This document shows positions 1 through 64,000 of a stretch of DNA of 64,000 nucleotides, piece after piece (within the stretch, counting starts at the first letter, position 1; each line of letters begins with the position of its first letter). The DNA lies in the NCBI RefSeq assembly GCF_025452195.1, contig NZ_CP104969.1, positions 80,001 to 144,000 of the forward strand. The letters are read 5' to 3'. Source of the DNA: Phyllobacterium zundukense. GTDB lineage: Bacteria; Pseudomonadota; Alphaproteobacteria; Rhizobiales; Rhizobiaceae. The position numbers and the translations under genes were made by a program. The notes under the pieces are model-generated. The model did not search any database and had not been told where the DNA came from. It saw nothing but the letters and a program-made list of their open reading frames with translations.

Positions 1-206
1 GGCAACCGCCAGCGGCGCCCCGCCCTCGTTGTGTCGGTATATAGACCCCACCCCATAAAACTGTCAACACACCAAATCACAAAAATTCCAAACTTCACAA
101 ATCTAACAACACATCCTGGGGATAAACCGGAAGGAGGAGGCGTTCGGGCGCCCGTTTTCCGGGGATTTTCTACGCCAACAGAACTTTTGTCGGCGAAAAA
201 GAAAAG
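1..206. other. Intergenic left edge, no gene seen
   Basis: No credible gene is visible. Bases 40-120 form an A/C-rich, low-GC stretch unlike the coding DNA around it. It could be the promoter region of a gene lying left of the window. A self-complementary decamer CGGGCGCCCG sits at 145-154, just beyond the end of the amidohydrolase gene, but it has no T-run that would make it a convincing terminator. Confidence 0.4.
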
Positions 207-1232
207 TCAGATCGCACCGCCAAAGCCGGTGAGGAACGAGGTGAGGTTGTCGCCGAGCTCGTCGCAAATATACCCGCCCTCCTGCACGATAACCGTCGGC
301 AGGCGCAATTTCGCGATGGCTTCGGCGATGCGGGCAAAGCCTGGCGTCGAAACGGAGAGCTCGCCGAACGGATCGCCCTCGAAAGCATCAAGCCCAAGCG
401 CTACGACCAACGCTTCCGGCGCAAACGCTTCAATGCGGCTCCTTGCAGCAGCGAGCGCTTCCAGGAACACCTCGTCGCCGGATTTGCGCTCCAGCGGCAG
501 GTTGTAATTGTAGCCGAGACCCGCGCCCTCGCCGCGCTCGTCGGCATAGCCCCAGAAGAACGGATAGAACCGCACCGGATCGGCATGGATCGAAACGGTC
601 AGCACATCGGAGCGAGCGTAGAAGATGCCTTGCGTGCCATTGCCATGATGCAGATCGACGTCGAGGATGGCGACACGGGCGGCATTCTTGCGCAGTCTTT
701 GCGCTGCGACCGCTGAATTGTTGATGAAGCAAAAGCCGCCGGCGACATCGGCGAAGGCGTGATGGCCAGGCGGTCGGCACAGCGCATAGGCGGCCGGTTC
801 GCCGGAGATTACCGTTTCGGCTGCTTCCACCGCGGCCCAGGCGCTCCAGCAGGCGCTTTCCCACGTCTCCGCAGAAATGGGACATGCGGTATCGGCCATG
901 TGATAACCCGCCTGCCCCACGGCGGAAGCCGGATAGCTGCCCGTGCGGCCGATCGGATGGATATTGGGAACCACTTCTTCCGAGGCGCCGGGAATCAGCT
1001 GCCAGCGCCGGTGGATAGTCTGCAGGAACTCCAGATATTCAGGCGTATGAACGGCGGCAATGGGGCCGAGCCCGTGATTGGCGGGGTGATGGATAGAACT
1101 CGCCGCCGCTCGGGCACCCGCGAGAAGTCGCTCGATCCGCTCCGGCTTTTCCGGATTGGGCCGCGGCGAGCCGCTCGACAGAAAACCCTTCGGGTTATGG
1201 CGCTTTTGCTCGTCCGCACAGAATGTTTTCAT
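207..1232 (-). CDS. Histone deacetylase-family (acetylpolyamine) amidohydrolase
   Basis: The protein (341 aa) is a zinc-dependent amidohydrolase of the arginase/deacetylase fold. Motifs are typical: RPPGHHA with the paired active-site histidines, GFCFINN, and DVDLHHGNGTQ, which supplies zinc-ligand Asp and His. Near the C-terminus, GLDAFEGDPFG holds the third zinc-ligand Asp. Bacterial members often deacetylate acetylpolyamines or similar small N-acetylated compounds, so acetylpolyamine is the likely substrate class; this is inferred from the family, and the polyamine genes 8 kb away are only weak support. The start chosen has AGGGAGGG about seven bases upstream of ATG; a longer reading frame begins 12 codons earlier without such a site. 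It is a single cytoplasmic gene with no obvious operon partner. Confidence 0.85.
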   Translation of the reverse strand: MKTFCADEQKRHNPKGFLSSGSPRPNPEKPERIERLLAGARAAASSIHHPANHGLGPIAAVHTPEYLEFLQTIHRRWQLIPGASEEVVPNIHPIGRTGSYPASAVGQAGYHMADTACPISAETWESACWSAWAAVEAAETVISGEPAAYALCRPPGHHAFADVAGGFCFINNSAVAAQRLRKNAARVAILDVDLHHGNGTQGIFYARSDVLTVSIHADPVRFYPFFWGYADERGEGAGLGYNYNLPLERKSGDEVFLEALAAARSRIEAFAPEALVVALGLDAFEGDPFGELSVSTPGFARIAEAIAKLRLPTVIVQEGGYICDELGDNLTSFLTGFGGAI

Positions 1233-1347
1233 GAACCCTCCCTGGCGCAATCGTCGGGCTGTATTCATGCATTACGCCGATAGAGAGTCAAAACGGAAAG
1301 GTAGTCCGCGGTCGGGTTATTTTGTCAGGCCTTTTCTTCGACAAAAT

Positions 1348-1474
1348 GGTGCGTGGTTCGACAAGCTCACCATGAGGGAACTTGGGTGTTACACGGAGCC
1401 AAGGACGCCAACATCGGCTACTTGGGCTTTTGAGCCCACGACGTCCTCATGGTGAGCTTGTCGAACCACGCACC
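1348..1474. repeat. Palindromic element with 30-bp perfect inverted arms
   Basis: Bases 1348-1377 are the exact reverse complement of 1445-1474 (30 of 30 bases), separated by a 67-base centre. The arms contain GTTCGACAAGCTCACCATGA, a type of sequence that recurs between genes in many Rhizobiales. The centre carries smaller complementary pairs (TGGGC and GCCCA around 1425-1440). There is no open frame inside and no clear target-site duplication. It lies downstream of gguB and upstream of the amidohydrolase gene, so on RNA it would fold as a long hairpin. It is probably a non-autonomous repeat; its role is unknown. Confidence 0.85.
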
Positions 1475-1506
1475 GACTTCATGTATCAGACTTCGCCAAA
1501 CAGGCT

Positions 1507-2706
1507 TCAAGCCTTGTTCTTGTTGTAGACGTCGAAGATAACCGCAGCGAGCAGAACGAGACCCTTGATCACCTGCTGCCAGTCGATATTGACGCCCATG
1601 ATCGACATGCCATTGTTCATGACGCCCATGATGAAAGCGCCGATCACCGCGCCCATGACCTGGCCGACACCACCCATGGCCGAAGCGCCGCCGATGAACA
1701 CCGCAGCGATCACGTCGAGCTCGAAACCAAGGCCTGCCTTTGGCGTCGCCGTGTTGAGACGTGCTGCAAAGATCAGCCCGGCGAGAGCGGCGAGAACGCC
1801 CATGTTGACGAAGGTCAGGAAGGTCAGCCGTTCGGTCTTGATGCCGGAGAGCTTTGCCGCCTTTTCATTGCCGCCCATGGCGTAGATGCGGCGACCGACG
1901 GTCATGCGCTTGGTCACGAAGACGAAGAGCGCGATCAAGAGGGACATGACGATCAGGACGTTTGGCAACCCCTTATAGGAAGAAAGAAGATAGGTGAGGA
2001 ACAGCACGATCCCGGCGATGATCAGGTTCTTGGCAACGAAGAGTGCAAAGGGCTCGCCCTGATAGCCATGCTTCTCGCGCTTGGCGCGTCCGCGCACGCT
2101 GAAATATATCATCAGCGCAACAAGGATAATGCCGACAAGCATCGAGGTGACGTTGAATCCGGGATAGCCGAAAAAGTCGGGAATGAAACCGGAGCTCAGG
2201 AGCTGGAACTGCGGCGGGAACGGGCCAACGGACTGGCCGCCCAGCAGCCAGAGTGCAAGACCGCGGAAGACAAGCATTCCGGCCAGCGTGACAATGAAGG
2301 ACGGGATCTTGTGATAGGCTATCCAATACCCTTGAGCGGCTCCAATTGCGCCGCCCATTATCAGACACAGGATCGTCGCCGGAATGTAGTGGATTTGCCA
2401 GCGGACCATCATCACTGCGGCAAGGCCGCCGATAAATCCCGATACCGAGCCCACCGAAAGGTCGATGTGTCCGGCCACGATCACCAGCAGCATGCCGAGT
2501 GCCATGATGATGATATAGCTGTTCTGCAGCACGAGGTTGGTCAGATTAACCGGCCTGAAGAGAACGCCACTCGTTGTGTACTGGAAGAAGAGCATGATGA
2601 GGATCAAGGCGAGCACCAGGCCATATTCGCGGTAATTGCCTTTCAGCGCGGAGCCATCCGTCTTGAAGTCTTTTTTACCCTGGGTTGCTGCAGTTTCGAC
2701 GGTCAT
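1507..2706 (-). CDS. gguB: Sugar ABC transporter permease GguB
   Basis: This integral membrane subunit (399 aa) is of the ribose/xylose type (BPD_transp_2 family, XylH-like) and would form the inner-membrane channel for sugar uptake. Many hydrophobic segments are evident, with the family pattern [12 protein letters not shown] near residue 80 and [13 protein letters not shown] near residue 340. The ATG overlaps the stop of the ATPase gene as ATGA, showing translational coupling. It is the last gene of chvE-gguA-gguB. In Agrobacterium the equivalent genes import several monosaccharides recognised by ChvE, but gguAB are dispensable for virulence signalling there. Confidence 0.92.
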
Positions 2707-4232
2707 GATGCTTTCCCTTCTGCACGAATGATGGCGCGCATGATTTTTTCCTGGCTGGCTTCGCTGGCCGGCATTTCACCGACGAGCCTGCCCTGGTTCA
2801 TCACGTAGATCCGGTCGCAGACGCCGAGCAGCTCTGGCATTTCCGACGAGATCATCAGCACGCTTTTGCCTTCGCTTACCAGTTGGTTGATGATCGTATA
2901 GATTTCATATTTCGCGCCGACATCGATGCCGCGCGTGGGTTCGTCAAGGATCAAAAGATCCGGGTTGGCGAACAACCATTTCGAGAGAACGACTTTCTGC
3001 TGGTTGCCGCCAGAGAGATTGCCGGTCTTTTGATAGATGCTTGAGGAACGGATATTGGTCTTGCGGCGATATTCATTCGCCACTTTCAGTTCGGCCATGT
3101 CATCCAGCACACCGTTGTGGGAAACGCCCTCAAGATTGGCGATCGTGGCATTGTGCTTGATGTGGTCGATCAGGTTGAGGCCATAGGTCTTGCGGTCTTC
3201 GGTGACGTAGGCGATCCCGTTGTCGATGGCTTTGCCGATGGTGGAGACGTCGACTTGTCTGCCATTGATGAAGACCTCGCCACTGATGTTCCGCCCATAG
3301 GCCTTGCCGAACACGCTCATGGCGAATTCGGTGCGGCCAGCGCCCATCAGCCCGGCGATGCCGACGACTTCTCCCCGGCGCACATTGAGATTGATACCAT
3401 TGATGACGGTGCGCTCGCTATGAATATGGTGATGAACGACCCAGTCCTTCACCTCGAACACCACCTCGCCGATATTGGGTTCGCGCTGCGGAAAGCGGTC
3501 CGCCAGCTGGCGTCCGACCATCGAGGTAACAATCCGGTCCTCGGAGATATCCCGCTTGTCGAGCGTCTCGATCGTCGCGCCATCACGCAGCACCGTGATG
3601 CGGTCGGCAACCTTGCCGACTTCGTTCAACTTGTGTGAAATCAGGATGGAGGAAATGCCGTGCGCCTTGAACTCCAGCAACAGATCCAGCAGTGCGTCGC
3701 TGTCTTTCTCGTTGAGGCTAGCCGTCGGTTCGTCGAGGATGAGCAACTCGACATCTTTCGACAGAGCCTTGGCAATCTCCACAAGCTGCTGCTTGCCGAC
3801 GCCGAGATTGGTAATCAATGTCAGCGGGTCTTCCTTCAGACCGACCTTGGCGAGGAGTTCGCGCGTGCGGTTTTCCGCAACGTGCCAATCGATGATACCG
3901 AATTTGGCCGGTTCGTTGCCAAGGAAGATGTTTTCGGCGATCGACAGGAGCGGAACCAGCGCCAGCTCCTGGTGAATGATGATGATGCCCTGCTTTTCAC
4001 TGTCGCTGATCCCGCGGAAGTGCTGCTCCTGGCCATTGTAGAAGATTTCACCTTCGTAGCTGCCATGCGGATAGACACCGCTCAGCACCTTCATCAGGGT
4101 TGATTTGCCAGCGCCATTCTCGCCCACCAGAGCGTGAATTTCGCCTTTACGTACATCGAGGTTGACGTTGTTGAGCGCTTTCACACCAGGGAAAACTTTG
4201 GTGATGTTGCGCATTTCGAGGATGGTTTCCAT
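2703..4232 (-). CDS. gguA: Sugar ABC transporter ATPase GguA
   Basis: This is a tandem ATP-binding protein (509 aa) that energises monosaccharide import. The first half has Walker [10 protein letters not shown], a degenerate signature [15 protein letters not shown] and Walker [11 protein letters not shown]. The second half has a strong signature [15 protein letters not shown] and [10 protein letters not shown], but its Walker A is degenerate (GLMGAGRTE), as is normal for RbsA/XylG-type proteins. The start used is METILEMRN, preceded by GTGAGGAT; a GTG four codons upstream would overlap that ribosome site. The stop overlaps gguB by four bases. A hairpin separates it from chvE upstream. Confidence 0.93.
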
Positions 4233-4343
4233 CGATATCCTCACCGACGCTTCTGCAGCGTCGTTCCTTCTGCAATTTTTATTAGGCTTTATGGCTTTTG
4301 GCCAATGGATTTATTTTCCGGAAAGCCTTTATCGACATGGCAA

Positions 4344-4372
4344 CAAACCCTGCGCCGTAAGCACAGGGTTTG
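4344..4372 (-). terminator. Hairpin between chvE and gguA
   Basis: CAAACCCTG at 4344-4352 pairs with CAGGGTTTG at 4364-4372 around an 11-base loop. It lies just after the chvE stop and about 110 bases before gguA on the same strand, with only a weak U-tract. In importer operons such a stem commonly stabilises the upstream message or partly terminates, so that binding protein exceeds ATPase and permease. That role is inferred. Confidence 0.65.
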
Positions 4373-4388
4373 TGATTGATTCCTGGAT

Positions 4389-5450
4389 CTACTTGATCTG
4401 GTCTTCTGTGTAGTAACCGCCGCCAATCAGGATCTCTTTCCAGTTGGTCTTGTCGACTTCCACCGGCTTCAGCAGGTAGGACGGAACAACCTTGACACCA
4501 TTATTGTAGGTCTTGGTGTCGTTGACTTCCGGCTCCTCGCCCTTGAGAACCTTGTCGATGAGATCGGCCGTGACCTTGGCCAATTCACGCGTGTCCTTGT
4601 AGATCGTCGAATACTGCTCGCCGGCGATGATCGACTTGACCGATGGTACTTCCGCATCCTGTCCGGAAACGAACGGGAATGGCTGGTCGGCAGTTCCGTA
4701 GCCGACGCCGCGCAGCGACGAAAGGATACCGATGGACAGACCATCATAAGGTGACAGAACGGCATTGACCTTCTTGTCGGTGTAGTAGGCTGACAGGAGG
4801 TTATCCATGCGTGCCTGCGCAACGGCACCATCCCAACGCAGCGTACCGACCTTGTCCATGCCCATCTGGCCGGACTGAACGACGAGCTTGCCGCTGTCGA
4901 TCAGAGGCTGCAGGACAGACATCGCGCCGTTATAGAAGAAGAAGGCGTTGTTATCGTCAGGCGAACCACCGAACAATTCGATGTTGAACGGGCCCTTCGC
5001 ATCCGGCAGGCCAAGCGCCTTGACGAGCGAGCTTGCCTGCAGAACACCAACCTGGAAATTGTCGAAGGTTGTGTAATAGTCGACATTCGGCGTGTCACGG
5101 ATGAGGCGGTCATAGGAAATAACCTTGATGCCGGCATCGTGGGCCTGCTGCAAAACGTTGGAAAGCGTGGTGCCATCAATCGCTGCGATCACGAGGACCT
5201 TGACGCCCTTGGTGACCATGTTCTCGATCTGCGCCAGCTGGTTTGGAATATCGTCTTCCGCATATTGCAGATCGGTGGTGTAGCCGCGTTCTTTCAGCGC
5301 CTTCACCATGTTGTCGCCGTCGGCAATCCAGCGTGCCGAGGATTTCGTCGGCATCGCGATACCGACAGAGCCCTTGTCCTGGGCGTAGCCTTGCGACCCC
5401 ATCGCACCAAGTGCGATCAATCCCGCGGCAAACAGATTGAGTATTTTCAC
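4389..5450 (-). CDS. chvE: Periplasmic multiple-sugar-binding protein ChvE
   Basis: This secreted receptor (353 aa) belongs to the periplasmic-binding-protein-like I family. A signal peptide ends near AQDKG (about residues 1-24), and the mature protein starts with [15 protein letters not shown], typical of ChvE/XylF proteins. Conserved stretches include [19 protein letters not shown] and [10 protein letters not shown]. In Agrobacterium and Azospirillum ChvE binds aldose monosaccharides for transport and for chemotaxis or virulence signalling. Here it heads the chvE-gguA-gguB operon and is divergent from gguC, so sugar uptake is the safe assignment; a signalling role cannot be judged from this window. 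The ribosome site GGGAGGA lies just upstream of ATG. Confidence 0.93.
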
Positions 5451-5558
5451 GTGTATCCTCCCGGTTTCTAAATCATGCCCGATACTTTTGAGCGACCTCG
5501 ACCGAGCTTTTTAGCCCGGACCAGTCCTCCCAGAGCAGGGTCTTCCCAACATCTATCG

Positions 5559-5575
5559 CAAAAGTATGACTTTTG
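5559..5575. promoter_or_regulatory. Palindrome in the chvE/gguC divergent promoter
   Basis: CAAAAGT-ATG-ACTTTTG is a perfect inverted repeat with 7-base arms, 109 bases upstream of chvE and about 140 bases upstream of gguC. An extra half-site ACTTTTG occurs at 5484-5490. It is a candidate operator for the adjacent FadR-type regulator or another sugar regulator. The assignment is inference. Confidence 0.5.
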
Positions 5576-5594
5576 GAATAGGACTTTCGCTTAG

Positions 5595-5635
5595 TTGCGA
5601 AAAAGCCTTCGAACCATATAATACTATTATAATAT
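5595..5635 (+). promoter_or_regulatory. Predicted gguC promoter with AT palindrome
   Basis: TTGCGA at 5595-5600 and TATAAT at 5617-5622 are separated by 16 bases, a good sigma-70 spacing. The sequence TATTATAATAT follows at 5625-5635, where transcription should start. The same 11-mer appears at 7572-7582 upstream of the FadR-type regulator gene, which suggests one protein may bind both. Confidence 0.5.
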
Positions 5636-5715
5636 TTTTGAAAAGAGCCGCTGGACGATGGCCGATGGCCAGCCTATAACCACGCCACCACATCTGATAT
5701 ATCGGGAGGAAAGCC

Positions 5716-6708
5716 TTGAATCTGGTCCAGTTGACGAATGCCAATGGAAAGCGGCAAGTCGCCGCACGTGTCGGTGAAGAATTCCGGCATGTCAAGCGCA
5801 CGCGTTCCGTTCTGGAACTCGCGCATGCGGCGATCGATGCGAAAACAGGCATAGCCGAGATTGTCGAAAAACGCGGGCTCGGCAAGCGTATCGATGTTGC
5901 GGCTGCCTATGCGGAAGGCCGCCTGCTTCCCCCGATCGACACGCACGATTCTGCCCATATCCATTTGACCGGCACCGGCCTCACCCATCTCGGATCCGCC
6001 GCGACGCGCGATGCGATGCATCGCAAAGTTGGCGATACTGAAGAAGAAAAACTGACCGATTCGATGAAGATGTTCCGCATGGGGCTCGAAAACGGCAAAC
6101 CGAAGAAGGGCGCGACCGGCGTACAGCCTGAGTGGTTCTACAAAGGCAATGGTTCAATGCTGACCGGTCCCGGCCAACCGCTCGTCTCGCCGGCTTTTGC
6201 GGACGACGCCGGCGAAGAGCCGGAGATTGCCGGGATCTACGTCATTGGTCCGGATGGGTCGCCTTTCCGCATCGGCTTTGCACTTGCCAACGAATTCTCC
6301 GATCATGTCATGGAGCGTGTGAACTATCTCTACCTCGCCCACTCCAAGCTGCGGCCGTGCTCGCTGGGCCCCGAGCTGATCCTCGGCGACTTGCCTTCCG
6401 ACGTCCGTGGCGCTTCGCGTATATTGCGTAAAAACAAGACCTTGTGGGAAAAGCCTTTCCTTTCAGGCGAAGACAACATGTCCCATACGATTGCCAATCT
6501 CGAGCATCACCACTTCAAATATGCCGTGTTCCGCCAGCCAGGGGATATTCACGTACATATGTTCGGCACGGCGACGCTTTCCTTTGCCGATGGCATCAAG
6601 GCCGAGAATGGCGATGTCTTCGAAATCGAAGCACCGGCCTTCGGCTTGCCGCTGCGTAATCCGCTGAAGATCGAGAAGCCCGAGAAGGTAAAAATCACTA
6701 CGCTGTAG
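5716..6708 (+). CDS. gguC: GguC / AraD1-like fumarylacetoacetase-fold dehydratase
   Basis: This 330-aa protein belongs to the GguC family within the fumarylacetoacetate hydrolase superfamily. In Agrobacterium, GguC (AraD1) acts as 2-keto-3-deoxy-L-arabonate dehydratase in pentose catabolism, which matches its place beside the ChvE-GguAB importer. Family features are RPCSLGPELILGDLP around residue 217 and HHHFKYAVFRQPGDIHVHMFG near residue 265. The start is a TTG preceded by GGGAGGA at 5704-5710; no ATG fits the family N-terminus. Its 3' end overlaps the tail of the convergent regulator gene by 11 bases. Confidence 0.85.
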   Translation: MNLVQLTNANGKRQVAARVGEEFRHVKRTRSVLELAHAAIDAKTGIAEIVEKRGLGKRIDVAAAYAEGRLLPPIDTHDSAHIHLTGTGLTHLGSAATRDAMHRKVGDTEEEKLTDSMKMFRMGLENGKPKKGATGVQPEWFYKGNGSMLTGPGQPLVSPAFADDAGEEPEIAGIYVIGPDGSPFRIGFALANEFSDHVMERVNYLYLAHSKLRPCSLGPELILGDLPSDVRGASRILRKNKTLWEKPFLSGEDNMSHTIANLEHHHFKYAVFRQPGDIHVHMFGTATLSFADGIKAENGDVFEIEAPAFGLPLRNPLKIEKPEKVKITTL

Positions 6709-7453
6709 CTGCGGTTCGCCCCGCAGTCAGCACCCGCTCGGCGCCTTCCTCTATCACCACGCGCATGGCTTGCTTGGCCGCCTCGACGTTGCGGGCCTTG
6801 ATCGCTTCGGCGATCGCGGCGTGGCGGGCAACCGAGCGCACATGGCTTTCGGAGTTGGGTATGGGCGAACTGATGGTGAAGGTGGTCACCAGTGCCACTT
6901 CGATCAGCGCGCTGATAGAACGCATGAACGGATTACCGGAGGCTTCCGCTATCCCGATATGGAACTGCAGGTCGCTGAAGACGAAATCTGCCGCCGATTC
7001 GCGTGCGTTCCCCATCTTCTCGACCCAATGGAACAGGGTCTCAAGCTGGGCGTCCGTGCGGCGCAACGCCGCAAGGCCTGCCGCTTCGGGTTCCAGCGCC
7101 AGCCGCATCTCGACGATACTCGACAGGAAATGCGCACTCGCCCCTGCCTCGAAATGCCAGACCAGTATATCCGGATCGAACAGGTTCCAGTGCGAACGCT
7201 CCAGCACGCGCGTGCCGATCTTGGCCTTCGGCTGGATCAACCCCTTGGCAGCGAGCGTCTTCAAAGCCTCGCGCAATACGGTTCGCGATACTCCAAATCG
7301 TTCCAGCAATTCCGCATCGCCCGGCAGAATACTGTTCTCCGGATAGACGCCGTTTATTATCTTCAGCCCGAGATCGCGCATGACGTGACCATGATGCGTT
7401 CGCGCCTGGCCCGCTGTGCGGAAATCATAATTGGTGAGCTGGTTGCCTGCCAA
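6698..7453 (-). CDS. FadR/GntR-family transcriptional regulator
   Basis: The protein (251 aa) has an N-terminal winged helix-turn-helix (about residues 20-90, including GVSRTVLREALKTLAAKG) and a C-terminal FCD ligand domain with Asp, Glu and His positions in EMRLALEPEA and FHIGIAEASGNP. Such proteins usually repress sugar-acid or keto-acid genes until a pathway intermediate binds. It lies tail-to-tail with gguC, and the shared AT palindrome in front of both genes suggests it controls gguC and itself. That target is inferred. Confidence 0.85.
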   Translation of the reverse strand: MAGNQLTNYDFRTAGQARTHHGHVMRDLGLKIINGVYPENSILPGDAELLERFGVSRTVLREALKTLAAKGLIQPKAKIGTRVLERSHWNLFDPDILVWHFEAGASAHFLSSIVEMRLALEPEAAGLAALRRTDAQLETLFHWVEKMGNARESAADFVFSDLQFHIGIAEASGNPFMRSISALIEVALVTTFTISSPIPNSESHVRSVARHAAIAEAIKARNVEAAKQAMRVVIEEGAERVLTAGRTAATA

Positions 7454-7570
7454 ATGCTTGCCTGCTAATTGCTTACGTGGGTGGGGAATTTAACCAGACA
7501 AAAAACCGTCGCCAAAGTTGCAAACGGCACGACCTCCCAGCGCGCTCCCCACTTCAGGCTCCTATTTATA

Positions 7571-7582
7571 ATATTATAATAT
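7571..7582. promoter_or_regulatory. AT-rich 12-bp palindrome upstream of the FadR-type gene
   Basis: ATATTATAATAT is perfectly self-complementary and lies in the 209-base divergent region between the FadR-type gene and the LysR gene. Its core equals the 11-mer overlapping the gguC start region. It may be an operator for autoregulation; the AT-rich stretch could equally be a -10 region. Confidence 0.4.
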
Positions 7583-7662
7583 CATTAACAATCGGCAATA
7601 TTAAACAACAGCGTTTTCGCCCACAGCTTGCCAATCTGCGCACCCCTCTATTAACTCGGCGC

Positions 7663-8571
7663 ATGGCATTCACCATCAGGCAATTGCAATATTTTGTCGC
7701 CGTCGCAGAACAGGGCTCCATCACCCGTGCCGCGCAGAACCTGTCGATTTCGCAGTCATCGATCACCGAGGCCATAAAAGAGCTTGAAAGCGATCTTGGC
7801 GTCGAACTTTTCGAACGCCATCCACGCGGCCTCGATATCACTTATAACGGCCACCAATTCCTGCGTCATGCGACGAAGATTCTCGCCGACGTCTCAGATG
7901 CACGCCGCTCGTTTTCCGAAGAAGTGCCCAAACAAGCGGGCAAGCTGCACCTCGGCGTAACATCGCTCGTCGCAGGCTATGTCCTTTCCGACCTCCTCGC
8001 CCGCTTTCGTCGCGCTTCTCCCGGCGTCGAGGTCAGTGCCATCGAAGACAATGGTTCCTATCTGGAACATTTGCTGGTGGGGGGTGAACTCGATGTGGCG
8101 GTCATGGTCATATCCAATCTTCGCGATCGCATGGCTCTGCAGGCGGAAATCATCGAGACCTCACCCTACAGATTGTGGCTGCCACTCGGTCATCCCTTGG
8201 TCAGTGCGGATATCATCTCGATCAACGATATCGCCAGGGAGCCGCTGATCATGCTGACTGTCGACGAAATCGAGGAAAACACCGGCAAACTCCTGACCGC
8301 CCTCGGTGCGCGGCCGCATGTCGCCTTCCGCACCCGCTCGGTCGAGGCCGTCCGCAGCCTTGTTGCCACCGGCGCCGGGATCGCACTGTTGCCCGATCTT
8401 GTCTATCGTCCATGGTCGCTTGAAGGCGATCGCATCGAAAGCCGAGACGTCTCCGGTGCACTCCCTGTGGTGCAGGTCGGCATGGTCTGGCGCAAGGGCT
8501 CCAGCCTGCCCCAGGCTGCCCGGGATTTCGTCGGTATCGCCGAAGCCCTTCGCAGCGGTCGAACTCGCTGA
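7663..8571 (+). CDS. LysR-family regulator of the polyamine operon
   Basis: This 302-aa LysR-type protein has a helix-turn-helix in residues 1-60 (FTIRQLQYFVAVAEQGSITR and the recognition-helix region), followed by a substrate-binding domain with VTSLVAGYVLSDLLARFRR. The reading frame is open 62 codons upstream, but family alignment and MAFTIRQLQYF favour this ATG, even though no strong ribosome site precedes it. It sits directly before a polyamine importer operon on the same strand, and a textbook ATC-N9-GAT LysR box follows its stop. It probably activates that operon with a polyamine-related coinducer (inference). Confidence 0.85.
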   Translation: MAFTIRQLQYFVAVAEQGSITRAAQNLSISQSSITEAIKELESDLGVELFERHPRGLDITYNGHQFLRHATKILADVSDARRSFSEEVPKQAGKLHLGVTSLVAGYVLSDLLARFRRASPGVEVSAIEDNGSYLEHLLVGGELDVAVMVISNLRDRMALQAEIIETSPYRLWLPLGHPLVSADIISINDIAREPLIMLTVDEIEENTGKLLTALGARPHVAFRTRSVEAVRSLVATGAGIALLPDLVYRPWSLEGDRIESRDVSGALPVVQVGMVWRKGSSLPQAARDFVGIAEALRSGRTR

Positions 8572-8588
8572 TATCGGAATTTCCGATA
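8572..8588. promoter_or_regulatory. LysR-type box upstream of the polyamine-binding protein gene
   Basis: TATCGGAA-T-TTCCGATA is a perfect 8-base-arm palindrome starting right after the LysR stop codon. It contains ATC-N9-GAT, a classical LysR recognition pattern, and stands 102 bases before the binding-protein start, a normal activator distance. An alternative is a weak terminator for the LysR gene, but no T-run follows. Confidence 0.6.
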
Positions 8589-8689
8589 ACGTCCTTCTGA
8601 TAAATGAATTTGCGAATACGGAAAAATCAAGGCACTTTTCTCACCGGGAACATATGCCCTGAAATCAGGGCCCAAACGGGAGAATTGAG

Positions 8690-9850
8690 ATGAAGCAGTT
8701 TTTGAAATCCTGCACTGCGCTTACGCTTTCCCTCGCCTTCACCACACAGGTTCTTGCCCAGGAAGCGCTGAAAGAAATCGGCAAGGGCGAGGGCGAACTC
8801 TCCATCGTCGCATGGCCGGGCTACATAGAACGCGGCGATACCGACAAGGCCTATGATTGGGTCACGGGCTTCGAGAAGGAGACCGGCTGCAAAGTCAGCG
8901 TCAAGACCGCTGCAACATCCGACGAAATGGTGGCGCTCATGAACGAAGGCGACTTCGATCTCGTCACCGCATCCGGCGATGCGTCGCTGCGACTCATTGC
9001 CGGCAAGCGCGTTCAGCCCATTAACACAGACCTGATCAAGAGCTGGAAGACCCTCGACGAACGTATGCAGAACGCGCCGTGGCACACTGTCAAGGACGTT
9101 CACTATGGCGTGCCCTACGTATGGGGTCCGAACGTGCTGATGTACAACACCGAGGCGTTCAAGGACAAGGCGCCGACCAGCTGGAACGTCGTGTTCGAGG
9201 AAATGACCTTGCCTGATGGCAAGTCGAACAAGGGCCGCATTCAGGCCTATGACGGACCGATCCATATTGCCGACGCCGCCAACTATCTTATGGCCCATAA
9301 GCCCGAACTTGGCATCAAGAGCCCGTACGAACTCAACGAAGACCAGTACAAGGCGGCGCTCGATATCCTGCGTGTGCAGCGAACCCTCGCCGGCCGTTAC
9401 TGGCACGATGCCATGATCCAGGTCGACGACTTCAAGAATGAGGGCGTTGTCGCCTCCGGCTCATGGCCGTTCCAGGTCAACCTGCTGAAGGCAGAGAAAA
9501 AGCCTATCGCATCGGTCGTCCCTGAAGAAGGCGCGACAGGCTGGGCCGACACGACCATGCTGCACGTCGACAGCAAGCATCCGAACTGCGCCTATATGTG
9601 GATGGAGCATTCGCTTTCGCCCAAGGTACAGGGTGACGTCTCGGCCTGGTTCGGCGCCAATCCTTCGGTTGGAGCAGCTTGCAAGGGCAACGAACTGCTG
9701 ACGGACGAGGGCTGCGCAACAAACGGTTATAACGACTTCGACAAGATCAAGTTCTGGAGAACGCCCGTATCAAAGTGCGAGACCCAGAGCGAATGCGTGC
9801 CTTATCACCGCTGGGTGTCCGATTATATCGGCGTGATCGGCGGGCGCTGA
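8690..9850 (+). CDS. Polyamine ABC transporter substrate-binding protein
   Basis: This periplasmic protein (386 aa) is of the spermidine/putrescine-binding type (PotD/PotF, SBP_bac_8). The signal peptide covers about residues 1-23, ending AFTTQVLAQ. The mature protein has LSIVAWPGYIERG and LVTASGDASLRLIAGKRVQP, matching the polyamine fold. It would capture putrescine or spermidine and deliver it to the permease pair encoded downstream. The ribosome site GGGAGAATTG precedes ATG. The ATPase gene follows after a 226-base gap filled by a repeat element. The exact polyamine cannot be fixed from sequence. Confidence 0.88.
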   Translation: MKQFLKSCTALTLSLAFTTQVLAQEALKEIGKGEGELSIVAWPGYIERGDTDKAYDWVTGFEKETGCKVSVKTAATSDEMVALMNEGDFDLVTASGDASLRLIAGKRVQPINTDLIKSWKTLDERMQNAPWHTVKDVHYGVPYVWGPNVLMYNTEAFKDKAPTSWNVVFEEMTLPDGKSNKGRIQAYDGPIHIADAANYLMAHKPELGIKSPYELNEDQYKAALDILRVQRTLAGRYWHDAMIQVDDFKNEGVVASGSWPFQVNLLKAEKKPIASVVPEEGATGWADTTMLHVDSKHPNCAYMWMEHSLSPKVQGDVSAWFGANPSVGAACKGNELLTDEGCATNGYNDFDKIKFWRTPVSKCETQSECVPYHRWVSDYIGVIGGR

Positions 9851-9871
9851 CTGGCTGCAACCGCAGATGCC

Positions 9872-10053
9872 GATTATCTCTCCCCTTGTGGGAGAGAAAG
9901 GATTTCCTGGATTTGGTCTCTTCGCTAAATCCTTGGAAAATCCAAGAGAGGGGATTTTGCCAAATCCATCGAGTATCCCCTCTCTGGCGATTTCTAGCAC
10001 TTAGCAAGAGCTAAGATGCTGAAATCACTATCTCCCCCACAAGGGGGGATAAC
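9872..10053. repeat. Intergenic palindromic mosaic element
   Basis: Between the binding-protein and ATPase genes, an outer arm at 9873-9897 (CTCCCCTTGTGGGAGAGA) is complementary, with small gaps, to 10029-10052 (TATCTCCCCCACAAGGGGGG). Inner blocks rich in GGATTT and AAATCC, and GAGAGGGGAT against ATCCCCTCTC, pair within them. The structure resembles the mosaic palindromes scattered between genes in Rhizobiales. It has no coding content. Inside an operon it would form a large RNA hairpin and may raise the binding-protein to ATPase ratio. Confidence 0.75.
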
Positions 10054-10076
10054 CAAAGCAACCCCGGAGCAAAGCC

Positions 10077-11078
10077 ATGACCGCTGCTGTGCTGTTCGAA
10101 AACGTGTCGCGTCATTTTGGTGCTGTGCGCGCCGTGGACGCTGTCGATCTTGCGGTTGCGGAAGGTGAGTTCTTTGCCATGCTCGGACCCTCCGGTTCGG
10201 GCAAGACCACTTGCCTGCGCCTGATGGCGGGGTTCGAACAGCCGACAGCCGGACACATCGAGATTTTCGGCGAGACCGCCGAAGGTGTGCCGCCCTACCG
10301 GCGCAGCGTCAACACGGTCTTTCAGGATTACGCGCTGTTTCCGCATTTGAGCATCCTCGACAACGTCGCCTATGGTCTCATGGTCAAGGGCGTCGCCAGG
10401 GAGGAAAGGCGCAAGGCGGCGGAAGACGCGCTCGCCATGGTCAAGCTGCCGGGCTACGGCGTGCGCCGTCCGGGCCAGCTTTCCGGCGGCCAGCGCCAGC
10501 GCGTGGCGCTCGCTCGCGCCCTGGTCAACAAGCCGAAGGTTCTGCTTCTGGACGAGCCGCTCGGCGCGCTCGACCTGAAGTTGCGCGAGCAAATGCAGGA
10601 GGAACTCAAATCCTTGCAGAAGTCCCTCGGCATCACCTTTGTTTTTGTCACGCACGACCAAGGCGAAGCTCTGTCCATGGCGGATCGCATCGCTGTGTTC
10701 AACGATGGCAGGATCCAACAGCTCGGGACGCCGGAAGAGGTCTACAAGCAGCCGCGAACGCGTTTCGTCGCTGATTTTGTTGGTTCGTCGAATATCTTGC
10801 CGCCGGAATTCGTTGCGCAGCTGGGTGCGGCACCACAATTTGCCAGTCTACGGCCCGAGGCAATCTCGCTGAGCCAAAGCGGCAATGGCAGGCTCGTCCT
10901 TGATGGCACTGTCCTGTCGCGCAGCTTTCTTGGTGCGGCAAACCGCGTGCTGGTCAATGTCAACGGCACCAGGATCAATGTCATGAGCCCGGCCGCCGCT
11001 TCGATTCCCGCCGAGGGTGATCCGGTCAAGCTAAGCTTCGACCGCGCCGACCTGCATTTGATGGAGGCGGCGTCATGA
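10077..11078 (+). CDS. potA: Polyamine ABC transporter ATPase
   Basis: This cytoplasmic ATPase (333 aa) has Walker A GPSGSGKT, signature LSGGQRQRVALARAL, Walker B VLLLDEPLGALD and H-loop VTHDQGEA. A C-terminal TOBE-like regulatory domain starts around residue 240. These match PotA-type subunits that drive polyamine import. The stop overlaps the start of the first permease as ATGA, and the gene order binding protein, ATPase, permease, permease is the usual pot layout. Base composition is like its neighbours. Confidence 0.9.
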   Translation: MTAAVLFENVSRHFGAVRAVDAVDLAVAEGEFFAMLGPSGSGKTTCLRLMAGFEQPTAGHIEIFGETAEGVPPYRRSVNTVFQDYALFPHLSILDNVAYGLMVKGVAREERRKAAEDALAMVKLPGYGVRRPGQLSGGQRQRVALARALVNKPKVLLLDEPLGALDLKLREQMQEELKSLQKSLGITFVFVTHDQGEALSMADRIAVFNDGRIQQLGTPEEVYKQPRTRFVADFVGSSNILPPEFVAQLGAAPQFASLRPEAISLSQSGNGRLVLDGTVLSRSFLGAANRVLVNVNGTRINVMSPAAASIPAEGDPVKLSFDRADLHLMEAAS

Positions 11079-12028
11079 GCGCCATCGCTCAACAACACGC
11101 GATCCAGACCGGGCGCGGCAGCTTGGCCGGGCGTGTCTCGGACTTCCTCTGGAAACACCCCCACGTGTTTCTCACCATTCTGCTCGGCCCGCCGCTGCTT
11201 TGGCTCGGCATCATCTATCTTGGCTCACTGCTCGCCCTGCTGCTGCAGAGCTTCTTTTCGATCGACGATTACTCCGGCCTGATCAATTATGAGTTCACGC
11301 TTGCCACCTACAGGCAGCTGCTGAACGACGCCAATTTCGACATTATCATCCGCACCATATTCATGGCGGCGATCGTGACCTTGTTTTCGGCGGTCATCGC
11401 TTTCCCGATCGCCTACTACGCCGCCCGCTACGCCAGGGGGAAATGGAAGGTGATCTTCTATCTCGGCGTGATGCTGCCACTATGGTCCAGCTATCTCGTC
11501 AAGATTTACGCGTGGAAACTCATCCTCGCCAAGGAAGGCATTCTCACCTGGCTCGTGACCAAGCTGAACCTTCTCTGGTTGCTCGACGCATGGCTCTCGC
11601 TTCCTGTCATCGGCGGCAATTCCCTGTCGGTGAGTTATACGGGCACCTTCATCGTTTTCGTCTACGTCTGGATGCCATTCATGATCCTGCCGATCCAGGC
11701 GGCGCTCGAGCGCGTCCCGACCAATCTCATCGAGGCATCGTCCGATCTTGGTGGTACGCCGCAACAAACATTCCGTCATGTGCTGTTTCCCCTTGCGCTT
11801 CCAGGTATTGTCGCGGGGTCGATCTTCACGTTTTCGCTGACGCTTGGCGATTACATCATCCCGCAGATCATCGGCTCGTCGCGGCTGTTTATCGGCCAGG
11901 CCGTCTACGCTCAGCAGGGCACTGCGGGTAATATCCCGCTGGCAGCCGCCTTCACTGTCGTGCCAATCATTATCATGGGCCTGTACTTGTGGATGGCGCG
12001 GAGAATGGGAGCCTTCGATGCGCTCTGA
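11075..12028 (+). CDS. potB: Polyamine ABC transporter permease (PotB type)
   Basis: This inner-membrane permease (317 aa) has about six membrane segments. A cytoplasmic N-terminal tail of roughly 30 residues precedes the first helix, and the EAA-like coupling loop reads [20 protein letters not shown] around residue 220. It pairs with the downstream permease to form the polyamine channel. It overlaps both neighbours (4 bases with the ATPase gene, 11 with the next permease gene), indicating strict cotranslation. Confidence 0.9.
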
Positions 12029-12833
12029 GAAATCCGCTTCCGCTCCCCTTGGCCTGAAGATAGCTGCGGCTGGCGGGCTACTCTTCTTGCATCTGCCGCT
12101 GCTGTTGATCTTTCTCTACGCCTTCACCACCGAGGAGAAGAGTTATCAGTTCCCGCCGCCCGGCCTCACTCTTAAATGGTTTGCGGTGACGTGGGAGCGA
12201 ACCGACGTCTGGCAGGCTCTGTGGCTATCGGTGCGCGTCGCTTCGATCTCGACGATGATCGCCCTGGTGCTCGGCACGCTTTGCGCCGCCGCAGTCAGCC
12301 AGACGCGTTTCTTCGGACGCGAGACGATATCTCTTCTCGTGATCCTGCCCATCGCCCTGCCCGGTATCATCACCGGCATAGCCCTCCGCTCGGCATTCAG
12401 CCTTGCGGATATCCCGTTTTCATTCTGGACCATCGTGCTCGGTCACGCGACTTTCTGTATCGTCGTTGTCTACAACAATGCTGTCGCGCGCTTCCGCCGC
12501 GTGTCGGGTTCTCTGATGGAAGCCTCGATGGACCTCGGCGCCAATGGCTTCCAGACATTTCGTTACATCATCCTGCCGAACATCGGTACCGCGCTGCTGG
12601 CGGGCGGTATGCTCGCTTTCGCGCTTTCCTTCGACGAGGTCATCGTCACCACGTTCACTGGCGGACAGCAATCCACCCTGCCGATATGGATGCTGCAGGA
12701 ACTGATACGACCACGCCAGCGACCCGTGACCAATGTGGTTGCCATGGTTGTGGTGATCGTCACTTTCCTGCCGATTCTCGGCGCCTACTACCTCACACGT
12801 GACGGCGACCAGATCGCCGGCTCAGGCAAATAA
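12018..12833 (+). CDS. potC: Polyamine ABC transporter permease (PotC type)
   Basis: This is the second channel subunit (271 aa). The EAA loop is [20 protein letters not shown] at about residues 165-184, and membrane segments surround it. The start MRSEKSASA overlaps the previous gene by 11 bases; the frame continues open further upstream, but that extension is only out-of-frame reading of potB. An aldehyde dehydrogenase gene for the polyamine breakdown product follows after 16 bases. Confidence 0.9.
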
Positions 12834-12849
12834 CATGGGAGAACATGTC

Positions 12850-14277
12850 ATGGATACGAAACTGCTGATCGGTGCAAAGTTCGAAGCCGGAACGGAAGCG
12901 GAGGAGCATGTGCTCAACCCGAAGACGGGCGCCAAGATCATCGACCTCGCCGAGGCCTCCCACGGCCAGATCGATGCGGCCGTCGATGCTGCAGAACGGG
13001 CCTTCTCCGCTTGGTCCCGCACCACCCCTGCCGAGCGTTCCGGATACCTGCTCAAGATTGCCGACGCTATCGAAAAACACGCAGATGATTTCGCCGCACT
13101 TGAAGCATTGAACTGCGGCAAGCCAATCAACGCCGTGCGCAATGACGAGATGCCGGCGATCATCGATTGCTGGCGTTTTTTCGCCGGAGCGGTGCGCACC
13201 CTTACCTCGCCGGTGGCCGGTGAATATCTGCCGGGCCACACCTCCATGATCCGCCGCGATGCCATCGGCATTGTTGGCTCCATCGCGCCTTGGAACTATC
13301 CATTGATGATGATGGCGTGGAAGCTCGCACCTGCGATCGCCGGCGGCAATACGGTCGTGTTCAAACCGTCCGAGCAGACGCCGCTGACCGCGCTGAAAAT
13401 GGCGCGTCTGCTGGCGGATATCCTTCCCGAGGGCGTCGTCAACGTTATTCTTGGCCGCGGCGAGACCGTCGGCAACGCACTGATCAACCATCCGAAGATC
13501 GGCATGGTTTCGATCACCGGCGATATCGCGACCGGCAAGAAAGTCCTGCAAGCTGCGGCAAAAACCGTCAAGCGCACGCATCTCGAACTCGGCGGCAAGG
13601 CGCCCGTGCTTGTCTATAATGACGCAGATCTCGAGGCTGTGGTCAACGGTATCCGTACTTTCGGCTACTACAACGCCGGGCAGGATTGCACCGCTGCCTG
13701 CCGCATCTATGCGCAGGACCGTATCTATGAAAAGCTCGTCACCGACCTTACCTCCGCCGTGTCGACCATTCGCTACAATGATGCCGATGATACGGTCAAC
13801 GAGATTGGACCATTGATCTCTGGCCGTCAGCGCGACCGTGTTGCGAGCTTCGTCGAGCGGGCGACCGAGCAGAAGCACATCGAGATTACCACCGGTGGCA
13901 GCGCTGGCAGCAAGGACGGCTTCTTCTTCCAGCCGACCGTGGTTGCCGGCGCCACGCAGGAAGATGAGATTGTCCGCCGCGAAGTCTTCGGCCCGGTCGT
14001 TTCGGTTACGCGCTTCAAGGATGACGACCAGGCCGTCACCTGGGCCAATGATAGCGATTACGGCTTGGCCTCCTCGGTTTGGACGCAGGATATTTCCAAG
14101 GCGATGAAAGCCGCGTCAAGCCTGCAGTACGGCTGCACCTGGATCAATACGCACTTCATGCTGATCAATGAAATGCCCCATGGCGGCGTGAAGCAGTCGG
14201 GTTACGGGAAGGATATGTCGGTCTACGCGCTGGAGGATTATACCGCGGTGCGCCACATCATGATCAATCATGGTTGA
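12850..14277 (+). CDS. patD: Gamma-aminobutyraldehyde dehydrogenase
   Basis: This NAD-dependent aldehyde dehydrogenase (475 aa) would oxidise 4-aminobutanal, formed from putrescine, to GABA. It closely matches the PatD/YdcW subgroup: [20 protein letters not shown], the glutamate in [10 protein letters not shown], the catalytic cysteine in [16 protein letters not shown], and [13 protein letters not shown] near the end. Length agrees with the 474-residue E. coli enzyme. The start MDTKLLIG has GGGAG upstream; an earlier in-frame ATG lacks one. Its position behind the pot genes ties import to catabolism. No putrescine aminotransferase is visible nearby. Confidence 0.9.
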
Positions 14278-14352
14278 CCTGCTTCGGTCTTGGCCGAGAC
14301 CGACCTTTGTGGTTGTATGAGTTCACGACCTAGACTCCAGGAGTTCACAACC

Positions 14353-14958
14353 ATGACGACACGCGGCTTTACCGGCCGGCGCCAACCGCCGGAAATCACA
14401 GACCGTATCCCGCCTGGTCAATCGCTGACCGACGACTTTCCTGTCCTCTCGGCGGGGCCGACGCCGCGCGTCCGGACCGAAGACTGGTCGTTCACGCTCA
14501 AGGATGGGCCCAAACCCCTCATCAAATGGAATTGGGCCGAATTCAATGCGCTGCCGCAGACGAAGTTCACCCGGGATATCCATTGCGTCACCGCCTGGTC
14601 GAAGCTGGATACACCATGGCAGGGCGTTTTGATCGACGATATTTTCGCCGAAGCCGGTATCGAGCCGCCGACCGGGTTTATGCTCGCGCATTCCTTCGAT
14701 GGCTATGCGACCAACGTTCCCGTCAAGGATCTGGTCGGCGGCAAGGCGATGGTTGCCACGTTCTACAATGGCCAACCGTTGACGGCCGATCATGGCGGCC
14801 CGGCACGGTTGCTCGTTCCACATCTTTACTTCTGGAAATCGGCGAAGTGGATCAATGGCCTGCAATTCACTACGCGTGACGAACCTGGCTTCTGGGAATT
14901 GCGCGGCTATCACATCTATGGCGATCCGTGGCGCGAACAACGCTACACTGGCGATTGA
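14353..14958 (+). CDS. Sulfite-oxidase-like molybdopterin oxidoreductase
   Basis: This is a small protein (201 aa) with the sulfite oxidase molybdopterin-binding domain (Oxidored_molyb). The molybdenum-ligating cysteine is in RDIHCVTAWSKLDTPWQG, followed by AHSFDGYATNVPVKDL and PHLYFWKSAKWINGL. There is no signal peptide and no twin-arginine export motif, unlike MsrP or periplasmic sulfite dehydrogenases, so it should act in the cytoplasm. Only four bases separate it from a flavin reductase gene, the likely electron partner. The substrate is unknown for this subgroup. Confidence 0.82.
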   Translation: MTTRGFTGRRQPPEITDRIPPGQSLTDDFPVLSAGPTPRVRTEDWSFTLKDGPKPLIKWNWAEFNALPQTKFTRDIHCVTAWSKLDTPWQGVLIDDIFAEAGIEPPTGFMLAHSFDGYATNVPVKDLVGGKAMVATFYNGQPLTADHGGPARLLVPHLYFWKSAKWINGLQFTTRDEPGFWELRGYHIYGDPWREQRYTGD

Positions 14959-14961
14959 GGC

Positions 14962-15711
14962 ATGTCAGATCAGATACCCGCAACAAAGGCGGAATGGCAG
15001 CGCGCAACCATCACCGAAATCGTCAGGCAGACTCCGCGTGTCGTCAGCTTCTTCCTTCAGCCATTCCAGCCCTTCGCCTATCGGCCGGGGCAGCACGTGG
15101 ATGTACGGCTAACCGCACCGGACGGCTATCAGACGCAGCGCAGCTATTCGATCGCCTCGACACCGGAGCAGGGCGAAATCATCGAGCTCGCCATTGAAAG
15201 ACTGGAGGATGGCGAAGTGTCGGCCTTCTTCCACGAGGTCGCTACGATCGGCGATGAGATCGAGCTTCGCGGGCCGATTGGCGGGCATTTCATCTGGACC
15301 GTCGAGGATGGCGCGCCAATCCTGTTGATCGGCGGCGGCTCCGGTGTAGCACCGCTGATTTCGATGGTCCGCCATCGTGCTGCGCAACAATCACTGGCGC
15401 CTATTCTGTTGCTCTATTCCGCCCGGACGTCGGACGAGCTGATTTTCCATGACGAATTGCAGATGTTCAATCGGTCTGGCAACGGCTTCGATCTGGTCTT
15501 GACGTTGACGCGCGAGCCATCATCGCAGGAGAGCGACTATACGAGGCGCATCGACCCGGCAATGATTCTGGATGTCCTCGCCCGGATGCCTTCGCCGCCG
15601 AAAGAAGTTTTCGTTTGCGGATCGAATGCCTTCGTCAATGCCGCGGCCGACGCACTGATCGGCGCGGATGTTCCCGCCACCATCATCCGCACCGAACGCT
15701 ATGGTGTATAG
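14962..15711 (+). CDS. Ferredoxin-NADP reductase-like flavoprotein
   Basis: This FAD/NAD(P)-binding reductase (249 aa) is of the ferredoxin-NADP reductase family. The FAD motif is QRSYSIAS (about residue 56), the nucleotide-binding motif GGGSGVAPLISM (about 125), and the C-terminal VFVCGSNAFVNAAADALI. It has no iron-sulfur domain. With the preceding sulfite-oxidase-like gene it probably makes a two-component system passing electrons between a nicotinamide nucleotide and the molybdenum centre; the direction is unknown. It ends two bases before the convergent permease gene. Confidence 0.85.
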   Translation: MSDQIPATKAEWQRATITEIVRQTPRVVSFFLQPFQPFAYRPGQHVDVRLTAPDGYQTQRSYSIASTPEQGEIIELAIERLEDGEVSAFFHEVATIGDEIELRGPIGGHFIWTVEDGAPILLIGGGSGVAPLISMVRHRAAQQSLAPILLLYSARTSDELIFHDELQMFNRSGNGFDLVLTLTREPSSQESDYTRRIDPAMILDVLARMPSPPKEVFVCGSNAFVNAAADALIGADVPATIIRTERYGV

Positions 15712-15713
15712 GC

Positions 15714-16532
15714 TTACTTCACCGCACCAGCCGTAAGCCCCGCAATGATCTGGCGTTGGGCGAAGACGGTGAGCAGCAGCACCGGCAGCGTCACCACGAA
15801 CGCTGCCGCCGCCAGCGGTCCCCAACTGACCTGCTCGAACGAGAGCATGTTGTAGACCGCGACCGGCAGCGTTCGCGTTTCGCGGCTGGCCAGCACGATG
15901 CCAAAGACGAAATTGTTCCATGAGAAGATGACCGCAAGGATCAGCGCGACAACCACGCCCGGCTTGGCGATAGGCAGCGCTACGAGGCGAAACACCTGCC
16001 ATGAGGTGGCGCCATCGATCATCGCCGCTTCTTCGAGTTCGATCGGTGTCGTCTCGAAATAGCCGATCATGATCCAGATGACGATAGGCACCGTCACCAC
16101 CAGATGGATGATGATCTGCGGCCAGAGCGTCCCGAGTAGACCCAGGGTTTGGAACAGCAGGAACAGCGGAATCAGATAGGAAAGGCCCGGCGTCATGCGT
16201 GCAATCATGATGACGATTGCCGACTTGTCCGCTTTCAGGCGGGCAATGCCGTAGCCGGCAGGCACACCAACGAGCAGCGCCAGGATTGTTGCCGTTCCAG
16301 TCACGAGCAGGCTGTTCCAGAAATAATGAAGGAAGTCATTGGCAGCGAAGATATCGCTATAGTTCGACCAGGCGAACTGTTCCGGAATGAAGATCGGTGG
16401 ATAGGCACCGTTGTCTATCTCGTATTTCAGCGAGAGCGACAGCATCCACAGGAAGAAGAAGATCGCCGGTGACACGATTACGAAGACGATGAAGGTGGTG
16501 CCTGACCATTTGAGCAGTTTGCGAAGCAGCAT
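15714..16532 (-). CDS. Sugar ABC transporter permease (MalG type)
   Basis: This inner-membrane permease (272 aa) belongs to the carbohydrate uptake-1 family. The coupling loop ELEEAAMIDGATSWQVFRLV near residue 180 is diagnostic. A GTG eight codons earlier is possible, but this ATG has GAGGGACGG in front and starts 11 bases after the previous stop. It is the last gene of the run from the DapA-family gene through the GntR, binding-protein and permease genes. No ATPase gene accompanies the permeases, so a shared ATPase encoded elsewhere must power them. Confidence 0.88.
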   Translation of the reverse strand: MLLRKLLKWSGTTFIVFVIVSPAIFFFLWMLSLSLKYEIDNGAYPPIFIPEQFAWSNYSDIFAANDFLHYFWNSLLVTGTATILALLVGVPAGYGIARLKADKSAIVIMIARMTPGLSYLIPLFLLFQTLGLLGTLWPQIIIHLVVTVPIVIWIMIGYFETTPIELEEAAMIDGATSWQVFRLVALPIAKPGVVVALILAVIFSWNNFVFGIVLASRETRTLPVAVYNMLSFEQVSWGPLAAAAFVVTLPVLLLTVFAQRQIIAGLTAGAVK

Positions 16533-16543
16533 TTTCCCGTCCC

Positions 16544-17470
16544 TCAACTGTTCCACTTGGTCCGCTGGCGCAGATGCAGAAGCGCAAGCGACATGGTGAT
16601 GATGACGATGAAAAAGACCACGGCGATGGCCGAACCATAGCCAATGTCGTAGTAGGCGAAGGCGACATTATAGAGATAGATGTTGATCGTTTCCGACGCC
16701 GTGCCGGGCCCGCCCTGCGTCATGGCGAAGATGATATCGAAGCTTTTCAAGGCATCGATGGAACGGATGATCACTGCCACCATCATGAACGGCAGGATCA
16801 TCGGAAAGGTGATATAGCGGAATTTCTGCCAGCCATTGGCGCCGTCGATCTCGGCACTCTCGAAAGGATCGCGGGGCATGGCAGCAAGACCGCCAAGAAC
16901 GATGAGCATGACCAGCGGCGTCCACTGCCATGTCTCGACCAGCACCAGCGAGGGGATCACCGTGTTCTGGTTGAATATCCACTCCTGCGGGCCGATACCT
17001 ATCAGCGACAGCAGATAGTTGAGAACCCCCAGTTGCGGGTGAAACATCATCGTCCAGACGAGAGCGACCGCGACGGGTGTCGCCATCATCGGCATGACGA
17101 ATATACCGCGCAAAAGCCCGCGCATCGGCAACTTGCTGTCGAAGACCAGCGCCGCAATCGTGCCGAGAAACAGCGGTGCCACGACGGACAGGACGGTATA
17201 GACCACCGTGTGCCCCATCGATTGCCAGAAGCGCGCGTCACCTGCGAGCCGCACGAAATTGGCACCGCCGACAAAGCTCTTTTCCCCGCCAAGATGCCAT
17301 TCATTGACACTCATCCACAGGGTGAACACCCATGGAAAAACAATCACCGCCACGACGATGACCAGTGCCGGAATAACAAACGGCCAATAGCTCGGCGTGA
17401 ACCGGCCATCGCCGTTCTTAACCTTGGCACTTTGCTGTTCATTGGTCATGGTCGAGGCGGTAATTGTCAT
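16544..17470 (-). CDS. Sugar ABC transporter permease (MalF/UgpA type)
   Basis: This permease (308 aa) has about six membrane helices and the loop PFESAEIDGANGWQKFRYIT near residue 210. It partners the MalG-type permease downstream and the binding protein upstream, 9 bases away. The long tail before the first helix (about residues 1-28) is hydrophilic. The transported sugar is not evident, although the DapA-family and PfkB genes suggest a sugar acid or unusual sugar. Confidence 0.88.
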   Translation of the reverse strand: MTITASTMTNEQQSAKVKNGDGRFTPSYWPFVIPALVIVVAVIVFPWVFTLWMSVNEWHLGGEKSFVGGANFVRLAGDARFWQSMGHTVVYTVLSVVAPLFLGTIAALVFDSKLPMRGLLRGIFVMPMMATPVAVALVWTMMFHPQLGVLNYLLSLIGIGPQEWIFNQNTVIPSLVLVETWQWTPLVMLIVLGGLAAMPRDPFESAEIDGANGWQKFRYITFPMILPFMMVAVIIRSIDALKSFDIIFAMTQGGPGTASETINIYLYNVAFAYYDIGYGSAIAVVFFIVIITMSLALLHLRQRTKWNS

Positions 17471-17479
17471 GCTGCTACG

Positions 17480-18808
17480 CTACGCTTCGCTTTTTTCCAG
17501 GATCGGACGGAATTCTTCCGTCGCACGTTTCATTTCCGCTGCCGGATCGGCACCGCCAATGACATTGGTCAAGGCCACACCCATCACGTCACGGAATTCG
17601 GTCACCGGAACGATGACCGGCAGGCAAAGCTGGCTCACCTTTGCCGATTCTGAAAGCACGCTTGCCCACTCGGCAGGCATGGTCACGCCTTTCAGGATTT
17701 CCGGGTCATTGAGCACCGAATTGCGGAAGGGAACGCCGGAGCCGGACTGCAGCAGACGTGCACCCATCTCCTTTGAAATCGCCCACTGGCAATAGAGGTA
17801 GGCTGCTTCCTTCTTCGACGAGCCCTCGGTCACGCCGATACCGTCGCCGAATGTCGGGGCTGCCTGTGCGCCGGGCCCCTTTGGCATGACTCCATAACCG
17901 ACCTTGCCGACAACACGCGACTTTTTGGGATCCTCCAGCGGCGGCGCAAAGCCGATACCATCCATCCACATGCCAACCTTGCCCTGCAGGAAGCTCGACT
18001 GGCATTCGGCCCAATTGAACCCTGTCACGCCGGGCGGTGCGCATTTGGTCATCAGACGCTGGTAGAGTTTGGCGGCCTCGATGGATTCCGGCGTGTCCGA
18101 TTGCAGTTTGCCGTCCATCACGGTGCTCTTGCCGTAGCCGAGCATAAAGCTTGCCCAGACAGGGGTATTGGCGTTTTTCATTCCGCGCGCAACAAACCCA
18201 TAGGTGCCTGCATCCTTGTCGGTCAGCTTTTCAGCGGCAGCGACAAGTTCCTCAAACGTTTTCGGGTATTCGACGCCCTTGGCGGCGAAGAGATCCTTGT
18301 TCCAGTAGATGATCCAATAATCCACCGAGAAGGGAAGTCCGCCAAAGCGGCCGTTCTTGTCCTTGGCGAAATCGAGACCCGCCTGCGCAAAGTCGCTCTC
18401 GGTCAGGGAAGCCTCGGTGAGGCTCGGATCCTTGAGGAACGGCGTCAGATCAGCGAGCCAGCCAGCTTTCTCAAACTGGCGCTTCTGCACGTGATAACTG
18501 ATATGGATGACATCGAAGCTAGGTTTGCCGGATGTCAGCTCGATGACCGCCTTCTGGCGCTGCTGCTGCTCGGGCGTCTGTTCGGCATTGACCTTGATCC
18601 CCGTCAGGTCCTCGAATTCCTTTTGGTATTTCTGCAGGATATCGCCGCGCGGGCTCTTGATCAGATTGACCTCAAGGGTCGTGCCCGCATATTTCTTCCA
18701 GTCCACAGCGGCAAATGCCGGCTTCAGCCCGGTGATGCTCGCGGCACCAAGTGCCGCAGACCCAGCCAGGAACTGGCGACGCGTCGGTTTGACGAATTTC
18801 ATGCTCAT
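17480..18808 (-). CDS. Sugar ABC transporter binding protein with Tat-type signal
   Basis: This extracellular solute-binding protein of family 1 (442 aa) starts with a twin-arginine export signal, TRRQFLAGSAALGAASITG, ending at AFAAVDW. Export in folded form by the Tat system is therefore likely, which is common for rhizobial sugar-binding proteins. The mature part shows YQKEFEDLTGIKVNAEQTPE, typical of the family. The ribosome site GAGGAGGAAAC precedes ATG. The gene follows a GntR regulator by 49 bases in the same direction. Confidence 0.9.
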   Translation of the reverse strand: MSMKFVKPTRRQFLAGSAALGAASITGLKPAFAAVDWKKYAGTTLEVNLIKSPRGDILQKYQKEFEDLTGIKVNAEQTPEQQQRQKAVIELTSGKPSFDVIHISYHVQKRQFEKAGWLADLTPFLKDPSLTEASLTESDFAQAGLDFAKDKNGRFGGLPFSVDYWIIYWNKDLFAAKGVEYPKTFEELVAAAEKLTDKDAGTYGFVARGMKNANTPVWASFMLGYGKSTVMDGKLQSDTPESIEAAKLYQRLMTKCAPPGVTGFNWAECQSSFLQGKVGMWMDGIGFAPPLEDPKKSRVVGKVGYGVMPKGPGAQAAPTFGDGIGVTEGSSKKEAAYLYCQWAISKEMGARLLQSGSGVPFRNSVLNDPEILKGVTMPAEWASVLSESAKVSQLCLPVIVPVTEFRDVMGVALTNVIGGADPAAEMKRATEEFRPILEKSEA

Positions 18809-18857
18809 TGTTTCCTCCTCTTGTGACTTTGCACGGCAACTCCCATTGCCAGTGTTT

Positions 18858-19517
18858 CTAAAGCTTCAGTGCCAAATTCCTTGCATTGTTGATGTGCACT
18901 GCTATCGCATCCATTGCAGTCTGCGGATCGCGGGTCTCGATCGCCGTAAGGATCGCCAGATGTTCGCGCATGACCGGGACGACGCGCCCGGTGATACGAA
19001 ACCGCTCCTGGTTGATCAGGCGCATCTTGATCGCATTGATCCGGTAAGCCCTGCCTATGATCCCGTTCTCGAGCGAGTCGATGATCGTTTCGTGCAGGTT
19101 CCAGTCGATCGTCTGCGCGCGCAATTCGAGCTCTGGCCTCTCCTTGCCCTGCAGCGCCTCCTGAAGTGTGTCTTCATGCTCTTTACGCAGCCGGGCCAAT
19201 AGTTCATCGGATGCCGAAACGCAGAAGAGGGCAACCGCTTCCTTTTCCATGAACAGGCGAAACTGGAAGGCCTCGCGGATCAGGTTGAGATCGATATGCG
19301 CAATCTGGATCCCACGCTGCGGAATCGTCTTGACCAGTCCCTCGGCTTCCAGGCGAGGCACAAGTTCGCGGATGGCTCCCAGCGGCATACCGGTCATTGC
19401 AACAAGCTGGCGCTGCGACACGAATTGCCCCGGATTGATATCACGGGCAAGAAGATGCTCCGTAAAGCTCGCATAGGCCTTCTCTCGCAGTCTTACCGGC
19501 TCGTTACCATCATCCAT
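18858..19517 (-). CDS. GntR/FCD-family regulator of the sugar operon
   Basis: This 219-aa regulator has an N-terminal winged helix (GQFVSQRQLVAMTGMPLGAI and RELVPRLEAEGLVKTIPQRG, about residues 25-70) and an FCD effector domain. The start MDDGNEPVRL is preceded by GGGAGGACGGG; the frame is open 18 codons further without a site. It is encoded inside the operon it probably controls, between the aldolase and binding-protein genes. A 14-bp palindrome ahead of the aldolase gene is the likely operator. Confidence 0.87.
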   Translation of the reverse strand: MDDGNEPVRLREKAYASFTEHLLARDINPGQFVSQRQLVAMTGMPLGAIRELVPRLEAEGLVKTIPQRGIQIAHIDLNLIREAFQFRLFMEKEAVALFCVSASDELLARLRKEHEDTLQEALQGKERPELELRAQTIDWNLHETIIDSLENGIIGRAYRINAIKMRLINQERFRITGRVVPVMREHLAILTAIETRDPQTAMDAIAVHINNARNLALKL

Positions 19518-19551
19518 GCCCGTCCTCCCGACTCGTATTGCTTCTCCATTA

Positions 19552-20439
19552 TTACGCGGCAGCCGCCACAAACAAGCGGTCGAAGATGCCAGTCAGTCGC
19601 TTGTAGTCCAAATCCGGAAGAGCCTGCAGTGGCGCGCGTGCCCGGCGCCACCCGTCATCGCCGGCGTGGTAGGCGACTAGAGCCTTTACCGCCGGCGTGA
19701 CAGGAAATTTCAAAAGCTCGTTGACCGCCTCGATCATTGCCGGATCATCGCGGCCTTCATTGACCATTGGCAAAAGACGGTCCGCATAGAGATTTGCCAT
19801 GCCGGAAATCGCCCCCTGCCCGCCAAGACGAACGCCTGCAGAAAGTGACCGCTCGTCACCTATAAGAATTGCCAGATCCTTGTGCTTTGCCAGCAGCTTT
19901 TCGGTGAAGGGCCAGTTTCCGGATGAATCTTTCACACCTGCCACGACTTTCGGGAAAGCTTCGCGCAGACGGCTGACAAGTTCGACCGAAATTTCAACGG
20001 CGGTAACGGAAGGGATATTGTAAAGGATGACGTCTCTCACCCGCACACCGATCTCCGTAAAGACCGAGGAAAACCAGACGAAAAGTCCATCGTCGCTGAC
20101 ATTCTTGAAATAAGACGGAGGAGCGAGCAATACGCCACGGCAACCCGCGTCAAGCGCATGGCGCGATTGAACCGCCGCGTCGACATAAGAGTTGGCCATG
20201 ACGCCGACCACAATCTGCTTCGGCTCGATCCCCGCGTCGAGAAACGCCTGGATAACGACTCCCCGCTCCTCATCACCGATGGAGGAACCCTCGCCTGTCG
20301 TTCCGAACAGCGTGACGCTGCTGCAGCCGCTGTTCAGGCAGTGCCGGGCATGATCGACGGCTTTCGCTACATCGATATGCATCTCGGCATCAAATGGCGT
20401 GGTCAGCGCGGCGGACAGCCCAAATCGATCCCGAGACAC
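19552..20439 (-). CDS. DapA-family aldolase/dehydratase
   Basis: This class I lyase (295 aa) belongs to the dihydrodipicolinate synthase/N-acetylneuraminate lyase family. GTTGEGSS (about residues 45-52) is the substrate-carboxylate loop, YNIPS contains the catalytic Tyr, and VVAGVKDSSGN holds the Schiff-base Lys. Beside a sugar transporter and a PfkB kinase it is more likely a keto-sugar-acid aldolase or dehydratase than a lysine biosynthesis enzyme. The exact substrate cannot be assigned. It is probably the first gene of its transcription unit. Confidence 0.85.
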   Translation of the reverse strand: MSRDRFGLSAALTTPFDAEMHIDVAKAVDHARHCLNSGCSSVTLFGTTGEGSSIGDEERGVVIQAFLDAGIEPKQIVVGVMANSYVDAAVQSRHALDAGCRGVLLAPPSYFKNVSDDGLFVWFSSVFTEIGVRVRDVILYNIPSVTAVEISVELVSRLREAFPKVVAGVKDSSGNWPFTEKLLAKHKDLAILIGDERSLSAGVRLGGQGAISGMANLYADRLLPMVNEGRDDPAMIEAVNELLKFPVTPAVKALVAYHAGDDGWRRARAPLQALPDLDYKRLTGIFDRLFVAAAA

Positions 20440-20473
20440 TTGCTTCTCCCATGCCGTTTACGACTAAAGACAT

Positions 20474-20487
20474 ACTGACATGTCAGT
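20474..20487. promoter_or_regulatory. Perfect 14-bp palindrome upstream of the DapA-family gene
   Basis: ACTGACATGTCAGT is fully self-complementary and lies 35 bases upstream of the first gene of the aldolase-GntR-transporter operon. Position and symmetry fit an operator for the GntR regulator encoded in that operon. A second partial copy, ACTGAC, occurs at 20507-20512. Confidence 0.6.
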
Positions 20488-20528
20488 TGAAAGTCAACAA
20501 AAACGCACTGACTTTTTACGGAGTTGTT

Positions 20529-21464
20529 TCAATCCTCGGGATGCTGGGAAAGAAGCGCGTCGACTTCGGATTTCGCCGGCGCGCCGCCCCTGCCGCCAAA
20601 GCGGGAACATTTGATTGCGGCGGCAGCGCTGGCAAAGCGCATGATCTGGTACATCGGATAGCTGCGCGCGAGACCAAAAGCGAATGCGCCGTGGAAAACG
20701 TCGCCCGCCGCTAGCGTGTCCACGACATCTACGGGAAAGGCCGGCATGTGACGGACTTCGCCTTCCAGATCATCGTACCAGAAAGAGCCCTTGTCGCCGC
20801 CGGTCACGGCAATGAATTCGCCGTCGCGGCCATAAAGTGCTGCAAGAGCAACGGCTGCCCGTTCCGGATCACTTTCACCCGTCACCTTCTCCGCCGCCGG
20901 CTCGGAGGCGACGATATGCGAAGCAAGCGGCATCAGCATTTCCAATGTCTCGAGCGATGCCGTGTCGGCGTCGAGGACGCCGTGGACGCCAGCCTCTCGC
21001 GCCGCCTTCAGCGCTTGCGCGGCGGCAAGCGGCCAGCGTACGTCGGTCATGACGACATCGTAGGTGCCATCGGCGATCGGCGGCGTTGTCTCCGGCGCGG
21101 ACAAGAGCTTCGGATCGTAGTAGGGCACGATCATCCGCTCACCCACGGCATCGACGAAAATGGTCGAGAAGGCTGAACGCGCGCCTTCGATGCGCCGAAC
21201 ATGGGAACAGTCCACACCCTCGGCAGTCAGTTCCTCAATGACCCGCCGCCCGATATCGTCCGGCCCGACGGACGCCCAGAGCGAGACATCGCCGCCAAGG
21301 CGGGCGATACTTGCGGCGGCGCTCGATGCCATGCCGGCGGCAATTTCGATTGCTTCGAGCGGAATGAATTTGCCGGGTCCCGGCGGCAACCTGTCGAGCC
21401 GGAAAATCGTATCCATGGTCAGCGCCCCGACACAGAGTATCCGCGGTGGTGTATTGGTCGCCAT
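20529..21464 (-). CDS. PfkB-family sugar kinase
   Basis: This ribokinase-fold kinase (311 aa) has an N-terminal substrate region ILCVGALTMDTIFRLDRLPP and an ASSAAASIARLGGDVSLWAS stretch. The ATP and anion-hole motif DTLAAGDVFHGAFAFGL lies near residue 255, with Asp of AAGD as the catalytic base. It would phosphorylate a sugar or keto-sugar acid imported by the adjacent ABC system. The start MATNTPPRIL is chosen on family grounds and a GCGAGAG site; 12 more codons are open upstream. It ends 90 bases before the DapA-family gene on the same strand. Confidence 0.83.
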   Translation of the reverse strand: MATNTPPRILCVGALTMDTIFRLDRLPPGPGKFIPLEAIEIAAGMASSAAASIARLGGDVSLWASVGPDDIGRRVIEELTAEGVDCSHVRRIEGARSAFSTIFVDAVGERMIVPYYDPKLLSAPETTPPIADGTYDVVMTDVRWPLAAAQALKAAREAGVHGVLDADTASLETLEMLMPLASHIVASEPAAEKVTGESDPERAAVALAALYGRDGEFIAVTGGDKGSFWYDDLEGEVRHMPAFPVDVVDTLAAGDVFHGAFAFGLARSYPMYQIMRFASAAAAIKCSRFGGRGGAPAKSEVDALLSQHPED

Positions 21465-21573
21465 GGTGAACTCTCGCCAGAACTGGGAAACGGGAATCAA
21501 TGGGAGGGTCTTATCTTCTCAAGACGTACCATGGCAATTGCCCGGCGAAAATTGTCGGCGCTCTAGATTCGGC

Positions 21574-21599
21574 GCAGCGACGCGAAATCGCGTCACTAC
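21574..21599. repeat. Short palindromic repeat, copy 1
   Basis: A 26-base near-palindrome centred on GACGCGAAATCGCGTC lies between the kinase and glxR genes. A nearly identical copy is at 49749-49775. Such short elements recur between genes in Rhizobiales. There is no coding content, and a bare stem without a T-run is not a convincing terminator. Confidence 0.75.
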
Positions 21600-21654
21600 A
21601 GATCAGGATGCGGAAGCACAGAAAATCGCGTCAGATGGCCGCCGCAGTAGAGTT

Positions 21655-22539
21655 TCAGGCGACTTGGTGATTGGCGATACGTTCCAGCGCCTTCACCAGG
21701 CCGGAATGATCGAGACCGCTATCGCCGTTTGCAGCACAACTGTTGAACAATTCCTGCGTCGAGGCAGTATTAGGCAATGAAACACCCAGTGTTTTGGCGC
21801 TCTGCAGTGCCAGATTGAGGTCTTTCTGGTGCAGCGATATGCGGAACCCCGGATCGAAGGTCCGCTTGATCATGCGCTCGCCATGCAGTTCCAGAATGCG
21901 GGAGGAGGCAAACCCGCCCATCAGCGCTTCCCGTACCCGAGCCGGGTCGGCGCCGGCCTTCGACGCCAATACCAGCGCCTCCGATATGGCTTCGATGGTC
22001 AGCGCAACGATGATCTGATTGGCGACCTTTGTCACCTGACCATCACCGCAATCACCCACCAAGGTTATGTTTTTGCCCAGCAGTTTGAAGAGCGGCAAGG
22101 CGCGATCGAAGGCACTCTGCTCGCCGCCCGCCATGATGCTTAGCGTCGCGTTCTTGGCGCCAACCTCGCCGCCGGACACCGGCGCATCGATATATTCGCT
22201 GCCGGTTTCGCGAATTTTCTTTGCGAACTCCTTGGTATCGATCGGCGAGATCGAGCTCATGTCGATGACGAGCTTGCCGGGCTTCAGGCCGAAAACCACG
22301 CCATTCTCGCCGAAGAGAACATCCTTCACTTCCGGCGTGTCCGGCAGCATCAGGATAATGATGTCCGTCTTTTCCGCCAGAGCCTTCGGGCTCTCGACAA
22401 TCTTCAGGCCATTGTCGATAAGCTCTTGTTTCGGCTCAATAAAGAACTTCGACGTGTAGAGCTCGTGCCCGGCATTCTGCAAATGGCGCGCCATGGGTGT
22501 TCCCATGATACCAAGCCCGATAAAACCTATGTCCGCCAT
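21655..22539 (-). CDS. glxR: 2-hydroxy-3-oxopropionate (tartronate semialdehyde) reductase
   Basis: This beta-hydroxyacid dehydrogenase (294 aa) reduces tartronate semialdehyde to D-glycerate. It has the Rossmann motif GFIGLGIMGTPMARHL, substrate loop DAPVSGGEVGAKNATLSIMA and the catalytic Lys region VTKVANQIIVALTIEA. It is the third gene of gcl-hyi-glxR, starting four bases after the hyi stop, so it completes conversion of two glyoxylate to glycerate. Length agrees with E. coli GlxR (292 aa). Glycerate kinase is not encoded in the window. Confidence 0.93.
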   Translation of the reverse strand: MADIGFIGLGIMGTPMARHLQNAGHELYTSKFFIEPKQELIDNGLKIVESPKALAEKTDIIILMLPDTPEVKDVLFGENGVVFGLKPGKLVIDMSSISPIDTKEFAKKIRETGSEYIDAPVSGGEVGAKNATLSIMAGGEQSAFDRALPLFKLLGKNITLVGDCGDGQVTKVANQIIVALTIEAISEALVLASKAGADPARVREALMGGFASSRILELHGERMIKRTFDPGFRISLHQKDLNLALQSAKTLGVSLPNTASTQELFNSCAANGDSGLDHSGLVKALERIANHQVA

Positions 22540-22543
22540 GTGA

Positions 22544-23359
22544 TCAGCTCCTCATCCTGATGATATCCGCGTGCTTTTGCGTTGTTGAAGCTTCGTTCAA
22601 CCAGGCAAGGCCGCGTTGCGTTTCTGTTTTTGGTTTGTATTCGCAGCCGATCCAGCCATCATAGCCGGCTTGGTCCAAAGCTTTGAAAACGAAGGGATAA
22701 TTGATCTCACCGGTACCAGGCTCATTGCGGCCCGGATTGTCGGCAAGCTGGACATGCGCGATCAGTTCCTTGTGCCGCCCATAGGTGGCGACGAGTTCGC
22801 CACGTGTTCGCTGCTGGTGGTAGAGATCGTACTGAATGAACAGATTATCGCTGCCAACCTCTTCGATGATCGAAGCCGCCTGCTCGACCGTGTTCAGATA
22901 AAACCCCGGAATATCGTAGGTATTGATCGGTTCGATCAGCAGTCGAATGTCATATTTTGCAAGCTCTTGTGCGGCAATCCTCAGATTATGGACGAAGGTC
23001 GAACGCAGGACATCATCGCTCAATCCTGCCGGAGCAATACCTGCAAGGCAGTTGACCTGCTTGCAGCCGAGCGCCGTCGCATAATCGATTGCCATGACGA
23101 CGCCACGCCGGAACTCGTCGATGCGGTCGGGTAGCACGGCAATGCCGCGCTCCCCCGATGCCCAGTTGCCGGCAGGCAGATTGTGCAAGACCTGGACAAG
23201 ATTGTTTTCGGTCAGTTCCCGCTTCAACTCGTCGGCGTTGTAGTCATACGGAAAAAGATACTCCACCGCCTCAAATCCCGCTTCGCTCGCCAGCGTAAAG
23301 CGTTCGAGAAATGGCATCTCGTTGAAAAGCATCGTTAAATTGGCTGCAAATTTCGGCAT
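22544..23359 (-). CDS. hyi: Hydroxypyruvate isomerase
   Basis: This TIM-barrel isomerase (271 aa) interconverts hydroxypyruvate and tartronate semialdehyde. Motifs are MLFNEMPFLERF near the N-terminus, LLIEPINTYDIPG with a catalytic Glu, FIQYDLYHQQR, and IGCEYKP with the second Glu. The start MPKFAANLT follows GAGGAGGATGAA; a longer open frame of 54 codons upstream runs antiparallel to family alignment and is discarded. It lies 10 bases after gcl, in the classic gcl-hyi-glxR order. Confidence 0.93.
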   Translation of the reverse strand: MPKFAANLTMLFNEMPFLERFTLASEAGFEAVEYLFPYDYNADELKRELTENNLVQVLHNLPAGNWASGERGIAVLPDRIDEFRRGVVMAIDYATALGCKQVNCLAGIAPAGLSDDVLRSTFVHNLRIAAQELAKYDIRLLIEPINTYDIPGFYLNTVEQAASIIEEVGSDNLFIQYDLYHQQRTRGELVATYGRHKELIAHVQLADNPGRNEPGTGEINYPFVFKALDQAGYDGWIGCEYKPKTETQRGLAWLNEASTTQKHADIIRMRS

Positions 23360-23369
23360 TTCATCCTCC

Positions 23370-25154
23370 TCAGTCGAGATACGCTGCAACAGCAGTCGGC
23401 GCATCTTCGGGCCGCTCCGCGAGTTCCTCGAACTCGACGACCGCGTTGATATCCATGCCCATTGCAATGTTGGTGACGCGTTCCAGGATGACTTCGATGA
23501 CCACCGGCACCTGATGTTCATCCATCAGCGCCTTCGCATCTTCGAATGCTTCCGCGAACTGGTTCGGGCTGCGGACGCGGATGGCCTTGCAGCCGAGCCC
23601 TTCCGCGACAGCGACATGGTCAACGCCATAGCCCTTCTCCGCATCGCCGGAGGCGTTGATGTTGTCGAAGGCCAGACTGACCTCGAAGTCCATGTCGAAG
23701 CCACGCTGTGCCTGTCGGATCAAGCCGAGATAGGAATTGTTCACGACGACATGCAGATACGGCAGTTTATGCTGTGCCCCGACGGCAAGTTCCTCGATCA
23801 TGAACTGGAAGTCATAGTCGCCCGAGAGAGCAACGATCGGTCGGTGCGGATCCGCAGCACGCACGCCAAGCGCCGCCGGCAAGGTCCAGCCAAGCGGACC
23901 GGCCTGTCCGCAATTGATCCAGTTTCGCGGCTTATAGACATTGAGGAACTGCGCGCCTGCGATCTGACTGAGCCCGATCGTCGTCACGTAACAGGCGTCG
24001 CGGCCGAACGCCTTGTTCATCTCTTCGTAAACGCGTTGCGGCTTCAACGGCACCTGATCGAAATGCGTCTTGCGCAGCATCGTGCGCTTGCGCTCCTGGC
24101 ATTCCTCCGCCCATTTCGACCAGTCGCGCAGTTTGCCGGCAGTTTTCCACTCGGTCGCAACGTCCAGAAAAAGCTTCAGCGCCTTTCCAGCGTCGGACAC
24201 GATGCCGAAGTCCGGCGCGAAGACCCGGCCGATCTGCGTCGGCTCGATATCGACATGGACGAACTTTCTTCCTTCTGTGTAAGTCGCGACATTGCCCGTG
24301 TGTCGGTTGGCCCAGCGATTGCCAATTCCCAGAACGAAATCCGAGGCCAGCATCGTCGCATTGCCGTAGCGATGCGAGGTCTGCAGGCCGCACATCCCGG
24401 CCATCAGCCGGTGATCATCGGGGATCGTGCCCCAGCCCATCAATGTGGGAATAACCGGAACGCCGGTGATTTCGGCAAATTCCACCAGCAGGTCGGAAGC
24501 ATCGGCGTTGATGATACCGCCGCCGGCAACGATCAGCGGGCGCTCCGCTGCGTTGAGCATCGTCAGCGCCTTTTCCACCTGCGCTCGTGTCGCGGCGGGT
24601 TTGTAAGGCTCCAGGGGCTCATAGGTATCTGGATCGAATTCGATCTCCGCCAGCTGCACGTCGATCGGCAGATCGATCAGCACAGGACCCGGACGGCCCG
24701 AGCGCATGATATGGAAAGCCTTCTGAAAGACATAGGGAACAAGGCCCGGCTCCATGACGGTTACCGCCCACTTGGTCACGGGCTTGGCAATCGACGCGAT
24801 GTCGACGGCCTGAAAGTCTTCCTTGTCGAGCCGGGCGCGCGGCGCCTGCCCGGTGATGCACAGGATCGGGATGGAATCGGCGGACGCCGAATAAAGGCCG
24901 GTGATCATATCCGTTCCGGCCGGGCCGGAAGTACCGATACAGACGCCGATATTGCCCGCATCAGCCCTGGTATAGCCCTCGGCCATATGCGAGGCGCCCT
25001 CGACATGGCGCGCCAGGATGTGGCGGACCGTGCCACGCGCCCGCAGCGCCGAATAAAACGGATTGATCGCCGCTCCCGGGACACCAAAGGCGCAATCGAT
25101 CCCTTCCTTCTCCAGGATACGAACTGCCGCATCAACGGCTCGCATTTTTGTCAT
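23370..25154 (-). CDS. gcl: Glyoxylate carboligase
   Basis: This ThDP- and FAD-dependent enzyme (594 aa) condenses two glyoxylate to tartronate semialdehyde with loss of CO2. The N-terminal half has [17 protein letters not shown] and [16 protein letters not shown], where Val replaces the Glu of most ThDP enzymes, the hallmark of glyoxylate carboligase. The ThDP motif is [13 protein letters not shown] with [12 protein letters not shown] downstream. The start MTKMRAVDA has GGAGGAA at good spacing; length matches E. coli Gcl (593 aa). It heads the glyoxylate operon, divergent from an IclR-type regulator, and receives glyoxylate from both purine and oxalate routes. Confidence 0.95.
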
Positions 25155-25214
25155 GATCATTTCCTCCAGATTTTGGTGGAACTGTAACCCAAAATTCGCA
25201 TTTTTCAACACATA

Positions 25215-25242
25215 ATGGAAATTATTCTCATTCTATGGAAAT
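25215..25242. promoter_or_regulatory. Direct-repeat operator in the gcl/iclR divergent promoter
   Basis: ATGGAAAT occurs at 25215-25222 and again at 25235-25242, a 20-base period that places both on one face of DNA. IclR-family proteins commonly bind TGGAAA-type half-sites, sometimes as direct repeats. The pair lies about 60 bases before gcl and 83 bases before the regulator gene, so it could control both. Confidence 0.6.
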
Positions 25243-25324
25243 AATGACTTTCAATAAAACTGGATAAATCCGCTTTGCCGGTCTATGGCTGGATCGTGCC
25301 AGGGGATGGAACAAGGGAGCGATT

Positions 25325-26152
25325 GTGTCTGTTATCGAACCGGTCAAAGGCAGGAGGGGTCGCAAGGCTGCAGCGGACGCGGCGCCGTCTTCGGTGCAGG
25401 TTCTCGACAGGAGCTTGAAACTTCTCGCTATCATCGCCGACCATGATGGCTCGGCGCTCTCGGAGCTTGCCGACCAGACCGGCCTCGCGCCTTCGACCAT
25501 CCATCGCCTGCTGACCTCGCTGCAAAACCACGGCATGGTCGCCCACGATCCGGAAACGGGCGACTGGACTATCGGGGTCGGGGCTTTTGCGATTGGCAAT
25601 GCGTTCCTGCGCTTCCGCAAACTTGGCACGATCAGCCGCCGTTTCCTCAAGCGGCTGATGGAGGAATGCGGCGAAACCGCGAATATCGGCATCGAGGATG
25701 ACGGCGATGTGGTGTTTATTTCCCAGGTCGAAAGCCATGCGCCGATGCGTGCCTTTTACCGGCCTGGACGGCGCGGCCCTATCCACGCCTCCGGCATTGG
25801 CAAGGCTATCCTTTCGACGTGGTCGGACGCCGAAATTGGCCGGACCGTGGGCGGCAAGCAGCTTGCCCGTTTCACCGATCACACACTGGATACGCTACCG
25901 GCGCTCCTGAAGAACATTCAGGAGATACGTTCGCGCGGGTGGTCGATAGACGATGAGGAACACACCCTCGGCATGCGCTGCATCGCGGCGCCGATCTTCA
26001 ACGAGCATGGCGAGGCAATCGCTGGAATGTCGATTTCGGGACCGGCAGTGCGGTTACCGAAGGAAAAGCTGATCGTCCTCGGCCCGGTTATACGCGACGC
26101 CGCCGATGAACTGACGCGGGCCATGGGTGGCAAGCGACCGGAAGAGCTCTAA
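25325..26152 (+). CDS. IclR-family regulator of the glyoxylate operon
   Basis: This 275-aa IclR-type protein has a basic N-terminal tail, a winged helix (SVQVLDRSLKLLAIIADHDG and GLAPSTIHRLLTSL, residues 20-80) and a C-terminal effector domain with HASGIGKAIL and the closing TLGMRCIAAPIFNEHG. E. coli AllR, of this family, represses gcl and binds glyoxylate; the divergent position here argues for the same control. The start is GTG behind AAGGGAG. The 3' end is five bases from the convergent transporter gene. Confidence 0.88.
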   Translation: MSVIEPVKGRRGRKAAADAAPSSVQVLDRSLKLLAIIADHDGSALSELADQTGLAPSTIHRLLTSLQNHGMVAHDPETGDWTIGVGAFAIGNAFLRFRKLGTISRRFLKRLMEECGETANIGIEDDGDVVFISQVESHAPMRAFYRPGRRGPIHASGIGKAILSTWSDAEIGRTVGGKQLARFTDHTLDTLPALLKNIQEIRSRGWSIDDEEHTLGMRCIAAPIFNEHGEAIAGMSISGPAVRLPKEKLIVLGPVIRDAADELTRAMGGKRPEEL

Positions 26153-26157
26153 GAACT

Positions 26158-27141
26158 TCACAACACCACGGCTGCTTTTTTCCGAACGTTTGCACTGGCA
26201 TAATGGCGGGCGATAACAGCGCAAACGATCAGTTGTATCTGATGGAAAAGCATTATTGGCAGGATGATGCTGCCGATGGCCTGCCCGGCAAACAGCACAT
26301 TGGCGATGGGAACGCCGCTTGCAAGACTTTTCTTCGATCCGCAAAATGTGATTGCGATCTCGTCGGGCCTGGAGAAGCCGAGCAAACGGCTGCCAAACCT
26401 CGTGACCGCGAGCACGATCGCTAGAATCGCGATATCGATCGCCAGCAGAATGCCCAAATCATGCAAGGACGTCGTCTGCCACAATCCTTCATTTACGGAC
26501 GCGCTGAACGCTCCATACACGACCATAAGAATTGATCCCCGGTCGACAGGCATGAGAATTTTGTTCTTGCTTCTGATGAAATTACCGATCCACGGCTGCA
26601 GGATCTGGCCCAGGACGAACGGCGCAAGCAACTGCAGAAAGATAGACCGCAGTGCGTCGAGAGAGAAACCGGCATGTCCGCTGGCCGTGAGCAGAACGCC
26701 AGCCAGCAATGGGGTAAGGAACATTCCAAAAATGTTCGACGCCGAGGCAGCGCAGATTGCGGCCGGAACGTTGCCGCCTGCTATCGATGTAAAGGCAATG
26801 GAGGACTGCACGGTGGAGGGCAGGACGCAAAGAAAGATTATCCCGGTGTACAGGGAAGGCGACAAAAACTCGGGAACAAGAACGCTTGTGGTCAACCCCA
26901 ATAATGGGAACAGGACGAATGTGGCGGCCAAAATGACGATATGCAATCGCCAGTGAAGAAGACCTGCCACGACGACGTCGCGCGATAGCCTTGCGCCATG
27001 CAGGAAGAAGAGAAGACCAATCGCAAACTTTGTTGCCAACGCAAAGTAGTCTGCCGGGATGCCGTCGATCGGTAGGAATGAAGCGAAAACCACCGTCGAC
27101 ACAAGCAGCAGGGTGAAGGTATCCGGCAGAAAACGTGACAT
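26158..27141 (-). CDS. Bile acid:sodium symporter-family transporter
   Basis: This membrane protein (327 aa) is of the SBF-like family, with about nine to ten hydrophobic helices. Conserved patterns include ATKFAIGLLFFLHGARLSRD, FLCVLPSTVQSSIAFTSIAG and TFCGSKKSLASGVPIANVLF. Bacterial relatives take up organic anions with sodium, and the real substrate is generally unknown. Here it is enclosed by glyoxylate and oxalate genes, so a small carboxylate is a reasonable guess only. The ribosome site is weak. Confidence 0.85.
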   Translation of the reverse strand: MSRFLPDTFTLLLVSTVVFASFLPIDGIPADYFALATKFAIGLLFFLHGARLSRDVVVAGLLHWRLHIVILAATFVLFPLLGLTTSVLVPEFLSPSLYTGIIFLCVLPSTVQSSIAFTSIAGGNVPAAICAASASNIFGMFLTPLLAGVLLTASGHAGFSLDALRSIFLQLLAPFVLGQILQPWIGNFIRSKNKILMPVDRGSILMVVYGAFSASVNEGLWQTTSLHDLGILLAIDIAILAIVLAVTRFGSRLLGFSRPDEIAITFCGSKKSLASGVPIANVLFAGQAIGSIILPIMLFHQIQLIVCAVIARHYASANVRKKAAVVL

Positions 27142-27515
27142 CTATGATTCCGAAACGGCTTTTTTGCAGGGCGTTGGCGAGCACCCGGAATGCGAGGAGA
27201 TAGAGCCACCATGATATAGGACATCTATGCAGGATTCATGCTGCGGTGTTTTGCCACCCGGAATGGCGGCTGGCGCTGGCTCACAAGCCAAACAGCATTT
27301 CCGCGCGTCTTTTCTCGTCGAATCCTCTTTGCGCTCCAGTCGGCAGGATTGACATTCGAGAATTTCTTGGGATTATGTATACCACAGATTATGGGGCAGA
27401 TGGCGCGTGTCTGCCTGTCGGTCCAATCACCAGGCCGGAACAAGTGACAAAAACCAGATCCCTGAAGATCACACGGGGGCAGAACGATCCAAAAAGGGCG
27501 AGCAGGAGGAAAACA
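27142..27515. other. 374-base divergent promoter region
   Basis: The stretch between the SBF-like transporter and the PanE-like gene has no credible gene. It contains the panE promoter and a predicted oxalate-regulon operator at 27349-27384 and a ribosome site AGGAGGAAA at 27503-27511. The 130-base leader between promoter and start shows no obvious structured element. Confidence 0.5.
27349..27384 (+). promoter_or_regulatory. panE promoter with oxalate-regulon operator
   Basis: TTGACA at 27349-27354 followed at 16-17 bases by GATTAT/ATTATG forms a promoter. The 17-mer TGGGATTATGTATACCA at 27368-27384 fits the repeated operator TGGnAT-N5-ATnCCA and covers the -10 region, a repressor-like position. 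Confidence 0.7.
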
Positions 27516-28541
27516 ATGAAGATCTGCATTTACGGCGCCGGCGCGATCGGTGGTTACATGGCAGTGATGCTCAAGCGCGGCGGCGCTGACGTTTCCATCG
27601 TTGCCAGAGGTGCGCATCTCGACGCGATCCGGCAGAACGGTTTGAAGCTCCTGGTGGACGGTACGGAAATCATCGAGCGCATGCCGGCTACCAGCAAGGC
27701 AAGTGAACTCGGTGTCCAGGATTATGTGATCGTCACGCTGAAAGCCCATCAGGCGTGGCAGGTTGCCGAGGACATGACGCCGCTTCTGGGTAAGGACACT
27801 GCAGTGGTGACGGCCCAGAACGGACTTCCCTGGTGGTATTTTCATGGCCTCCATCCGAGCGTGGCCGATCTCAGGCTGCAGAGCGTCGACCCGGATAACC
27901 GCCAGTGGGATGCGATTGGACCTGAGCGCGTCATCGGCGCCACGGTCTATCCCGCAACGGAAATCATTGGTCCCGGCGTCATCAAGCACATTTACGGCAA
28001 TCAGTTTGGCCTCGGCGAACCGGATTGCAGCAACAGCGAACGGGTCAAGCGTTTGGCGGCTGTGATGGAGGCTGGCGGCTTGAAGACACGTTTCTATGAC
28101 GACATTCGCAATGACATCTGGGTCAAGCTCTGGGGCAATCTTTGCTTCAATCCGATTTCTGCGTTGACGGGCGCAACGCTCGACATCGTCGCCACCGACC
28201 CGGGTACGCGGACCCTCGCGCGAAATATGATGCTCGAGGCCCAGGCAATCGGCGAAAAGTTCGGCGCGACCTTCCGGGTCGATGTCGAGCGCCGCATCGA
28301 CGGCGCTGCGGGCGTTGGCGCGCACCGCACGTCCATGCTGCAGGATGTCGACAAGGGCCGCGCTATCGAACTCGACGCACTTTTGACATCCGTGCAAGAA
28401 ATGGGCCGGCTTTGCGACGTGGATACGCCCTTTATCGACAGCGTGCTTGCGCTTGCCCAGCAGATGGGGCGTGTGAGGGGACTCTATCCCACCTTCCCCG
28501 AAGTGGCTGCCGTGACGGCCAGACCTGCAATGGCATCCTGA
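27516..28541 (+). CDS. PanE/ApbA-family reductase, probable oxalyl-CoA reductase
   Basis: This Rossmann reductase (341 aa) is of the ketopantoate reductase family. The nucleotide-binding motif is YGAGAIGGYM at residues 6-15 and the catalytic Lys region is WVKLWGNLCFNPISALTG near residue 200. In Methylobacterium extorquens the paralogue PanE2 reduces oxalyl-CoA to glyoxylate and is the main oxalate assimilation enzyme. Here the gene carries the same operator as oxlT and the oxc-frc operon, and a transhydrogenase supplying NADPH follows, so that role is more likely than pantothenate synthesis. This is inference from context; no residue proves the substrate. The start has AGGAGGAAAACA upstream. 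Confidence 0.8.
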   Translation: MKICIYGAGAIGGYMAVMLKRGGADVSIVARGAHLDAIRQNGLKLLVDGTEIIERMPATSKASELGVQDYVIVTLKAHQAWQVAEDMTPLLGKDTAVVTAQNGLPWWYFHGLHPSVADLRLQSVDPDNRQWDAIGPERVIGATVYPATEIIGPGVIKHIYGNQFGLGEPDCSNSERVKRLAAVMEAGGLKTRFYDDIRNDIWVKLWGNLCFNPISALTGATLDIVATDPGTRTLARNMMLEAQAIGEKFGATFRVDVERRIDGAAGVGAHRTSMLQDVDKGRAIELDALLTSVQEMGRLCDVDTPFIDSVLALAQQMGRVRGLYPTFPEVAAVTARPAMAS

Positions 28542-28608
28542 CCTGTTCCAGCAGCCGTTTAACGGAATCAAGTTGCCCCATTAGAAACCCCATAAAAGGA
28601 GCAGCCTG

Positions 28609-29991
28609 ATGATGCGGGTCGCTATTCCGAAGGAAACCGCGCCGAACGAGACTCGCGTGGCTGCCACGCCGGAGACGGTCAAGAAGCTGACAGCGCTCGG
28701 GTTTGCGGTTGTTGTCGAGGCTGGCGCCGGGGTTGCCTCGCGCATACCGGACGGCGAGTTTGTCGCAGCGGGGGCGACGATCGGCAAGGCGGCTGATATC
28801 GCCAGGGCCGATGTGGTGCTGAAGGTGCGCCGGCCTTCCTCCGCCGAGCTCAAGGCTTATAAAAAGGGTGCGGTCGTCATCGCCATGCTCGACCCTTACG
28901 GCAATGATGCGGCGGTCAAGGCGCTGGCCGATGCGGGGGTGACGGCCTTCACCATGGAATTCATGCCGCGCATCACCAGGGCGCAGGTCATGGACGTCCT
29001 GTCGAGCCAGGCCAATCTTGCCGGCTATCAGGCAGTGATCGATGCGGCGGGTGAATATGACCGCGCGCTTCCGATGATGATGACGGCTGCGGGCACCGTG
29101 CCTGCGGCCAAAGTGTTCATCATGGGCGTCGGTGTTGCCGGGTTGCAGGCGATTGCCACGGCGCGGCGGCTTGGCGCGGTGGTGACGGCAACCGATGTGC
29201 GTCCGGCGGTCAAGGAACAGGTCGCCTCGCTCGGCGCCAAGTTCCTGGCGGTCGAGGACGAGGAATTCAAGGCAGCCGAGACGGCGGGTGGTTACGCCAA
29301 GGAAATGTCGAAGGAATATCAGGCCAAGCAGGCGGCCCTGGTTGCCGACCATATCGCCAAGCAGGATATCGTCATCACCACGGCGCTCATTCCGGGGCGT
29401 CCCGCACCAAGGCTGGTCACGCGCGCGATGTATGCGCGCATGCGTCCGGGCTCGGTCCTCATCGATCTGGCGGTGGAGCGCGGCGGCAATGTCGAAGGCG
29501 CGGTTGCCGGCAAGATTACCGAGGTCGACGGCGTCAAGATCGTCGGCCACCTGAATGTCGCCGGCCGCATTGCCGCGACCGCCTCGCAGCTTTACGCCAA
29601 GAACCTCCTCGCCTTCGTCGAGACCCTGGTCGACAAGGATGCAAAAGTCATCAAGATCGATTTCGACGACGAACTGGTCAAGGCCACCGTGCTGACCCAT
29701 GGCGGCAAGGTGGTGCATCCGAACTTCGCCAGTGCTGCAACTGCAGCGTCAGCACCTGCAGCCTCAGCGGCAAAGCCCGCCGCCGGCAAGAAGGCTGCTC
29801 CTGCCAAGCCAGCGGCAACCAAGCCAGTCAAAGCGCCTGTCGCAAAGGCAGCGGCGACGGCCAAAACCGCCCCCAGCAAGACTGCGACACCAAAAGCCAA
29901 AACAGCCGCAAAGACCGCTGCTGCCAAACCCGCTGCAGCCCCATCCCCTGCAGCAAAGACTGCCGCTAAAAGCACGGAAGGAGAGGCATGA
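28609..29991 (+). CDS. pntA: NAD(P) transhydrogenase alpha subunit part 1, with long basic tail
   Basis: This subunit (460 aa) contains the NAD(H)-binding domain I of proton-translocating transhydrogenase: AIPKETAPNETRVAATPETV at the start, GVGVAGLQAIATARRLGA near residue 170, and GRPAPRLVTRAMYARM. The usual catalytic part ends about residue 375. The last 85 residues are almost only Ala, Lys, Pro and Thr, a histone-H1-like low-complexity tail that replaces the hydrophobic region encoded separately by the next gene. The stop overlaps that gene by four bases (ATGA). The enzyme makes NADPH from NADH using proton motive force. Confidence 0.93.
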   Translation: MMRVAIPKETAPNETRVAATPETVKKLTALGFAVVVEAGAGVASRIPDGEFVAAGATIGKAADIARADVVLKVRRPSSAELKAYKKGAVVIAMLDPYGNDAAVKALADAGVTAFTMEFMPRITRAQVMDVLSSQANLAGYQAVIDAAGEYDRALPMMMTAAGTVPAAKVFIMGVGVAGLQAIATARRLGAVVTATDVRPAVKEQVASLGAKFLAVEDEEFKAAETAGGYAKEMSKEYQAKQAALVADHIAKQDIVITTALIPGRPAPRLVTRAMYARMRPGSVLIDLAVERGGNVEGAVAGKITEVDGVKIVGHLNVAGRIAATASQLYAKNLLAFVETLVDKDAKVIKIDFDDELVKATVLTHGGKVVHPNFASAATAASAPAASAAKPAAGKKAAPAKPAATKPVKAPVAKAAATAKTAPSKTATPKAKTAAKTAAAKPAAAPSPAAKTAAKSTEGEA

Positions 29992-30404
29992 TGGCTGCCG
30001 ATGCAACCCTCGACAAGGCGCTCGATGCCTTGAACCAGGCGGCCGAGATGGTGCGTCAGGCCGCCGGAGCCATGCCGGATGCGGCAGGCGCTGCGGCGCA
30101 TGCGGTCACCGGCGGTGCGGTCGATCCCTTCGTCTTCCGCCTGGCCATCTTCGTCCTCGCCATCTTCGTCGGCTATTATGTCGTCTGGTCGGTGACGCCG
30201 GCGCTGCATACGCCGCTGATGGCGGTGACCAATGCCATTTCCTCGGTCATCGTCGTCGGGGCGCTCTTGGCCGTTGGTCTCTCGGCCAGCGGCTTTGCCA
30301 CCGGCTTCGGCTTCATCGCGCTCGTTCTCGTCAGCGTCAATATCTTCGGCGGCTTCCTCGTCACCCACCGCATGCTCGCCATGTACAAGAAAAAAGAAAA
30401 GTGA
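29988..30404 (+). CDS. pntAB: NAD(P) transhydrogenase alpha subunit part 2
   Basis: This short membrane subunit (138 aa) has a soluble N-terminal Ala-rich stretch of about 45 residues and then three to four hydrophobic helices (VFRLAIFVLAIFVGYYVV and others). The closing pattern VNIFGGFLVTHRMLAMY is typical of the transhydrogenase proton channel. In alphaproteobacteria the alpha subunit is split in two, as here. It is coupled by overlap to the gene before and followed after 10 bases by pntB. Confidence 0.92.
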   Translation: MMAADATLDKALDALNQAAEMVRQAAGAMPDAAGAAAHAVTGGAVDPFVFRLAIFVLAIFVGYYVVWSVTPALHTPLMAVTNAISSVIVVGALLAVGLSASGFATGFGFIALVLVSVNIFGGFLVTHRMLAMYKKKEK

Positions 30405-30414
30405 GATTTGAACG

Positions 30415-31815
30415 ATGAGCGTTAATTTCGCAACTTTTCTGTATCTCGTTTCCGGCGTCCTGTTCATCCTGGCGCTGCGCGGCCTGTCGCATCCGACCAC
30501 CAGCCGCCAGGGCAATTTCTACGGCATGACCGGCATGGCCATCGCGATCGCCACGACGCTGGCTCTGGCCGAGCCGAGCCTCAAGGGGCTCGGGCTTATC
30601 GTTGTCGGCCTTGCCATCGGCGGCAGCGTCGGCGCCTATATCGCCAAGCGCATTGCCATGACGGCGATGCCGCAGCTCGTTGCCGCCTTCCACTCGCTCG
30701 TCGGCTTTGCCGCGGTGATGGTGGCCGCCGCTGCGGTCTATTCGCCGGATTCCTTCGGCATCGGCGAGGTCGGCTCGATCCATGGCCAGGCGCTCATCGA
30801 GATGTCGATTGGCGTTGCCATCGGCGCCATCACCTTCACCGGCTCGATCATCGCCTTTTTGAAGCTCGATGGGCGCATGTCGGGCAAGCCGATCATGCTG
30901 CCGGGCCGCCATCTCCTCAATGCGGGGCTTTTGATCGCCATCGTCGTTCTCGTCGTGGCGCTGGTCCTGACCGAGAGCCATCTCGTCTTCTGGCTCATCG
31001 TCATCCTGTCGCTGATCCTCGGCGGTCTGATCATCGTGCCGATCGGCGGCGCCGACATGCCGGTGGTCGTCTCGATGCTCAATTCCTATTCCGGCTGGGC
31101 GGCGGCGGCACTCGGCTTTACCCTCGGCAATCTGGCATTGATCATCACCGGGGCACTGGTCGGCTCCTCCGGCGCGATCCTCTCCTATATCATGTGCAAG
31201 GGCATGAACCGCTCGTTCATCTCGGTCATTTTAGGCGGCTTTGGCGGCGAGACGGCCGGGGCAGCGTCCGGCGAAGTCGAACAGCGTCCGGTCAAGCAGG
31301 GCTCGGCCGACGATGCCGCCTTCATCATGAAGAACGCTTCCAAGGTCATCATCGTGCCGGGCTATGGCATGGCGGTGGCGCAGGCCCAGCATGCCTTGCG
31401 CGAGATGGCCGACAAGCTGAAGGCCGAGGGCGTCGAGATCAAATACGCCATTCATCCGGTCGCCGGCCGCATGCCAGGCCACATGAACGTGCTGCTGGCC
31501 GAAGCCAACGTGCCCTACGACGAAGTGTTCGAACTTGAGGATATCAACTCGGAATTCGCCCAGGCCGATGTCGCCTTCGTCATCGGCGCCAACGACGTGA
31601 CCAACCCGGCCGCCAAGACCGATCCGAAATCGCCGATCTTCGGCATGCCGATCCTCGATGTCGACAAGGCCGGCACCGTGCTCTTCATCAAGCGCGGCAT
31701 GGGCTCCGGTTATGCCGGCGTCGAGAACGAACTGTTCTTCCGCGACAACACCATGATGCTCTTCGCCGACGCCAAGAAAATGGTCGAAAATATCGTCAAG
31801 GCACTCGATCACTGA
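30415..31815 (+). CDS. pntB: NAD(P) transhydrogenase beta subunit
   Basis: This subunit (466 aa) has a membrane domain with about nine helices (residues 1-265; GGADMPVVVSMLNSYSGWAA is the signature) and a C-terminal NADP(H)-binding domain III with IVPGYGMAVAQAQHAL, HPVAGRMPGHMNVLLAEA and GANDVTNPAAKTDPKSPI. All expected regions are present. Co-expression with the PanE-like reductase would provide NADPH for oxalyl-CoA reduction; pnt is also a general NADPH source, so the link is plausible, not proven. Confidence 0.95.
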   Translation: MSVNFATFLYLVSGVLFILALRGLSHPTTSRQGNFYGMTGMAIAIATTLALAEPSLKGLGLIVVGLAIGGSVGAYIAKRIAMTAMPQLVAAFHSLVGFAAVMVAAAAVYSPDSFGIGEVGSIHGQALIEMSIGVAIGAITFTGSIIAFLKLDGRMSGKPIMLPGRHLLNAGLLIAIVVLVVALVLTESHLVFWLIVILSLILGGLIIVPIGGADMPVVVSMLNSYSGWAAAALGFTLGNLALIITGALVGSSGAILSYIMCKGMNRSFISVILGGFGGETAGAASGEVEQRPVKQGSADDAAFIMKNASKVIIVPGYGMAVAQAQHALREMADKLKAEGVEIKYAIHPVAGRMPGHMNVLLAEANVPYDEVFELEDINSEFAQADVAFVIGANDVTNPAAKTDPKSPIFGMPILDVDKAGTVLFIKRGMGSGYAGVENELFFRDNTMMLFADAKKMVENIVKALDH

Positions 31816-31873
31816 CAATCAGCGGCGGGCAGAAGAAAAGATCCGCACTTTTCAAAAATGGAGGATAGACAAA

Positions 31874-32647
31874 ATGGCTCAATGGGTACGATTTGACGAT
31901 GAGGGCATGGAGGGCTTCGGTCTTCTGCAAGGCAAGGATATCGTCGTTTATCAAGGCAGCATGTTCGAACAGCCGATCGCCACCGACATGCGGCTTCCAC
32001 TTGCCTCGGTTCGCTTGCTGGCGCCTTGCGCGCCTTCCAAGATCATCGCGCTGTGGAACAATTTCCATCAGCTCGCCGCCAAACTCGATGTCGCGAAACC
32101 CGATGAGCCGCTCTATCTGTTGAAGGCCCTGTCGAGTGTCGCATCTCCAGAGGCTGTAGTCCGCCGCCCTCCTTCCTACACCGAACGCGTCGGCTATGAA
32201 GGCGAACTTGGCATCGTGATCGGCAAGCGCTGCAGCAATGCGTCGGAAGAGGAAGCCGCAGCCGCCATTTTCGGCTACACCTGTGTCAACGACCTGACAG
32301 CGAGCGACATCATCGCCCGCGACAAGACCTTCGCGCAATGGGCCCGCGCCAAGAGCTTCGACGGTTTCTGTCCATTCGGTCCGGTCATCGCCACCGATAT
32401 CGATCCGACCGGATGCAATGTCAGAACCGAGCTCAACGGCGCCCTGCGCCAGGACTATCCCTTGAGCGATATGATCTTTCCCCCGGCAATTCTTGTCAGC
32501 GCCCTATCGAAGGATATGACGCTTGAGCCCGGCGATCTGATCTGCTGCGGCACGTCGGTCGGCGTCGGCTCGATCAAGGATCCGACCAACACTGTCCGCG
32601 TCACCATCGAGGGCATCGGCACCTTGTCGACCACATTTGTTCAGTAG
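31874..32647 (+). CDS. Fumarylacetoacetate hydrolase-family protein
   Basis: This 257-aa protein has the FAH C-terminal domain. Metal ligands are expected in RVGYEGELGIVIGKRC; the family loop reads GYTCVNDLTASDIIARD, and the closing motif GDLICCGTSVGVGSI is clear. Members hydrolyse acylpyruvates or decarboxylate or tautomerise oxaloacetate. Next to C2/C4-acid genes an oxaloacetate- or ketoacid-directed activity is plausible, but unproven. It lies 58 bases after pntB, starts behind a GGAGGAT site, and ends at a strong hairpin shared with the convergent ligase genes. Confidence 0.85.
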   Translation: MAQWVRFDDEGMEGFGLLQGKDIVVYQGSMFEQPIATDMRLPLASVRLLAPCAPSKIIALWNNFHQLAAKLDVAKPDEPLYLLKALSSVASPEAVVRRPPSYTERVGYEGELGIVIGKRCSNASEEEAAAAIFGYTCVNDLTASDIIARDKTFAQWARAKSFDGFCPFGPVIATDIDPTGCNVRTELNGALRQDYPLSDMIFPPAILVSALSKDMTLEPGDLICCGTSVGVGSIKDPTNTVRVTIEGIGTLSTTFVQ

Positions 32648-32659
32648 GTTATAAAATGA

Positions 32660-32692
32660 GAGAATACCCGGAAGCCAAGGTTCCGGGTATTC
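32660..32692. terminator. Bidirectional hairpin terminator
   Basis: AGAATACCCGGAA (32660-32672) and TTCCGGGTATTCT (32680-32692) form a perfect 13-bp stem with a 7-base loop. It lies between the convergent FAH-family gene and the SucD-like gene. T-rich flanks are modest, so termination strength is uncertain, but symmetry and location suit both directions. Confidence 0.75.
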
Positions 32693-32758
32693 TTCTATCA
32701 AACCGGATTTGGATGTTTCAGCGCTCTATCCAACTCCGGCCAGACACGTCATATTCTT

Positions 32759-33640
32759 TCAGGCCGCCGCGGCCATCGCCTCGCGGATGGTTTCGCCAAC
32801 GAGGTGCGGGCTCTTGGCGATGATCACGCCGGCATCTTTCAACGCGTTGATCTTGTTCCCGGCGTCGCTGGCAGCACTTTGCGCAAAGGCACCGGCATGG
32901 CCCATGCGGCGTTCCGTCGGCGCATAACGGCCGACGACGAGCCCGACGACCGGAATGTCCGGTTTGATCCCGGCAAGAAACTCTGCCAGCTCCTGTTCTT
33001 CCGATCCGCCGATCTCGCCGATGGCGATCACACCGCGCGTATCCTGGTCGGCAAGGAAAAGCTCCATGCAATCGCGCATGCTCAAGCCGTGAATGGCGTC
33101 ACCGCCAATGCCGACTGTTGTCGACTGGCCCAATCCCGCCGCACTCACTTGAGCGATGACTTCGCTGGTCAGCGATGCCGAGCGCGACAGGATGCCGACG
33201 TGGCCCTTGCGCTCGCTGCCCGTCGCCATCACGCCGATCTTGCAGACCCCCGGCGATAGGATACCCTGCGAGTTCGGGCCGACAAGAACCGTCGAGCTTT
33301 GCTTGAGCGCCGCGCGCACGCGCAACATGTCCTGTACAGGCACCCGCTCCGTCAGAGCCACGATCAGCGGCATACCTGCCTCGATGGCCTCGATCATTGC
33401 TGCGGCGGCGTTTTCCGGCGGCACGAAAATCATGCTGGCATTGGCGCCAGTCTCTTTCATCGCTTCTGCAACCTGATCAAAGACCGGGAGGTTCAAATGG
33501 TAGGTTCCGCCCTTGCCGGGGGTGACGCCGCCGACGATCCGGGTTCCATACTCCATCATGGCCGCCGAATAATGCGTTCCGGCCCAACCGGTCATGCCCT
33601 GGCAGATCACACGGGTGTTCTGATCGACGAGAATGGTCAT
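32759..33640 (-). CDS. SucD-like CoA ligase alpha subunit (divergent copy)
   Basis: This 293-aa protein is homologous to succinyl-CoA/malate-CoA ligase alpha subunits. CoA-binding region residues 1-120 include CQGMTGWAGTHYSAAM, VGPNSQGILSPGVCKIGVM lies near 120, and the phosphohistidine motif RRMGHAGAF near residue 248 is intact. It overlaps the beta-subunit gene by four bases. Compared with the mtkB product in the same window it has many substitutions, and its promoter has the oxalate-regulon operator. A CoA ligase for oxalate or a related dicarboxylate is the working idea; succinate or malate cannot be excluded. Confidence 0.85.
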   Translation of the reverse strand: MTILVDQNTRVICQGMTGWAGTHYSAAMMEYGTRIVGGVTPGKGGTYHLNLPVFDQVAEAMKETGANASMIFVPPENAAAAMIEAIEAGMPLIVALTERVPVQDMLRVRAALKQSSTVLVGPNSQGILSPGVCKIGVMATGSERKGHVGILSRSASLTSEVIAQVSAAGLGQSTTVGIGGDAIHGLSMRDCMELFLADQDTRGVIAIGEIGGSEEQELAEFLAGIKPDIPVVGLVVGRYAPTERRMGHAGAFAQSAASDAGNKINALKDAGVIIAKSPHLVGETIREAMAAAA

Positions 33641-34812
33641 GATCTTTCTCCATGTGCGGCGGAAACGGCGCGGTTCACCGCCGTCCACATGTCGGGACAG
33701 TCGATCACCTTGCAACCGAAATTGGCGAAGCGAAACCGTGCATATTCGGCATTGTTGCCCGCCAGACGAACGATAACCGGACAGGTGCGGCCCGTCCGCC
33801 GCATCGCGATGCCGAGACCGTCGGCAATGGTGTCGCAGGGCTGCATTCCGCCGCCATGCACATTGACAAGAATCGAGCGCACAGCCGGATTGTTGAGAAG
33901 AAGCGTGAACCCATGCGCGACATCGAGGCTGGTGGCCGTCGTGCGGATATCCATGAAGTTTGCAGCGCTGCCATTGGCTGCACGCACCATATCGAGCGTT
34001 GCGAGGCCAAGTCCGGCCCCATTGACAGCCAGACCGATATTGCCGTCCATCCGCAGATAGTTGAGCCGGCGATTTTGCGCGACAAGCTCGATTTCATCGC
34101 CGTCATGCTCTTCGCGTAGCGCCACCAGCTCGGGATGCCTGAACAGCGCGTTGTCGTCGATGATCATCTTGACATCGACCGCAACGAAATTGCCCGCTTC
34201 TGTCACCACCAATGGATTGAGTTCGATGAGTGTTGCATCGAGTTCGACGAAGGCCAGGCGCAGCTGATCGACAAGCGAAGCAAAGGCGGAGTGAAGGCCG
34301 GAACCAAGGCCAAGACGCTGGGCCAGGCCAGTCACGACCGCCTTCTCCAGTGCATCTCCGGTACCGAGGGAAAGCCGTTCCAGACGGGTTTCGCCCGATT
34401 GAAGCCGCTGCTCGATATCCTCGCTGCCTTCAGCGCCGGCGAGGATGGCAATTTCAGCCCTCGCCGCATCAACGAGCAACGATAGATAGAGGCTGCGGAC
34501 AGGGCGAACGGCCGCTTCGATCAACACCCTGTTGACGCGGCAACCGGCTGGTCCTGTCTGTTCGGTTATGAGTGTGCGCCCAAGCATCGCGGCTGCAGCT
34601 GTTTCGACCTCGCCTGTAGACGAGACCAGACGGACGCCGCCTGCCAGGCCGCGGCCTCCCGCCAGAACCTGTGATTTCACGGCGATCCTGTCCACGCCCA
34701 AAGCCTTGGCTGCTTCGCGGGCCTCGCTGGGGGTCAGCGCCACCTGGCCTTCGGGGACATTGACACCTCTGGCGGATAACAGTGCTTTCGACTGAAACTC
34801 ATGAAGCTTCAT
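33637..34812 (-). CDS. SucC-like CoA ligase beta subunit (divergent copy)
   Basis: This ATP-grasp beta subunit (391 aa) begins MKLHEFQSKALLSARGVNVP and keeps KSQVLAGGRG and the metal-binding ELNPLVV. The C-terminal domain is altered: where SucC and MtkA have [17 protein letters not shown], this protein has FMDIRTTATSLDVAHGF, and [11 protein letters not shown] becomes NVHGGGMQPCDT. These loops line the carboxylate/phosphate pocket in the family, so a different acid substrate is likely. The start follows GGGAGGAGGCGGCT; 21 more codons upstream are open but unsupported. It is the first gene of a two-gene unit with a strong promoter. Confidence 0.85.
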   Translation of the reverse strand: MKLHEFQSKALLSARGVNVPEGQVALTPSEAREAAKALGVDRIAVKSQVLAGGRGLAGGVRLVSSTGEVETAAAAMLGRTLITEQTGPAGCRVNRVLIEAAVRPVRSLYLSLLVDAARAEIAILAGAEGSEDIEQRLQSGETRLERLSLGTGDALEKAVVTGLAQRLGLGSGLHSAFASLVDQLRLAFVELDATLIELNPLVVTEAGNFVAVDVKMIIDDNALFRHPELVALREEHDGDEIELVAQNRRLNYLRMDGNIGLAVNGAGLGLATLDMVRAANGSAANFMDIRTTATSLDVAHGFTLLLNNPAVRSILVNVHGGGMQPCDTIADGLGIAMRRTGRTCPVIVRLAGNNAEYARFRFANFGCKVIDCPDMWTAVNRAVSAAHGERS

Positions 34813-34891
34813 AGCCGCCTCCTCCCTGAAGCGATTAGGCTGATGTGCGACGGGGACTTGCCCCGCGAGTCGCACTTGTCGTCAAGCGCAT

Positions 34892-34928
34892 TGGAATACA
34901 TAATGCCAACAAAAACGCATGCTGTCAA
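34892..34928 (-). promoter_or_regulatory. sucCD-like promoter with oxalate-regulon operator
   Basis: On the minus strand TTGACA (34928-34923), a 17-base spacer and CATTAT (34905-34900) make a very good promoter. The operator TGGCATTATGTATTCCA (34908-34892, minus strand) covers the -10 box and fits TGGnAT-N5-ATnCCA. It stands 80 bases before the SucC-like start codon. Confidence 0.75.
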
Positions 34929-34984
34929 TCCGTAGCCGGGTTAAGATTGCTGCTAGAACAACATCAAATGCGTTGTTTGAAAAG

Positions 34985-35020
34985 AAAACGGCGGCACCGG
35001 GGGTTATGCCGCCGTTTTCT
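34985..35020 (-). terminator. Rho-independent terminator after frc
   Basis: GAAAACGGCGGCA (34985-34997) pairs with TGCCGCCGTTTTC (35008-35020), a 13-bp stem with a 10-base loop. Read on the minus strand, the second arm ends in TTTTCTTTTC. It begins 10 bases beyond the frc stop and ends the oxc-frc unit before the SucCD-like promoter. Confidence 0.85.
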
Positions 35021-35029
35021 CGATGCGGA

Positions 35030-36307
35030 TTACTCGGCGGCGATTTGCTGCGGAGTTCCGAGTGCACCGCTTTTCTGCAGTTCGTCGATCGTCCGCTCAT
35101 CGAACCTGAGGACGTCGCGCAGAATTTCGTCCGTATGCTCTCCCAGGAGCGGGGAACGCGTAACGTCTGTCGGACTGTCGGAAAGCTTGATGGGGTTACC
35201 GACAGAAAGATAGTTGCCGCGCTCCGGATGCTCCACCTCGACGATCGTGCCCGTAGCTCTTAGCGATTGGTCTTCGGCGATCTCTTTCATGGACAGGATA
35301 GGACCGCACGGGATGTCCCTGTCGTTGAGGATCGCCATCGCCTCGAACTTGTCCTTCGTCATCGTCCATTCCTCGATGCGGGCAAAAATCGCGTTGAGGC
35401 GCGGCAGACGAGCCACGGGTTTTGCATAGTCGGGATGGGTCTTCCATTCCGGCTCGCCGATCACGTCGCAGATCGCCTCCCACACCGGCGCCTGGGTAAT
35501 GAAGTAGATATAGGCGTTGGGATCTGTCTCCCACCCCTTGCATTTCAGGATGCGCCCGGGCTGGCCGCCGCCTGAATCATTGCCCGCGCGCGGCACGCTT
35601 TCGCCGAATTCGATACCCTCGCCATATTGGCTGTATTCGTTCAACGGACCGTGCGCCAGACGTTGCTGGTCCCGCAGCTTGACCCGGCACAGATTGAGCA
35701 CGCCATCCTGCATTGCTGCCGAGACTTTCTGGCCGCGCCCTGTCTTGGTGCGTTGGAAAAGCGCCGTGACGATGCCGAGGCAAAGATGCAGACCCGTGCC
35801 GGAATCACCGATCTGCGCTCCGGTAACCAGCGGCAGACCATCGCGAAAGCCCGTCGTCGAAGCCGCACCGCCGGTGCATTGCGCGACGTTTTCGTAAACC
35901 TTGCAATCCTGATAGGGACCGGGGCCGAATCCCTTGATCGAGGCAACGATCATGGCCGGATTGAGTTCCTGGACACGCTCCCACGTGAACCCCATGCGAT
36001 CGAGCGCACCGGGAGCGAAATTCTCCACCAGCACATCGCAATTTTTGATCAGTTCTTCCAGAACCGCCTTCCCGCTCTGATTCTTGGTATCGAGCGTGAT
36101 CGAACGTTTGTTGTGATTGAGCATGGTGAAATAAAGGCTATCCACCTCGGGGACGTCGCGCAGCTGGCCACGCGTAATATCTCCAACCCCGGGCCGCTCG
36201 ACCTTGATGACATCGGCACCAAACCAGGCAAGAAGCTGTGTGCATGTTGGCCCAGATTGAACATGGGTGAAATCCAGGATGCGAACACCCTCCAAAGCTT
36301 TCGTCAT
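35030..36307 (-). CDS. frc: Formyl-CoA:oxalate CoA-transferase
   Basis: This class III CoA-transferase (425 aa) moves CoA from formyl-CoA to oxalate, giving oxalyl-CoA and formate. It matches the Oxalobacter and E. coli enzymes closely: Gln17 in [23 protein letters not shown], the catalytic Asp168 in [30 protein letters not shown], and the glycine loop NDSGGGQPG. It follows the ThDP decarboxylase gene on the same strand after an 87-base gap containing a hairpin. In the regulon it activates oxalate for decarboxylation to formyl-CoA or for reduction to glyoxylate. Confidence 0.95.
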
Positions 36308-36360
36308 TCTTTTCTTCCCTTCTTTCGGCGCGGAACTTGTTCGTTCGTTCTGGCTCTCTG

Positions 36361-36387
36361 AGCCGGCGGCCTTTATGACCGCCGGGC
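36361..36387 (-). terminator. Intercistronic hairpin between oxc and frc
   Basis: AGCCGGCGG (36361-36369) pairs with CCGCCGGGCT (36379-36388) with a single bulge. On the minus strand no T-run follows the stem; the T-run is on the plus strand. It is therefore more likely a message-stabilising or processing stem within oxc-frc than a terminator for oxc. Confidence 0.5.
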
Positions 36388-36394
36388 TTTTTCG

Positions 36395-38149
36395 TTATTT
36401 GTACATCGTCTGGTTTTTGGTCCCGGGCGCATACTCGTTCGGATCGACCCAGATGTTGACGACCGCCGACCGGCCCGTCTTGGCTATGGCTTCGCGTGCC
36501 CGCAGCAGCGCCGGCTGAATTTCGGACGCCTCGCGAACCTCCTCGCCATGATTGCCGAGCATGTGCGCGAATTTGGAAAACTCGACGTCGCCAAGCTTGT
36601 TGCCGACATTGCCGCGTTCCTCGCCATATTTTGCAACCTGGCCATAACGGATCTGGTTCATCGAAGAGTTGTTGCCGATAACCGCAAGATATGGCGCGTT
36701 GAACCGATCACAGGTTTCCATGTCGAAGGCCGTCATCGAGAATGCGCCGTCGCCATAGTAGCAAAGCACTTCCTTTTGCGGATGCGCCAGCTTGGCTCCA
36801 AGCGCAAAGCCGGTCCCGACGCCCAGCGAACCAAGCGCGCCGGGATCCATCCATTGACCCGGATTGCGCGGGCGCACCGCCTGAGCCGAGATGGTCACCA
36901 CATCGCCGCCGTCGCCGATGTAGATCGTATCCTCGCCGAGGAACTCATTGAGCTCGTATGCAACACGATAGGGATGGATCGGGCTTTGATCCGACTTGAG
37001 AAGCGGCAGCACCTTGTCATAGGCGATAACTTCCTGCTGCTCGAGAGTCTTCATCCACTCGCGGCGCGCCTGGCGTTTGCCCTTGTCGATCCGGGCGGAT
37101 GCGGCCTGCAGGACCGCCGAAAGTATGGCACCGGGATGGCCAACGAGACCGATATCGATATCGCGGTTCTTGCCGACTGTGCGGTAGTCCTGATCGATCT
37201 GTACCAGGGTAAGGTCCTTGGAAATCCGCTTGCCATAGCCCATGCGGAAATCGAAAGGCGTGCCGATTACGATGATCACATCGGCATTGTTGAATGCAAA
37301 GCCGCGTGTGCGGTCGAAGTGATGGGGGTCACCAATCGGCAGTGTGCCGCGGCTTGCGCCGTTGAAGTAGCCGGGAATATCCAGCCCGCGCAGCAACTCG
37401 ACTGCAGCCTGGGTGCTGCCTGACGTAAAGACCTGTTGTCCAAACAGGACGGCAGGGCGTTCGGCATTGACCAGAACATCAGCCAGCTTTTCGATATCCG
37501 CCGGATCGCCAATTGAATAGGTCGATGCCCTGTATTTGCCCGGCTGCGGTATGACTGCCTTTTCAATAGGAATTTCGCGATCCAGAACGTCACGCGGAAT
37601 TTCCAGATAGGAAGGTCCGGACGCACCGGAGAAACACTCGCGCGCCGCCATGGAAATCATATCGGCAATACGTTCGGTGGAGGAAACACAGGCAGCAAAC
37701 TTGGTGATCGGCGTCATCATATCGACGTGCGGCAGATCCTGGAGCGAGCCCATCTTGTGCTGGGTCAAGGCGCCCTGCCCGCCAATATGAAGCACCGGGC
37801 TTTCCGAGCGAAATGCCGTGGCGATACCTGTTACCGCATTGGTGCAGCCTGGACCCGCCGTCGTAACAACGCAGCCCATCTTGCCCGTCTGGCGGGCATA
37901 ACCATCGGCCGCATGAGCAGCGACCTGCTCGTGGCGCACATCGATAATGCGGATGCCTTCATCGATACAACCGTCATAGATATCGATGATGTGACCGCCG
38001 CAAAGCGTGAAAATGGTGTCGACGCCTTCATTCTTCAGCGCCCGCGCCACCAGATGGCCGCCGGACACCACGCTCCCGTCGCGTACCTTCCGCTTCAATG
38101 TGTCTTCAGCCGTTGATGTGGCCTTTTCAACCTTTGTGACGATTGTCAT
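36395..38149 (-). CDS. ThDP-dependent oxalyl-CoA decarboxylase-like enzyme (atypical)
   Basis: This ThDP enzyme (584 aa) has catalytic Glu in DVRHEQVAAHAADGYAR and cofactor motif YYGDGAFSMTAFDME with VIGNNSSMNQ. Its place before frc, with an oxalate-regulon operator, points to oxalyl-CoA decarboxylation to formyl-CoA. Its motifs differ from characterised Oxc proteins: CGGHIIDIYDG instead of GVVGIPIT/V, TAGPGCTNAVTG instead of SAPGFLNG, and GGQGALTQH instead of SGSS. They lean to the acetolactate-synthase-like group. A basic 35-residue N-terminal extension and the tail PGTKNQTMYK are further features. A 2-hydroxyacyl-CoA lyase-type reaction is an alternative. Confidence 0.8.
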   Translation of the reverse strand: MTIVTKVEKATSTAEDTLKRKVRDGSVVSGGHLVARALKNEGVDTIFTLCGGHIIDIYDGCIDEGIRIIDVRHEQVAAHAADGYARQTGKMGCVVTTAGPGCTNAVTGIATAFRSESPVLHIGGQGALTQHKMGSLQDLPHVDMMTPITKFAACVSSTERIADMISMAARECFSGASGPSYLEIPRDVLDREIPIEKAVIPQPGKYRASTYSIGDPADIEKLADVLVNAERPAVLFGQQVFTSGSTQAAVELLRGLDIPGYFNGASRGTLPIGDPHHFDRTRGFAFNNADVIIVIGTPFDFRMGYGKRISKDLTLVQIDQDYRTVGKNRDIDIGLVGHPGAILSAVLQAASARIDKGKRQARREWMKTLEQQEVIAYDKVLPLLKSDQSPIHPYRVAYELNEFLGEDTIYIGDGGDVVTISAQAVRPRNPGQWMDPGALGSLGVGTGFALGAKLAHPQKEVLCYYGDGAFSMTAFDMETCDRFNAPYLAVIGNNSSMNQIRYGQVAKYGEERGNVGNKLGDVEFSKFAHMLGNHGEEVREASEIQPALLRAREAIAKTGRSAVVNIWVDPNEYAPGTKNQTMYK

Positions 38150-38378
38150 GGACGTCTTTCCTCTATTGAATTTTTGTCGTCTCTTATCGTTGGCACTTGG
38201 CCGTGCGCCTTTTCAAACGCTCGTTGAGATCGATAGACCCTGTCTTCCCCCTGTCCCGGATTGCCGCCTCAAAGACGCAACCAGCGGAGACAGTCGAAAG
38301 AGAAGAGCCAGATTTATAAAGTCCGCGCCGCTTCCCTACCCGTGTGTCGGGTTAGTTAAAGTGCTCTTGCAGAATTTC

Positions 38379-38395
38379 TGGCATAATAAATACCA
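38379..38395 (-). promoter_or_regulatory. Oxalate-regulon operator upstream of the oxc-like gene
   Basis: TGGCATAATAAATACCA fits TGGnAT-N5-ATnCCA. On the minus strand TTGACT lies two bases before it, the same geometry as at the oxlT promoter, where the operator occupies the spacer between -35 and -10. The start codon is 230 bases downstream, implying a long leader. Confidence 0.7.
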
Positions 38396-38559
38396 TAAGT
38401 CAAACGCCCTTCTTAACGATAATCGCCGAGCGGGAAAAACCAGTTGAGGGCCGTAAAAAACGTCGAAACAAAAGGGCGGCTGGCGGCGTTATAAGAGTGT
38501 GCAGTGCACAACCTATGCAAAAATGGGATGCTGATATGCATCTGGCGCCGTTGTGAACT

Positions 38560-38576
38560 GGGATATGGTATGCCAG
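38560..38576 (+). promoter_or_regulatory. Oxalate-regulon operator upstream of the 45-aa gene
   Basis: TGGGATATGGTATGCCA fits TGGnAT-N5-ATnCCA. TTGTGA at 38552-38557 and CAGATA at 38575-38580, 17 bases apart, are possible promoter boxes overlapping it. The small gene starts 38 bases downstream. Confidence 0.6.
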
Positions 38577-38614
38577 ATAAGGGTCATCTTAACGGTAAAC
38601 AGGAGTGTCAAATC

Positions 38615-38752
38615 ATGCCGGCACGTGCAGAAATAGCCAATTCAGCCGATCGTACCGCCCGCCGCGGTATCATCGAGACGATTCTTGCCTTTCTCGACAG
38701 AGTTGCACGCACGAATGCACGCAACAAAAATAACGAACCTTTTGGTCTTTGA
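38615..38752 (+). CDS. Small basic protein of the oxalate regulon
   Basis: This is a 45-aa protein starting MPARAEIANSADRT and ending NNEPFGL. An AGGAG ribosome site lies 10 bases before ATG, a regulon operator lies upstream and a hairpin terminator downstream, so it looks like a complete single-gene unit. The middle part (RRGIIETILAFLDRVAR) could form an amphipathic helix with Arg/Asp on one face. There is no signal peptide or membrane segment. I do not recognise the family; DUF1127-type rhizobial small proteins are comparable in size and basic character but the match is not convincing. The function is unknown; the context suggests a role in oxalate use. Confidence 0.7.
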   Translation: MPARAEIANSADRTARRGIIETILAFLDRVARTNARNKNNEPFGL

Positions 38753-38779
38753 TCGCTGAAAAGTTACGTTTCCTCCCCT

Positions 38780-38814
38780 TAAACGGCTGCCGGATCACCT
38801 CCAGCGGCCGTTTA
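38780..38814 (+). terminator. Terminator after the 45-aa gene
   Basis: TAAACGGCTGC (38780-38790) pairs with GCGGCCGTTTA (38804-38814) through one G-T pair, with a 13-base loop. ACATTTTG follows. It starts 28 bases after the small gene stop and isolates it from the oxlT promoter. Confidence 0.7.
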
Positions 38815-38870
38815 ACATTTTGAATACATTCAGTATTTACAAAAGTTGTATAGCAACACAAGCTTGGCTC

Positions 38871-38899
38871 TTGTCTTTTGGTATAACAGATACCAGTAT
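38871..38899 (+). promoter_or_regulatory. oxlT promoter with oxalate-regulon operator
   Basis: TTGTCT (38871-38876) and CAGTAT (38894-38899) have a 17-base spacing. The operator TGGTATAACAGATACCA (38879-38895), with perfect 6-base arms, fills the spacer. It is the most symmetrical of the seven sites. The gene begins about 55 bases downstream. Confidence 0.75.
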
Positions 38900-38954
38900 G
38901 TCCCGATCAGCGCATGGCATTTTAGCTACATAAAAGGCGTAGAAAGGGATGAAC

Positions 38955-40247
38955 ATGACTCAAGCGGTAAAAGAGGAGTTCCGCTCGCGGCAGGTCAGCG
39001 ACGGATTCAGATGGGTACAGTTGGCAATTGGCGTGATCTGTATGGTCATGATCGCCAACCTGCAATATGGCTGGACGTTCTTTGTTCCCGAAATTACCAA
39101 ACAATTCGGTTGGGGGCGTGCCGAAATTCAATGGGCTTTCACGCTCTTCGTCCTGTTCGAAACATGGCTCGTTCCCATCGAGGGCTGGTTCGTCGATAAA
39201 TACGGCCCGAAGATCGTCATCATTTTCGGCGGGGTGCTCTGCGCCATCGGGTGGGTGATCAATTCACAAGCCGAAACCCTGTTTGCATTCTACATCGGCC
39301 AGATTGTTGCCGGTATCGGAGCGGGCGCGGTCTACGGTACCTGCGTGGGCAATGCATTGAAATGGTTCCCCGATCGGCGCGGCCTTGCAGCGGGCATCAC
39401 GGCAGCCGGATTTGGCGCGGGGGCCGCGCTGACGGTCTGGCCCATCCAGGCCACGATCGCGAACTATGGCTTCCAGAGTGCTTTCCTGACCTTCGGCATC
39501 GGCCAAGGCGTTGTTATCGTTATCCTTGCGTTCTTCCTGCTGGCTCCGAAGCCAGGTCAGGTGCCGGAACCGACAAACAAGGGCCCGATCATCCAAAGTC
39601 GCCGGCAGTACTTGCCTTCTGAAGTGGTCAAGCACCCTATTTTCTGGCTCATGTATGCCATGTTCGTTGCGGTGGGTGCCGGCGGCCTCGTTGTAACGGC
39701 CAATCTTGCGCCGATGGCCAAGGATTTCGGTGTTGCGGATATTCCGATGTGGCTGGGCATACCGGCTCTGACACTGGCTGCTACCCTCGACCGTCTTCTC
39801 AATGGCCTGACGCGACCGTTCTGCGGCTGGGTGTCGGACAAGATAGGGCGCGAGAACACCATGTTCATCGCCTTCGGTATCGAGGCGATCGGTATCTACA
39901 TGCTCTATCTCTACGCGGGCAATCCGGTGATGTTCGTCATACTCAGCGGTTTGGTGTTCTTTGCCTGGGGCGAAATCTATTCTCTGTTCCCGTCAACCTG
40001 CACCGATACATTCGGCTCCAAATTTGCAGCCACCAATGCGGGACTGCTCTACACCGCCAAAGGTACAGCAGCGCTTCTCGTCCCATTTGGCACCGCGATG
40101 GCGGCAGATGGCAACTGGAACTCGGTGTTTATCATCGGCGTCGTCCTGAATGGCGCTGCAGCCCTTCTGGCTCTGTTCGTACTCAAGCCATGGCGTGCAG
40201 GCATTATTCGCAGAACGGAAGAAAACGTTCTGCAGCCTGCCCAATAA
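38955..40247 (+). CDS. oxlT: Oxalate/formate antiporter OxlT-like MFS transporter
   Basis: This major-facilitator protein (430 aa) has 12 predicted helices. Two charged residues that bind oxalate in Oxalobacter OxlT are conserved with the right spacing: Arg in NGLTRPFCGWVSD (residue 287) and Lys in LLYTAKGTAAL (residue 369), matching OxlT Arg272 and Lys355. It should import oxalate, possibly against formate. The start chosen is the second of two close ATGs, six bases after GAAAGGG; the first, at 38949, abuts that site. The gene is monocistronic by its own promoter and operator, and lies between the oxc-like and acyl-CoA synthetase genes. Confidence 0.92.
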   Translation: MTQAVKEEFRSRQVSDGFRWVQLAIGVICMVMIANLQYGWTFFVPEITKQFGWGRAEIQWAFTLFVLFETWLVPIEGWFVDKYGPKIVIIFGGVLCAIGWVINSQAETLFAFYIGQIVAGIGAGAVYGTCVGNALKWFPDRRGLAAGITAAGFGAGAALTVWPIQATIANYGFQSAFLTFGIGQGVVIVILAFFLLAPKPGQVPEPTNKGPIIQSRRQYLPSEVVKHPIFWLMYAMFVAVGAGGLVVTANLAPMAKDFGVADIPMWLGIPALTLAATLDRLLNGLTRPFCGWVSDKIGRENTMFIAFGIEAIGIYMLYLYAGNPVMFVILSGLVFFAWGEIYSLFPSTCTDTFGSKFAATNAGLLYTAKGTAALLVPFGTAMAADGNWNSVFIIGVVLNGAAALLALFVLKPWRAGIIRRTEENVLQPAQ

Positions 40248-40350
40248 TATCCCGACAGCATTCGCCTGGGCTGGATGATTCAGCCCAGGCATTCAGCTTC
40301 AGACACTCAATCAGCATCGAAGCAACCAGCTACCAGCCAGAGATCAGGAC

Positions 40351-40383
40351 TTGACAGTGATTTTTCTGGTATACAATATGCCA
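40351..40383 (+). promoter_or_regulatory. Promoter and operator of the acyl-CoA synthetase gene
   Basis: TTGACA (40351-40356) and CAATAT (40374-40379) are 17 bases apart. The operator TGGTATACAATATGCCA (40367-40383) covers the -10 box. The gene starts 104 bases downstream; mtkA, mtkB and ppc may share this transcript. Confidence 0.72.
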
Positions 40384-40486
40384 ATATGGGCGCCAAAGAC
40401 AACTTTACCAGTTCGCGCCGCTGGCAAACCAGGCCACATCAATGCCGCCGTCACCGGGAGTGCACGCGGCCATCACGGAGGAAATC

Positions 40487-42613
40487 ATGCTCGATAAAAC
40501 CGTTGTCCGTAACGTACTGGAAGCGGCGCGGGCCGAGGGCCGCCAGGCACTCACCGCACCCGAAGGCAAGCTTATTTGCGATGCCTATGGCATAGCAGTT
40601 CCGCAGGAGGGCGTTGCCGGCAGCGCCGGGGAAGCCGCCTCGCTTGCATCGTCCATGGGTTTTCCGGTGGTCATGAAGATCGTCTCTCCGGATATCCTGC
40701 ACAAGACCGAAGCAGGCGGCGTTATCGTCGGCGTCAAATCTGCCGAGGAAGCCAGGGCCAGTTTCGACAAGATCATCGCCAACGCCCAAGCCTACAAGGC
40801 CGATGCGGAAATCGTCGGCGTGCAGGTCCAGCAAATGCTGACCGGCGGCCTCGAGGTCATCATCGGCGCTGTAACCGACGACAGCTTCGGCAAGCTCGTT
40901 GCCTTTGGCCTTGGCGGCGTCCTCGTCGAAGTCCTGAAGGACATTACCTTCCGTCTCGCACCGGTGACGCACGACGAAGCCCTGTCGATGCTCGACAGCA
41001 TCCAGGCAGCGGAAATGTTGAAGGGCGTGCGCGGCGGCGAGGCGGTCAATCGTATCGCGCTTGCCGATATGATTGTGCAGGTCTCCAAGCTCGTCGACGA
41101 CTATCCGGAAATCTCCGAGCTCGATCTCAATCCGGTTTTCGCCACCAGGGAAGGCGCGATTGCCGCCGACGTGCGCATTGTCGTCGATTACAATCAGGCC
41201 AAGCCTCGCCATCGCCCGTCCCAGGAGGAAATCCTCAAATCCATGAACCGCATCATGCGGCCGAAGGCGGTCGCCGTGATCGGCGCTTCGGCAGAGGATG
41301 GCAAGATCGGCAATTCCGTGATGAAAAACCTCATCAACGGCGGCTACAAAGGACAGATATATCCGATACATCCGAAGGCCGAAGAGATCCTTGGCTACAA
41401 GACCTACAAAAGCGTCAAGGATGTTCCGGGCGATATCGATACGGCGGTCTTTGCCATTCCCGCCAAACTGGTTGCCGGCGCCCTTGCCGAATGCGGCGAG
41501 AAGAAAATTCCTGGCGCAGTCCTCATTCCCTCGGGCTTTGCTGAAGCCGGAGAACCGGAACTGCAGGACGAAATCGTCAAGATAGGCCGCAAATACAATA
41601 TCCGCCTGATGGGCCCCAACATTTACGGCTTCTACTACACGCCGGAAAATCTCTGCGCGACGTTCTGCACGGCTTACGACGTCAAGGGCTCGGCGGCATT
41701 GTCGTCACAGTCCGGCGGCATTGGCATGGCGATCATCGGCTTTTCGCGTTCGGCCAAGATGGGCGTGTCGGCGATTGTCGGTCTCGGCAACAAGTCGGAT
41801 ATCGATGAGGACGACCTGCTCACCTTCTTCGAGCAGGACGACAATACGCGCATCATCGCCCAGCATCTGGAGGATCTGAAAGACGGCCGTGCCTTTGCCG
41901 AGGCCGCAAAACGCGTCTCGCAAAAAAAACCGATCGTCGTCCTCAAGGCGGGACGCACCTCCGCCGGTGCCAAAGCGGCCTCCTCGCATACGGGCGCGCT
42001 TGCCGGTAACGACAAGATCTACGAGGACGTTTTCAAGCAGGTCGGCGTCATCCGCGCCCGCTCGCTGCGGCAGCTCCTCGAATTCGCCCGCGGCATTCCG
42101 GTCATGCCAACGCCGAAGGGCGAAAATGTCGTCATCATCACTGGCGCTGGCGGCTCGGGCGTACTTCTCTCCGACGCCTGCGTCGATAACGGCCTCAGTC
42201 TCATGGGAATGCCGGACGATCTGGATGCGGCCTTTCGCAAGTTCATTCCGCCCTTCGGTGCCGCGGGCAATCCCGTCGACATCACAGGCGGCGAACCACC
42301 CCTCACCTACAAGAACACGGTCAAACTCGGCCTCGAGGACGATCGCATCCACGCGCTGATCCTCGGTTACTGGCACACGATCGTCACCCCGCCGATGGTC
42401 TTTGCCAAGCTCATGGTCGAGGTGAAGGAAGAGATGGCGGCCAAGGGTATCGAGAAGCCGATGGTTGCGTCGCTTGCCGGCGATGTCGAGGTCGAAGAGG
42501 CCGCCGAATATCTCTACCAGCATGGCATCCCCGCCTATGCCTATTCGACCGAGCTACCAGTCGAGGTACTGGGAGCGAAGTACAAATGGGCCAGAGGCGC
42601 AGGTTTGCTCTAG
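40487..42613 (+). CDS. NDP-forming acyl-CoA synthetase, fused beta-alpha form
   Basis: This 708-aa single-chain ligase forms an acyl-CoA from acid, CoA and nucleotide triphosphate, releasing the diphosphate. Domain order is ATP-grasp first (about residues 10-235, [19 protein letters not shown]), then CoA-binding (from about 257, [18 protein letters not shown]), then the ligase part with the phosphohistidine motif [10 protein letters not shown] near residue 500. That beta-before-alpha order is the reverse of many archaeal and Pat-type enzymes. The start follows GGAGGAAATC. It carries the oxalate-regulon operator, so oxalate or formate may be the acid, though the family is usually called acetate-CoA ligase. 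Confidence 0.88.
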
Positions 42614-42702
42614 AGCAATCCCAGGAAAAGTGGGAACCGGTTTTCCGTCCGGAATTGCGTAAAAACAAATACCTCCCCGCCGGGCCCTGGCGCGAGCCAG
42701 GG
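42605..42702. repeat. RIME-like intergenic palindrome before mtkA
   Basis: The element begins with the palindrome TTGCTCTAGAGCAA (42605-42618), which contains the stop codon of the synthetase gene. It continues with AGGAAAAGTGGGAACCGGTT and GGAATTGCGTAAAAAC, a sequence type repeated widely in Rhizobiales genomes. A second stem, CCCTGG (42685-42690) with CCAGGG (42697-42702), follows. It could attenuate or protect the message between the synthetase and mtkA genes. Confidence 0.75.
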
Positions 42703-42750
42703 TCTGGTGCCCTCATAAAATTTATCACTCTCAAGGAGGACGTTTCTCCA

Positions 42751-43950
42751 ATGCACATTCATGAGTATCAGGCCAAGAGTGTTCTGAAGTCCTTTGGCGT
42801 GCCTGTCCCGGAAGGCTATCTGGCTGTGGACATCGACGAGGCCGGTGAAATGGCCGCAAGGCTTCCTGGTCCGGTCTTTGTTGTCAAATCGCAAATTCAT
42901 GCCGGCGGTCGCGGCAAAGGTTCGTTCAAGGAACTGGGCGAAGGTGCAAAGGGCGGCGTCCGCCTTGCCCGTTCCATTGCGGAAGTTCGCGAACATGCCG
43001 CCGAAATGCTCGGCAATACACTGGTGACGATCCAGACCGGCCCCTCAGGCAAGCAGGTCAACCGCCTCTATGTCGAGGACGGATCGCAGATCGAGAAAGA
43101 ATTCTACCTCTCGCTCCTGGTCGACCGCGCAACCAGCCGCGTTTCGTTCGTTGTCTCCACCGAGGGCGGCATGGACATCGAAACCATCGCGCACGATACA
43201 CCGGAAAAGATCCTCACGTTCTCGGTCGATCCCGCAACGGGCATCTTGCCCCATCATGGCCGCGCCGTTGCCAAGGCGCTGGAACTCGACGGCGATCTCG
43301 CCAAACAAGCGCATACACTCGTCGCAAAACTCTATACGGCGTTTACCACCAAAGACATGGAGATGCTCGAGATCAATCCGCTGATCGTCTCGAAGGACGG
43401 CCAGCTGAAATGTCTCGACGCCAAGGTCAGCTTCGATTCCAACGCGCTCGCCCGTCATCTCGACATTTTCGAAATGCGCGATGAGACCGAAGAGGACGCC
43501 AAGGAGATAGAAGCGTCGAAATACGACCTCTCCTACATCACGCTCGACGGCAGCATTGGCTGCATGGTCAACGGCGCCGGCCTTGCCATGGCGACAATGG
43601 ACATTATCAAGTTCTACGGCGCAGAACCGGCCAACTTTCTCGATGTCGGCGGTGGCGCCACCGCAGAGAAGGTCGCAGCGGCATTCAAGATCATAACTGC
43701 GGATCCGAATGTAAAAGGCATTCTCATCAACATCTTCGGCGGCATCATGCGCTGCGACGTGATTGCAGAAGGCGTGATCACCGCTGTCAAGGAAGTGGGG
43801 CTGACCGTCCCTCTCGTCGTTCGCCTCGAAGGCACCAATGTAAATGAGGGCAAGAAGATCATCGCGGCATCGGGGTTGAACGTCATCCCCGCTGACGATC
43901 TCGACGATGCCGCCCAGAAGATCGTCAACGCAGTCGGAGGCTTGAACTGA
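42751..43950 (+). CDS. mtkA: Malate-CoA ligase (malate thiokinase) beta subunit
   Basis: This ATP-grasp beta subunit (399 aa) forms malyl-CoA from malate, CoA and ATP with its partner. It has [43 protein letters not shown], and the standard pocket loops [12 protein letters not shown] and IFGGIMRCD. The RGKGSFKE stretch and the neighbours mtkB and ppc match serine-cycle loci, which favours malate over succinate. AAGGAGG lies 11 bases before ATG. The stop overlaps mtkB as TGATG. The usual malyl-CoA lyase gene is absent from this cluster. Confidence 0.88.
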
Positions 43951-44867
43951 TGTCGATACTGATCAACAAGAATACCCGTCTCCTCTGTCAGGGTTTCACC
44001 GGCAAGACCGGCACCTTCCACAGCGAACAGGCGATCAAATACGGCACCCGCATGGTCGGCGGTACCTCCCCCGGCAAAGGCGGAACGTCACATCTCGATC
44101 TGCCCGTCTTCGACACGGTAGCGGAAGCACGTGAAGCGACCGGAGCTGACGCCTCGGTTATTTACGTGCCGCCTTTCGGCGCGGCGGACGCTATCTGTGA
44201 GGCGATCCAGGCGGAAATTCCGCTGATCGTCTGCATCACGGAAGGTATCCCGGTTCTCGACATGCAGCGTGTCAAACGTGCATTGAGCGGTTCGAAATCC
44301 CGACTGATCGGCCCCAACTGTCCCGGCATCATGACTGTCGATGAATGCAAGATCGGGATCATGCCAGGCTCCATCTTCCGCAAAGGATCTGTCGGCATCG
44401 TGTCGCGCTCGGGTACGCTGACCTATGAGGCAGTATTCCAGACCTCGCAGCAGGGTCTTGGCCAGACCACCGCGGTCGGAATCGGTGGCGATCCCATCAA
44501 GGGCACCGAGTTCATCGATGTGCTGGAAATGTTCCTCGCCGATCCTGCGACGGAGTCGATCGTGATGATCGGCGAAATCGGCGGTTCGGCTGAAGAAGAA
44601 GCCGCACAATTCCTTGCCGATGAGGCAAGGCGCGGACGCTCGAAGCCAACGGTCGGGTTCATTGCCGGGCGGACAGCACCTCCCGGCCGGCGCATGGGCC
44701 ATGCTGGAGCCATCATATCCGGCGGCAAAGGTGGCGCAGAAGACAAAATCAGCGCCATGGAAGCAGCTGGCGTCCGGATCGCCTCCACACCGGCGCGTCT
44801 TGGCACCACACTGGTCGAACTTCTGAATGAGCGCTCGGTATCTCCACGCCTGTCAGCAACTGGTTGA
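43950..44867 (+). CDS. mtkB: Malate-CoA ligase (malate thiokinase) alpha subunit
   Basis: This 305-aa subunit has CoA-binding residues 1-125 ([20 protein letters not shown]) and the phosphohistidine in [16 protein letters not shown] near residue 250. [20 protein letters not shown] is as in MtkB and SucD. It overlaps mtkA by one base and ppc by one base, so the three are translated as a unit. With malyl-CoA lyase, encoded elsewhere if present, it would split malate to glyoxylate and acetyl-CoA, or run in reverse to use glyoxylate. Confidence 0.88.
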
Positions 44868-47710
44868 TGGCAGCCCCGGCACCGGATCAAACCGTCATGT
44901 CGCTTGAAAATCACTGCCGCGAAAGGCTTGCCGCCTTTCGCGCGCGGCTGACCGACGAACCGCGCTATAATCCTGTCGCGCAGCTCTCCTTCGAGCTGTC
45001 GCGTGATCTCGAGGCAGGCACGCTTAGCAGACACGATTTGGCTGGCCTCATCCATTCTCTCGGCAAGGCCAGCTTTCAGGCCCGCGCCCGTGCACTCGCC
45101 GGTTACGTTGGTCCGCTCGATATGGATGAGAATCGCAAGCGTCTGACGTCCGCCATCGAATCCCTGCTCGGCGATGACGGCACATTCGAGGAGGATCTTG
45201 CCGCCCTTCGTCGTTGCCAGCTTGGCTTGGTGTTCACAGCACATCCAACCTTTCTCCTGTCGCGCCGCCAGCGCAACATGCTGGCCCGGCTCGCCAATGG
45301 CGAAATCGTAGAAGACGATGAAACAGGTTTGGGTCCTGATCGCCCGATTACGCTGAATGATGAGCATGAAGCGGTGGTTATGGCGATCGATAGAGTCAGC
45401 GACGCGATCGCCGAGTTTTCGAGATTGTCGATTGAGATCCTGCGCCAGCGCCATGGAGATAGGTGGCGGGAGGCGCAGATTGGTTTTGTCGGTGTTGGTA
45501 CCTGGGTGGGCTACGATCTGGATGGACGCACCGACATAGCCTGGATCGACATGTTTCGCTTCAGGCTTGCTGAAAAATCGCGGCAGATCCGTCGCTATGA
45601 AGCTTCAATCACCCGGATACTCGCAAAGCCCGGATGCGGATCGGCGATCGGAAACAAGCTCGGACAGATGGCCCTGAAACTCGAGCGGCTCCACGCGTGG
45701 AGCGATCTTGTGCTTGAGGCTTTTTCGCAAATGCCGCTTGATCCGTCAGCCCTTGAGGCCGCTTCGGAGATATTGACGACAGATCATCCCGACCGGATCG
45801 TCAGCATCGATCCCTTGCTCTCCATCCTGGACGCGGCCGTTGCGGATACCCCCGACGAGATTGCCCTGGACCTGCTTATTCTGCGCAGCGAGATGGCAGC
45901 GCTCAGCTTTGGCGTGGGTGAAGTTCACCTGCGTATCAATGCGACACAGCTTCACAACGCCATCATGCAGTATCTGGACCTTGATTCCGGAGAACAGATC
46001 GGCAGCCGATCCATTCTCGAAATGCTTGGCGAACTCATCCGCGATGCCGATAAGTACCAGGTCAACTTCGCCTCCCTCGATATCGAGCAAAAAACTGCGC
46101 TACGTCAGTTCCTGCTTGCCGCCCAGATTCTCAAGCACGTCGATAGCGATTCCTCCATTCGCCTGTTGATTGCCGAATGCGAAAACCCGGCAACTGTTCT
46201 TGCCGCAATGTGCTTCGCCCGGCTGTTCGGCGTCGATCACAAGCTCGATATATCGCCGCTGTTCGAAACACCCACAGCGCTGGAGAACGCAGCCCGCTTC
46301 TTCGACGTGCTTTTTACCATTCCTGAATACCGGGACATCGTGCGTGCTCGCGGTCGCATAGCAATACAAACCGGCTTTTCCGATTCCGGTCGTTTCATGG
46401 GTCAAATTCCGGCGGCTCTCGCCATTGAACGCGTCCAGGGGCAACTGGCGCGTGCATGTATTCGTCACGAACTCACTGATGTCGAAGTCCTCATTTTCAA
46501 CACGCATGGCGAATCTGCAGGCCGCGGCGCCCACCAGCGCTCATTCGTGGACCGGGCCTTCTACGTGCTTAGCCCATGGATCCGCCACCAATACCGCGAT
46601 GCCGGCATTACTCTGAAACATGAGGTGAGTTTTCAAGGCGGCGACGGATATCTCTATTTCGAGACGCCGGAGCTGGCTCTTGCCACGTTGACGAGACTTG
46701 TCGAATGTGAGGTGCCGACACGTGGCGCGCCAGAAGATGACCTGCTCTACGCCAAGACGAGCTTTTCCTTCGACTTTTATCGGCATATTGCGAATTTTCA
46801 TGACCATCTTCTGAATGACCGGGCCTATCACAGAACGCTAGGGTCGTTTCCGCAAGGGCTTCTCAACGAGACCGGTTCGCGCAAATCGCGCCGGCAGTTC
46901 GATGTCGCCGGCGCCGAAGTCCATCAGGTCAGGAAAATCCGCGCGATCCCCCATAATGCCATCCTGCAGCAACTCGGCTACCCGCTGACTGTGGTCTCCG
47001 GTTTCGGAAGTGCCGTGCGCGGTGATGAGGATCGCTTCGTGGAAGTTTATAAGGGATCGGATCGCCTGCGCCGGCTTACATCTCACGTTTTTGCCACGAA
47101 ACAGAAGTCGAGCATCAAGGCGCTTGCCGCTTTCGCAACCGTTTACGACCCCGCATTCTGGTCGTCGCGACCCTATGCCGGCGCCGAGCCGCATCTCGCC
47201 GCACCTTGTCTTTCGATAACACAGCTCCTTGAAGGCGATGAAAGGGCGACGGCCATAAGCGCGCTAGCGGTCAAGCTGAGGATCGATGCCATCTGGCTTC
47301 ATCGCATCCTGGATGCGGTCGAACTACCCGCGGGCAAGCCACGGGAGTCAGAACATGAGCGCAGCGATATGCTGCAGGCCATACGCCTGGCACTGTTGCA
47401 GCACATCTTTCTCATGGCCGCGCGCGTTCCGCGATTTTCGACGCGCAACGATATTTCTCGCGACGACATCATGGAACTGATCTTCAGCCTGCGCATACCC
47501 GAAGCAGTCGAATTGCTCCGCGGAGCGTATCCCGGGGACCCCGTCGATATGAAGAAATATCACCTTAGCGAGCCATTCACCTATCCGGGAGAACGTCCCT
47601 CGAACTATGCCGATCTCAGCGCCCGGTTGATCGACCCGATTGCCGATACCTACACCGCCATTCTTGAAGCCGGCACAGCGGTGGCTCTTGATTTCGGCGC
47701 TCATGGCTAA
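44867..47710 (+). CDS. ppc: Phosphoenolpyruvate carboxylase, serine-cycle type
   Basis: This enzyme (947 aa) carboxylates PEP to oxaloacetate. Expected active-site regions are present: VFTAHPT with the catalytic His near residue 127, VGYDLDGRTDI, and GFSDSGRFMGQIPAALAIE near 505. The mobile loop that reads FHGRGGTVGRGG in ordinary enzymes is FNTHGESAGRGAH here (about residue 545), and the C-terminus is DFGAHG instead of the common NTG. These changes and coupling to mtkAB suggest a distinct methylotroph-like clade, possibly with altered allostery. The ATG overlaps the mtkB stop; a TTG one codon earlier is possible. Confidence 0.88.
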   Translation: MAAPAPDQTVMSLENHCRERLAAFRARLTDEPRYNPVAQLSFELSRDLEAGTLSRHDLAGLIHSLGKASFQARARALAGYVGPLDMDENRKRLTSAIESLLGDDGTFEEDLAALRRCQLGLVFTAHPTFLLSRRQRNMLARLANGEIVEDDETGLGPDRPITLNDEHEAVVMAIDRVSDAIAEFSRLSIEILRQRHGDRWREAQIGFVGVGTWVGYDLDGRTDIAWIDMFRFRLAEKSRQIRRYEASITRILAKPGCGSAIGNKLGQMALKLERLHAWSDLVLEAFSQMPLDPSALEAASEILTTDHPDRIVSIDPLLSILDAAVADTPDEIALDLLILRSEMAALSFGVGEVHLRINATQLHNAIMQYLDLDSGEQIGSRSILEMLGELIRDADKYQVNFASLDIEQKTALRQFLLAAQILKHVDSDSSIRLLIAECENPATVLAAMCFARLFGVDHKLDISPLFETPTALENAARFFDVLFTIPEYRDIVRARGRIAIQTGFSDSGRFMGQIPAALAIERVQGQLARACIRHELTDVEVLIFNTHGESAGRGAHQRSFVDRAFYVLSPWIRHQYRDAGITLKHEVSFQGGDGYLYFETPELALATLTRLVECEVPTRGAPEDDLLYAKTSFSFDFYRHIANFHDHLLNDRAYHRTLGSFPQGLLNETGSRKSRRQFDVAGAEVHQVRKIRAIPHNAILQQLGYPLTVVSGFGSAVRGDEDRFVEVYKGSDRLRRLTSHVFATKQKSSIKALAAFATVYDPAFWSSRPYAGAEPHLAAPCLSITQLLEGDERATAISALAVKLRIDAIWLHRILDAVELPAGKPRESEHERSDMLQAIRLALLQHIFLMAARVPRFSTRNDISRDDIMELIFSLRIPEAVELLRGAYPGDPVDMKKYHLSEPFTYPGERPSNYADLSARLIDPIADTYTAILEAGTAVALDFGAHG

Positions 47711-47757
47711 CGTAAATGGTTGCAAAAACTCGCAAAATGACTTCAATGAATTAAATA

Positions 47758-47774
47758 TGGTATTATACATTCCA
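47758..47774. promoter_or_regulatory. Oxalate-regulon operator upstream of the GntR gene
   Basis: TGGTATTATACATTCCA fits TGGnAT-N5-ATnCCA and lies 24 bases before the GntR start codon, where it would block initiation. This suggests autoregulation and identifies the GntR protein as the likely binder of all seven sites. Confidence 0.7.
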
Positions 47775-47797
47775 AATATAAATGGAGATGATCCGAC

Positions 47798-48533
47798 GTG
47801 AGCCCGAGAACCCACATGCGTTGGCCGCTGGCCGATGACGTCACCCCGGACCTCGTCCTCGAGCCTTTTGCGGCCGAGCCGAACTTCAAAACGCGAATCT
47901 ATGCGACGTTGAAGCAGGCCATCGCCAATATGGACATCTATGCGACGTCCGAAGACACCTGGCTCGACGAACGGCAATTGGCCGATCGGCTTGGTGTCAG
48001 CCGTACGCCCATCCGCGAAGCGATCGCGATGCTGGAGCAACAGGGGTTTGTGAAATCCATTCCTCGCCGCGGTATCATGGTGTTGCGCAAGACAAAGCGC
48101 GAAGTGATCGAAATGATCCAGGTCTGGGCTGCCTTGGAAGCCATGGCCGCCCGCCTCGTCTCGCTCAATGCCAGCGGCAAGGATATTGCACGCCTGAGGA
48201 CGCTCTTCGAAAAGTTCCATGACGGCCACAAGCCGGCCGATTATCTGGGCGAATATTCCGAAGCCAATTTGCAGTTTCACCAGACCCTGATCCAGATGAC
48301 GGATCTCGAAAATTCTCCGGGAAACGACCGAGAATATTCTCCTCCACGTTCGAGGCATCCGGAAGATTACCATCGGACGCGACGACCGCGCATCCCAGTC
48401 GATCAAGGATCATCTGGCGATCATTGCGGCTTTGGAAAAGCGCGATACCGAGACGGCCGAAAAGCTCTGCCGCGATCACACGCTCGGCCTTGCCGCCTAC
48501 GTAGAGAAGCATAGCGAAGGTATTTTCGACTGA
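47798..48533 (+). pseudogene. GntR/FCD regulator with a frameshift, presumed oxalate-regulon regulator
   Basis: The first 168 codons encode a normal winged helix (ERQLADRLGVSRTPIREAI) and the beginning of an FCD domain (LQFHQTLIQMTD). Near 48300 the frame is lost. The +1 frame from 48303 continues exactly as expected, with ISKILRETTENILLHVRGIR, then KITIGRDDRASQSIKDHLAI and a stop at 48533, giving a total near 244 residues. The unshifted frame runs on as nonsense, rich in Arg and Pro, to 48514. A one-base insertion or two-base loss explains it; a sequencing error is possible. The start is GTG with GGAGATG upstream. DNA binding might survive, effector sensing should not. Confidence 0.8.
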
Positions 48534-48615
48534 GAAACCTGACCGCTCGCCGCGCTTGACGTAGCGAGCGCCGTGGACCTCTCACTCCTTCCATCCCACA
48601 TCCGGAGATACGGCA

Positions 48616-49617
48616 ATGATCGGCCTTCCCGAAAGTATGACTGCGATCGCCATCAGCGAACCGGGCGGTCCTGATGTGCTCAAAGCGGAACAGCGCCCTG
48701 TTCCTGCCCCTGCGGAAAACGAAATCCTCATTCGTGTTGCCGCCGCCGGTGTCAACCGCCCCGATGTGTTTCAGCGCGCGGGTAGCTATCCGCCGCCGAA
48801 AGGCTCCTCGGACCTGCCCGGTCTCGAAGTTGCGGGCGAAGTGGCGGCCGTGGGAGCCGGTGTGTCACGATGGAAAGCGGGAAACAAGGTCTGCGCCCTG
48901 ACACCGGGTGGCGGTTACGCCGAATACGTAGCTGTCGACAGCTTGAGTGCGCTCCCGATCCCTGACGGGCTTTCGTTTGTTGAAGCCGCAGCCATACCGG
49001 AAACCTTCTTTACCGTTTGGCACAACGTCTTCGAGCTTGGCGCCTTGAAGCAGGGTGAAACCCTTTTGATCCATGGCGGCGCATCGGGCATAGGAACGAC
49101 TGCGATCATGCTTGCCAAGGCATTCGGTGCGACAGTGATCGTAACCGCAGGGACGGACGAAAAATGCGCCGCTTGCCGCGAACTCGGTGCCGATGCGGCA
49201 ATCAATTACCGCACGGCGGATTGGCTGGCAGAGGTCAGGGACGTGACCGGACGGCAAGGTGCCGACGTCATCCTCGACATGGTCGGCGGTCCCTATATCG
49301 AGAAAAACTACCAGGCGGCGGCGATCGGCGGACGCATCGTCAATATCGCATTTCTGCAAGGCTCGCGCGCCGATGTCGACTTTATGCGCCTGATGATGAA
49401 GCGCCTGACGCACACCGGCTCAACGCTACGCGCGCAGTCTCTCGAGGCAAAGGCGCGGATCGCCGCCGAGCTTGAAGCCAATGTCTGGCCGCTCCTCGCC
49501 GAGGGGAAATGCCGGCCGCTTATCCACGCGTGCTTTCCATTTACCGAGGCAAGCCAGGCCCACACATTGATGGAGGCCAATACCAATATCGGCAAGATTG
49601 TGCTGACCGTTGAATAA
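48616..49617 (+). CDS. NAD(P)H:quinone oxidoreductase, MDR family
   Basis: This zinc-free medium-chain reductase (333 aa) is of the quinone oxidoreductase/PIG3 type. The GroES-like half (residues 1-130) includes AAAGVNRPDVFQRAGSYPPP, and the Rossmann half has LIHGGASGIGTTAIMLAKAF near residue 150 and GGRIVNIAFLQGSRADVDF. It probably reduces quinones or alpha,beta-unsaturated carbonyls with NADPH. It follows the GntR gene on the same strand with a GGAG site, but has no operator and no evident oxalate link. Confidence 0.87.
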   Translation: MIGLPESMTAIAISEPGGPDVLKAEQRPVPAPAENEILIRVAAAGVNRPDVFQRAGSYPPPKGSSDLPGLEVAGEVAAVGAGVSRWKAGNKVCALTPGGGYAEYVAVDSLSALPIPDGLSFVEAAAIPETFFTVWHNVFELGALKQGETLLIHGGASGIGTTAIMLAKAFGATVIVTAGTDEKCAACRELGADAAINYRTADWLAEVRDVTGRQGADVILDMVGGPYIEKNYQAAAIGGRIVNIAFLQGSRADVDFMRLMMKRLTHTGSTLRAQSLEAKARIAAELEANVWPLLAEGKCRPLIHACFPFTEASQAHTLMEANTNIGKIVLTVE

Positions 49618-49635
49618 AACCGATGATTCTTAAAA

Positions 49636-49700
49636 GCCGGACAGTTTTTACGCAAGATGGCGTGATTCCTGCGCAAGACTGGCCGATTCCTATGCAAGAA
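49636..49700. repeat. Three imperfect 22-base direct repeats
   Basis: GTTTTTACGCAAGATGGC, GTGATTCCTGCGCAAGACTGGC and CGATTCCTATGCAAGAAATG follow each other directly after the quinone reductase gene. They may be remnants of coding DNA or a small tandem repeat. No frame through them is convincing. Confidence 0.4.
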
Positions 49701-49748
49701 ATGCCCGAGACCCATATGGTTTTTGCAATCGCAGGTTTAAATTTTGGT

Positions 49749-49775
49749 GTAGCGACGCGAAAATCGCGTCACTAC
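49749..49775. repeat. Short palindromic repeat, copy 2
   Basis: This is a 27-base near-palindrome, GACGCGAAAATCGCGTC in its core, matching the element at 21574-21599 with two differences. It lies between the convergent quinone reductase and guanine deaminase genes and might work as a transcription stop there, although T-runs are missing. Confidence 0.75.
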
Positions 49776-49786
49776 ATGTGACCGGG

Positions 49787-51142
49787 TTAAGCCGGCTGCA
49801 ATTCAGGCAGCGATCGGGCGCCATGAGAAGCAGCAGCTTTATCGAGCCCGCTCTTCATTGGCTTGCCGGCGACGTAAACCTCTGAAACAGAACGATCATC
49901 GCCCATGGTCTGGAGGATGAACAGCTCCTCCGCCAAGGTCGTTGCAGTCCTCATGCGCAATTCCATCGCCGGCTTGGCACGGCTGTCGAGAATGGTGATA
50001 TCTGCATCTGCCCCCGCACGCAGCGAACCGATGCGATCCTCAAGACCTAGTGCTCGCGCATTGCCAAGCGTCATCATGTAGTAGGAAGCGAAGGGCGAGA
50101 GGCTCTGTCCCTGTACATGCAAGACCTTGTAGGCCTCGCTCATCGTCTCCAGCATGGAGAAGCTGGTCCCGCCACCGACATCGGTCGCGACGGACGTGCG
50201 TGCGCCGCGCTCTTTGAACCGACCTTTGTCAAACAAGCCGCTACCGAGGAACAGATTGGAGGTCGGGCAGAAAACCGCAACCGACCTTGTCTCGGCGAGC
50301 GCCGAAATTTCCCGGTCCGAAAGGAAGATGCAGTGGCCAAGTAGGGTTTTTGACCCGAGCAAATCATAGTTCGCATAGATGTCGGTATAGTCCTTCGCCG
50401 AAGGATAGAGCGACCTTGCATAGGCAATTTCGTCTTTGTTTTCAGATAGATGCGTTTGGACATAACATTCCGGATGCTCGCGCACCAAAGCGCGGCTCAT
50501 GTCCATTTGCTCGGGTGTCGAGGTGATGGCGAAGCGCGGACTGATCGCATAATGCGCGCGTCCGCGGCCATGCCACTTGGCGATAAGAGCCTTGGTTTCG
50601 TCATAGCCTGTCTGTGGCGTATCGCGCAGCGCGTCGGGAGCGTTGCGATCCATCATCACCTTGCCGCCGATCATCAGCATGTTGCGCTTCTCAGCGGCAG
50701 CAAAGTAGGCGTCAACGCTTGTCCGATGTACCGAGCAATAGGCGGCGGCTGTTGTCGTGCCGTTGCGCAATAGTTCATCCATGAAGCGGCCAGCGATGAA
50801 ATCGGCATGCGCGGAGGACGCGAATTTCTGCTCTTCTACAAAGATGTAAGTGTTCAGCCATTCCAAGAGCTGCGCGCCATAGGAGGCGATCGCCTGCGTC
50901 TGCGGAAAGTGTAAATGGGTGTCGATAAAGCCGGGCAGAATCAAATGAGGATGGTGATCGACGATCTGCGCCTGCGGTCCCGCAACCGACACCAAAGCCG
51001 CGTATTCTCCGGTTTCGACAATCTTGCCATTGTCGACCAGCACCGCGCCATCTTCGAAATAGCTATAGGCTGACTGATCGTCGATGCTCTTCGGCTCGTC
51101 GACGAAAGTCAGCACGCGGCCGCGCAGAAGCAATTTGCTCAT
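49787..51142 (-). CDS. guaD: Guanine deaminase
   Basis: This amidohydrolase (451 aa) converts guanine to xanthine and ammonia. Metal-ligand HxH is in LPGFIDTHLHFPQTQAIASY (about residue 70), with QTHLSENKDEI, LGHCIFLS and the Asp in VATDVGGGTSFSM. LLEWLNTYIFVEE is typical of guanine deaminase. The start overlaps the puuD stop as ATGA, so both are in one operon, placing guanine entry beside urate oxidation. Length fits E. coli GuaD (439 aa). Confidence 0.93.
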   Translation of the reverse strand: MSKLLLRGRVLTFVDEPKSIDDQSAYSYFEDGAVLVDNGKIVETGEYAALVSVAGPQAQIVDHHPHLILPGFIDTHLHFPQTQAIASYGAQLLEWLNTYIFVEEQKFASSAHADFIAGRFMDELLRNGTTTAAAYCSVHRTSVDAYFAAAEKRNMLMIGGKVMMDRNAPDALRDTPQTGYDETKALIAKWHGRGRAHYAISPRFAITSTPEQMDMSRALVREHPECYVQTHLSENKDEIAYARSLYPSAKDYTDIYANYDLLGSKTLLGHCIFLSDREISALAETRSVAVFCPTSNLFLGSGLFDKGRFKERGARTSVATDVGGGTSFSMLETMSEAYKVLHVQGQSLSPFASYYMMTLGNARALGLEDRIGSLRAGADADITILDSRAKPAMELRMRTATTLAEELFILQTMGDDRSVSEVYVAGKPMKSGLDKAAASHGARSLPELQPA

Positions 51143-52380
51143 TGGACTGTTCCTCCCTGAACTGTGGTCTCATACCAGCTGGTGAGCAGGCGGCGCTCGT
51201 CATCAGTTATGCCGCTGACATTGGCCGGTGGCATCGCATGTGAGCGCCCGGCCTGCAGGTAGATCTCGCGGGCATGTCCCGCGATCTCGCTGTCGGTTTC
51301 AAGCACGACACCCTTGGGCGGGACGATGATGCCCTCCCAGCCAGGTTCCTTGGCGTGGCACATTGAGCACCGTCCGAGGATTGTGTCCTTCACCTTGGGG
51401 AAGGCTTCGGCGGAAATAAACGGCTGCTGGACAGCAGAAATCCTCTCCCCGGCACCTTCACCAGACAGGATCTTCGGCACCGTCGACAGCCACATGATGA
51501 TAACGAAAAGGATCGCGGTAACCAGCCACGTCCATGTCGGTTCCCCCTTGCGCGCGTGGCGGGTGTTGAACCAATGGCGGATCGTGACGCCCATCAGGAA
51601 CACCAGCGAGGCAATGATCCAGTTGTACTTGGTGCCGAATGCCAGCGGATAGTGGTTGGACAACATCAGGAACAGCACTGGCAGGGTCAAATAATTGTTG
51701 TGAGTGGAGCGCTGCTTGGCCTGCTTGCCCAGCTTGGGATCTGGAAGCTTCCCTGCGATCAGGTCGGCAACGACCTTCTTCTGGTTCGGGATGATGATCA
51801 TGAACACGTTGGCAGACATGATGGTCGCCGTGAACGCGCCAAGATGCAGAAACGCCGCACGCCCAGTGAAAAGCTGCGTATAGCCCCATGCCATTCCCAC
51901 CAGCACGAAATAGAGCAGGACCATCAATTGCGTGTCGTTTCTGCCAAGCGGCGACTTGCAGATCGTGTCATAGACGATCCAGCCGCCAAAAATCGATGCG
52001 AGCGAAATCGCGATAGCCACTGGCCGCGATACGTCGAGTACATGCGGATCGATCAGGTACAGATCAGCGCCTGCATAGTAGACGATGCAGAGCAGGGCGA
52101 AGCCAGAAAGCCACGTCGCATAGGATTCCCATTTGAACCATGTCAAATGTTCGGGCATCTGCTCGGGCGCCACCAGATATTTCTGGATGTGATAAAAACC
52201 GCCGCCGTGGACTTGCCACTCCTCACCATGCGCGCCGGCTGGAAGGCCAGGACGCTGGCGCAAACCAAGGTCGAGCGCCACGAAATAGAAGGACGAGCCG
52301 ATCCAGGCAATGCCGGTGATCACATGTAACCAGCGAACAGCGAAGTTCATCCAGTCCCAGGCAATAGCGTATTCGTACAT
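51139..52380 (-). CDS. puuD: Membrane urate hydroxylase PuuD with cytochrome c domain
   Basis: This inner-membrane protein (413 aa) has about eight to nine hydrophobic helices in residues 1-320 and a C-terminal cytochrome c domain with the haem motif CSMCH near residue 340. PuuD was described in Agrobacterium as an oxidase that converts urate to 5-hydroxyisourate, feeding electrons to the respiratory chain instead of making peroxide. AIAWDWMNFAVRWLHVITG at the N-terminus is typical. The start MYEYAIAW follows GGGAGAGCC; 12 upstream codons are open but unsupported. It heads the puuD-guaD operon, divergent from a LysR gene. Confidence 0.93.
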   Translation of the reverse strand: MYEYAIAWDWMNFAVRWLHVITGIAWIGSSFYFVALDLGLRQRPGLPAGAHGEEWQVHGGGFYHIQKYLVAPEQMPEHLTWFKWESYATWLSGFALLCIVYYAGADLYLIDPHVLDVSRPVAIAISLASIFGGWIVYDTICKSPLGRNDTQLMVLLYFVLVGMAWGYTQLFTGRAAFLHLGAFTATIMSANVFMIIIPNQKKVVADLIAGKLPDPKLGKQAKQRSTHNNYLTLPVLFLMLSNHYPLAFGTKYNWIIASLVFLMGVTIRHWFNTRHARKGEPTWTWLVTAILFVIIMWLSTVPKILSGEGAGERISAVQQPFISAEAFPKVKDTILGRCSMCHAKEPGWEGIIVPPKGVVLETDSEIAGHAREIYLQAGRSHAMPPANVSGITDDERRLLTSWYETTVQGGTVQ

Positions 52381-52514
52381 CCGGCTCTCCCTTGTATCGC
52401 AGGGAGTATGTGCCAAAGCCTATGCTCATGTGAAACACCGTAATGCGCCCATCTCTTTCAAAAAAATCTTTAAAATGCTAGATCATCAGACAGTGTAAGG
52501 CTTCGGGCGAAACA

Positions 52515-53429
52515 ATGTCGTACCTTGATAACCTTCGTGTTTTTGTTCGAGTCGTCGAACTTGGAAACCTCTCTGCCGCCGGGCGCGACCAGCGTGCTTC
52601 TCCGGCTGTTGCCAGCAATCGGATCAAGGAACTCGAGCGTCATCTTGGTGTGCGTCTCTTCAATCGCACGACGCGCAAACTAACGCCGACCGAGCACGGC
52701 CGCGTATTCTACGAAGGCGCAGTCAAGATTATCGAGGCAATCAATGAGGCCGAAGCGGCGATTGCCGATCTGTCGAAAAAGCCCAAAGGTGCAATCCGGA
52801 TCACCGCACCCCTTGGCATTGGCCGGCGCCTGATCGCATCCGGCATTCCGGAGTTTCACGACAAGTACCCGGATATCGAGGTGCGGCTGCGATTGTCAGA
52901 TCACAACGTCGATATCATGAGCGAGGGTGTCGATGTTGCCTTCAAGCTCGGCATACTCGAGGACTCCAATTTGCGCATGCGCGGCATCATGAATTGCGAA
53001 AGGGTAATCTGCGCGTCGCCTGATTATCTGGAAAGGCGCGGTACACCCTTAACGCCCGACGATCTGATAGCCGAACATCACGATTGCCTGCTGCTACGTT
53101 ATCCGGGTTCCAAGGAATATTTCTGGACGCTGCAGATGCCGGAAGGTACGCGCAAGCTGGAAGTCAGCGGTCCTTATGATTCCGATGATGGCGATGTACT
53201 GACACAATGGGCGCTCGAGGGTCGCGGCATCATCAACAAACCGTTGTTTGAAGTGAAAAGCCATTTGAATGACGGAACGCTGAAAGCGATCCTCGAAGAC
53301 ACGCCGCCAGCCAGTATTCAGCTCGCCGCAATCTACCCGCACAAGCGGTTTCAGGATCCGAAGGTCCGGCTTATGATCGACTTTATGACCGAGCGCTGTC
53401 AGCGCCTGGTCAGTGCAATGTTGGAATAA
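52515..53429 (+). CDS. LysR-family regulator, probably of purine catabolism
   Basis: This LysR protein (304 aa) has its N-terminal helix-turn-helix at residues 1-60 (YLDNLRVFVRVVELGNLSAA, RLFNRTTRKLTPTEHG) and an effector domain similar to the group typified by DsdC/AaeR-like regulators. It is divergent from puuD with 134 bases between starts and convergent with xdhC, so purine genes on both sides are candidate targets. No effector can be named. Confidence 0.87.
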   Translation: MSYLDNLRVFVRVVELGNLSAAGRDQRASPAVASNRIKELERHLGVRLFNRTTRKLTPTEHGRVFYEGAVKIIEAINEAEAAIADLSKKPKGAIRITAPLGIGRRLIASGIPEFHDKYPDIEVRLRLSDHNVDIMSEGVDVAFKLGILEDSNLRMRGIMNCERVICASPDYLERRGTPLTPDDLIAEHHDCLLLRYPGSKEYFWTLQMPEGTRKLEVSGPYDSDDGDVLTQWALEGRGIINKPLFEVKSHLNDGTLKAILEDTPPASIQLAAIYPHKRFQDPKVRLMIDFMTERCQRLVSAMLE

Positions 53430-53438
53430 GAGCTCACC

Positions 53439-54296
53439 TCAGGCTGGAACGCGCCTACGTTCTTTGGGTGCAACATTTGGCGTAAGGCGATAGTTTAACG
53501 CCGAAACCATGATTTCAGCCGCCGCCAGAGCCGCAATGACAGTAGGACGCTTGTCCTTCACGGCGGTCCCGCCGACCGGACAGACCAGCCTGTCGAAAAA
53601 CTCCGGACGACCCACCTCACGTGTCAACCAGCTGCGAAACGTTGCGCGTTTCGTCTTCGACCCAATCATGCCGACGTAGGACGCATCATTCCTGGCAAGC
53701 GCTTCGGTCGTAATCAAGAAGTCGAGTGCATGGTCGTGGGTGAGGACGACGAATGCACTTCCCGCTGGCGCATCACGAACGACCGCCTCAGGCATGGCCG
53801 TCAGGCAGGTTTCGATGCCGGGAACCTGCGTGGCGGAAAGTTCATCCTCGCGTGTGTCGACCAATATCGTTCGCAGCGGGACAAGTGAAAGCGCCATGGC
53901 CAGCGCATCGCCGACATGACCGGCACCAAAGATATAGACATGCGGACGCTGGGCGATCTCAAGATCAACCTTCTCGATCAATGTCATGGCCACAGTTCGA
54001 TCAACCCGTTTGAAGCCCAATGAGACACGGCCACCGCAGCATTGGCCAATCTCCGGTCCAAGCGGGATCGTCATTTCATCCATTTGGGCGCCGTTTTCGA
54101 GCGCCCTGCGCGCGTGATCAATTGCCATGAATTCGAGCTGCCCACCGCCTATGGTGCCAAAAATGCAATCCGCTGCCACCAGCATCCAGGCTCCGGCTTC
54201 GCGCGGAGTGGAGCCGTCTGCGGCCCTCACCTCAGCGAGAACGGCGTGCCTGCGTCGATTCAGAAAGTCCCGGATATCGTCGCAGTTCGTCGGCAT
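53439..54296 (-). CDS. xdhC: Xanthine dehydrogenase accessory protein XdhC
   Basis: This 285-aa chaperone binds molybdenum cofactor and delivers the sulfurated form to xanthine dehydrogenase. Family features are RAADGSTPREAGAWMLV near the start, GTIGGGQLEFMAIDHAR near residue 50, and the C-terminal Rossmann-like IFGAGHVGDALAMALSLVP with YVGMIGSKTKRATF. It is the last gene of uraH-xdhA-xdhB-xdhC, six bases behind xdhB. Confidence 0.92.
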   Translation of the reverse strand: MPTNCDDIRDFLNRRRHAVLAEVRAADGSTPREAGAWMLVAADCIFGTIGGGQLEFMAIDHARRALENGAQMDEMTIPLGPEIGQCCGGRVSLGFKRVDRTVAMTLIEKVDLEIAQRPHVYIFGAGHVGDALAMALSLVPLRTILVDTREDELSATQVPGIETCLTAMPEAVVRDAPAGSAFVVLTHDHALDFLITTEALARNDASYVGMIGSKTKRATFRSWLTREVGRPEFFDRLVCPVGGTAVKDKRPTVIAALAAAEIMVSALNYRLTPNVAPKERRRVPA

Positions 54297-54302
54297 GGGA
54301 TT

Positions 54303-56639
54303 TCACAGCTCCTTGCCCGCCGACCGCAAACGTTCGACTGCCATCAATACACGCTCTGGTGTGGCCGGGGCATCCAGGCGCGGTGAAATTCGATAGTCCG
54401 CTACACTGGCAATTGCCATCGAGATTGCTTCCAGCACGGAGATCGCCAACATGAAGGGCGGTTCGCCGACTGCCTTGGAGCGGCGGATCGTTTCCTCACG
54501 ATTCACCGACCAGGTGGCAAGCTGCACGTTGAACGTGCGCGGACGATCCGATGCCAGCGGTATCTTGTACGTGGACGGAGCGTGCGTGCGCAACCGGCCC
54601 TTGGCATCCCACCACAATTCTTCTGTCGTCAGCCAACCCATGCCCTGCACGAAGGCACCTTCCACCTGACCAAGATCAAGTGCCGGGTTCAACGACTTGC
54701 CCACATCATGAAGAATATCGGTACGGTCGACCTGATATTCGCCGGTCAGCGTGTCGATGCTCACCTCGGATACGGAAGCGCCGTAGGCGAAATAGTAGAA
54801 TGGACGGCCCCTGCCCTCCGACCTGCTCCAGTGGATTTTTGGCGTTTTGTAGAAACCCGCCGCCGAGAGCTGTACACGCGCGCCATAGGCTGACTTGATG
54901 AATTCGGGAAACGGGATGAGCCGGTCGCCTACCCGCACCGTATTGGGCTCGAAGAAAACCTCTTCCTTTGCAACACCATATTGCTCGACGGCAAACTGAA
55001 CGAGGCGCGCCCTGATCTGCTGAGCAGCGTTGGCTGCGGCCATGCCATTAAGGTCAGAACCGGAAGAAGCAGCGGTCGCAGAGGTATTCGGAACCTTTGC
55101 GGTTGTTGTTGCCGTTATCCTGATGCGATCGAGGTCGACCTGGAATTCATCGGCCACCACCTGCGCTACCTTGGTATTCAGCCCCTGTCCCATCTCGGTA
55201 CCACCATGGTTGAGGTGGATTGAACCGTCCGTATAGACATGGACGAGAGCGCCAGCCTGATTGTATTCGGTCTTGGTGAAGGAGATGCCGAACTTGACCG
55301 GCGTCAGCGCTATACCCCGCTTGATGATGCGGCTGTGGCGGTTGAAGTTGATAATCGCCTCGCGCCGCGCCGCGTATTCAGACGACTCTTCAAGCTCCGC
55401 GATGATCTGCGGGATGATATTATCTTCGACCGTCTGGTGATACGGCGTAAGATTGCGGCCTTCACCGCCATAGAAATTGGCTTTGCGAATTTCCAGCGGG
55501 TCCTTCCCAAGCGCATAGGCGATCTCCTCGATCATCCGCTCGCCGCCGACCATGCCCTGCGGGCCACCGAAACCGCGAAAGGCCGTGTTGGAAACGGTGT
55601 TGGTCTTCAGCGGCCGCGAACGCAGCCGAACATTGGGATAGAAGTAGCAATTGTCAGCGTGAAACAATGCACGGTCGGTTACGGGCCCCGAAAGATCAGC
55701 AGAAAAACCACAGCGGGCGGAGAACGTGGCATCGACAGCTTCAATGCGCCCTTCGTCATCGAAGCCCAGTTCATAGGCTACGTGGAAGTCGTGACGCTTG
55801 CCGGTTGCAATCATGTCATCGTCGCGATCCGGCCGGATCTTCACCGCCCGCCGGTACTTCTTGGCGGCAATCGCCGCAACGGCTGCAAAAAGATTAGCCT
55901 GCGTTTCCTTGCCCCCAAAACCGCCACCCATGCGTCGCACGTTGACGGTCACTGCGTTGGACGGAATTCCGAGAACATGGCCAACCATATGCTGGGTTTC
56001 GCTTGGATGCTGGGTCGAGGAGAAGACCGTCACCTCATCGTCTTCACCGGGAATAGCGAAGGCAATGTGGCCCTCCAGGTAGAAGTGGTCCTGTCCGCCA
56101 ATGCGCATCTCGCCATTCAGGCGATTCTTCGCCCCGGCAAGGCCAACGGCAATATCGCCGCGCTCAAGTTTCAGCGGATCGATCACCAGCGGATAGTTGG
56201 CTTTTTCGGCTTCCAATACATCGGTGACGTGATCGAGATCGCGGTATGCGATCTTGACTTTCGAGGCGGCCTGGCGCGCGATCTGGCGCGTTTCAGCAAT
56301 CACCGCGAAGATGGGCTGGCCGTGGAATTCTACCTTGCCAACTGCAAAGACGGGATCGTCATGTTTGCCTGCGGGGCTAACGTCGTTGTGACCCGGAATA
56401 TCATCGACAGTCAGGACGCCTATAACACCGGCGCACAACTTCACCGCTTCGAAATCGATCGACACGATTTCCGCGTGCGCGCGGTGCGACAGACCGAGAT
56501 AAGCATGCAGCGTGTCGGACGGCTCTGCCATGTCATCGATGTATTCGGCCGTGCCGGACACATGCTTGTGACCGGATTCATGCGGCTGTTTTTCGTGCAC
56601 GCCACCGCGAATTCGCGTCATTGGCTGAACTACATTCAT
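54303..56639 (-). CDS. xdhB: Xanthine dehydrogenase molybdopterin subunit
   Basis: This large subunit (778 aa) binds the molybdenum cofactor and oxidises hypoxanthine and xanthine to urate. Motifs are GGGFGGKETQANLFAAVAA, TAFRGFGGPQGM, GTEMGQGLNTKVAQVVADEF and the catalytic Glu in AVGEPPFMLA near residue 735. The start MNVVQPMTRIRGG is preceded by GTGAGGAGCACG, ten bases after xdhA. An earlier in-frame start would overlap xdhA. It lies in the expected A-B-C order. Confidence 0.94.
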   Translation of the reverse strand: MNVVQPMTRIRGGVHEKQPHESGHKHVSGTAEYIDDMAEPSDTLHAYLGLSHRAHAEIVSIDFEAVKLCAGVIGVLTVDDIPGHNDVSPAGKHDDPVFAVGKVEFHGQPIFAVIAETRQIARQAASKVKIAYRDLDHVTDVLEAEKANYPLVIDPLKLERGDIAVGLAGAKNRLNGEMRIGGQDHFYLEGHIAFAIPGEDDEVTVFSSTQHPSETQHMVGHVLGIPSNAVTVNVRRMGGGFGGKETQANLFAAVAAIAAKKYRRAVKIRPDRDDDMIATGKRHDFHVAYELGFDDEGRIEAVDATFSARCGFSADLSGPVTDRALFHADNCYFYPNVRLRSRPLKTNTVSNTAFRGFGGPQGMVGGERMIEEIAYALGKDPLEIRKANFYGGEGRNLTPYHQTVEDNIIPQIIAELEESSEYAARREAIINFNRHSRIIKRGIALTPVKFGISFTKTEYNQAGALVHVYTDGSIHLNHGGTEMGQGLNTKVAQVVADEFQVDLDRIRITATTTAKVPNTSATAASSGSDLNGMAAANAAQQIRARLVQFAVEQYGVAKEEVFFEPNTVRVGDRLIPFPEFIKSAYGARVQLSAAGFYKTPKIHWSRSEGRGRPFYYFAYGASVSEVSIDTLTGEYQVDRTDILHDVGKSLNPALDLGQVEGAFVQGMGWLTTEELWWDAKGRLRTHAPSTYKIPLASDRPRTFNVQLATWSVNREETIRRSKAVGEPPFMLAISVLEAISMAIASVADYRISPRLDAPATPERVLMAVERLRSAGKEL

Positions 56640-56649
56640 CGCGTGCTCC

Positions 56650-58131
56650 TCACCCAAATGCCGGTTCATAACGGTTCAACCGCACAAGCTTTTCGCCGCC
56701 TGTCTCAAGGTAGAAACGCCGCAACAGGTTCTTTGCGACCAAGAGGCGATAGTCAGCAGAAGCGCGCCAATCTGTCAGGGGCGTGAAATCATCGGAGAAT
56801 GCTGCCGCTGCCTTTTCAATCGCGCCCTCGTCCCAAACGGCGCCGGTCAACGATGCCTCGACCGCACTTGCACGCTTGGGAGTTCCGGCCATCCCGCCGA
56901 ATGCGATGATTGCATTCTCCACCCGGCCCCGTTCGTCGAGAGTAATCCGGAACGCACCACAGACCGAGGAAATGTCTTCATCCAGCCGCTTGGAAATCTT
57001 GTAGACGCGATAAATATCGTCGGAGCCTAGGTACGGGATATGGATCGCTTCCACGAACTCGCCGGGTGCACGATCCTGTTTGCCATACTCGATAAAGTAT
57101 TTCTCAATTGGAACGGAGCGGCGATTGTTACCCTTGCGCAATTGAACTGTCGCACCAAGCCCGATCAGAGCTGGGGGCGTGTCGCCGATTGGCGAGCCGT
57201 TGGCGACGTTGCCACCGACAGTCCCCATGTTGCGAACCTGCTCACCGCCAATGCGGTTCCAGAGCTCTGTCAACTGCGGGAAATGGCGAATGATGACGGG
57301 ATAGGCCTCGGTGTAGCTGACGCCTGCACCAAGCATCAGACGATCGTCGTCCTCTGTTATCAGCCGCAAGTCATCAAGATGCGACAGGAAGACCACCGGG
57401 CCGATCTCGCGCATGAACTTCGTCACCCAGAGACCGACATCCGTCGAGCCGGCAACGATGGTCGCGCCGGGATTGCGCTCCAGAACGTCCGCGAAATCAT
57501 CGACATTGGCGGGAAGAACAAGCCGTTGCTTCCCCTCACCGAGGACAACATGCTTACCGTCTTTCAACGCAAGCAGTTGCTGGGTAACACGAGCCCGTTC
57601 AGTGACGAGCGGATCTTTATTCAGATCGCCGATCGCGGTAACGCTTTCTGCGGCCCGGATGATCGCGGCGTAGCCGGTACAACGGCAGAGATTACCCTGC
57701 AGAGACTTCTCGATTTCCTGGATATTCGGTTTCGCGTTCTGCATCCACAGACCGTAGAGCGACATGACGAAGCCGGGCGTGCAGAAACCGCACTGCGAAG
57801 CATGGGTATCAACCATCGCCTGCTGCACCGGATGCAATGTTCCATCCGATCCAGCCAGCGCCTCGACCGTCACGACATGGCAACCGTCCAGCGAACCAAC
57901 AAAGCGGATGCAGGCGTTGACTGATTCATATTTGAGCAAGCCGTTGAACAGGCGTCCCACGAGGACTGTGCAAGCGCCGCAATCGCCCTCCGCACATCCC
58001 TCCTTGGTGCCACGCAGTTTGCGGTCAAGCCGGAGAAAATCGAGGAGAGTTTCGGTCGGAGAAACGTCGGTGCGTTCGACAACCTTATCGTTGAGCAGAA
58101 ACCGGATGCTGTTGCGGATTTGTAGTTCCAT
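56650..58131 (-). CDS. xdhA: Xanthine dehydrogenase iron-sulfur/FAD subunit
   Basis: This electron-transfer subunit (493 aa) passes electrons from the molybdenum centre to NAD. Two 2Fe-2S clusters are encoded: CAEGDCGACTVLV (about residues 46-58) and CGFCTPGFV with NLCRCTGY (about 118-160). A FAD domain follows with TIVAGSTDVGLWVTKFMRE and GNVANGSPIGDTPPALIGL. It starts six bases after uraH, so HIU hydrolase and xanthine dehydrogenase are made from one message. Confidence 0.94.
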   Translation of the reverse strand: MELQIRNSIRFLLNDKVVERTDVSPTETLLDFLRLDRKLRGTKEGCAEGDCGACTVLVGRLFNGLLKYESVNACIRFVGSLDGCHVVTVEALAGSDGTLHPVQQAMVDTHASQCGFCTPGFVMSLYGLWMQNAKPNIQEIEKSLQGNLCRCTGYAAIIRAAESVTAIGDLNKDPLVTERARVTQQLLALKDGKHVVLGEGKQRLVLPANVDDFADVLERNPGATIVAGSTDVGLWVTKFMREIGPVVFLSHLDDLRLITEDDDRLMLGAGVSYTEAYPVIIRHFPQLTELWNRIGGEQVRNMGTVGGNVANGSPIGDTPPALIGLGATVQLRKGNNRRSVPIEKYFIEYGKQDRAPGEFVEAIHIPYLGSDDIYRVYKISKRLDEDISSVCGAFRITLDERGRVENAIIAFGGMAGTPKRASAVEASLTGAVWDEGAIEKAAAAFSDDFTPLTDWRASADYRLLVAKNLLRRFYLETGGEKLVRLNRYEPAFG

Positions 58132-58137
58132 GTGGAA

Positions 58138-58509
58138 TCAGCTCCCCCGATAGGTTGAATAGCCGAAAGGAGCGACAAGCAGTGGCACGTGATAATGAAC
58201 GTTCTCATCATCGATCCCAAAGCGGATCGGGACTACGTCGAGAAATGGCGTCTGGCCATTCGCAGGCTGGCCGCCGAAGTATTCGCCTACGTGGAACCGA
58301 AGCTCGTAAGCACCAGAGCGCATATCAACGCCGGTCAATAACGGTTTGTTGCAGCGTCCATCTTCATTGGTGCGTGTGCTGTGCAGAGGTAGAAGGCGGT
58401 CGCCATCGACGCGAAAGAGATCGATCCGCAAGCTGGCGGCGGGCTTGCCGCTGGCCGTATCGAGCACATGGGTCGTCAGGCGGCCGGCAACTTCATCGTG
58501 AAGGCTCAT
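58138..58509 (-). CDS. uraH: 5-hydroxyisourate hydrolase
   Basis: This transthyretin-like enzyme (123 aa) opens 5-hydroxyisourate to OHCU. The active-site His is in [14 protein letters not shown], and the C-terminal tetrapeptide YRGS is the family signature. FHVGEYF and [18 protein letters not shown] are also typical. The start MSLHDEVAG follows GGGAGGGAGGAAC. It is the first gene of the uraH-xdhABC operon and divergent from puuE-uraD, joining two halves of the pathway. Confidence 0.94.
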
Positions 58510-58681
58510 GTGTGTTCCTCCCTCCCGCGGAGTACTTTCAATTTCCATCGCTCAATGTGCCCCTTGGCATCAGTCCCGGGTAGGCAGCGCCTGATTGCAG
58601 GACTTTCAAAATTTTCTGGGGGAATGCCTCGTCCATTATTTGAGTATTCAGAGTGGAATAGCGATTTGAGGAGGGACCACA

Positions 58682-60103
58682 TTGGCGAGATATTCCCGCG
58701 ACATGCACGGCTACGGCGCAAATCCACCGCCAGCCAACTGGCCAGATAGTGCGCGCATCGCCGTTCAGTTCGTTGTGAATTACGAAGAAGGCGGCGAGAA
58801 CTGCGTTCTGCATGGCGACGCCGCCTCCGAAGCTTTCCTGTCAGAGATTGTCGGCGCACAAGCGTGGCCTGATCAGCGCCACTGGAACATGGAGTCCATC
58901 TACGAGTACGGAGCCCGCGCCGGTTTTTGGCGCCTCCACGGCCTGCTGACATCGAAGAACGTGCCCGTCACGGTCTACGGCGTGGCGACAGCCCTGCAGC
59001 GGTCGCCTTCGCAAGTTCAAGCCATGCTTGATGCAAACTGGGAGATCGCATCGCACGGCCTGAAATGGATCGACTACAAGGATTACAGTGCTGGCGCCGA
59101 GCGCGAGCACATGCTCGAAGCGATCCGCATCCACACTGCCGTTACCGGCGAACGTCCCCGCGGCTGGTACACGGGTCGATGCTCGGCGAACACAGTCGAT
59201 CTGGTGACCGAAGAAGGCGGCTTCGACTACGTCTCCGATTCCTATGCCGATGACCTGCCCTATTGGTACGAATCCGGCGGCAGGCAGCAGCTCATCGTTC
59301 CCTATACGCTCGATGCCAACGACATGCGGTTCGCCACTCCGCAAGGGTTCAACGCCGGCGACCAGTTCTTTTCCTATTTAAAGGACAGCTTCGATACCCT
59401 TTACGCGGAAGGCAAAGCCGGTTCGCCCAAGATGATGAGCATTGGTCTGCATTGCCGTCTGGTTGGCAGGCCCGGACGAGTCGCAGCTCTTGCCCGGTTC
59501 ATCGACTATTTAAAAAGCCACGAGAAGGTCTGGCTTGCCCGCCGCATCGACATCGCGCGGCACTGGGCAGCGAACCACCCATACGAGGCGCGTGGATTGC
59601 GTCCGTCATCGCTCGATGAAGCCGCATTTGTCGAACGCTTCGGCGGCGTCTTCGAACACTCCGACTGGATCGCCGGGCGCGCCTTTGACTCAGAACTATC
59701 CGCCGCAAATGACACCGCAACCGGCCTCCATGCAGCGTTGACCAATGTGTTTCGCAGCGCGTCCGAGAGCGAACGCCTCGGCGTGTTGAATGCCCACCCG
59801 GATCTCGCCGGAAAACTGGCGCAAGTCAGGCGCCTGACGGAGAGCTCTGCGCTGGAGCAGGCATCCGCAGGTTTGGATGAGTTGACCGACAACGAGCGTG
59901 AGGACTTCACCACGCTCAATACGCGTTATATCGAGACTTTTGGATTTCCATTCATCATCGCGGTCAAGGGCCGAGGCAAAGACGAAATCCTTTCCAGCTT
60001 CAAGACCCGGATCGCGAATGATCACCAGACAGAATTCAACACGGCGTGCCGCGAAGTGGAGAAGATCGCTCTTCTGCGCCTTCAAGACATGCTGCCAAAT
60101 TGA
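58682..60103 (+). CDS. puuE: Allantoinase PuuE fused to OHCU decarboxylase UraD
   Basis: This is a 473-aa fusion. Residues 1-305 are a polysaccharide-deacetylase-fold allantoinase (RDMHGYGANPP, NYEEGGENCVLHGD, WEIASHGLKWIDY, WYTGRCSANT), which hydrolyses allantoin to allantoate. From about residue 310, SLDEAAFVERFGGVFEHSDW, LNAHPDLAGKLAQ and FGFPFIIAVKGRGKDEIL define OHCU decarboxylase, which yields S-allantoin. The product of the second domain is the substrate of the first. The start is TTG behind GAGGAGG; alignment with known PuuE supports it over the ATG seven codons later. It leads puuE-alc-allA. Confidence 0.93.
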   Translation: MARYSRDMHGYGANPPPANWPDSARIAVQFVVNYEEGGENCVLHGDAASEAFLSEIVGAQAWPDQRHWNMESIYEYGARAGFWRLHGLLTSKNVPVTVYGVATALQRSPSQVQAMLDANWEIASHGLKWIDYKDYSAGAEREHMLEAIRIHTAVTGERPRGWYTGRCSANTVDLVTEEGGFDYVSDSYADDLPYWYESGGRQQLIVPYTLDANDMRFATPQGFNAGDQFFSYLKDSFDTLYAEGKAGSPKMMSIGLHCRLVGRPGRVAALARFIDYLKSHEKVWLARRIDIARHWAANHPYEARGLRPSSLDEAAFVERFGGVFEHSDWIAGRAFDSELSAANDTATGLHAALTNVFRSASESERLGVLNAHPDLAGKLAQVRRLTESSALEQASAGLDELTDNEREDFTTLNTRYIETFGFPFIIAVKGRGKDEILSSFKTRIANDHQTEFNTACREVEKIALLRLQDMLPN

Positions 60104-60112
60104 GGAATGAAA

Positions 60113-61126
60113 ATGTCAAACACAAATGCAGATATCCCCGCATTCGCGCGCAACGCGATCAACCTTGCATCGGCTGGCCTCGGGGCAAAGCCGATCTTCG
60201 CGACCGATGAGTTCTTCGCACCGCTTGAACGCATGCTGAGCGACGAGCCTGCAGTTTTCTATCCTGAAAAATTCGACGACAATGGCAAGTGGATGGACGG
60301 TTGGGAAACACGCCGGCGCCGCAGTAGCGGGCACGACTATGCCATTGTACGGTTGGCGGCAGCTGGAACGATTTGCGGCTTCGACGTCGATACGGCGCAT
60401 TTCACCGGAAACTATCCTCCTGCCTGCCGTATCGAAGCTTGCAATGTAGCGGGCGAACCTGACGAAGCCACCTTGTGGACCGAGGTGCTCGGATTGAGCC
60501 AACTCGGCGCCAGTTCACACCACTATTTTACTTGCAGCTCCAAGCAAGTATGGACTCATGTTCGCCTGCACATACATCCGGACGGCGGCGTTGCACGCTT
60601 GCGTGTCTATGGTCAGCCGTCGCTAAACATTGACAGCGTCAATGGTGAGGCAGTCGATCTTGCGTCCTCGCTTCTTGGCGGCCGGGTCGTCGCCATGTCA
60701 AATGCGCATTATGGCTATCAACGCCTGCTCGCGCCGGGTCGCGGCATCAATATGGGCGACGGTTGGGAAACACGCCGCAGACGTGAGCCAGGCAATGACT
60801 GGATCATCATCAAGCTTGCCGCGCGCGGAACCATTGAAAGCGCAATTGTGGATACGGCCCATTTCAAGGGGAACTATCCGGATGCCTGCTCGATTCAGGT
60901 CGCCGATCTTGGCGACGCCGGCGAGAGCCTCGATGAGTTGGTTGTCGCTTCATCCATGTTCTGGGAAGAGATTTTGCCTGCCCAGAAGTTGTCCGCGGAC
61001 AACATCCATGAATATGGCGGCAACCAGATCAAGCAAAACGGTGCAGTAACGCATGCTCGCTTCAACATCTATCCGGATGGCGGCGTGAGCCGGTTGCGGC
61101 TGTTTGGCAAAATCGCCCGCGGATAA
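60113..61126 (+). CDS. alc: Allantoicase
   Basis: This 337-aa enzyme hydrolyses allantoate to ureidoglycolate and urea. The protein is an internal duplication: WMDGWETRRRRSSGHDY near residue 60 and GDGWETRRRREPGNDW near 215 correspond, as do DTAHFTGNYPPAC and DTAHFKGNYPDAC, and HIHPDGGVARLRVYG and NIYPDGGVSRLRLFG. This is the normal architecture. Of two close ATGs, the second suits the GAGGA site better. It starts nine bases after puuE-uraD and precedes allA by four bases. Confidence 0.95.
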   Translation: MSNTNADIPAFARNAINLASAGLGAKPIFATDEFFAPLERMLSDEPAVFYPEKFDDNGKWMDGWETRRRRSSGHDYAIVRLAAAGTICGFDVDTAHFTGNYPPACRIEACNVAGEPDEATLWTEVLGLSQLGASSHHYFTCSSKQVWTHVRLHIHPDGGVARLRVYGQPSLNIDSVNGEAVDLASSLLGGRVVAMSNAHYGYQRLLAPGRGINMGDGWETRRRREPGNDWIIIKLAARGTIESAIVDTAHFKGNYPDACSIQVADLGDAGESLDELVVASSMFWEEILPAQKLSADNIHEYGGNQIKQNGAVTHARFNIYPDGGVSRLRLFGKIARG

Positions 61127-61130
61127 TCAT

Positions 61131-61616
61131 ATGCGCGAAATCCTCATTCAACAGGTGACCCGGGAGGCGTTTGCGCCTTTCGGAGATGTCATTGAGATCG
61201 AAGGCGCAAGCAGCTTTCCCATCAATCATGGCATGTGCATGCGCTACCATGATCTGGCCAAGGTCGAGACGACTGGCGACAACGCACGTACCTTGATCAG
61301 CCTGCTGCGCGGCAAGCCTTACGAGCTGCCTCTCAAGCTGGAAATGGTCGAACGGCATCCATTCGGCAGTCAGGCATTCGTGCCCCTGTCGCGCAATCCG
61401 TTTCTCGTCGTGGCAGCTCACGACCAGCCGGATGGCCCAGGTGACCCTGTCGCCTTTCTGACGCGACCGGGCCAGGGTGTGAACATTCATCGCAACGTGT
61501 GGCACGGCATTCTGACGCCGCTTGAGGGCCAGTCAGATTTTGTTGTCATCGACCGGGGCGGCGACGGCATCAATCTGCAGGAACACTTCTATCCCGAGAC
61601 GTTTCTCATACGCTAG
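61131..61616 (+). CDS. allA: Ureidoglycolate lyase
   Basis: This cupin-fold enzyme (161 aa) splits ureidoglycolate to glyoxylate and urea, the last step of purine breakdown here. Motifs are AFAPFGDVIE near the start, ERHPFGSQAFVPLSRNPFLV in the middle and GVNIHRNVWHGILTPL near residue 125. Length equals E. coli AllA (160). The start is an ATG four bases after the alc stop; its ribosome site is poor, and coupling to alc translation probably compensates. The glyoxylate can enter gcl. Confidence 0.94.
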   Translation: MREILIQQVTREAFAPFGDVIEIEGASSFPINHGMCMRYHDLAKVETTGDNARTLISLLRGKPYELPLKLEMVERHPFGSQAFVPLSRNPFLVVAAHDQPDGPGDPVAFLTRPGQGVNIHRNVWHGILTPLEGQSDFVVIDRGGDGINLQEHFYPETFLIR

Positions 61617-61639
61617 CGCCGAACAACACACGCAAAAAA

Positions 61640-61665
61640 GACCGCCCTCCTCAGGAAGGGCGGTC
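61640..61665. terminator. Bidirectional terminator
   Basis: GACCGCCCT (61640-61648) and AGGGCGGTC (61657-61665) form a 9-bp stem with an 8-base loop. AATTTTTG follows on the plus strand and CTTTTTTGCG follows on the minus strand. It therefore ends both puuE-alc-allA and the convergent deaminase gene. Confidence 0.9.
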
Positions 61666-61686
61666 AATTTTTGTGCGATAAAACAA

Positions 61687-62292
61687 TCAGTTCAGCGGAA
61701 TAGAGTTCTCGTCCTTGCCGGCCTGATACTGCTCCGAGAGTTCCGCATATTTTGCGCTGATCGCCACAGCGCGGTTTTTGAGTCTCGCCCGATCCCGTTC
61801 GGGAAGCTGCGCGATCATCTTGTGGATGGAATAGCTGTTCCAGAAAGCGTTTTCCTTATTGTAACCGCCCGGCTCCAATGTGAAAACTTCCTTCAAGATT
61901 TTGAGATCGTGCGGGATTGCAAATGCATCACGCGAATCTTCGTGGCTGAAGAAGTAGTAGAAATTGTCAAAACCTGCCCAGGTGATAGCTGAAAGGCACA
62001 TGGAACAAGGTTCGTGGGTCGACAAGAAAATCAGTTCGCGCGGATCTGGACGGGTAACTTCCGCCATCTCGAAGAAGCGCTTCAATGTATGAACCTCGCC
62101 ATGCCATAGCGGGTTTTCCGTCTCATTGTTGGTCTCCGCCAAGACGAGCGACAAATCCGATTTGCGCAGCAGCGCCGCGCCGAAGATCTTGTTCCCGGCG
62201 GCTACACCGCTCTCGGTTTTTGGAATAATCCAGCGCTCGATCGTATCAAGCAGTACCTCAACAAGGTTGTTCGTCGCGGTTTTCTGCTCCAT
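61687..62292 (-). CDS. Cytidine/nucleobase deaminase-family protein
   Basis: This 201-aa protein has the zinc deaminase fold: HGEVHTL (His and catalytic Glu, about residue 65) and STHEPCSMCLSAITWAGF (two Cys ligands). The His-Gly-Glu triad instead of the common His-Ala-Glu, and a long C-terminal extension with AFWNSYSIHKMIAQL, set it apart from TadA and from ordinary cytosine deaminase. Being behind a purine permease gene, it may deaminate an imported base or nucleoside. The substrate is not assignable. The start MEQKTATNN has a weak ribosome site; an upstream extension of 24 codons is possible. Confidence 0.82.
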   Translation of the reverse strand: MEQKTATNNLVEVLLDTIERWIIPKTESGVAAGNKIFGAALLRKSDLSLVLAETNNETENPLWHGEVHTLKRFFEMAEVTRPDPRELIFLSTHEPCSMCLSAITWAGFDNFYYFFSHEDSRDAFAIPHDLKILKEVFTLEPGGYNKENAFWNSYSIHKMIAQLPERDRARLKNRAVAISAKYAELSEQYQAGKDENSIPLN

Positions 62293-62337
62293 CGGTGGCT
62301 TTCTGATCAGGGATTGTTTGATATTCAAAATAGCAAT

Positions 62338-62371
62338 GGCGCGGATGCGACGCAATCGCCGCATCCGCGCC
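62338..62371 (-). terminator. Hairpin between permease and deaminase genes
   Basis: GGCGCGGATGCG (62338-62349) and CGCATCCGCGCC (62360-62371) form a perfect 12-bp stem with a 10-base loop, 11 bases after the permease stop. On the minus strand ATTGCTATTTTG follows, a weak U-tract. It probably partially terminates, lowering deaminase expression. Confidence 0.7.
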
Positions 62372-62382
62372 AGATCGTGAGG

Positions 62383-63675
62383 TCAGCCCGGAAACAGCGC
62401 GAACTTTATAACAAAGAGCGCAGCCACAAGCCATGTCGCCGGGTGCACAACACTCGCCTTGCCTGTGAATGTCTTCAGCACGACATAGCTGATGAACCCG
62501 AAGGCGAGACCATTCGCTATCGAATATGTGAACGGGATCATCAAAGCGGTTATCGCAGCCGGTGTCGATTCCGTAACATCGTGCCACTCGATGTCGACGA
62601 GTTCATGCATCATGAGTCCCGCCACATAGAGCAACGCTGGAGCGGTTGCATAACCCGGCACGGAAGCCGCGAGCGGCGAGATGAACAGTGCTGCCAGAAA
62701 GAGCAGGGCGATGGTCAACGCGGTCAAACCTGTACGACCGCCAGCTTGAACGCCCGAGGCACTTTCGACATAGGCGGTTGTGCTGCTCGTCCCGAGCAAT
62801 GAGCCGGCCACGATTGCCGTACTGTCGGCAAACAATGCGCGGCCAAGATTATTCGGCTTTCCCTCTTCGATCAGCCCGGCACGCTTGCTGACGCCGATCA
62901 AGGTTCCGGTCGCATCAAATACTTCGACAAGAACGAAAACGAGGATGACCTGAAGAAGCCCGGTGTGCAGAGCACCCATGATATCAAGCTGGAGGAAGGT
63001 TGGTGCCAGACTTGGTGGCGCTGAAAACACGCCCTTGAACTCGCTCACGCCAAGGATCATCGACAGGACTGTCACAACAAGAATGCCGATCAGAATTGCC
63101 CCGCGAACTTTGAGCGCATCGAGCGCGGCGATGACGAAGAAGCCCAGGATCGCGAGCAACGCACCTGTACTTCCAAGATGACCCAAACCAACGAATGTCG
63201 CGGGATTTGCGACAACAATGCCAGAATTTTTCAACGCTATGAATGCGAGGAAGAGGCCGATACCTGCCGCGATCGCGCTCCGCAATGATTTGGGAATGCC
63301 CGCGACGAGCCAGCGACGTATTCCCGTTACCGTAAGTAGTAGAAAGATGCAGCCCGAGATGAACACTGCTCCGAGCGCCTGCTGCCAGGAAAAGCCCATG
63401 GCAGCCACGACAGTAAACGCGAAGAAGGCATTGAGGCCCATGCCAGGCGCCATGCCGATCGGCCAATTGGCAACCAGCGCCATCACGCCGGAACCGAGTG
63501 CGGCGGCGATACAGGTCGCGACAAACACAGCATTGCGATCCATCCCCGTCGAGGACAAGATCTCTGGATTGACGAAAATGATATACGACATCGTCAGGAA
63601 CGTCGTCAGTCCTGCCAACACTTCCGTGCGTACCGATGTGTCGTGGTCGTTAAGCTTGAAAAGCTTTTCGAGCAT
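62383..63675 (-). CDS. Purine-type NCS2 permease (AzgA-like)
   Basis: This membrane transporter (430 aa) has about 12 helices and belongs to the AzgA/PurP branch of nucleobase-cation symporter-2. Diagnostic stretches are TVRTEVLAGLTTFLTM-like residues near 15 (HDTSVRTEVLAGLTTFLTMS), NPEILSSTGMD, GMAPGMGLNAFF and GTSSTTAYVESASGVQAGGR. Members import adenine, guanine or hypoxanthine with protons. The start MLEKLFKLND follows GGGGAGGAACT. It opens the pathway whose enzymes are encoded to its left. Confidence 0.9.
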   Translation of the reverse strand: MLEKLFKLNDHDTSVRTEVLAGLTTFLTMSYIIFVNPEILSSTGMDRNAVFVATCIAAALGSGVMALVANWPIGMAPGMGLNAFFAFTVVAAMGFSWQQALGAVFISGCIFLLLTVTGIRRWLVAGIPKSLRSAIAAGIGLFLAFIALKNSGIVVANPATFVGLGHLGSTGALLAILGFFVIAALDALKVRGAILIGILVVTVLSMILGVSEFKGVFSAPPSLAPTFLQLDIMGALHTGLLQVILVFVLVEVFDATGTLIGVSKRAGLIEEGKPNNLGRALFADSTAIVAGSLLGTSSTTAYVESASGVQAGGRTGLTALTIALLFLAALFISPLAASVPGYATAPALLYVAGLMMHELVDIEWHDVTESTPAAITALMIPFTYSIANGLAFGFISYVVLKTFTGKASVVHPATWLVAALFVIKFALFPG

Positions 63676-64000
63676 AGTTCCTCCCCTTGGCAAAAGCCTA
63701 AGTCTCCGGTTGCCTGGCAAGCGCGCTACGCGTCAATGCAGGCTGCCTCTTTTGAGTTTTCGATAATTCTCCTATCAGGAGATGGCAGGCATACACTCCT
63801 CCGCATACCGCCGCTCCTCAGTGTCGCCACTGCAAACGGGATTGTGCGATTTTCGTCGCGGCGATGCTAGGCACCTATTCCGCATTCATTTGCGAAACAC
63901 CTTCAATATTTTCTTGAGCTTTATGATGGATTTACCGCGTCGCAACGATGAACATGCGAGGGAATGGCAATAGCACTATCCCGTCATCCATCGGCTTGTA
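63676..64000. other. Intergenic right edge, 325 bases
   Basis: This region lies upstream of the permease gene. No gene is convincing; short open frames lack ribosome sites and family resemblance. TCTCCT-ATC-AGGAGA (63768-63782) is a small palindrome 93 bases before the permease start and might be an operator. Confidence 0.4.

Follow-up and report, generated by a model that had tools for sequence, protein, structure and literature searches.

Several regulators have been described that resemble in part the system considered here, and they are compared below as far as the accessible parts of the cited papers describe them. NanR, a GntR-type repressor of the sialic acid genes in E. coli, has a zinc site and acts through a few operators at catabolic promoters, and its half-site GGTATA resembles the TGGTAT found in the present study (PMC8012715). 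DgoR and CitO, which respond to galactonate and citrate, respectively, have an FCD domain with a metal (PMC7674646, PMC4746285). In CitO, removal of the metal abolishes citrate binding (PMC4746285). DgoR binds inverted repeats overlapping its promoter. Docking places galactonate at the metal of DgoR, and, in the accessible part of the paper, neither EDTA nor changes of the metal residues markedly altered the binding of DNA in the presence of galactonate; according to the same source, acetate may be a ligand of the FCD metal in TM0439 (PMC7674646). In Paracoccus denitrificans, the IclR-family BhcR and the GntR-family GlcR regulate the neighbouring C2 metabolism of glyoxylate and glycolate (PMC11323563). 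As for oxalate itself, the oxalyl-CoA reductase route involves a PanE-type reductase (PanE2 in M. extorquens, ApbA2 in C. necator) encoded near frc and oxc and required for normal growth on oxalate; a regulator of the route is not named in the accessible parts of the two papers, and the term "GntR" does not occur in the former (PMC7486775, PMC8411744). A search of titles and the beginnings of abstracts, with subscription journals mostly outside its scope, yielded nothing on the control of oxalate genes by a GntR protein or on an operator for them.

In the present study, we analysed a 64-kb stretch of Phyllobacterium DNA (hereafter, the window) and found that it contains a genuine oxalate operator and regulon, very probably run by a GntR/FCD protein encoded in the same cluster. 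The switch belongs to a well-known, fairly ordinary kind of genetic control, and it differs from each of the above systems. The NanR operator consists of direct repeats, (GGTATA)2-3, whereas the half-sites here are mainly inverted with a 5-bp gap, and the ligand system of NanR is sialic acid, not oxalate (PMC8012715). We rejected a NanR-type operator for the present sites, which are made of inverted TGGnAT arms and have only a partial direct-repeat character. The TGG-to-CCA spacing here is wider than in FadR-type operators, which counts against a GntR-type binder. DgoR and CitO have other ligands, and CitO is an activator. BhcR and GlcR have other targets, and BhcR belongs to another family, the likely boxes of which are different here.

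Gene families were assigned with NCBIfam and Pfam. The oxalate cluster is preceded by the genes for glyoxylate carboligase (gcl, 23370-25211) and a BhcR-like IclR regulator (25325-26152, just under the cut-off of that model). On the plus strand, a panE-like reductase gene (27507-28541), whose product is likely an oxalyl-CoA reductase by analogy with the described route (PMC7486775), is followed by the transhydrogenase genes pntAB (28609-31815, namely 28609-29991 and 30415-31815), perhaps in the same transcript. A gene for an FAA-hydrolase-family protein is listed between pntAB and the first sucCD-like pair (32759-34815, minus strand). Also on the minus strand are frc for formyl-CoA transferase (35030-36307; TIGR03253, above the cut-off) and, in the slot of oxc, a gene for a thiamine pyrophosphate (TPP) enzyme (36395-38149). 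The plus strand then carries a gene of 45 codons (38615-38752), the product of which has no assigned function, oxlT for the oxalate/formate antiporter (38949-40247; TIGR04259, above the cut-off), the gene for an ADP-forming acyl-CoA synthetase (acs, 40487-42613), perhaps an oxalate-CoA ligase, and downstream of it a second sucCD-like pair (42748-44867, namely 42748-43950 and 43950-44867). According to the original prediction, the regulon links genes that are seldom associated with oxalate use. This holds only in part, since a PanE-type reductase has been tied to oxalate growth: Cupriavidus necator without ApbA2 showed impaired, slower growth on oxalate (PMC7486775).

The operator was proposed to be a 17-bp motif, TGGnAT-N5-ATnCCA, with seven copies upstream of named genes of this cluster. 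We found seven exact matches in the window, at 27368, 34892, 38379, 38559 (previously given as 38560), 38879, 40367 and 47758, all of which are intergenic relative to the cluster genes and upstream of the genes named. Dinucleotide shuffles of the window gave a mean of 0.04 and a maximum of one match. A scan of the window for sites with exactly one mismatch added none, and up to two mismatches gave 30 matches versus 24.6 by chance; thus, the signal is carried by the exact sites alone. Many unrelated matches across the genome would have spoken against the proposal, but exact ones are few in the whole genome (6.41 Mb in 5 contigs): there are 10, of which seven are those of the oxalate cluster, and the other three (L008-L010) are inside mechanically listed open reading frames of 120, 185 and 198 amino acids and look like background. 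For seven sites in 20.4 kb against a background of three per genome, the Poisson probability is about 1e-18. The background for the motif was taken from scattered sites in GntR-negative genomes, because the reversed pattern has different dinucleotides and is unsuited as a control. The genome has 172 sites with up to one mismatch; for this reason, and because the window count with up to two mismatches is close to chance, mismatched sites were not taken to extend the regulon.

The first operator (27368-27384), upstream of the panE-like gene, overlaps the -10 box of TTGACA-16-GATTAT (27349-27376) and is identical in all six genus genomes kept in the footprint described below. The second (34892-34908), upstream of the first sucCD-like pair, overlaps the -10 box of TTGACA-17-CATTAT (34928-34900, minus strand); it is identical in all five genomes kept, with ungapped flanks only 43% identical. 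These two promoters, each matching at 10 of 12 positions, are the best promoter-like matches in a scan of 27250-40500, although the six matches found there in total are not above the number in shuffled sequences (4.6). The third operator (38379-38395) is about 230 bp upstream of the minus-strand unit of the TPP enzyme and frc, the fourth (38559-38575) is 39 bp before the 45-codon gene, and the fifth (38879-38895) is upstream of oxlT. The sixth (40367-40383), upstream of acs, is located 10 bp after a conserved TTGACA. The seventh (47758-47774), 23 bp before the GTG start codon of gntR, is identical in 8/8 genus genomes; the gntR promoter is outside the stretch scanned for promoters. Promoter overlap is firm only at panE and sucCD, as was proposed for both. 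For acs, where an overlap with the -10 box was also proposed, TTGACA is clear and present in all seven genus rows shown, but the -10 box (CAATAT) is weak and was not reported by the scan of 27250-40500. The same scan reported no promoter at oxlT, where the site had been proposed to fill the spacer.

We compared 20 genomes of the genus, including that of the window. An orthologue of GntR (E <= 1e-60) is present in eight, and the same eight have OxlT (E <= 1e-110). Exact sites at the oxalate genes number six or seven in each of these. In the 12 GntR-negative genomes, 49 exact sites were found, but these are scattered, with the closest pair 2.8 kb apart, and none of the 12 genomes has three exact sites within 20 kb. 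In four genomes (G002, G008, G010 and G018) the panE site is on a separate contig; as the contigs end close to the site, it was not counted as a distinct location and may reflect an assembly break. For a footprint, one row per genome and site was used, rows had to reach a flank alignment score of 5, and the genomes kept, including that of the window, numbered six for panE, five for sucCD, seven for oxc and eight for each of the other four sites. Since the rows were collected with the exact pattern, the ten arm bases agree by construction, and the informative positions are the centre and the two n positions. The five centre bases were 91-100% identical to those of the window, compared with 43-82% for the 20-bp flanks, the latter lowered by the ungapped comparison.

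To the order level, 297 genomes were searched with OxlT, so that loci were chosen independently of GntR. OxlT was found at E <= 1e-120 in 37 genomes, 36 of which also have a GntR homologue (E <= 1e-55); the sole exception (G238) is 74% complete. Conversely, a GntR homologue at this threshold but no OxlT at the cut-off was found in 38 of the 297, most of these homologues being weak (44-53% identity among the matches listed). From the 74 OxlT matches listed, which include that of the window genome, the 29 best loci besides it, belonging to seven other families, were examined. An exact site is present within 400 bp upstream of oxlT in 24 of them (26 with one mismatch allowed) and in none of 29 coding controls; by family, the counts are 1/1, 8/9, 3/3, 2/2, 3/3, 6/8 and 1/3, and five loci have no exact site within this distance. 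In 23 of the 29 the site is 66-83 bp before the inferred start codon. Outside this set, loci found by the oxlT region include Methylobacterium bullatum, which has three exact sites in 31 kb, one of them flanked by the genes for a GntR homologue (49%) and an oxc-type enzyme and another upstream of oxlT. A plasmid record of Azospirillum sp. B510 has one exact site, upstream of oxlT. Cupriavidus campinensis and Caballeronia sp. SBC2 each have one oxlT preceded by the variant of the Burkholderiales (see below); for the latter (L170), no match to GntR was found in the 31 kb fetched.

Loci were also selected with GntR, and the best 80 of 470 orthologue loci were fetched (84 with four plasmid loci). 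Exact sites are located upstream of gntR, acs, panE, sucCD, oxlT or oxc-type genes in loci of Mesorhizobium, Chelativorans, Paracoccus, Labrys, Alsobacter and Hyphomicrobium. No exact site was found in L026, L028, L029, L032, L033 and L034, but some of these loci are short or have no oxalate genes. Genes that have been relocated retain the site, as for sucCD adjoining gntR in L022 and panE in L023 and L024; in L013, the sucCD-like pair follows frc and lacks an exact site, which is what an inner operon gene would show. The presence or absence of the site thus follows the position in the operon, which strengthens the case for a regulon. In the Burkholderiales and Rhodospirillales loci of this set there is no exact 17-mer, and many have a site with one mismatch. 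A de novo motif search to which the pattern was not supplied returned consensus sequences of the tGGnATncATaATnCCA type: TGGnATncATaATnCCA from 37 upstream regions of Phyllobacteriaceae and neighbours (25 with scores of at least 20 bits), tGGcATaCcanAtaCcA from 26 regions of other Hyphomicrobiales and nGTATgTGATATATCA from 130 regions of Burkholderiales. The motif for Rhodospirillales, TatcTgGCnnncCa, was derived from 19 regions and is weak; several of its rows probably do not represent true sites. In Burkholderiales, 62 of the 130 upstream regions contain the pattern TATRYNNTATRYCA, which was absent from 130 coding stretches and from all 20 rounds of shuffling, although this is not an independent test because the pattern was learnt from the same regions. 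By gene, it precedes sucC in 9/9, panE in 14/22, oxc-type genes in 7/12, frc in 20/37, gntR in 9/24, oxlT in 3/22 and acs in 0/4 regions, and three of 58 loci (L078, L094 and L095) have no copy. Together, the clustering in the window, the co-occurrence in the genus and the conservation upstream of orthologues in the genus and the order, with related motifs further out, uphold the original prediction that the seven sites define an oxalate regulon; the computations show a genuine and conserved operator that is linked both to the oxalate genes and to the presence of GntR.

The putative regulator gene, gntR (47798-48514, plus strand), is intact in frame to about 48310, beyond which the C-terminal third is read in a different frame, up to about 48534. 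In all seven other genus genomes carrying the gene, it matches over the whole length with no inner stop codons; the frame change in the window genome may be a real disruption or an assembly error. With GntR disrupted in this way, the oxalate circuit may be unregulated in the window genome. The protein has an N-terminal winged helix (PF00392; E = 8.8e-13 for the orthologue in L017 and 2.2e-13 for the N-terminal piece in the window) and a C-terminal FCD domain (PF07729), of which positions 1-122 of 125 are covered by the L017 orthologue and 1-64 by the in-frame piece of the window. Among 30 aligned orthologues, which do not include the window's own copy, the residues N151, H155, H199 and H221 are invariant; from this Asn and three His, a metal site is predicted. 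Their spacing (4/44/22) is the same as that of N144, H148, H192 and H214 in Ps5454 (PMC7674646), and the metal residues differ in part from those of DgoR (Asp146/His150/His195) and CitO (Asn147/His191/His213) (PMC7674646, PMC4746285). An operator precedes gntR itself in all eight genus genomes, in 11 of 29 gntR-selected loci from the same order sample (exact site) and in nine of 24 regions of the Burkholderiales.

We consider it highly likely that the 17-bp motif is the operator of this cluster-encoded GntR/FCD protein, which would act as a dimer to repress the oxalate genes and its own gene until released by an oxalate-type ligand. The parts of this explanation are not equally firm. Co-occurrence alone does not separate a regulator from a target, as GntR and its presumed targets co-occur; taken together with the site that precedes gntR in the genus and the failure of the IclR alternative discussed below, however, it strongly suggests that the GntR/FCD protein binds the operator. 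Repression is probable, because the operator covers the -10 box of the two best promoter-like matches (panE and sucCD). Oxalate is a natural candidate for the ligand, since acetate may ligate the metal in TM0439 and CitO needs its metal for citrate, and by this analogy an oxalate-type ligand may be proposed with some reserve; the DgoR result given above speaks against it. In this mechanism, the oxalate genes and gntR itself would be kept off by a GntR dimer that occupies the inverted TGGnAT half-sites at their core promoters and blocks RNA polymerase. The ligand, either oxalate or an immediate metabolic neighbour (oxalyl-CoA, glyoxylate or formate), would bind to the metal site of the FCD domain and release GntR. 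Release would turn on uptake (oxlT), CoA activation (frc and the synthetase) and the TPP enzyme, as well as reduction to glyoxylate by the panE product with NADPH supplied by PntAB. The target set makes sense as a coherent one, with uptake, CoA activation, NADPH-supplied reduction to glyoxylate and onward use.

An alternative possibility, which we regard as unlikely, is that the same GntR is an activator or a dual regulator, the ligand-bound form of which recruits RNA polymerase. The FCD regulator CitO is in fact a ligand-dependent activator (PMC4746285), and the site in the oxc gap is about 230 bp from the start codon. However, at panE and sucCD the position of the site over the -10 box favours blocking, and at gntR the site ends just before the start codon. 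Binding of the 17-bp sites by the IclR-family BhcR (25325-26152) is much less probable still. Its gene adjoins the cluster in the window and is inside the cluster in L013, Skermanella has a relative (38%) nearby, and oxalate strengthens and glyoxylate weakens the in vitro binding of Paracoccus BhcR (PMC11323563). BhcR is, however, present in 16 of the 20 genus genomes, including eight of the 12 GntR-negative ones, where the orthologues are 78-81% identical and all lack the site cluster; furthermore, the window has no exact 17-bp site before bhcR, and the gap between gcl and bhcR (25212-25324) has different boxes, TGGAAATTATT and TATGGAAATAATG. BhcR was rejected as the binder because the site clusters do not follow its presence and these boxes differ. 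The two boxes in the gap are of a TGGAAAT type, which we take to resemble the IclR box, and are possible BhcR sites unlike the 17-bp operator. Finally, that the motif is merely a repeated sequence carried between genes, such as a mobile palindrome, has practically no chance of being right: identical 17-mers do recur upstream of orthologous genes, but neither the centre nor the flanks are the same among the seven copies in the window, the distance to oxlT is kept in other families as given above, and genus genomes without the oxalate cluster have no such site clusters.

For the use of oxalate, a carbon source that soil bacteria obtain from plants and fungi, control by the GntR/FCD protein, our preferred explanation, provides a concrete, testable candidate regulator and operator in two proteobacterial classes. 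The motif can be used to find additional members of the oxalate pathway, and the natural operator and protein could become an oxalate sensor.

The spacing and arms of the sites were originally described as constant and the centre as variable. The copies do differ at the centre, but the centre is not free and tends to resemble RCCA. In the better orientation, the match of the centre to RCCA is 2.43 for the seven sites of the window versus 1.61 after shuffling (P = 0.003), 2.35 versus 1.61 for 26 distinct sites of the Phyllobacteriaceae group, 3.00 versus 1.79 for 11 sites of other Hyphomicrobiales, and 2.63 versus 1.79 for 19 distinct sites of the oxlT-selected set; these figures are inflated by the kinship of the sites, and the RCCA template was picked after the sites had been viewed. 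Some sites in Labrys, Methylobacterium and Azospirillum read TGGCATRCCA-n-ATRCCA, that is, a 10-bp palindrome with a third half-site, and on the other strand the Burkholderiales motif, TGATATATCA-c-ATAC, has the same plan. Three GGTATA half-sites are also found in the operator of NanR, itself of the GntR type (PMC8012715). We tentatively raise the possibility, which is doubtful at present, that the operator consists of three half-sites: an outer inverted pair (17 bp) and an internal RCCA, which together with one arm makes up a 10-bp palindrome (TGGYATRCCA-n-ATRCCA). The conserved pair would then differ by lineage, being the outer pair in Phyllobacteriaceae and the 10-bp core with one outer arm in Rhodospirillales and Burkholderiales. 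If so, the regulator would use two binding registers, or its dimers would cooperate, so that the oxalate switch would be graded, and the drift of an operator within one conserved regulon would be visible. The third exact site of M. bullatum (L169:19581-19597) is about 840 bp upstream of a second frc.

The product of 36395-38149 had been labelled oxc-like, but it is not a canonical Oxc and is rather similar to 2-hydroxyacyl-CoA lyases, which are its nearest solved structures. It shows 24-29% identity to the Oxc-type neighbours of many other loci and 27% to Skermanella Oxc, and a search of the genome with the latter gave no better match. TIGR03254, presumably the curated family of oxalyl-CoA decarboxylase (Oxc), is absent from the best 25 of its 50 NCBIfam matches. 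Close relatives (79-83%) occupy this slot, next to frc, in Labrys, Cupriavidus basilensis and some Paraburkholderia. Thus, the regulon includes a 2-hydroxyacyl-CoA-lyase-like enzyme at the place where the decarboxylase was expected. The 45-amino-acid protein has no Pfam family and no match in the further loci searched; it is kept in all eight cluster-bearing genus genomes, with the operator just upstream. The closest relatives of the cluster among the named records fetched are in Phyllobacterium, namely P. bourgognense 31-25a (L019; OxlT 100% and synthetase 99% identical) and Candidatus P. onerii (L018), and in Phyllobacterium sp. T1293 most of the cluster genes are on a plasmid in an altered order. 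Between the second sucCD-like pair and gntR, 44864-47710 encodes a protein of 948 amino acids, the sole family match of which is a weak one to PEP carboxylase over 200 residues; it has no match in the T1293 cluster and one in Candidatus P. onerii L018.
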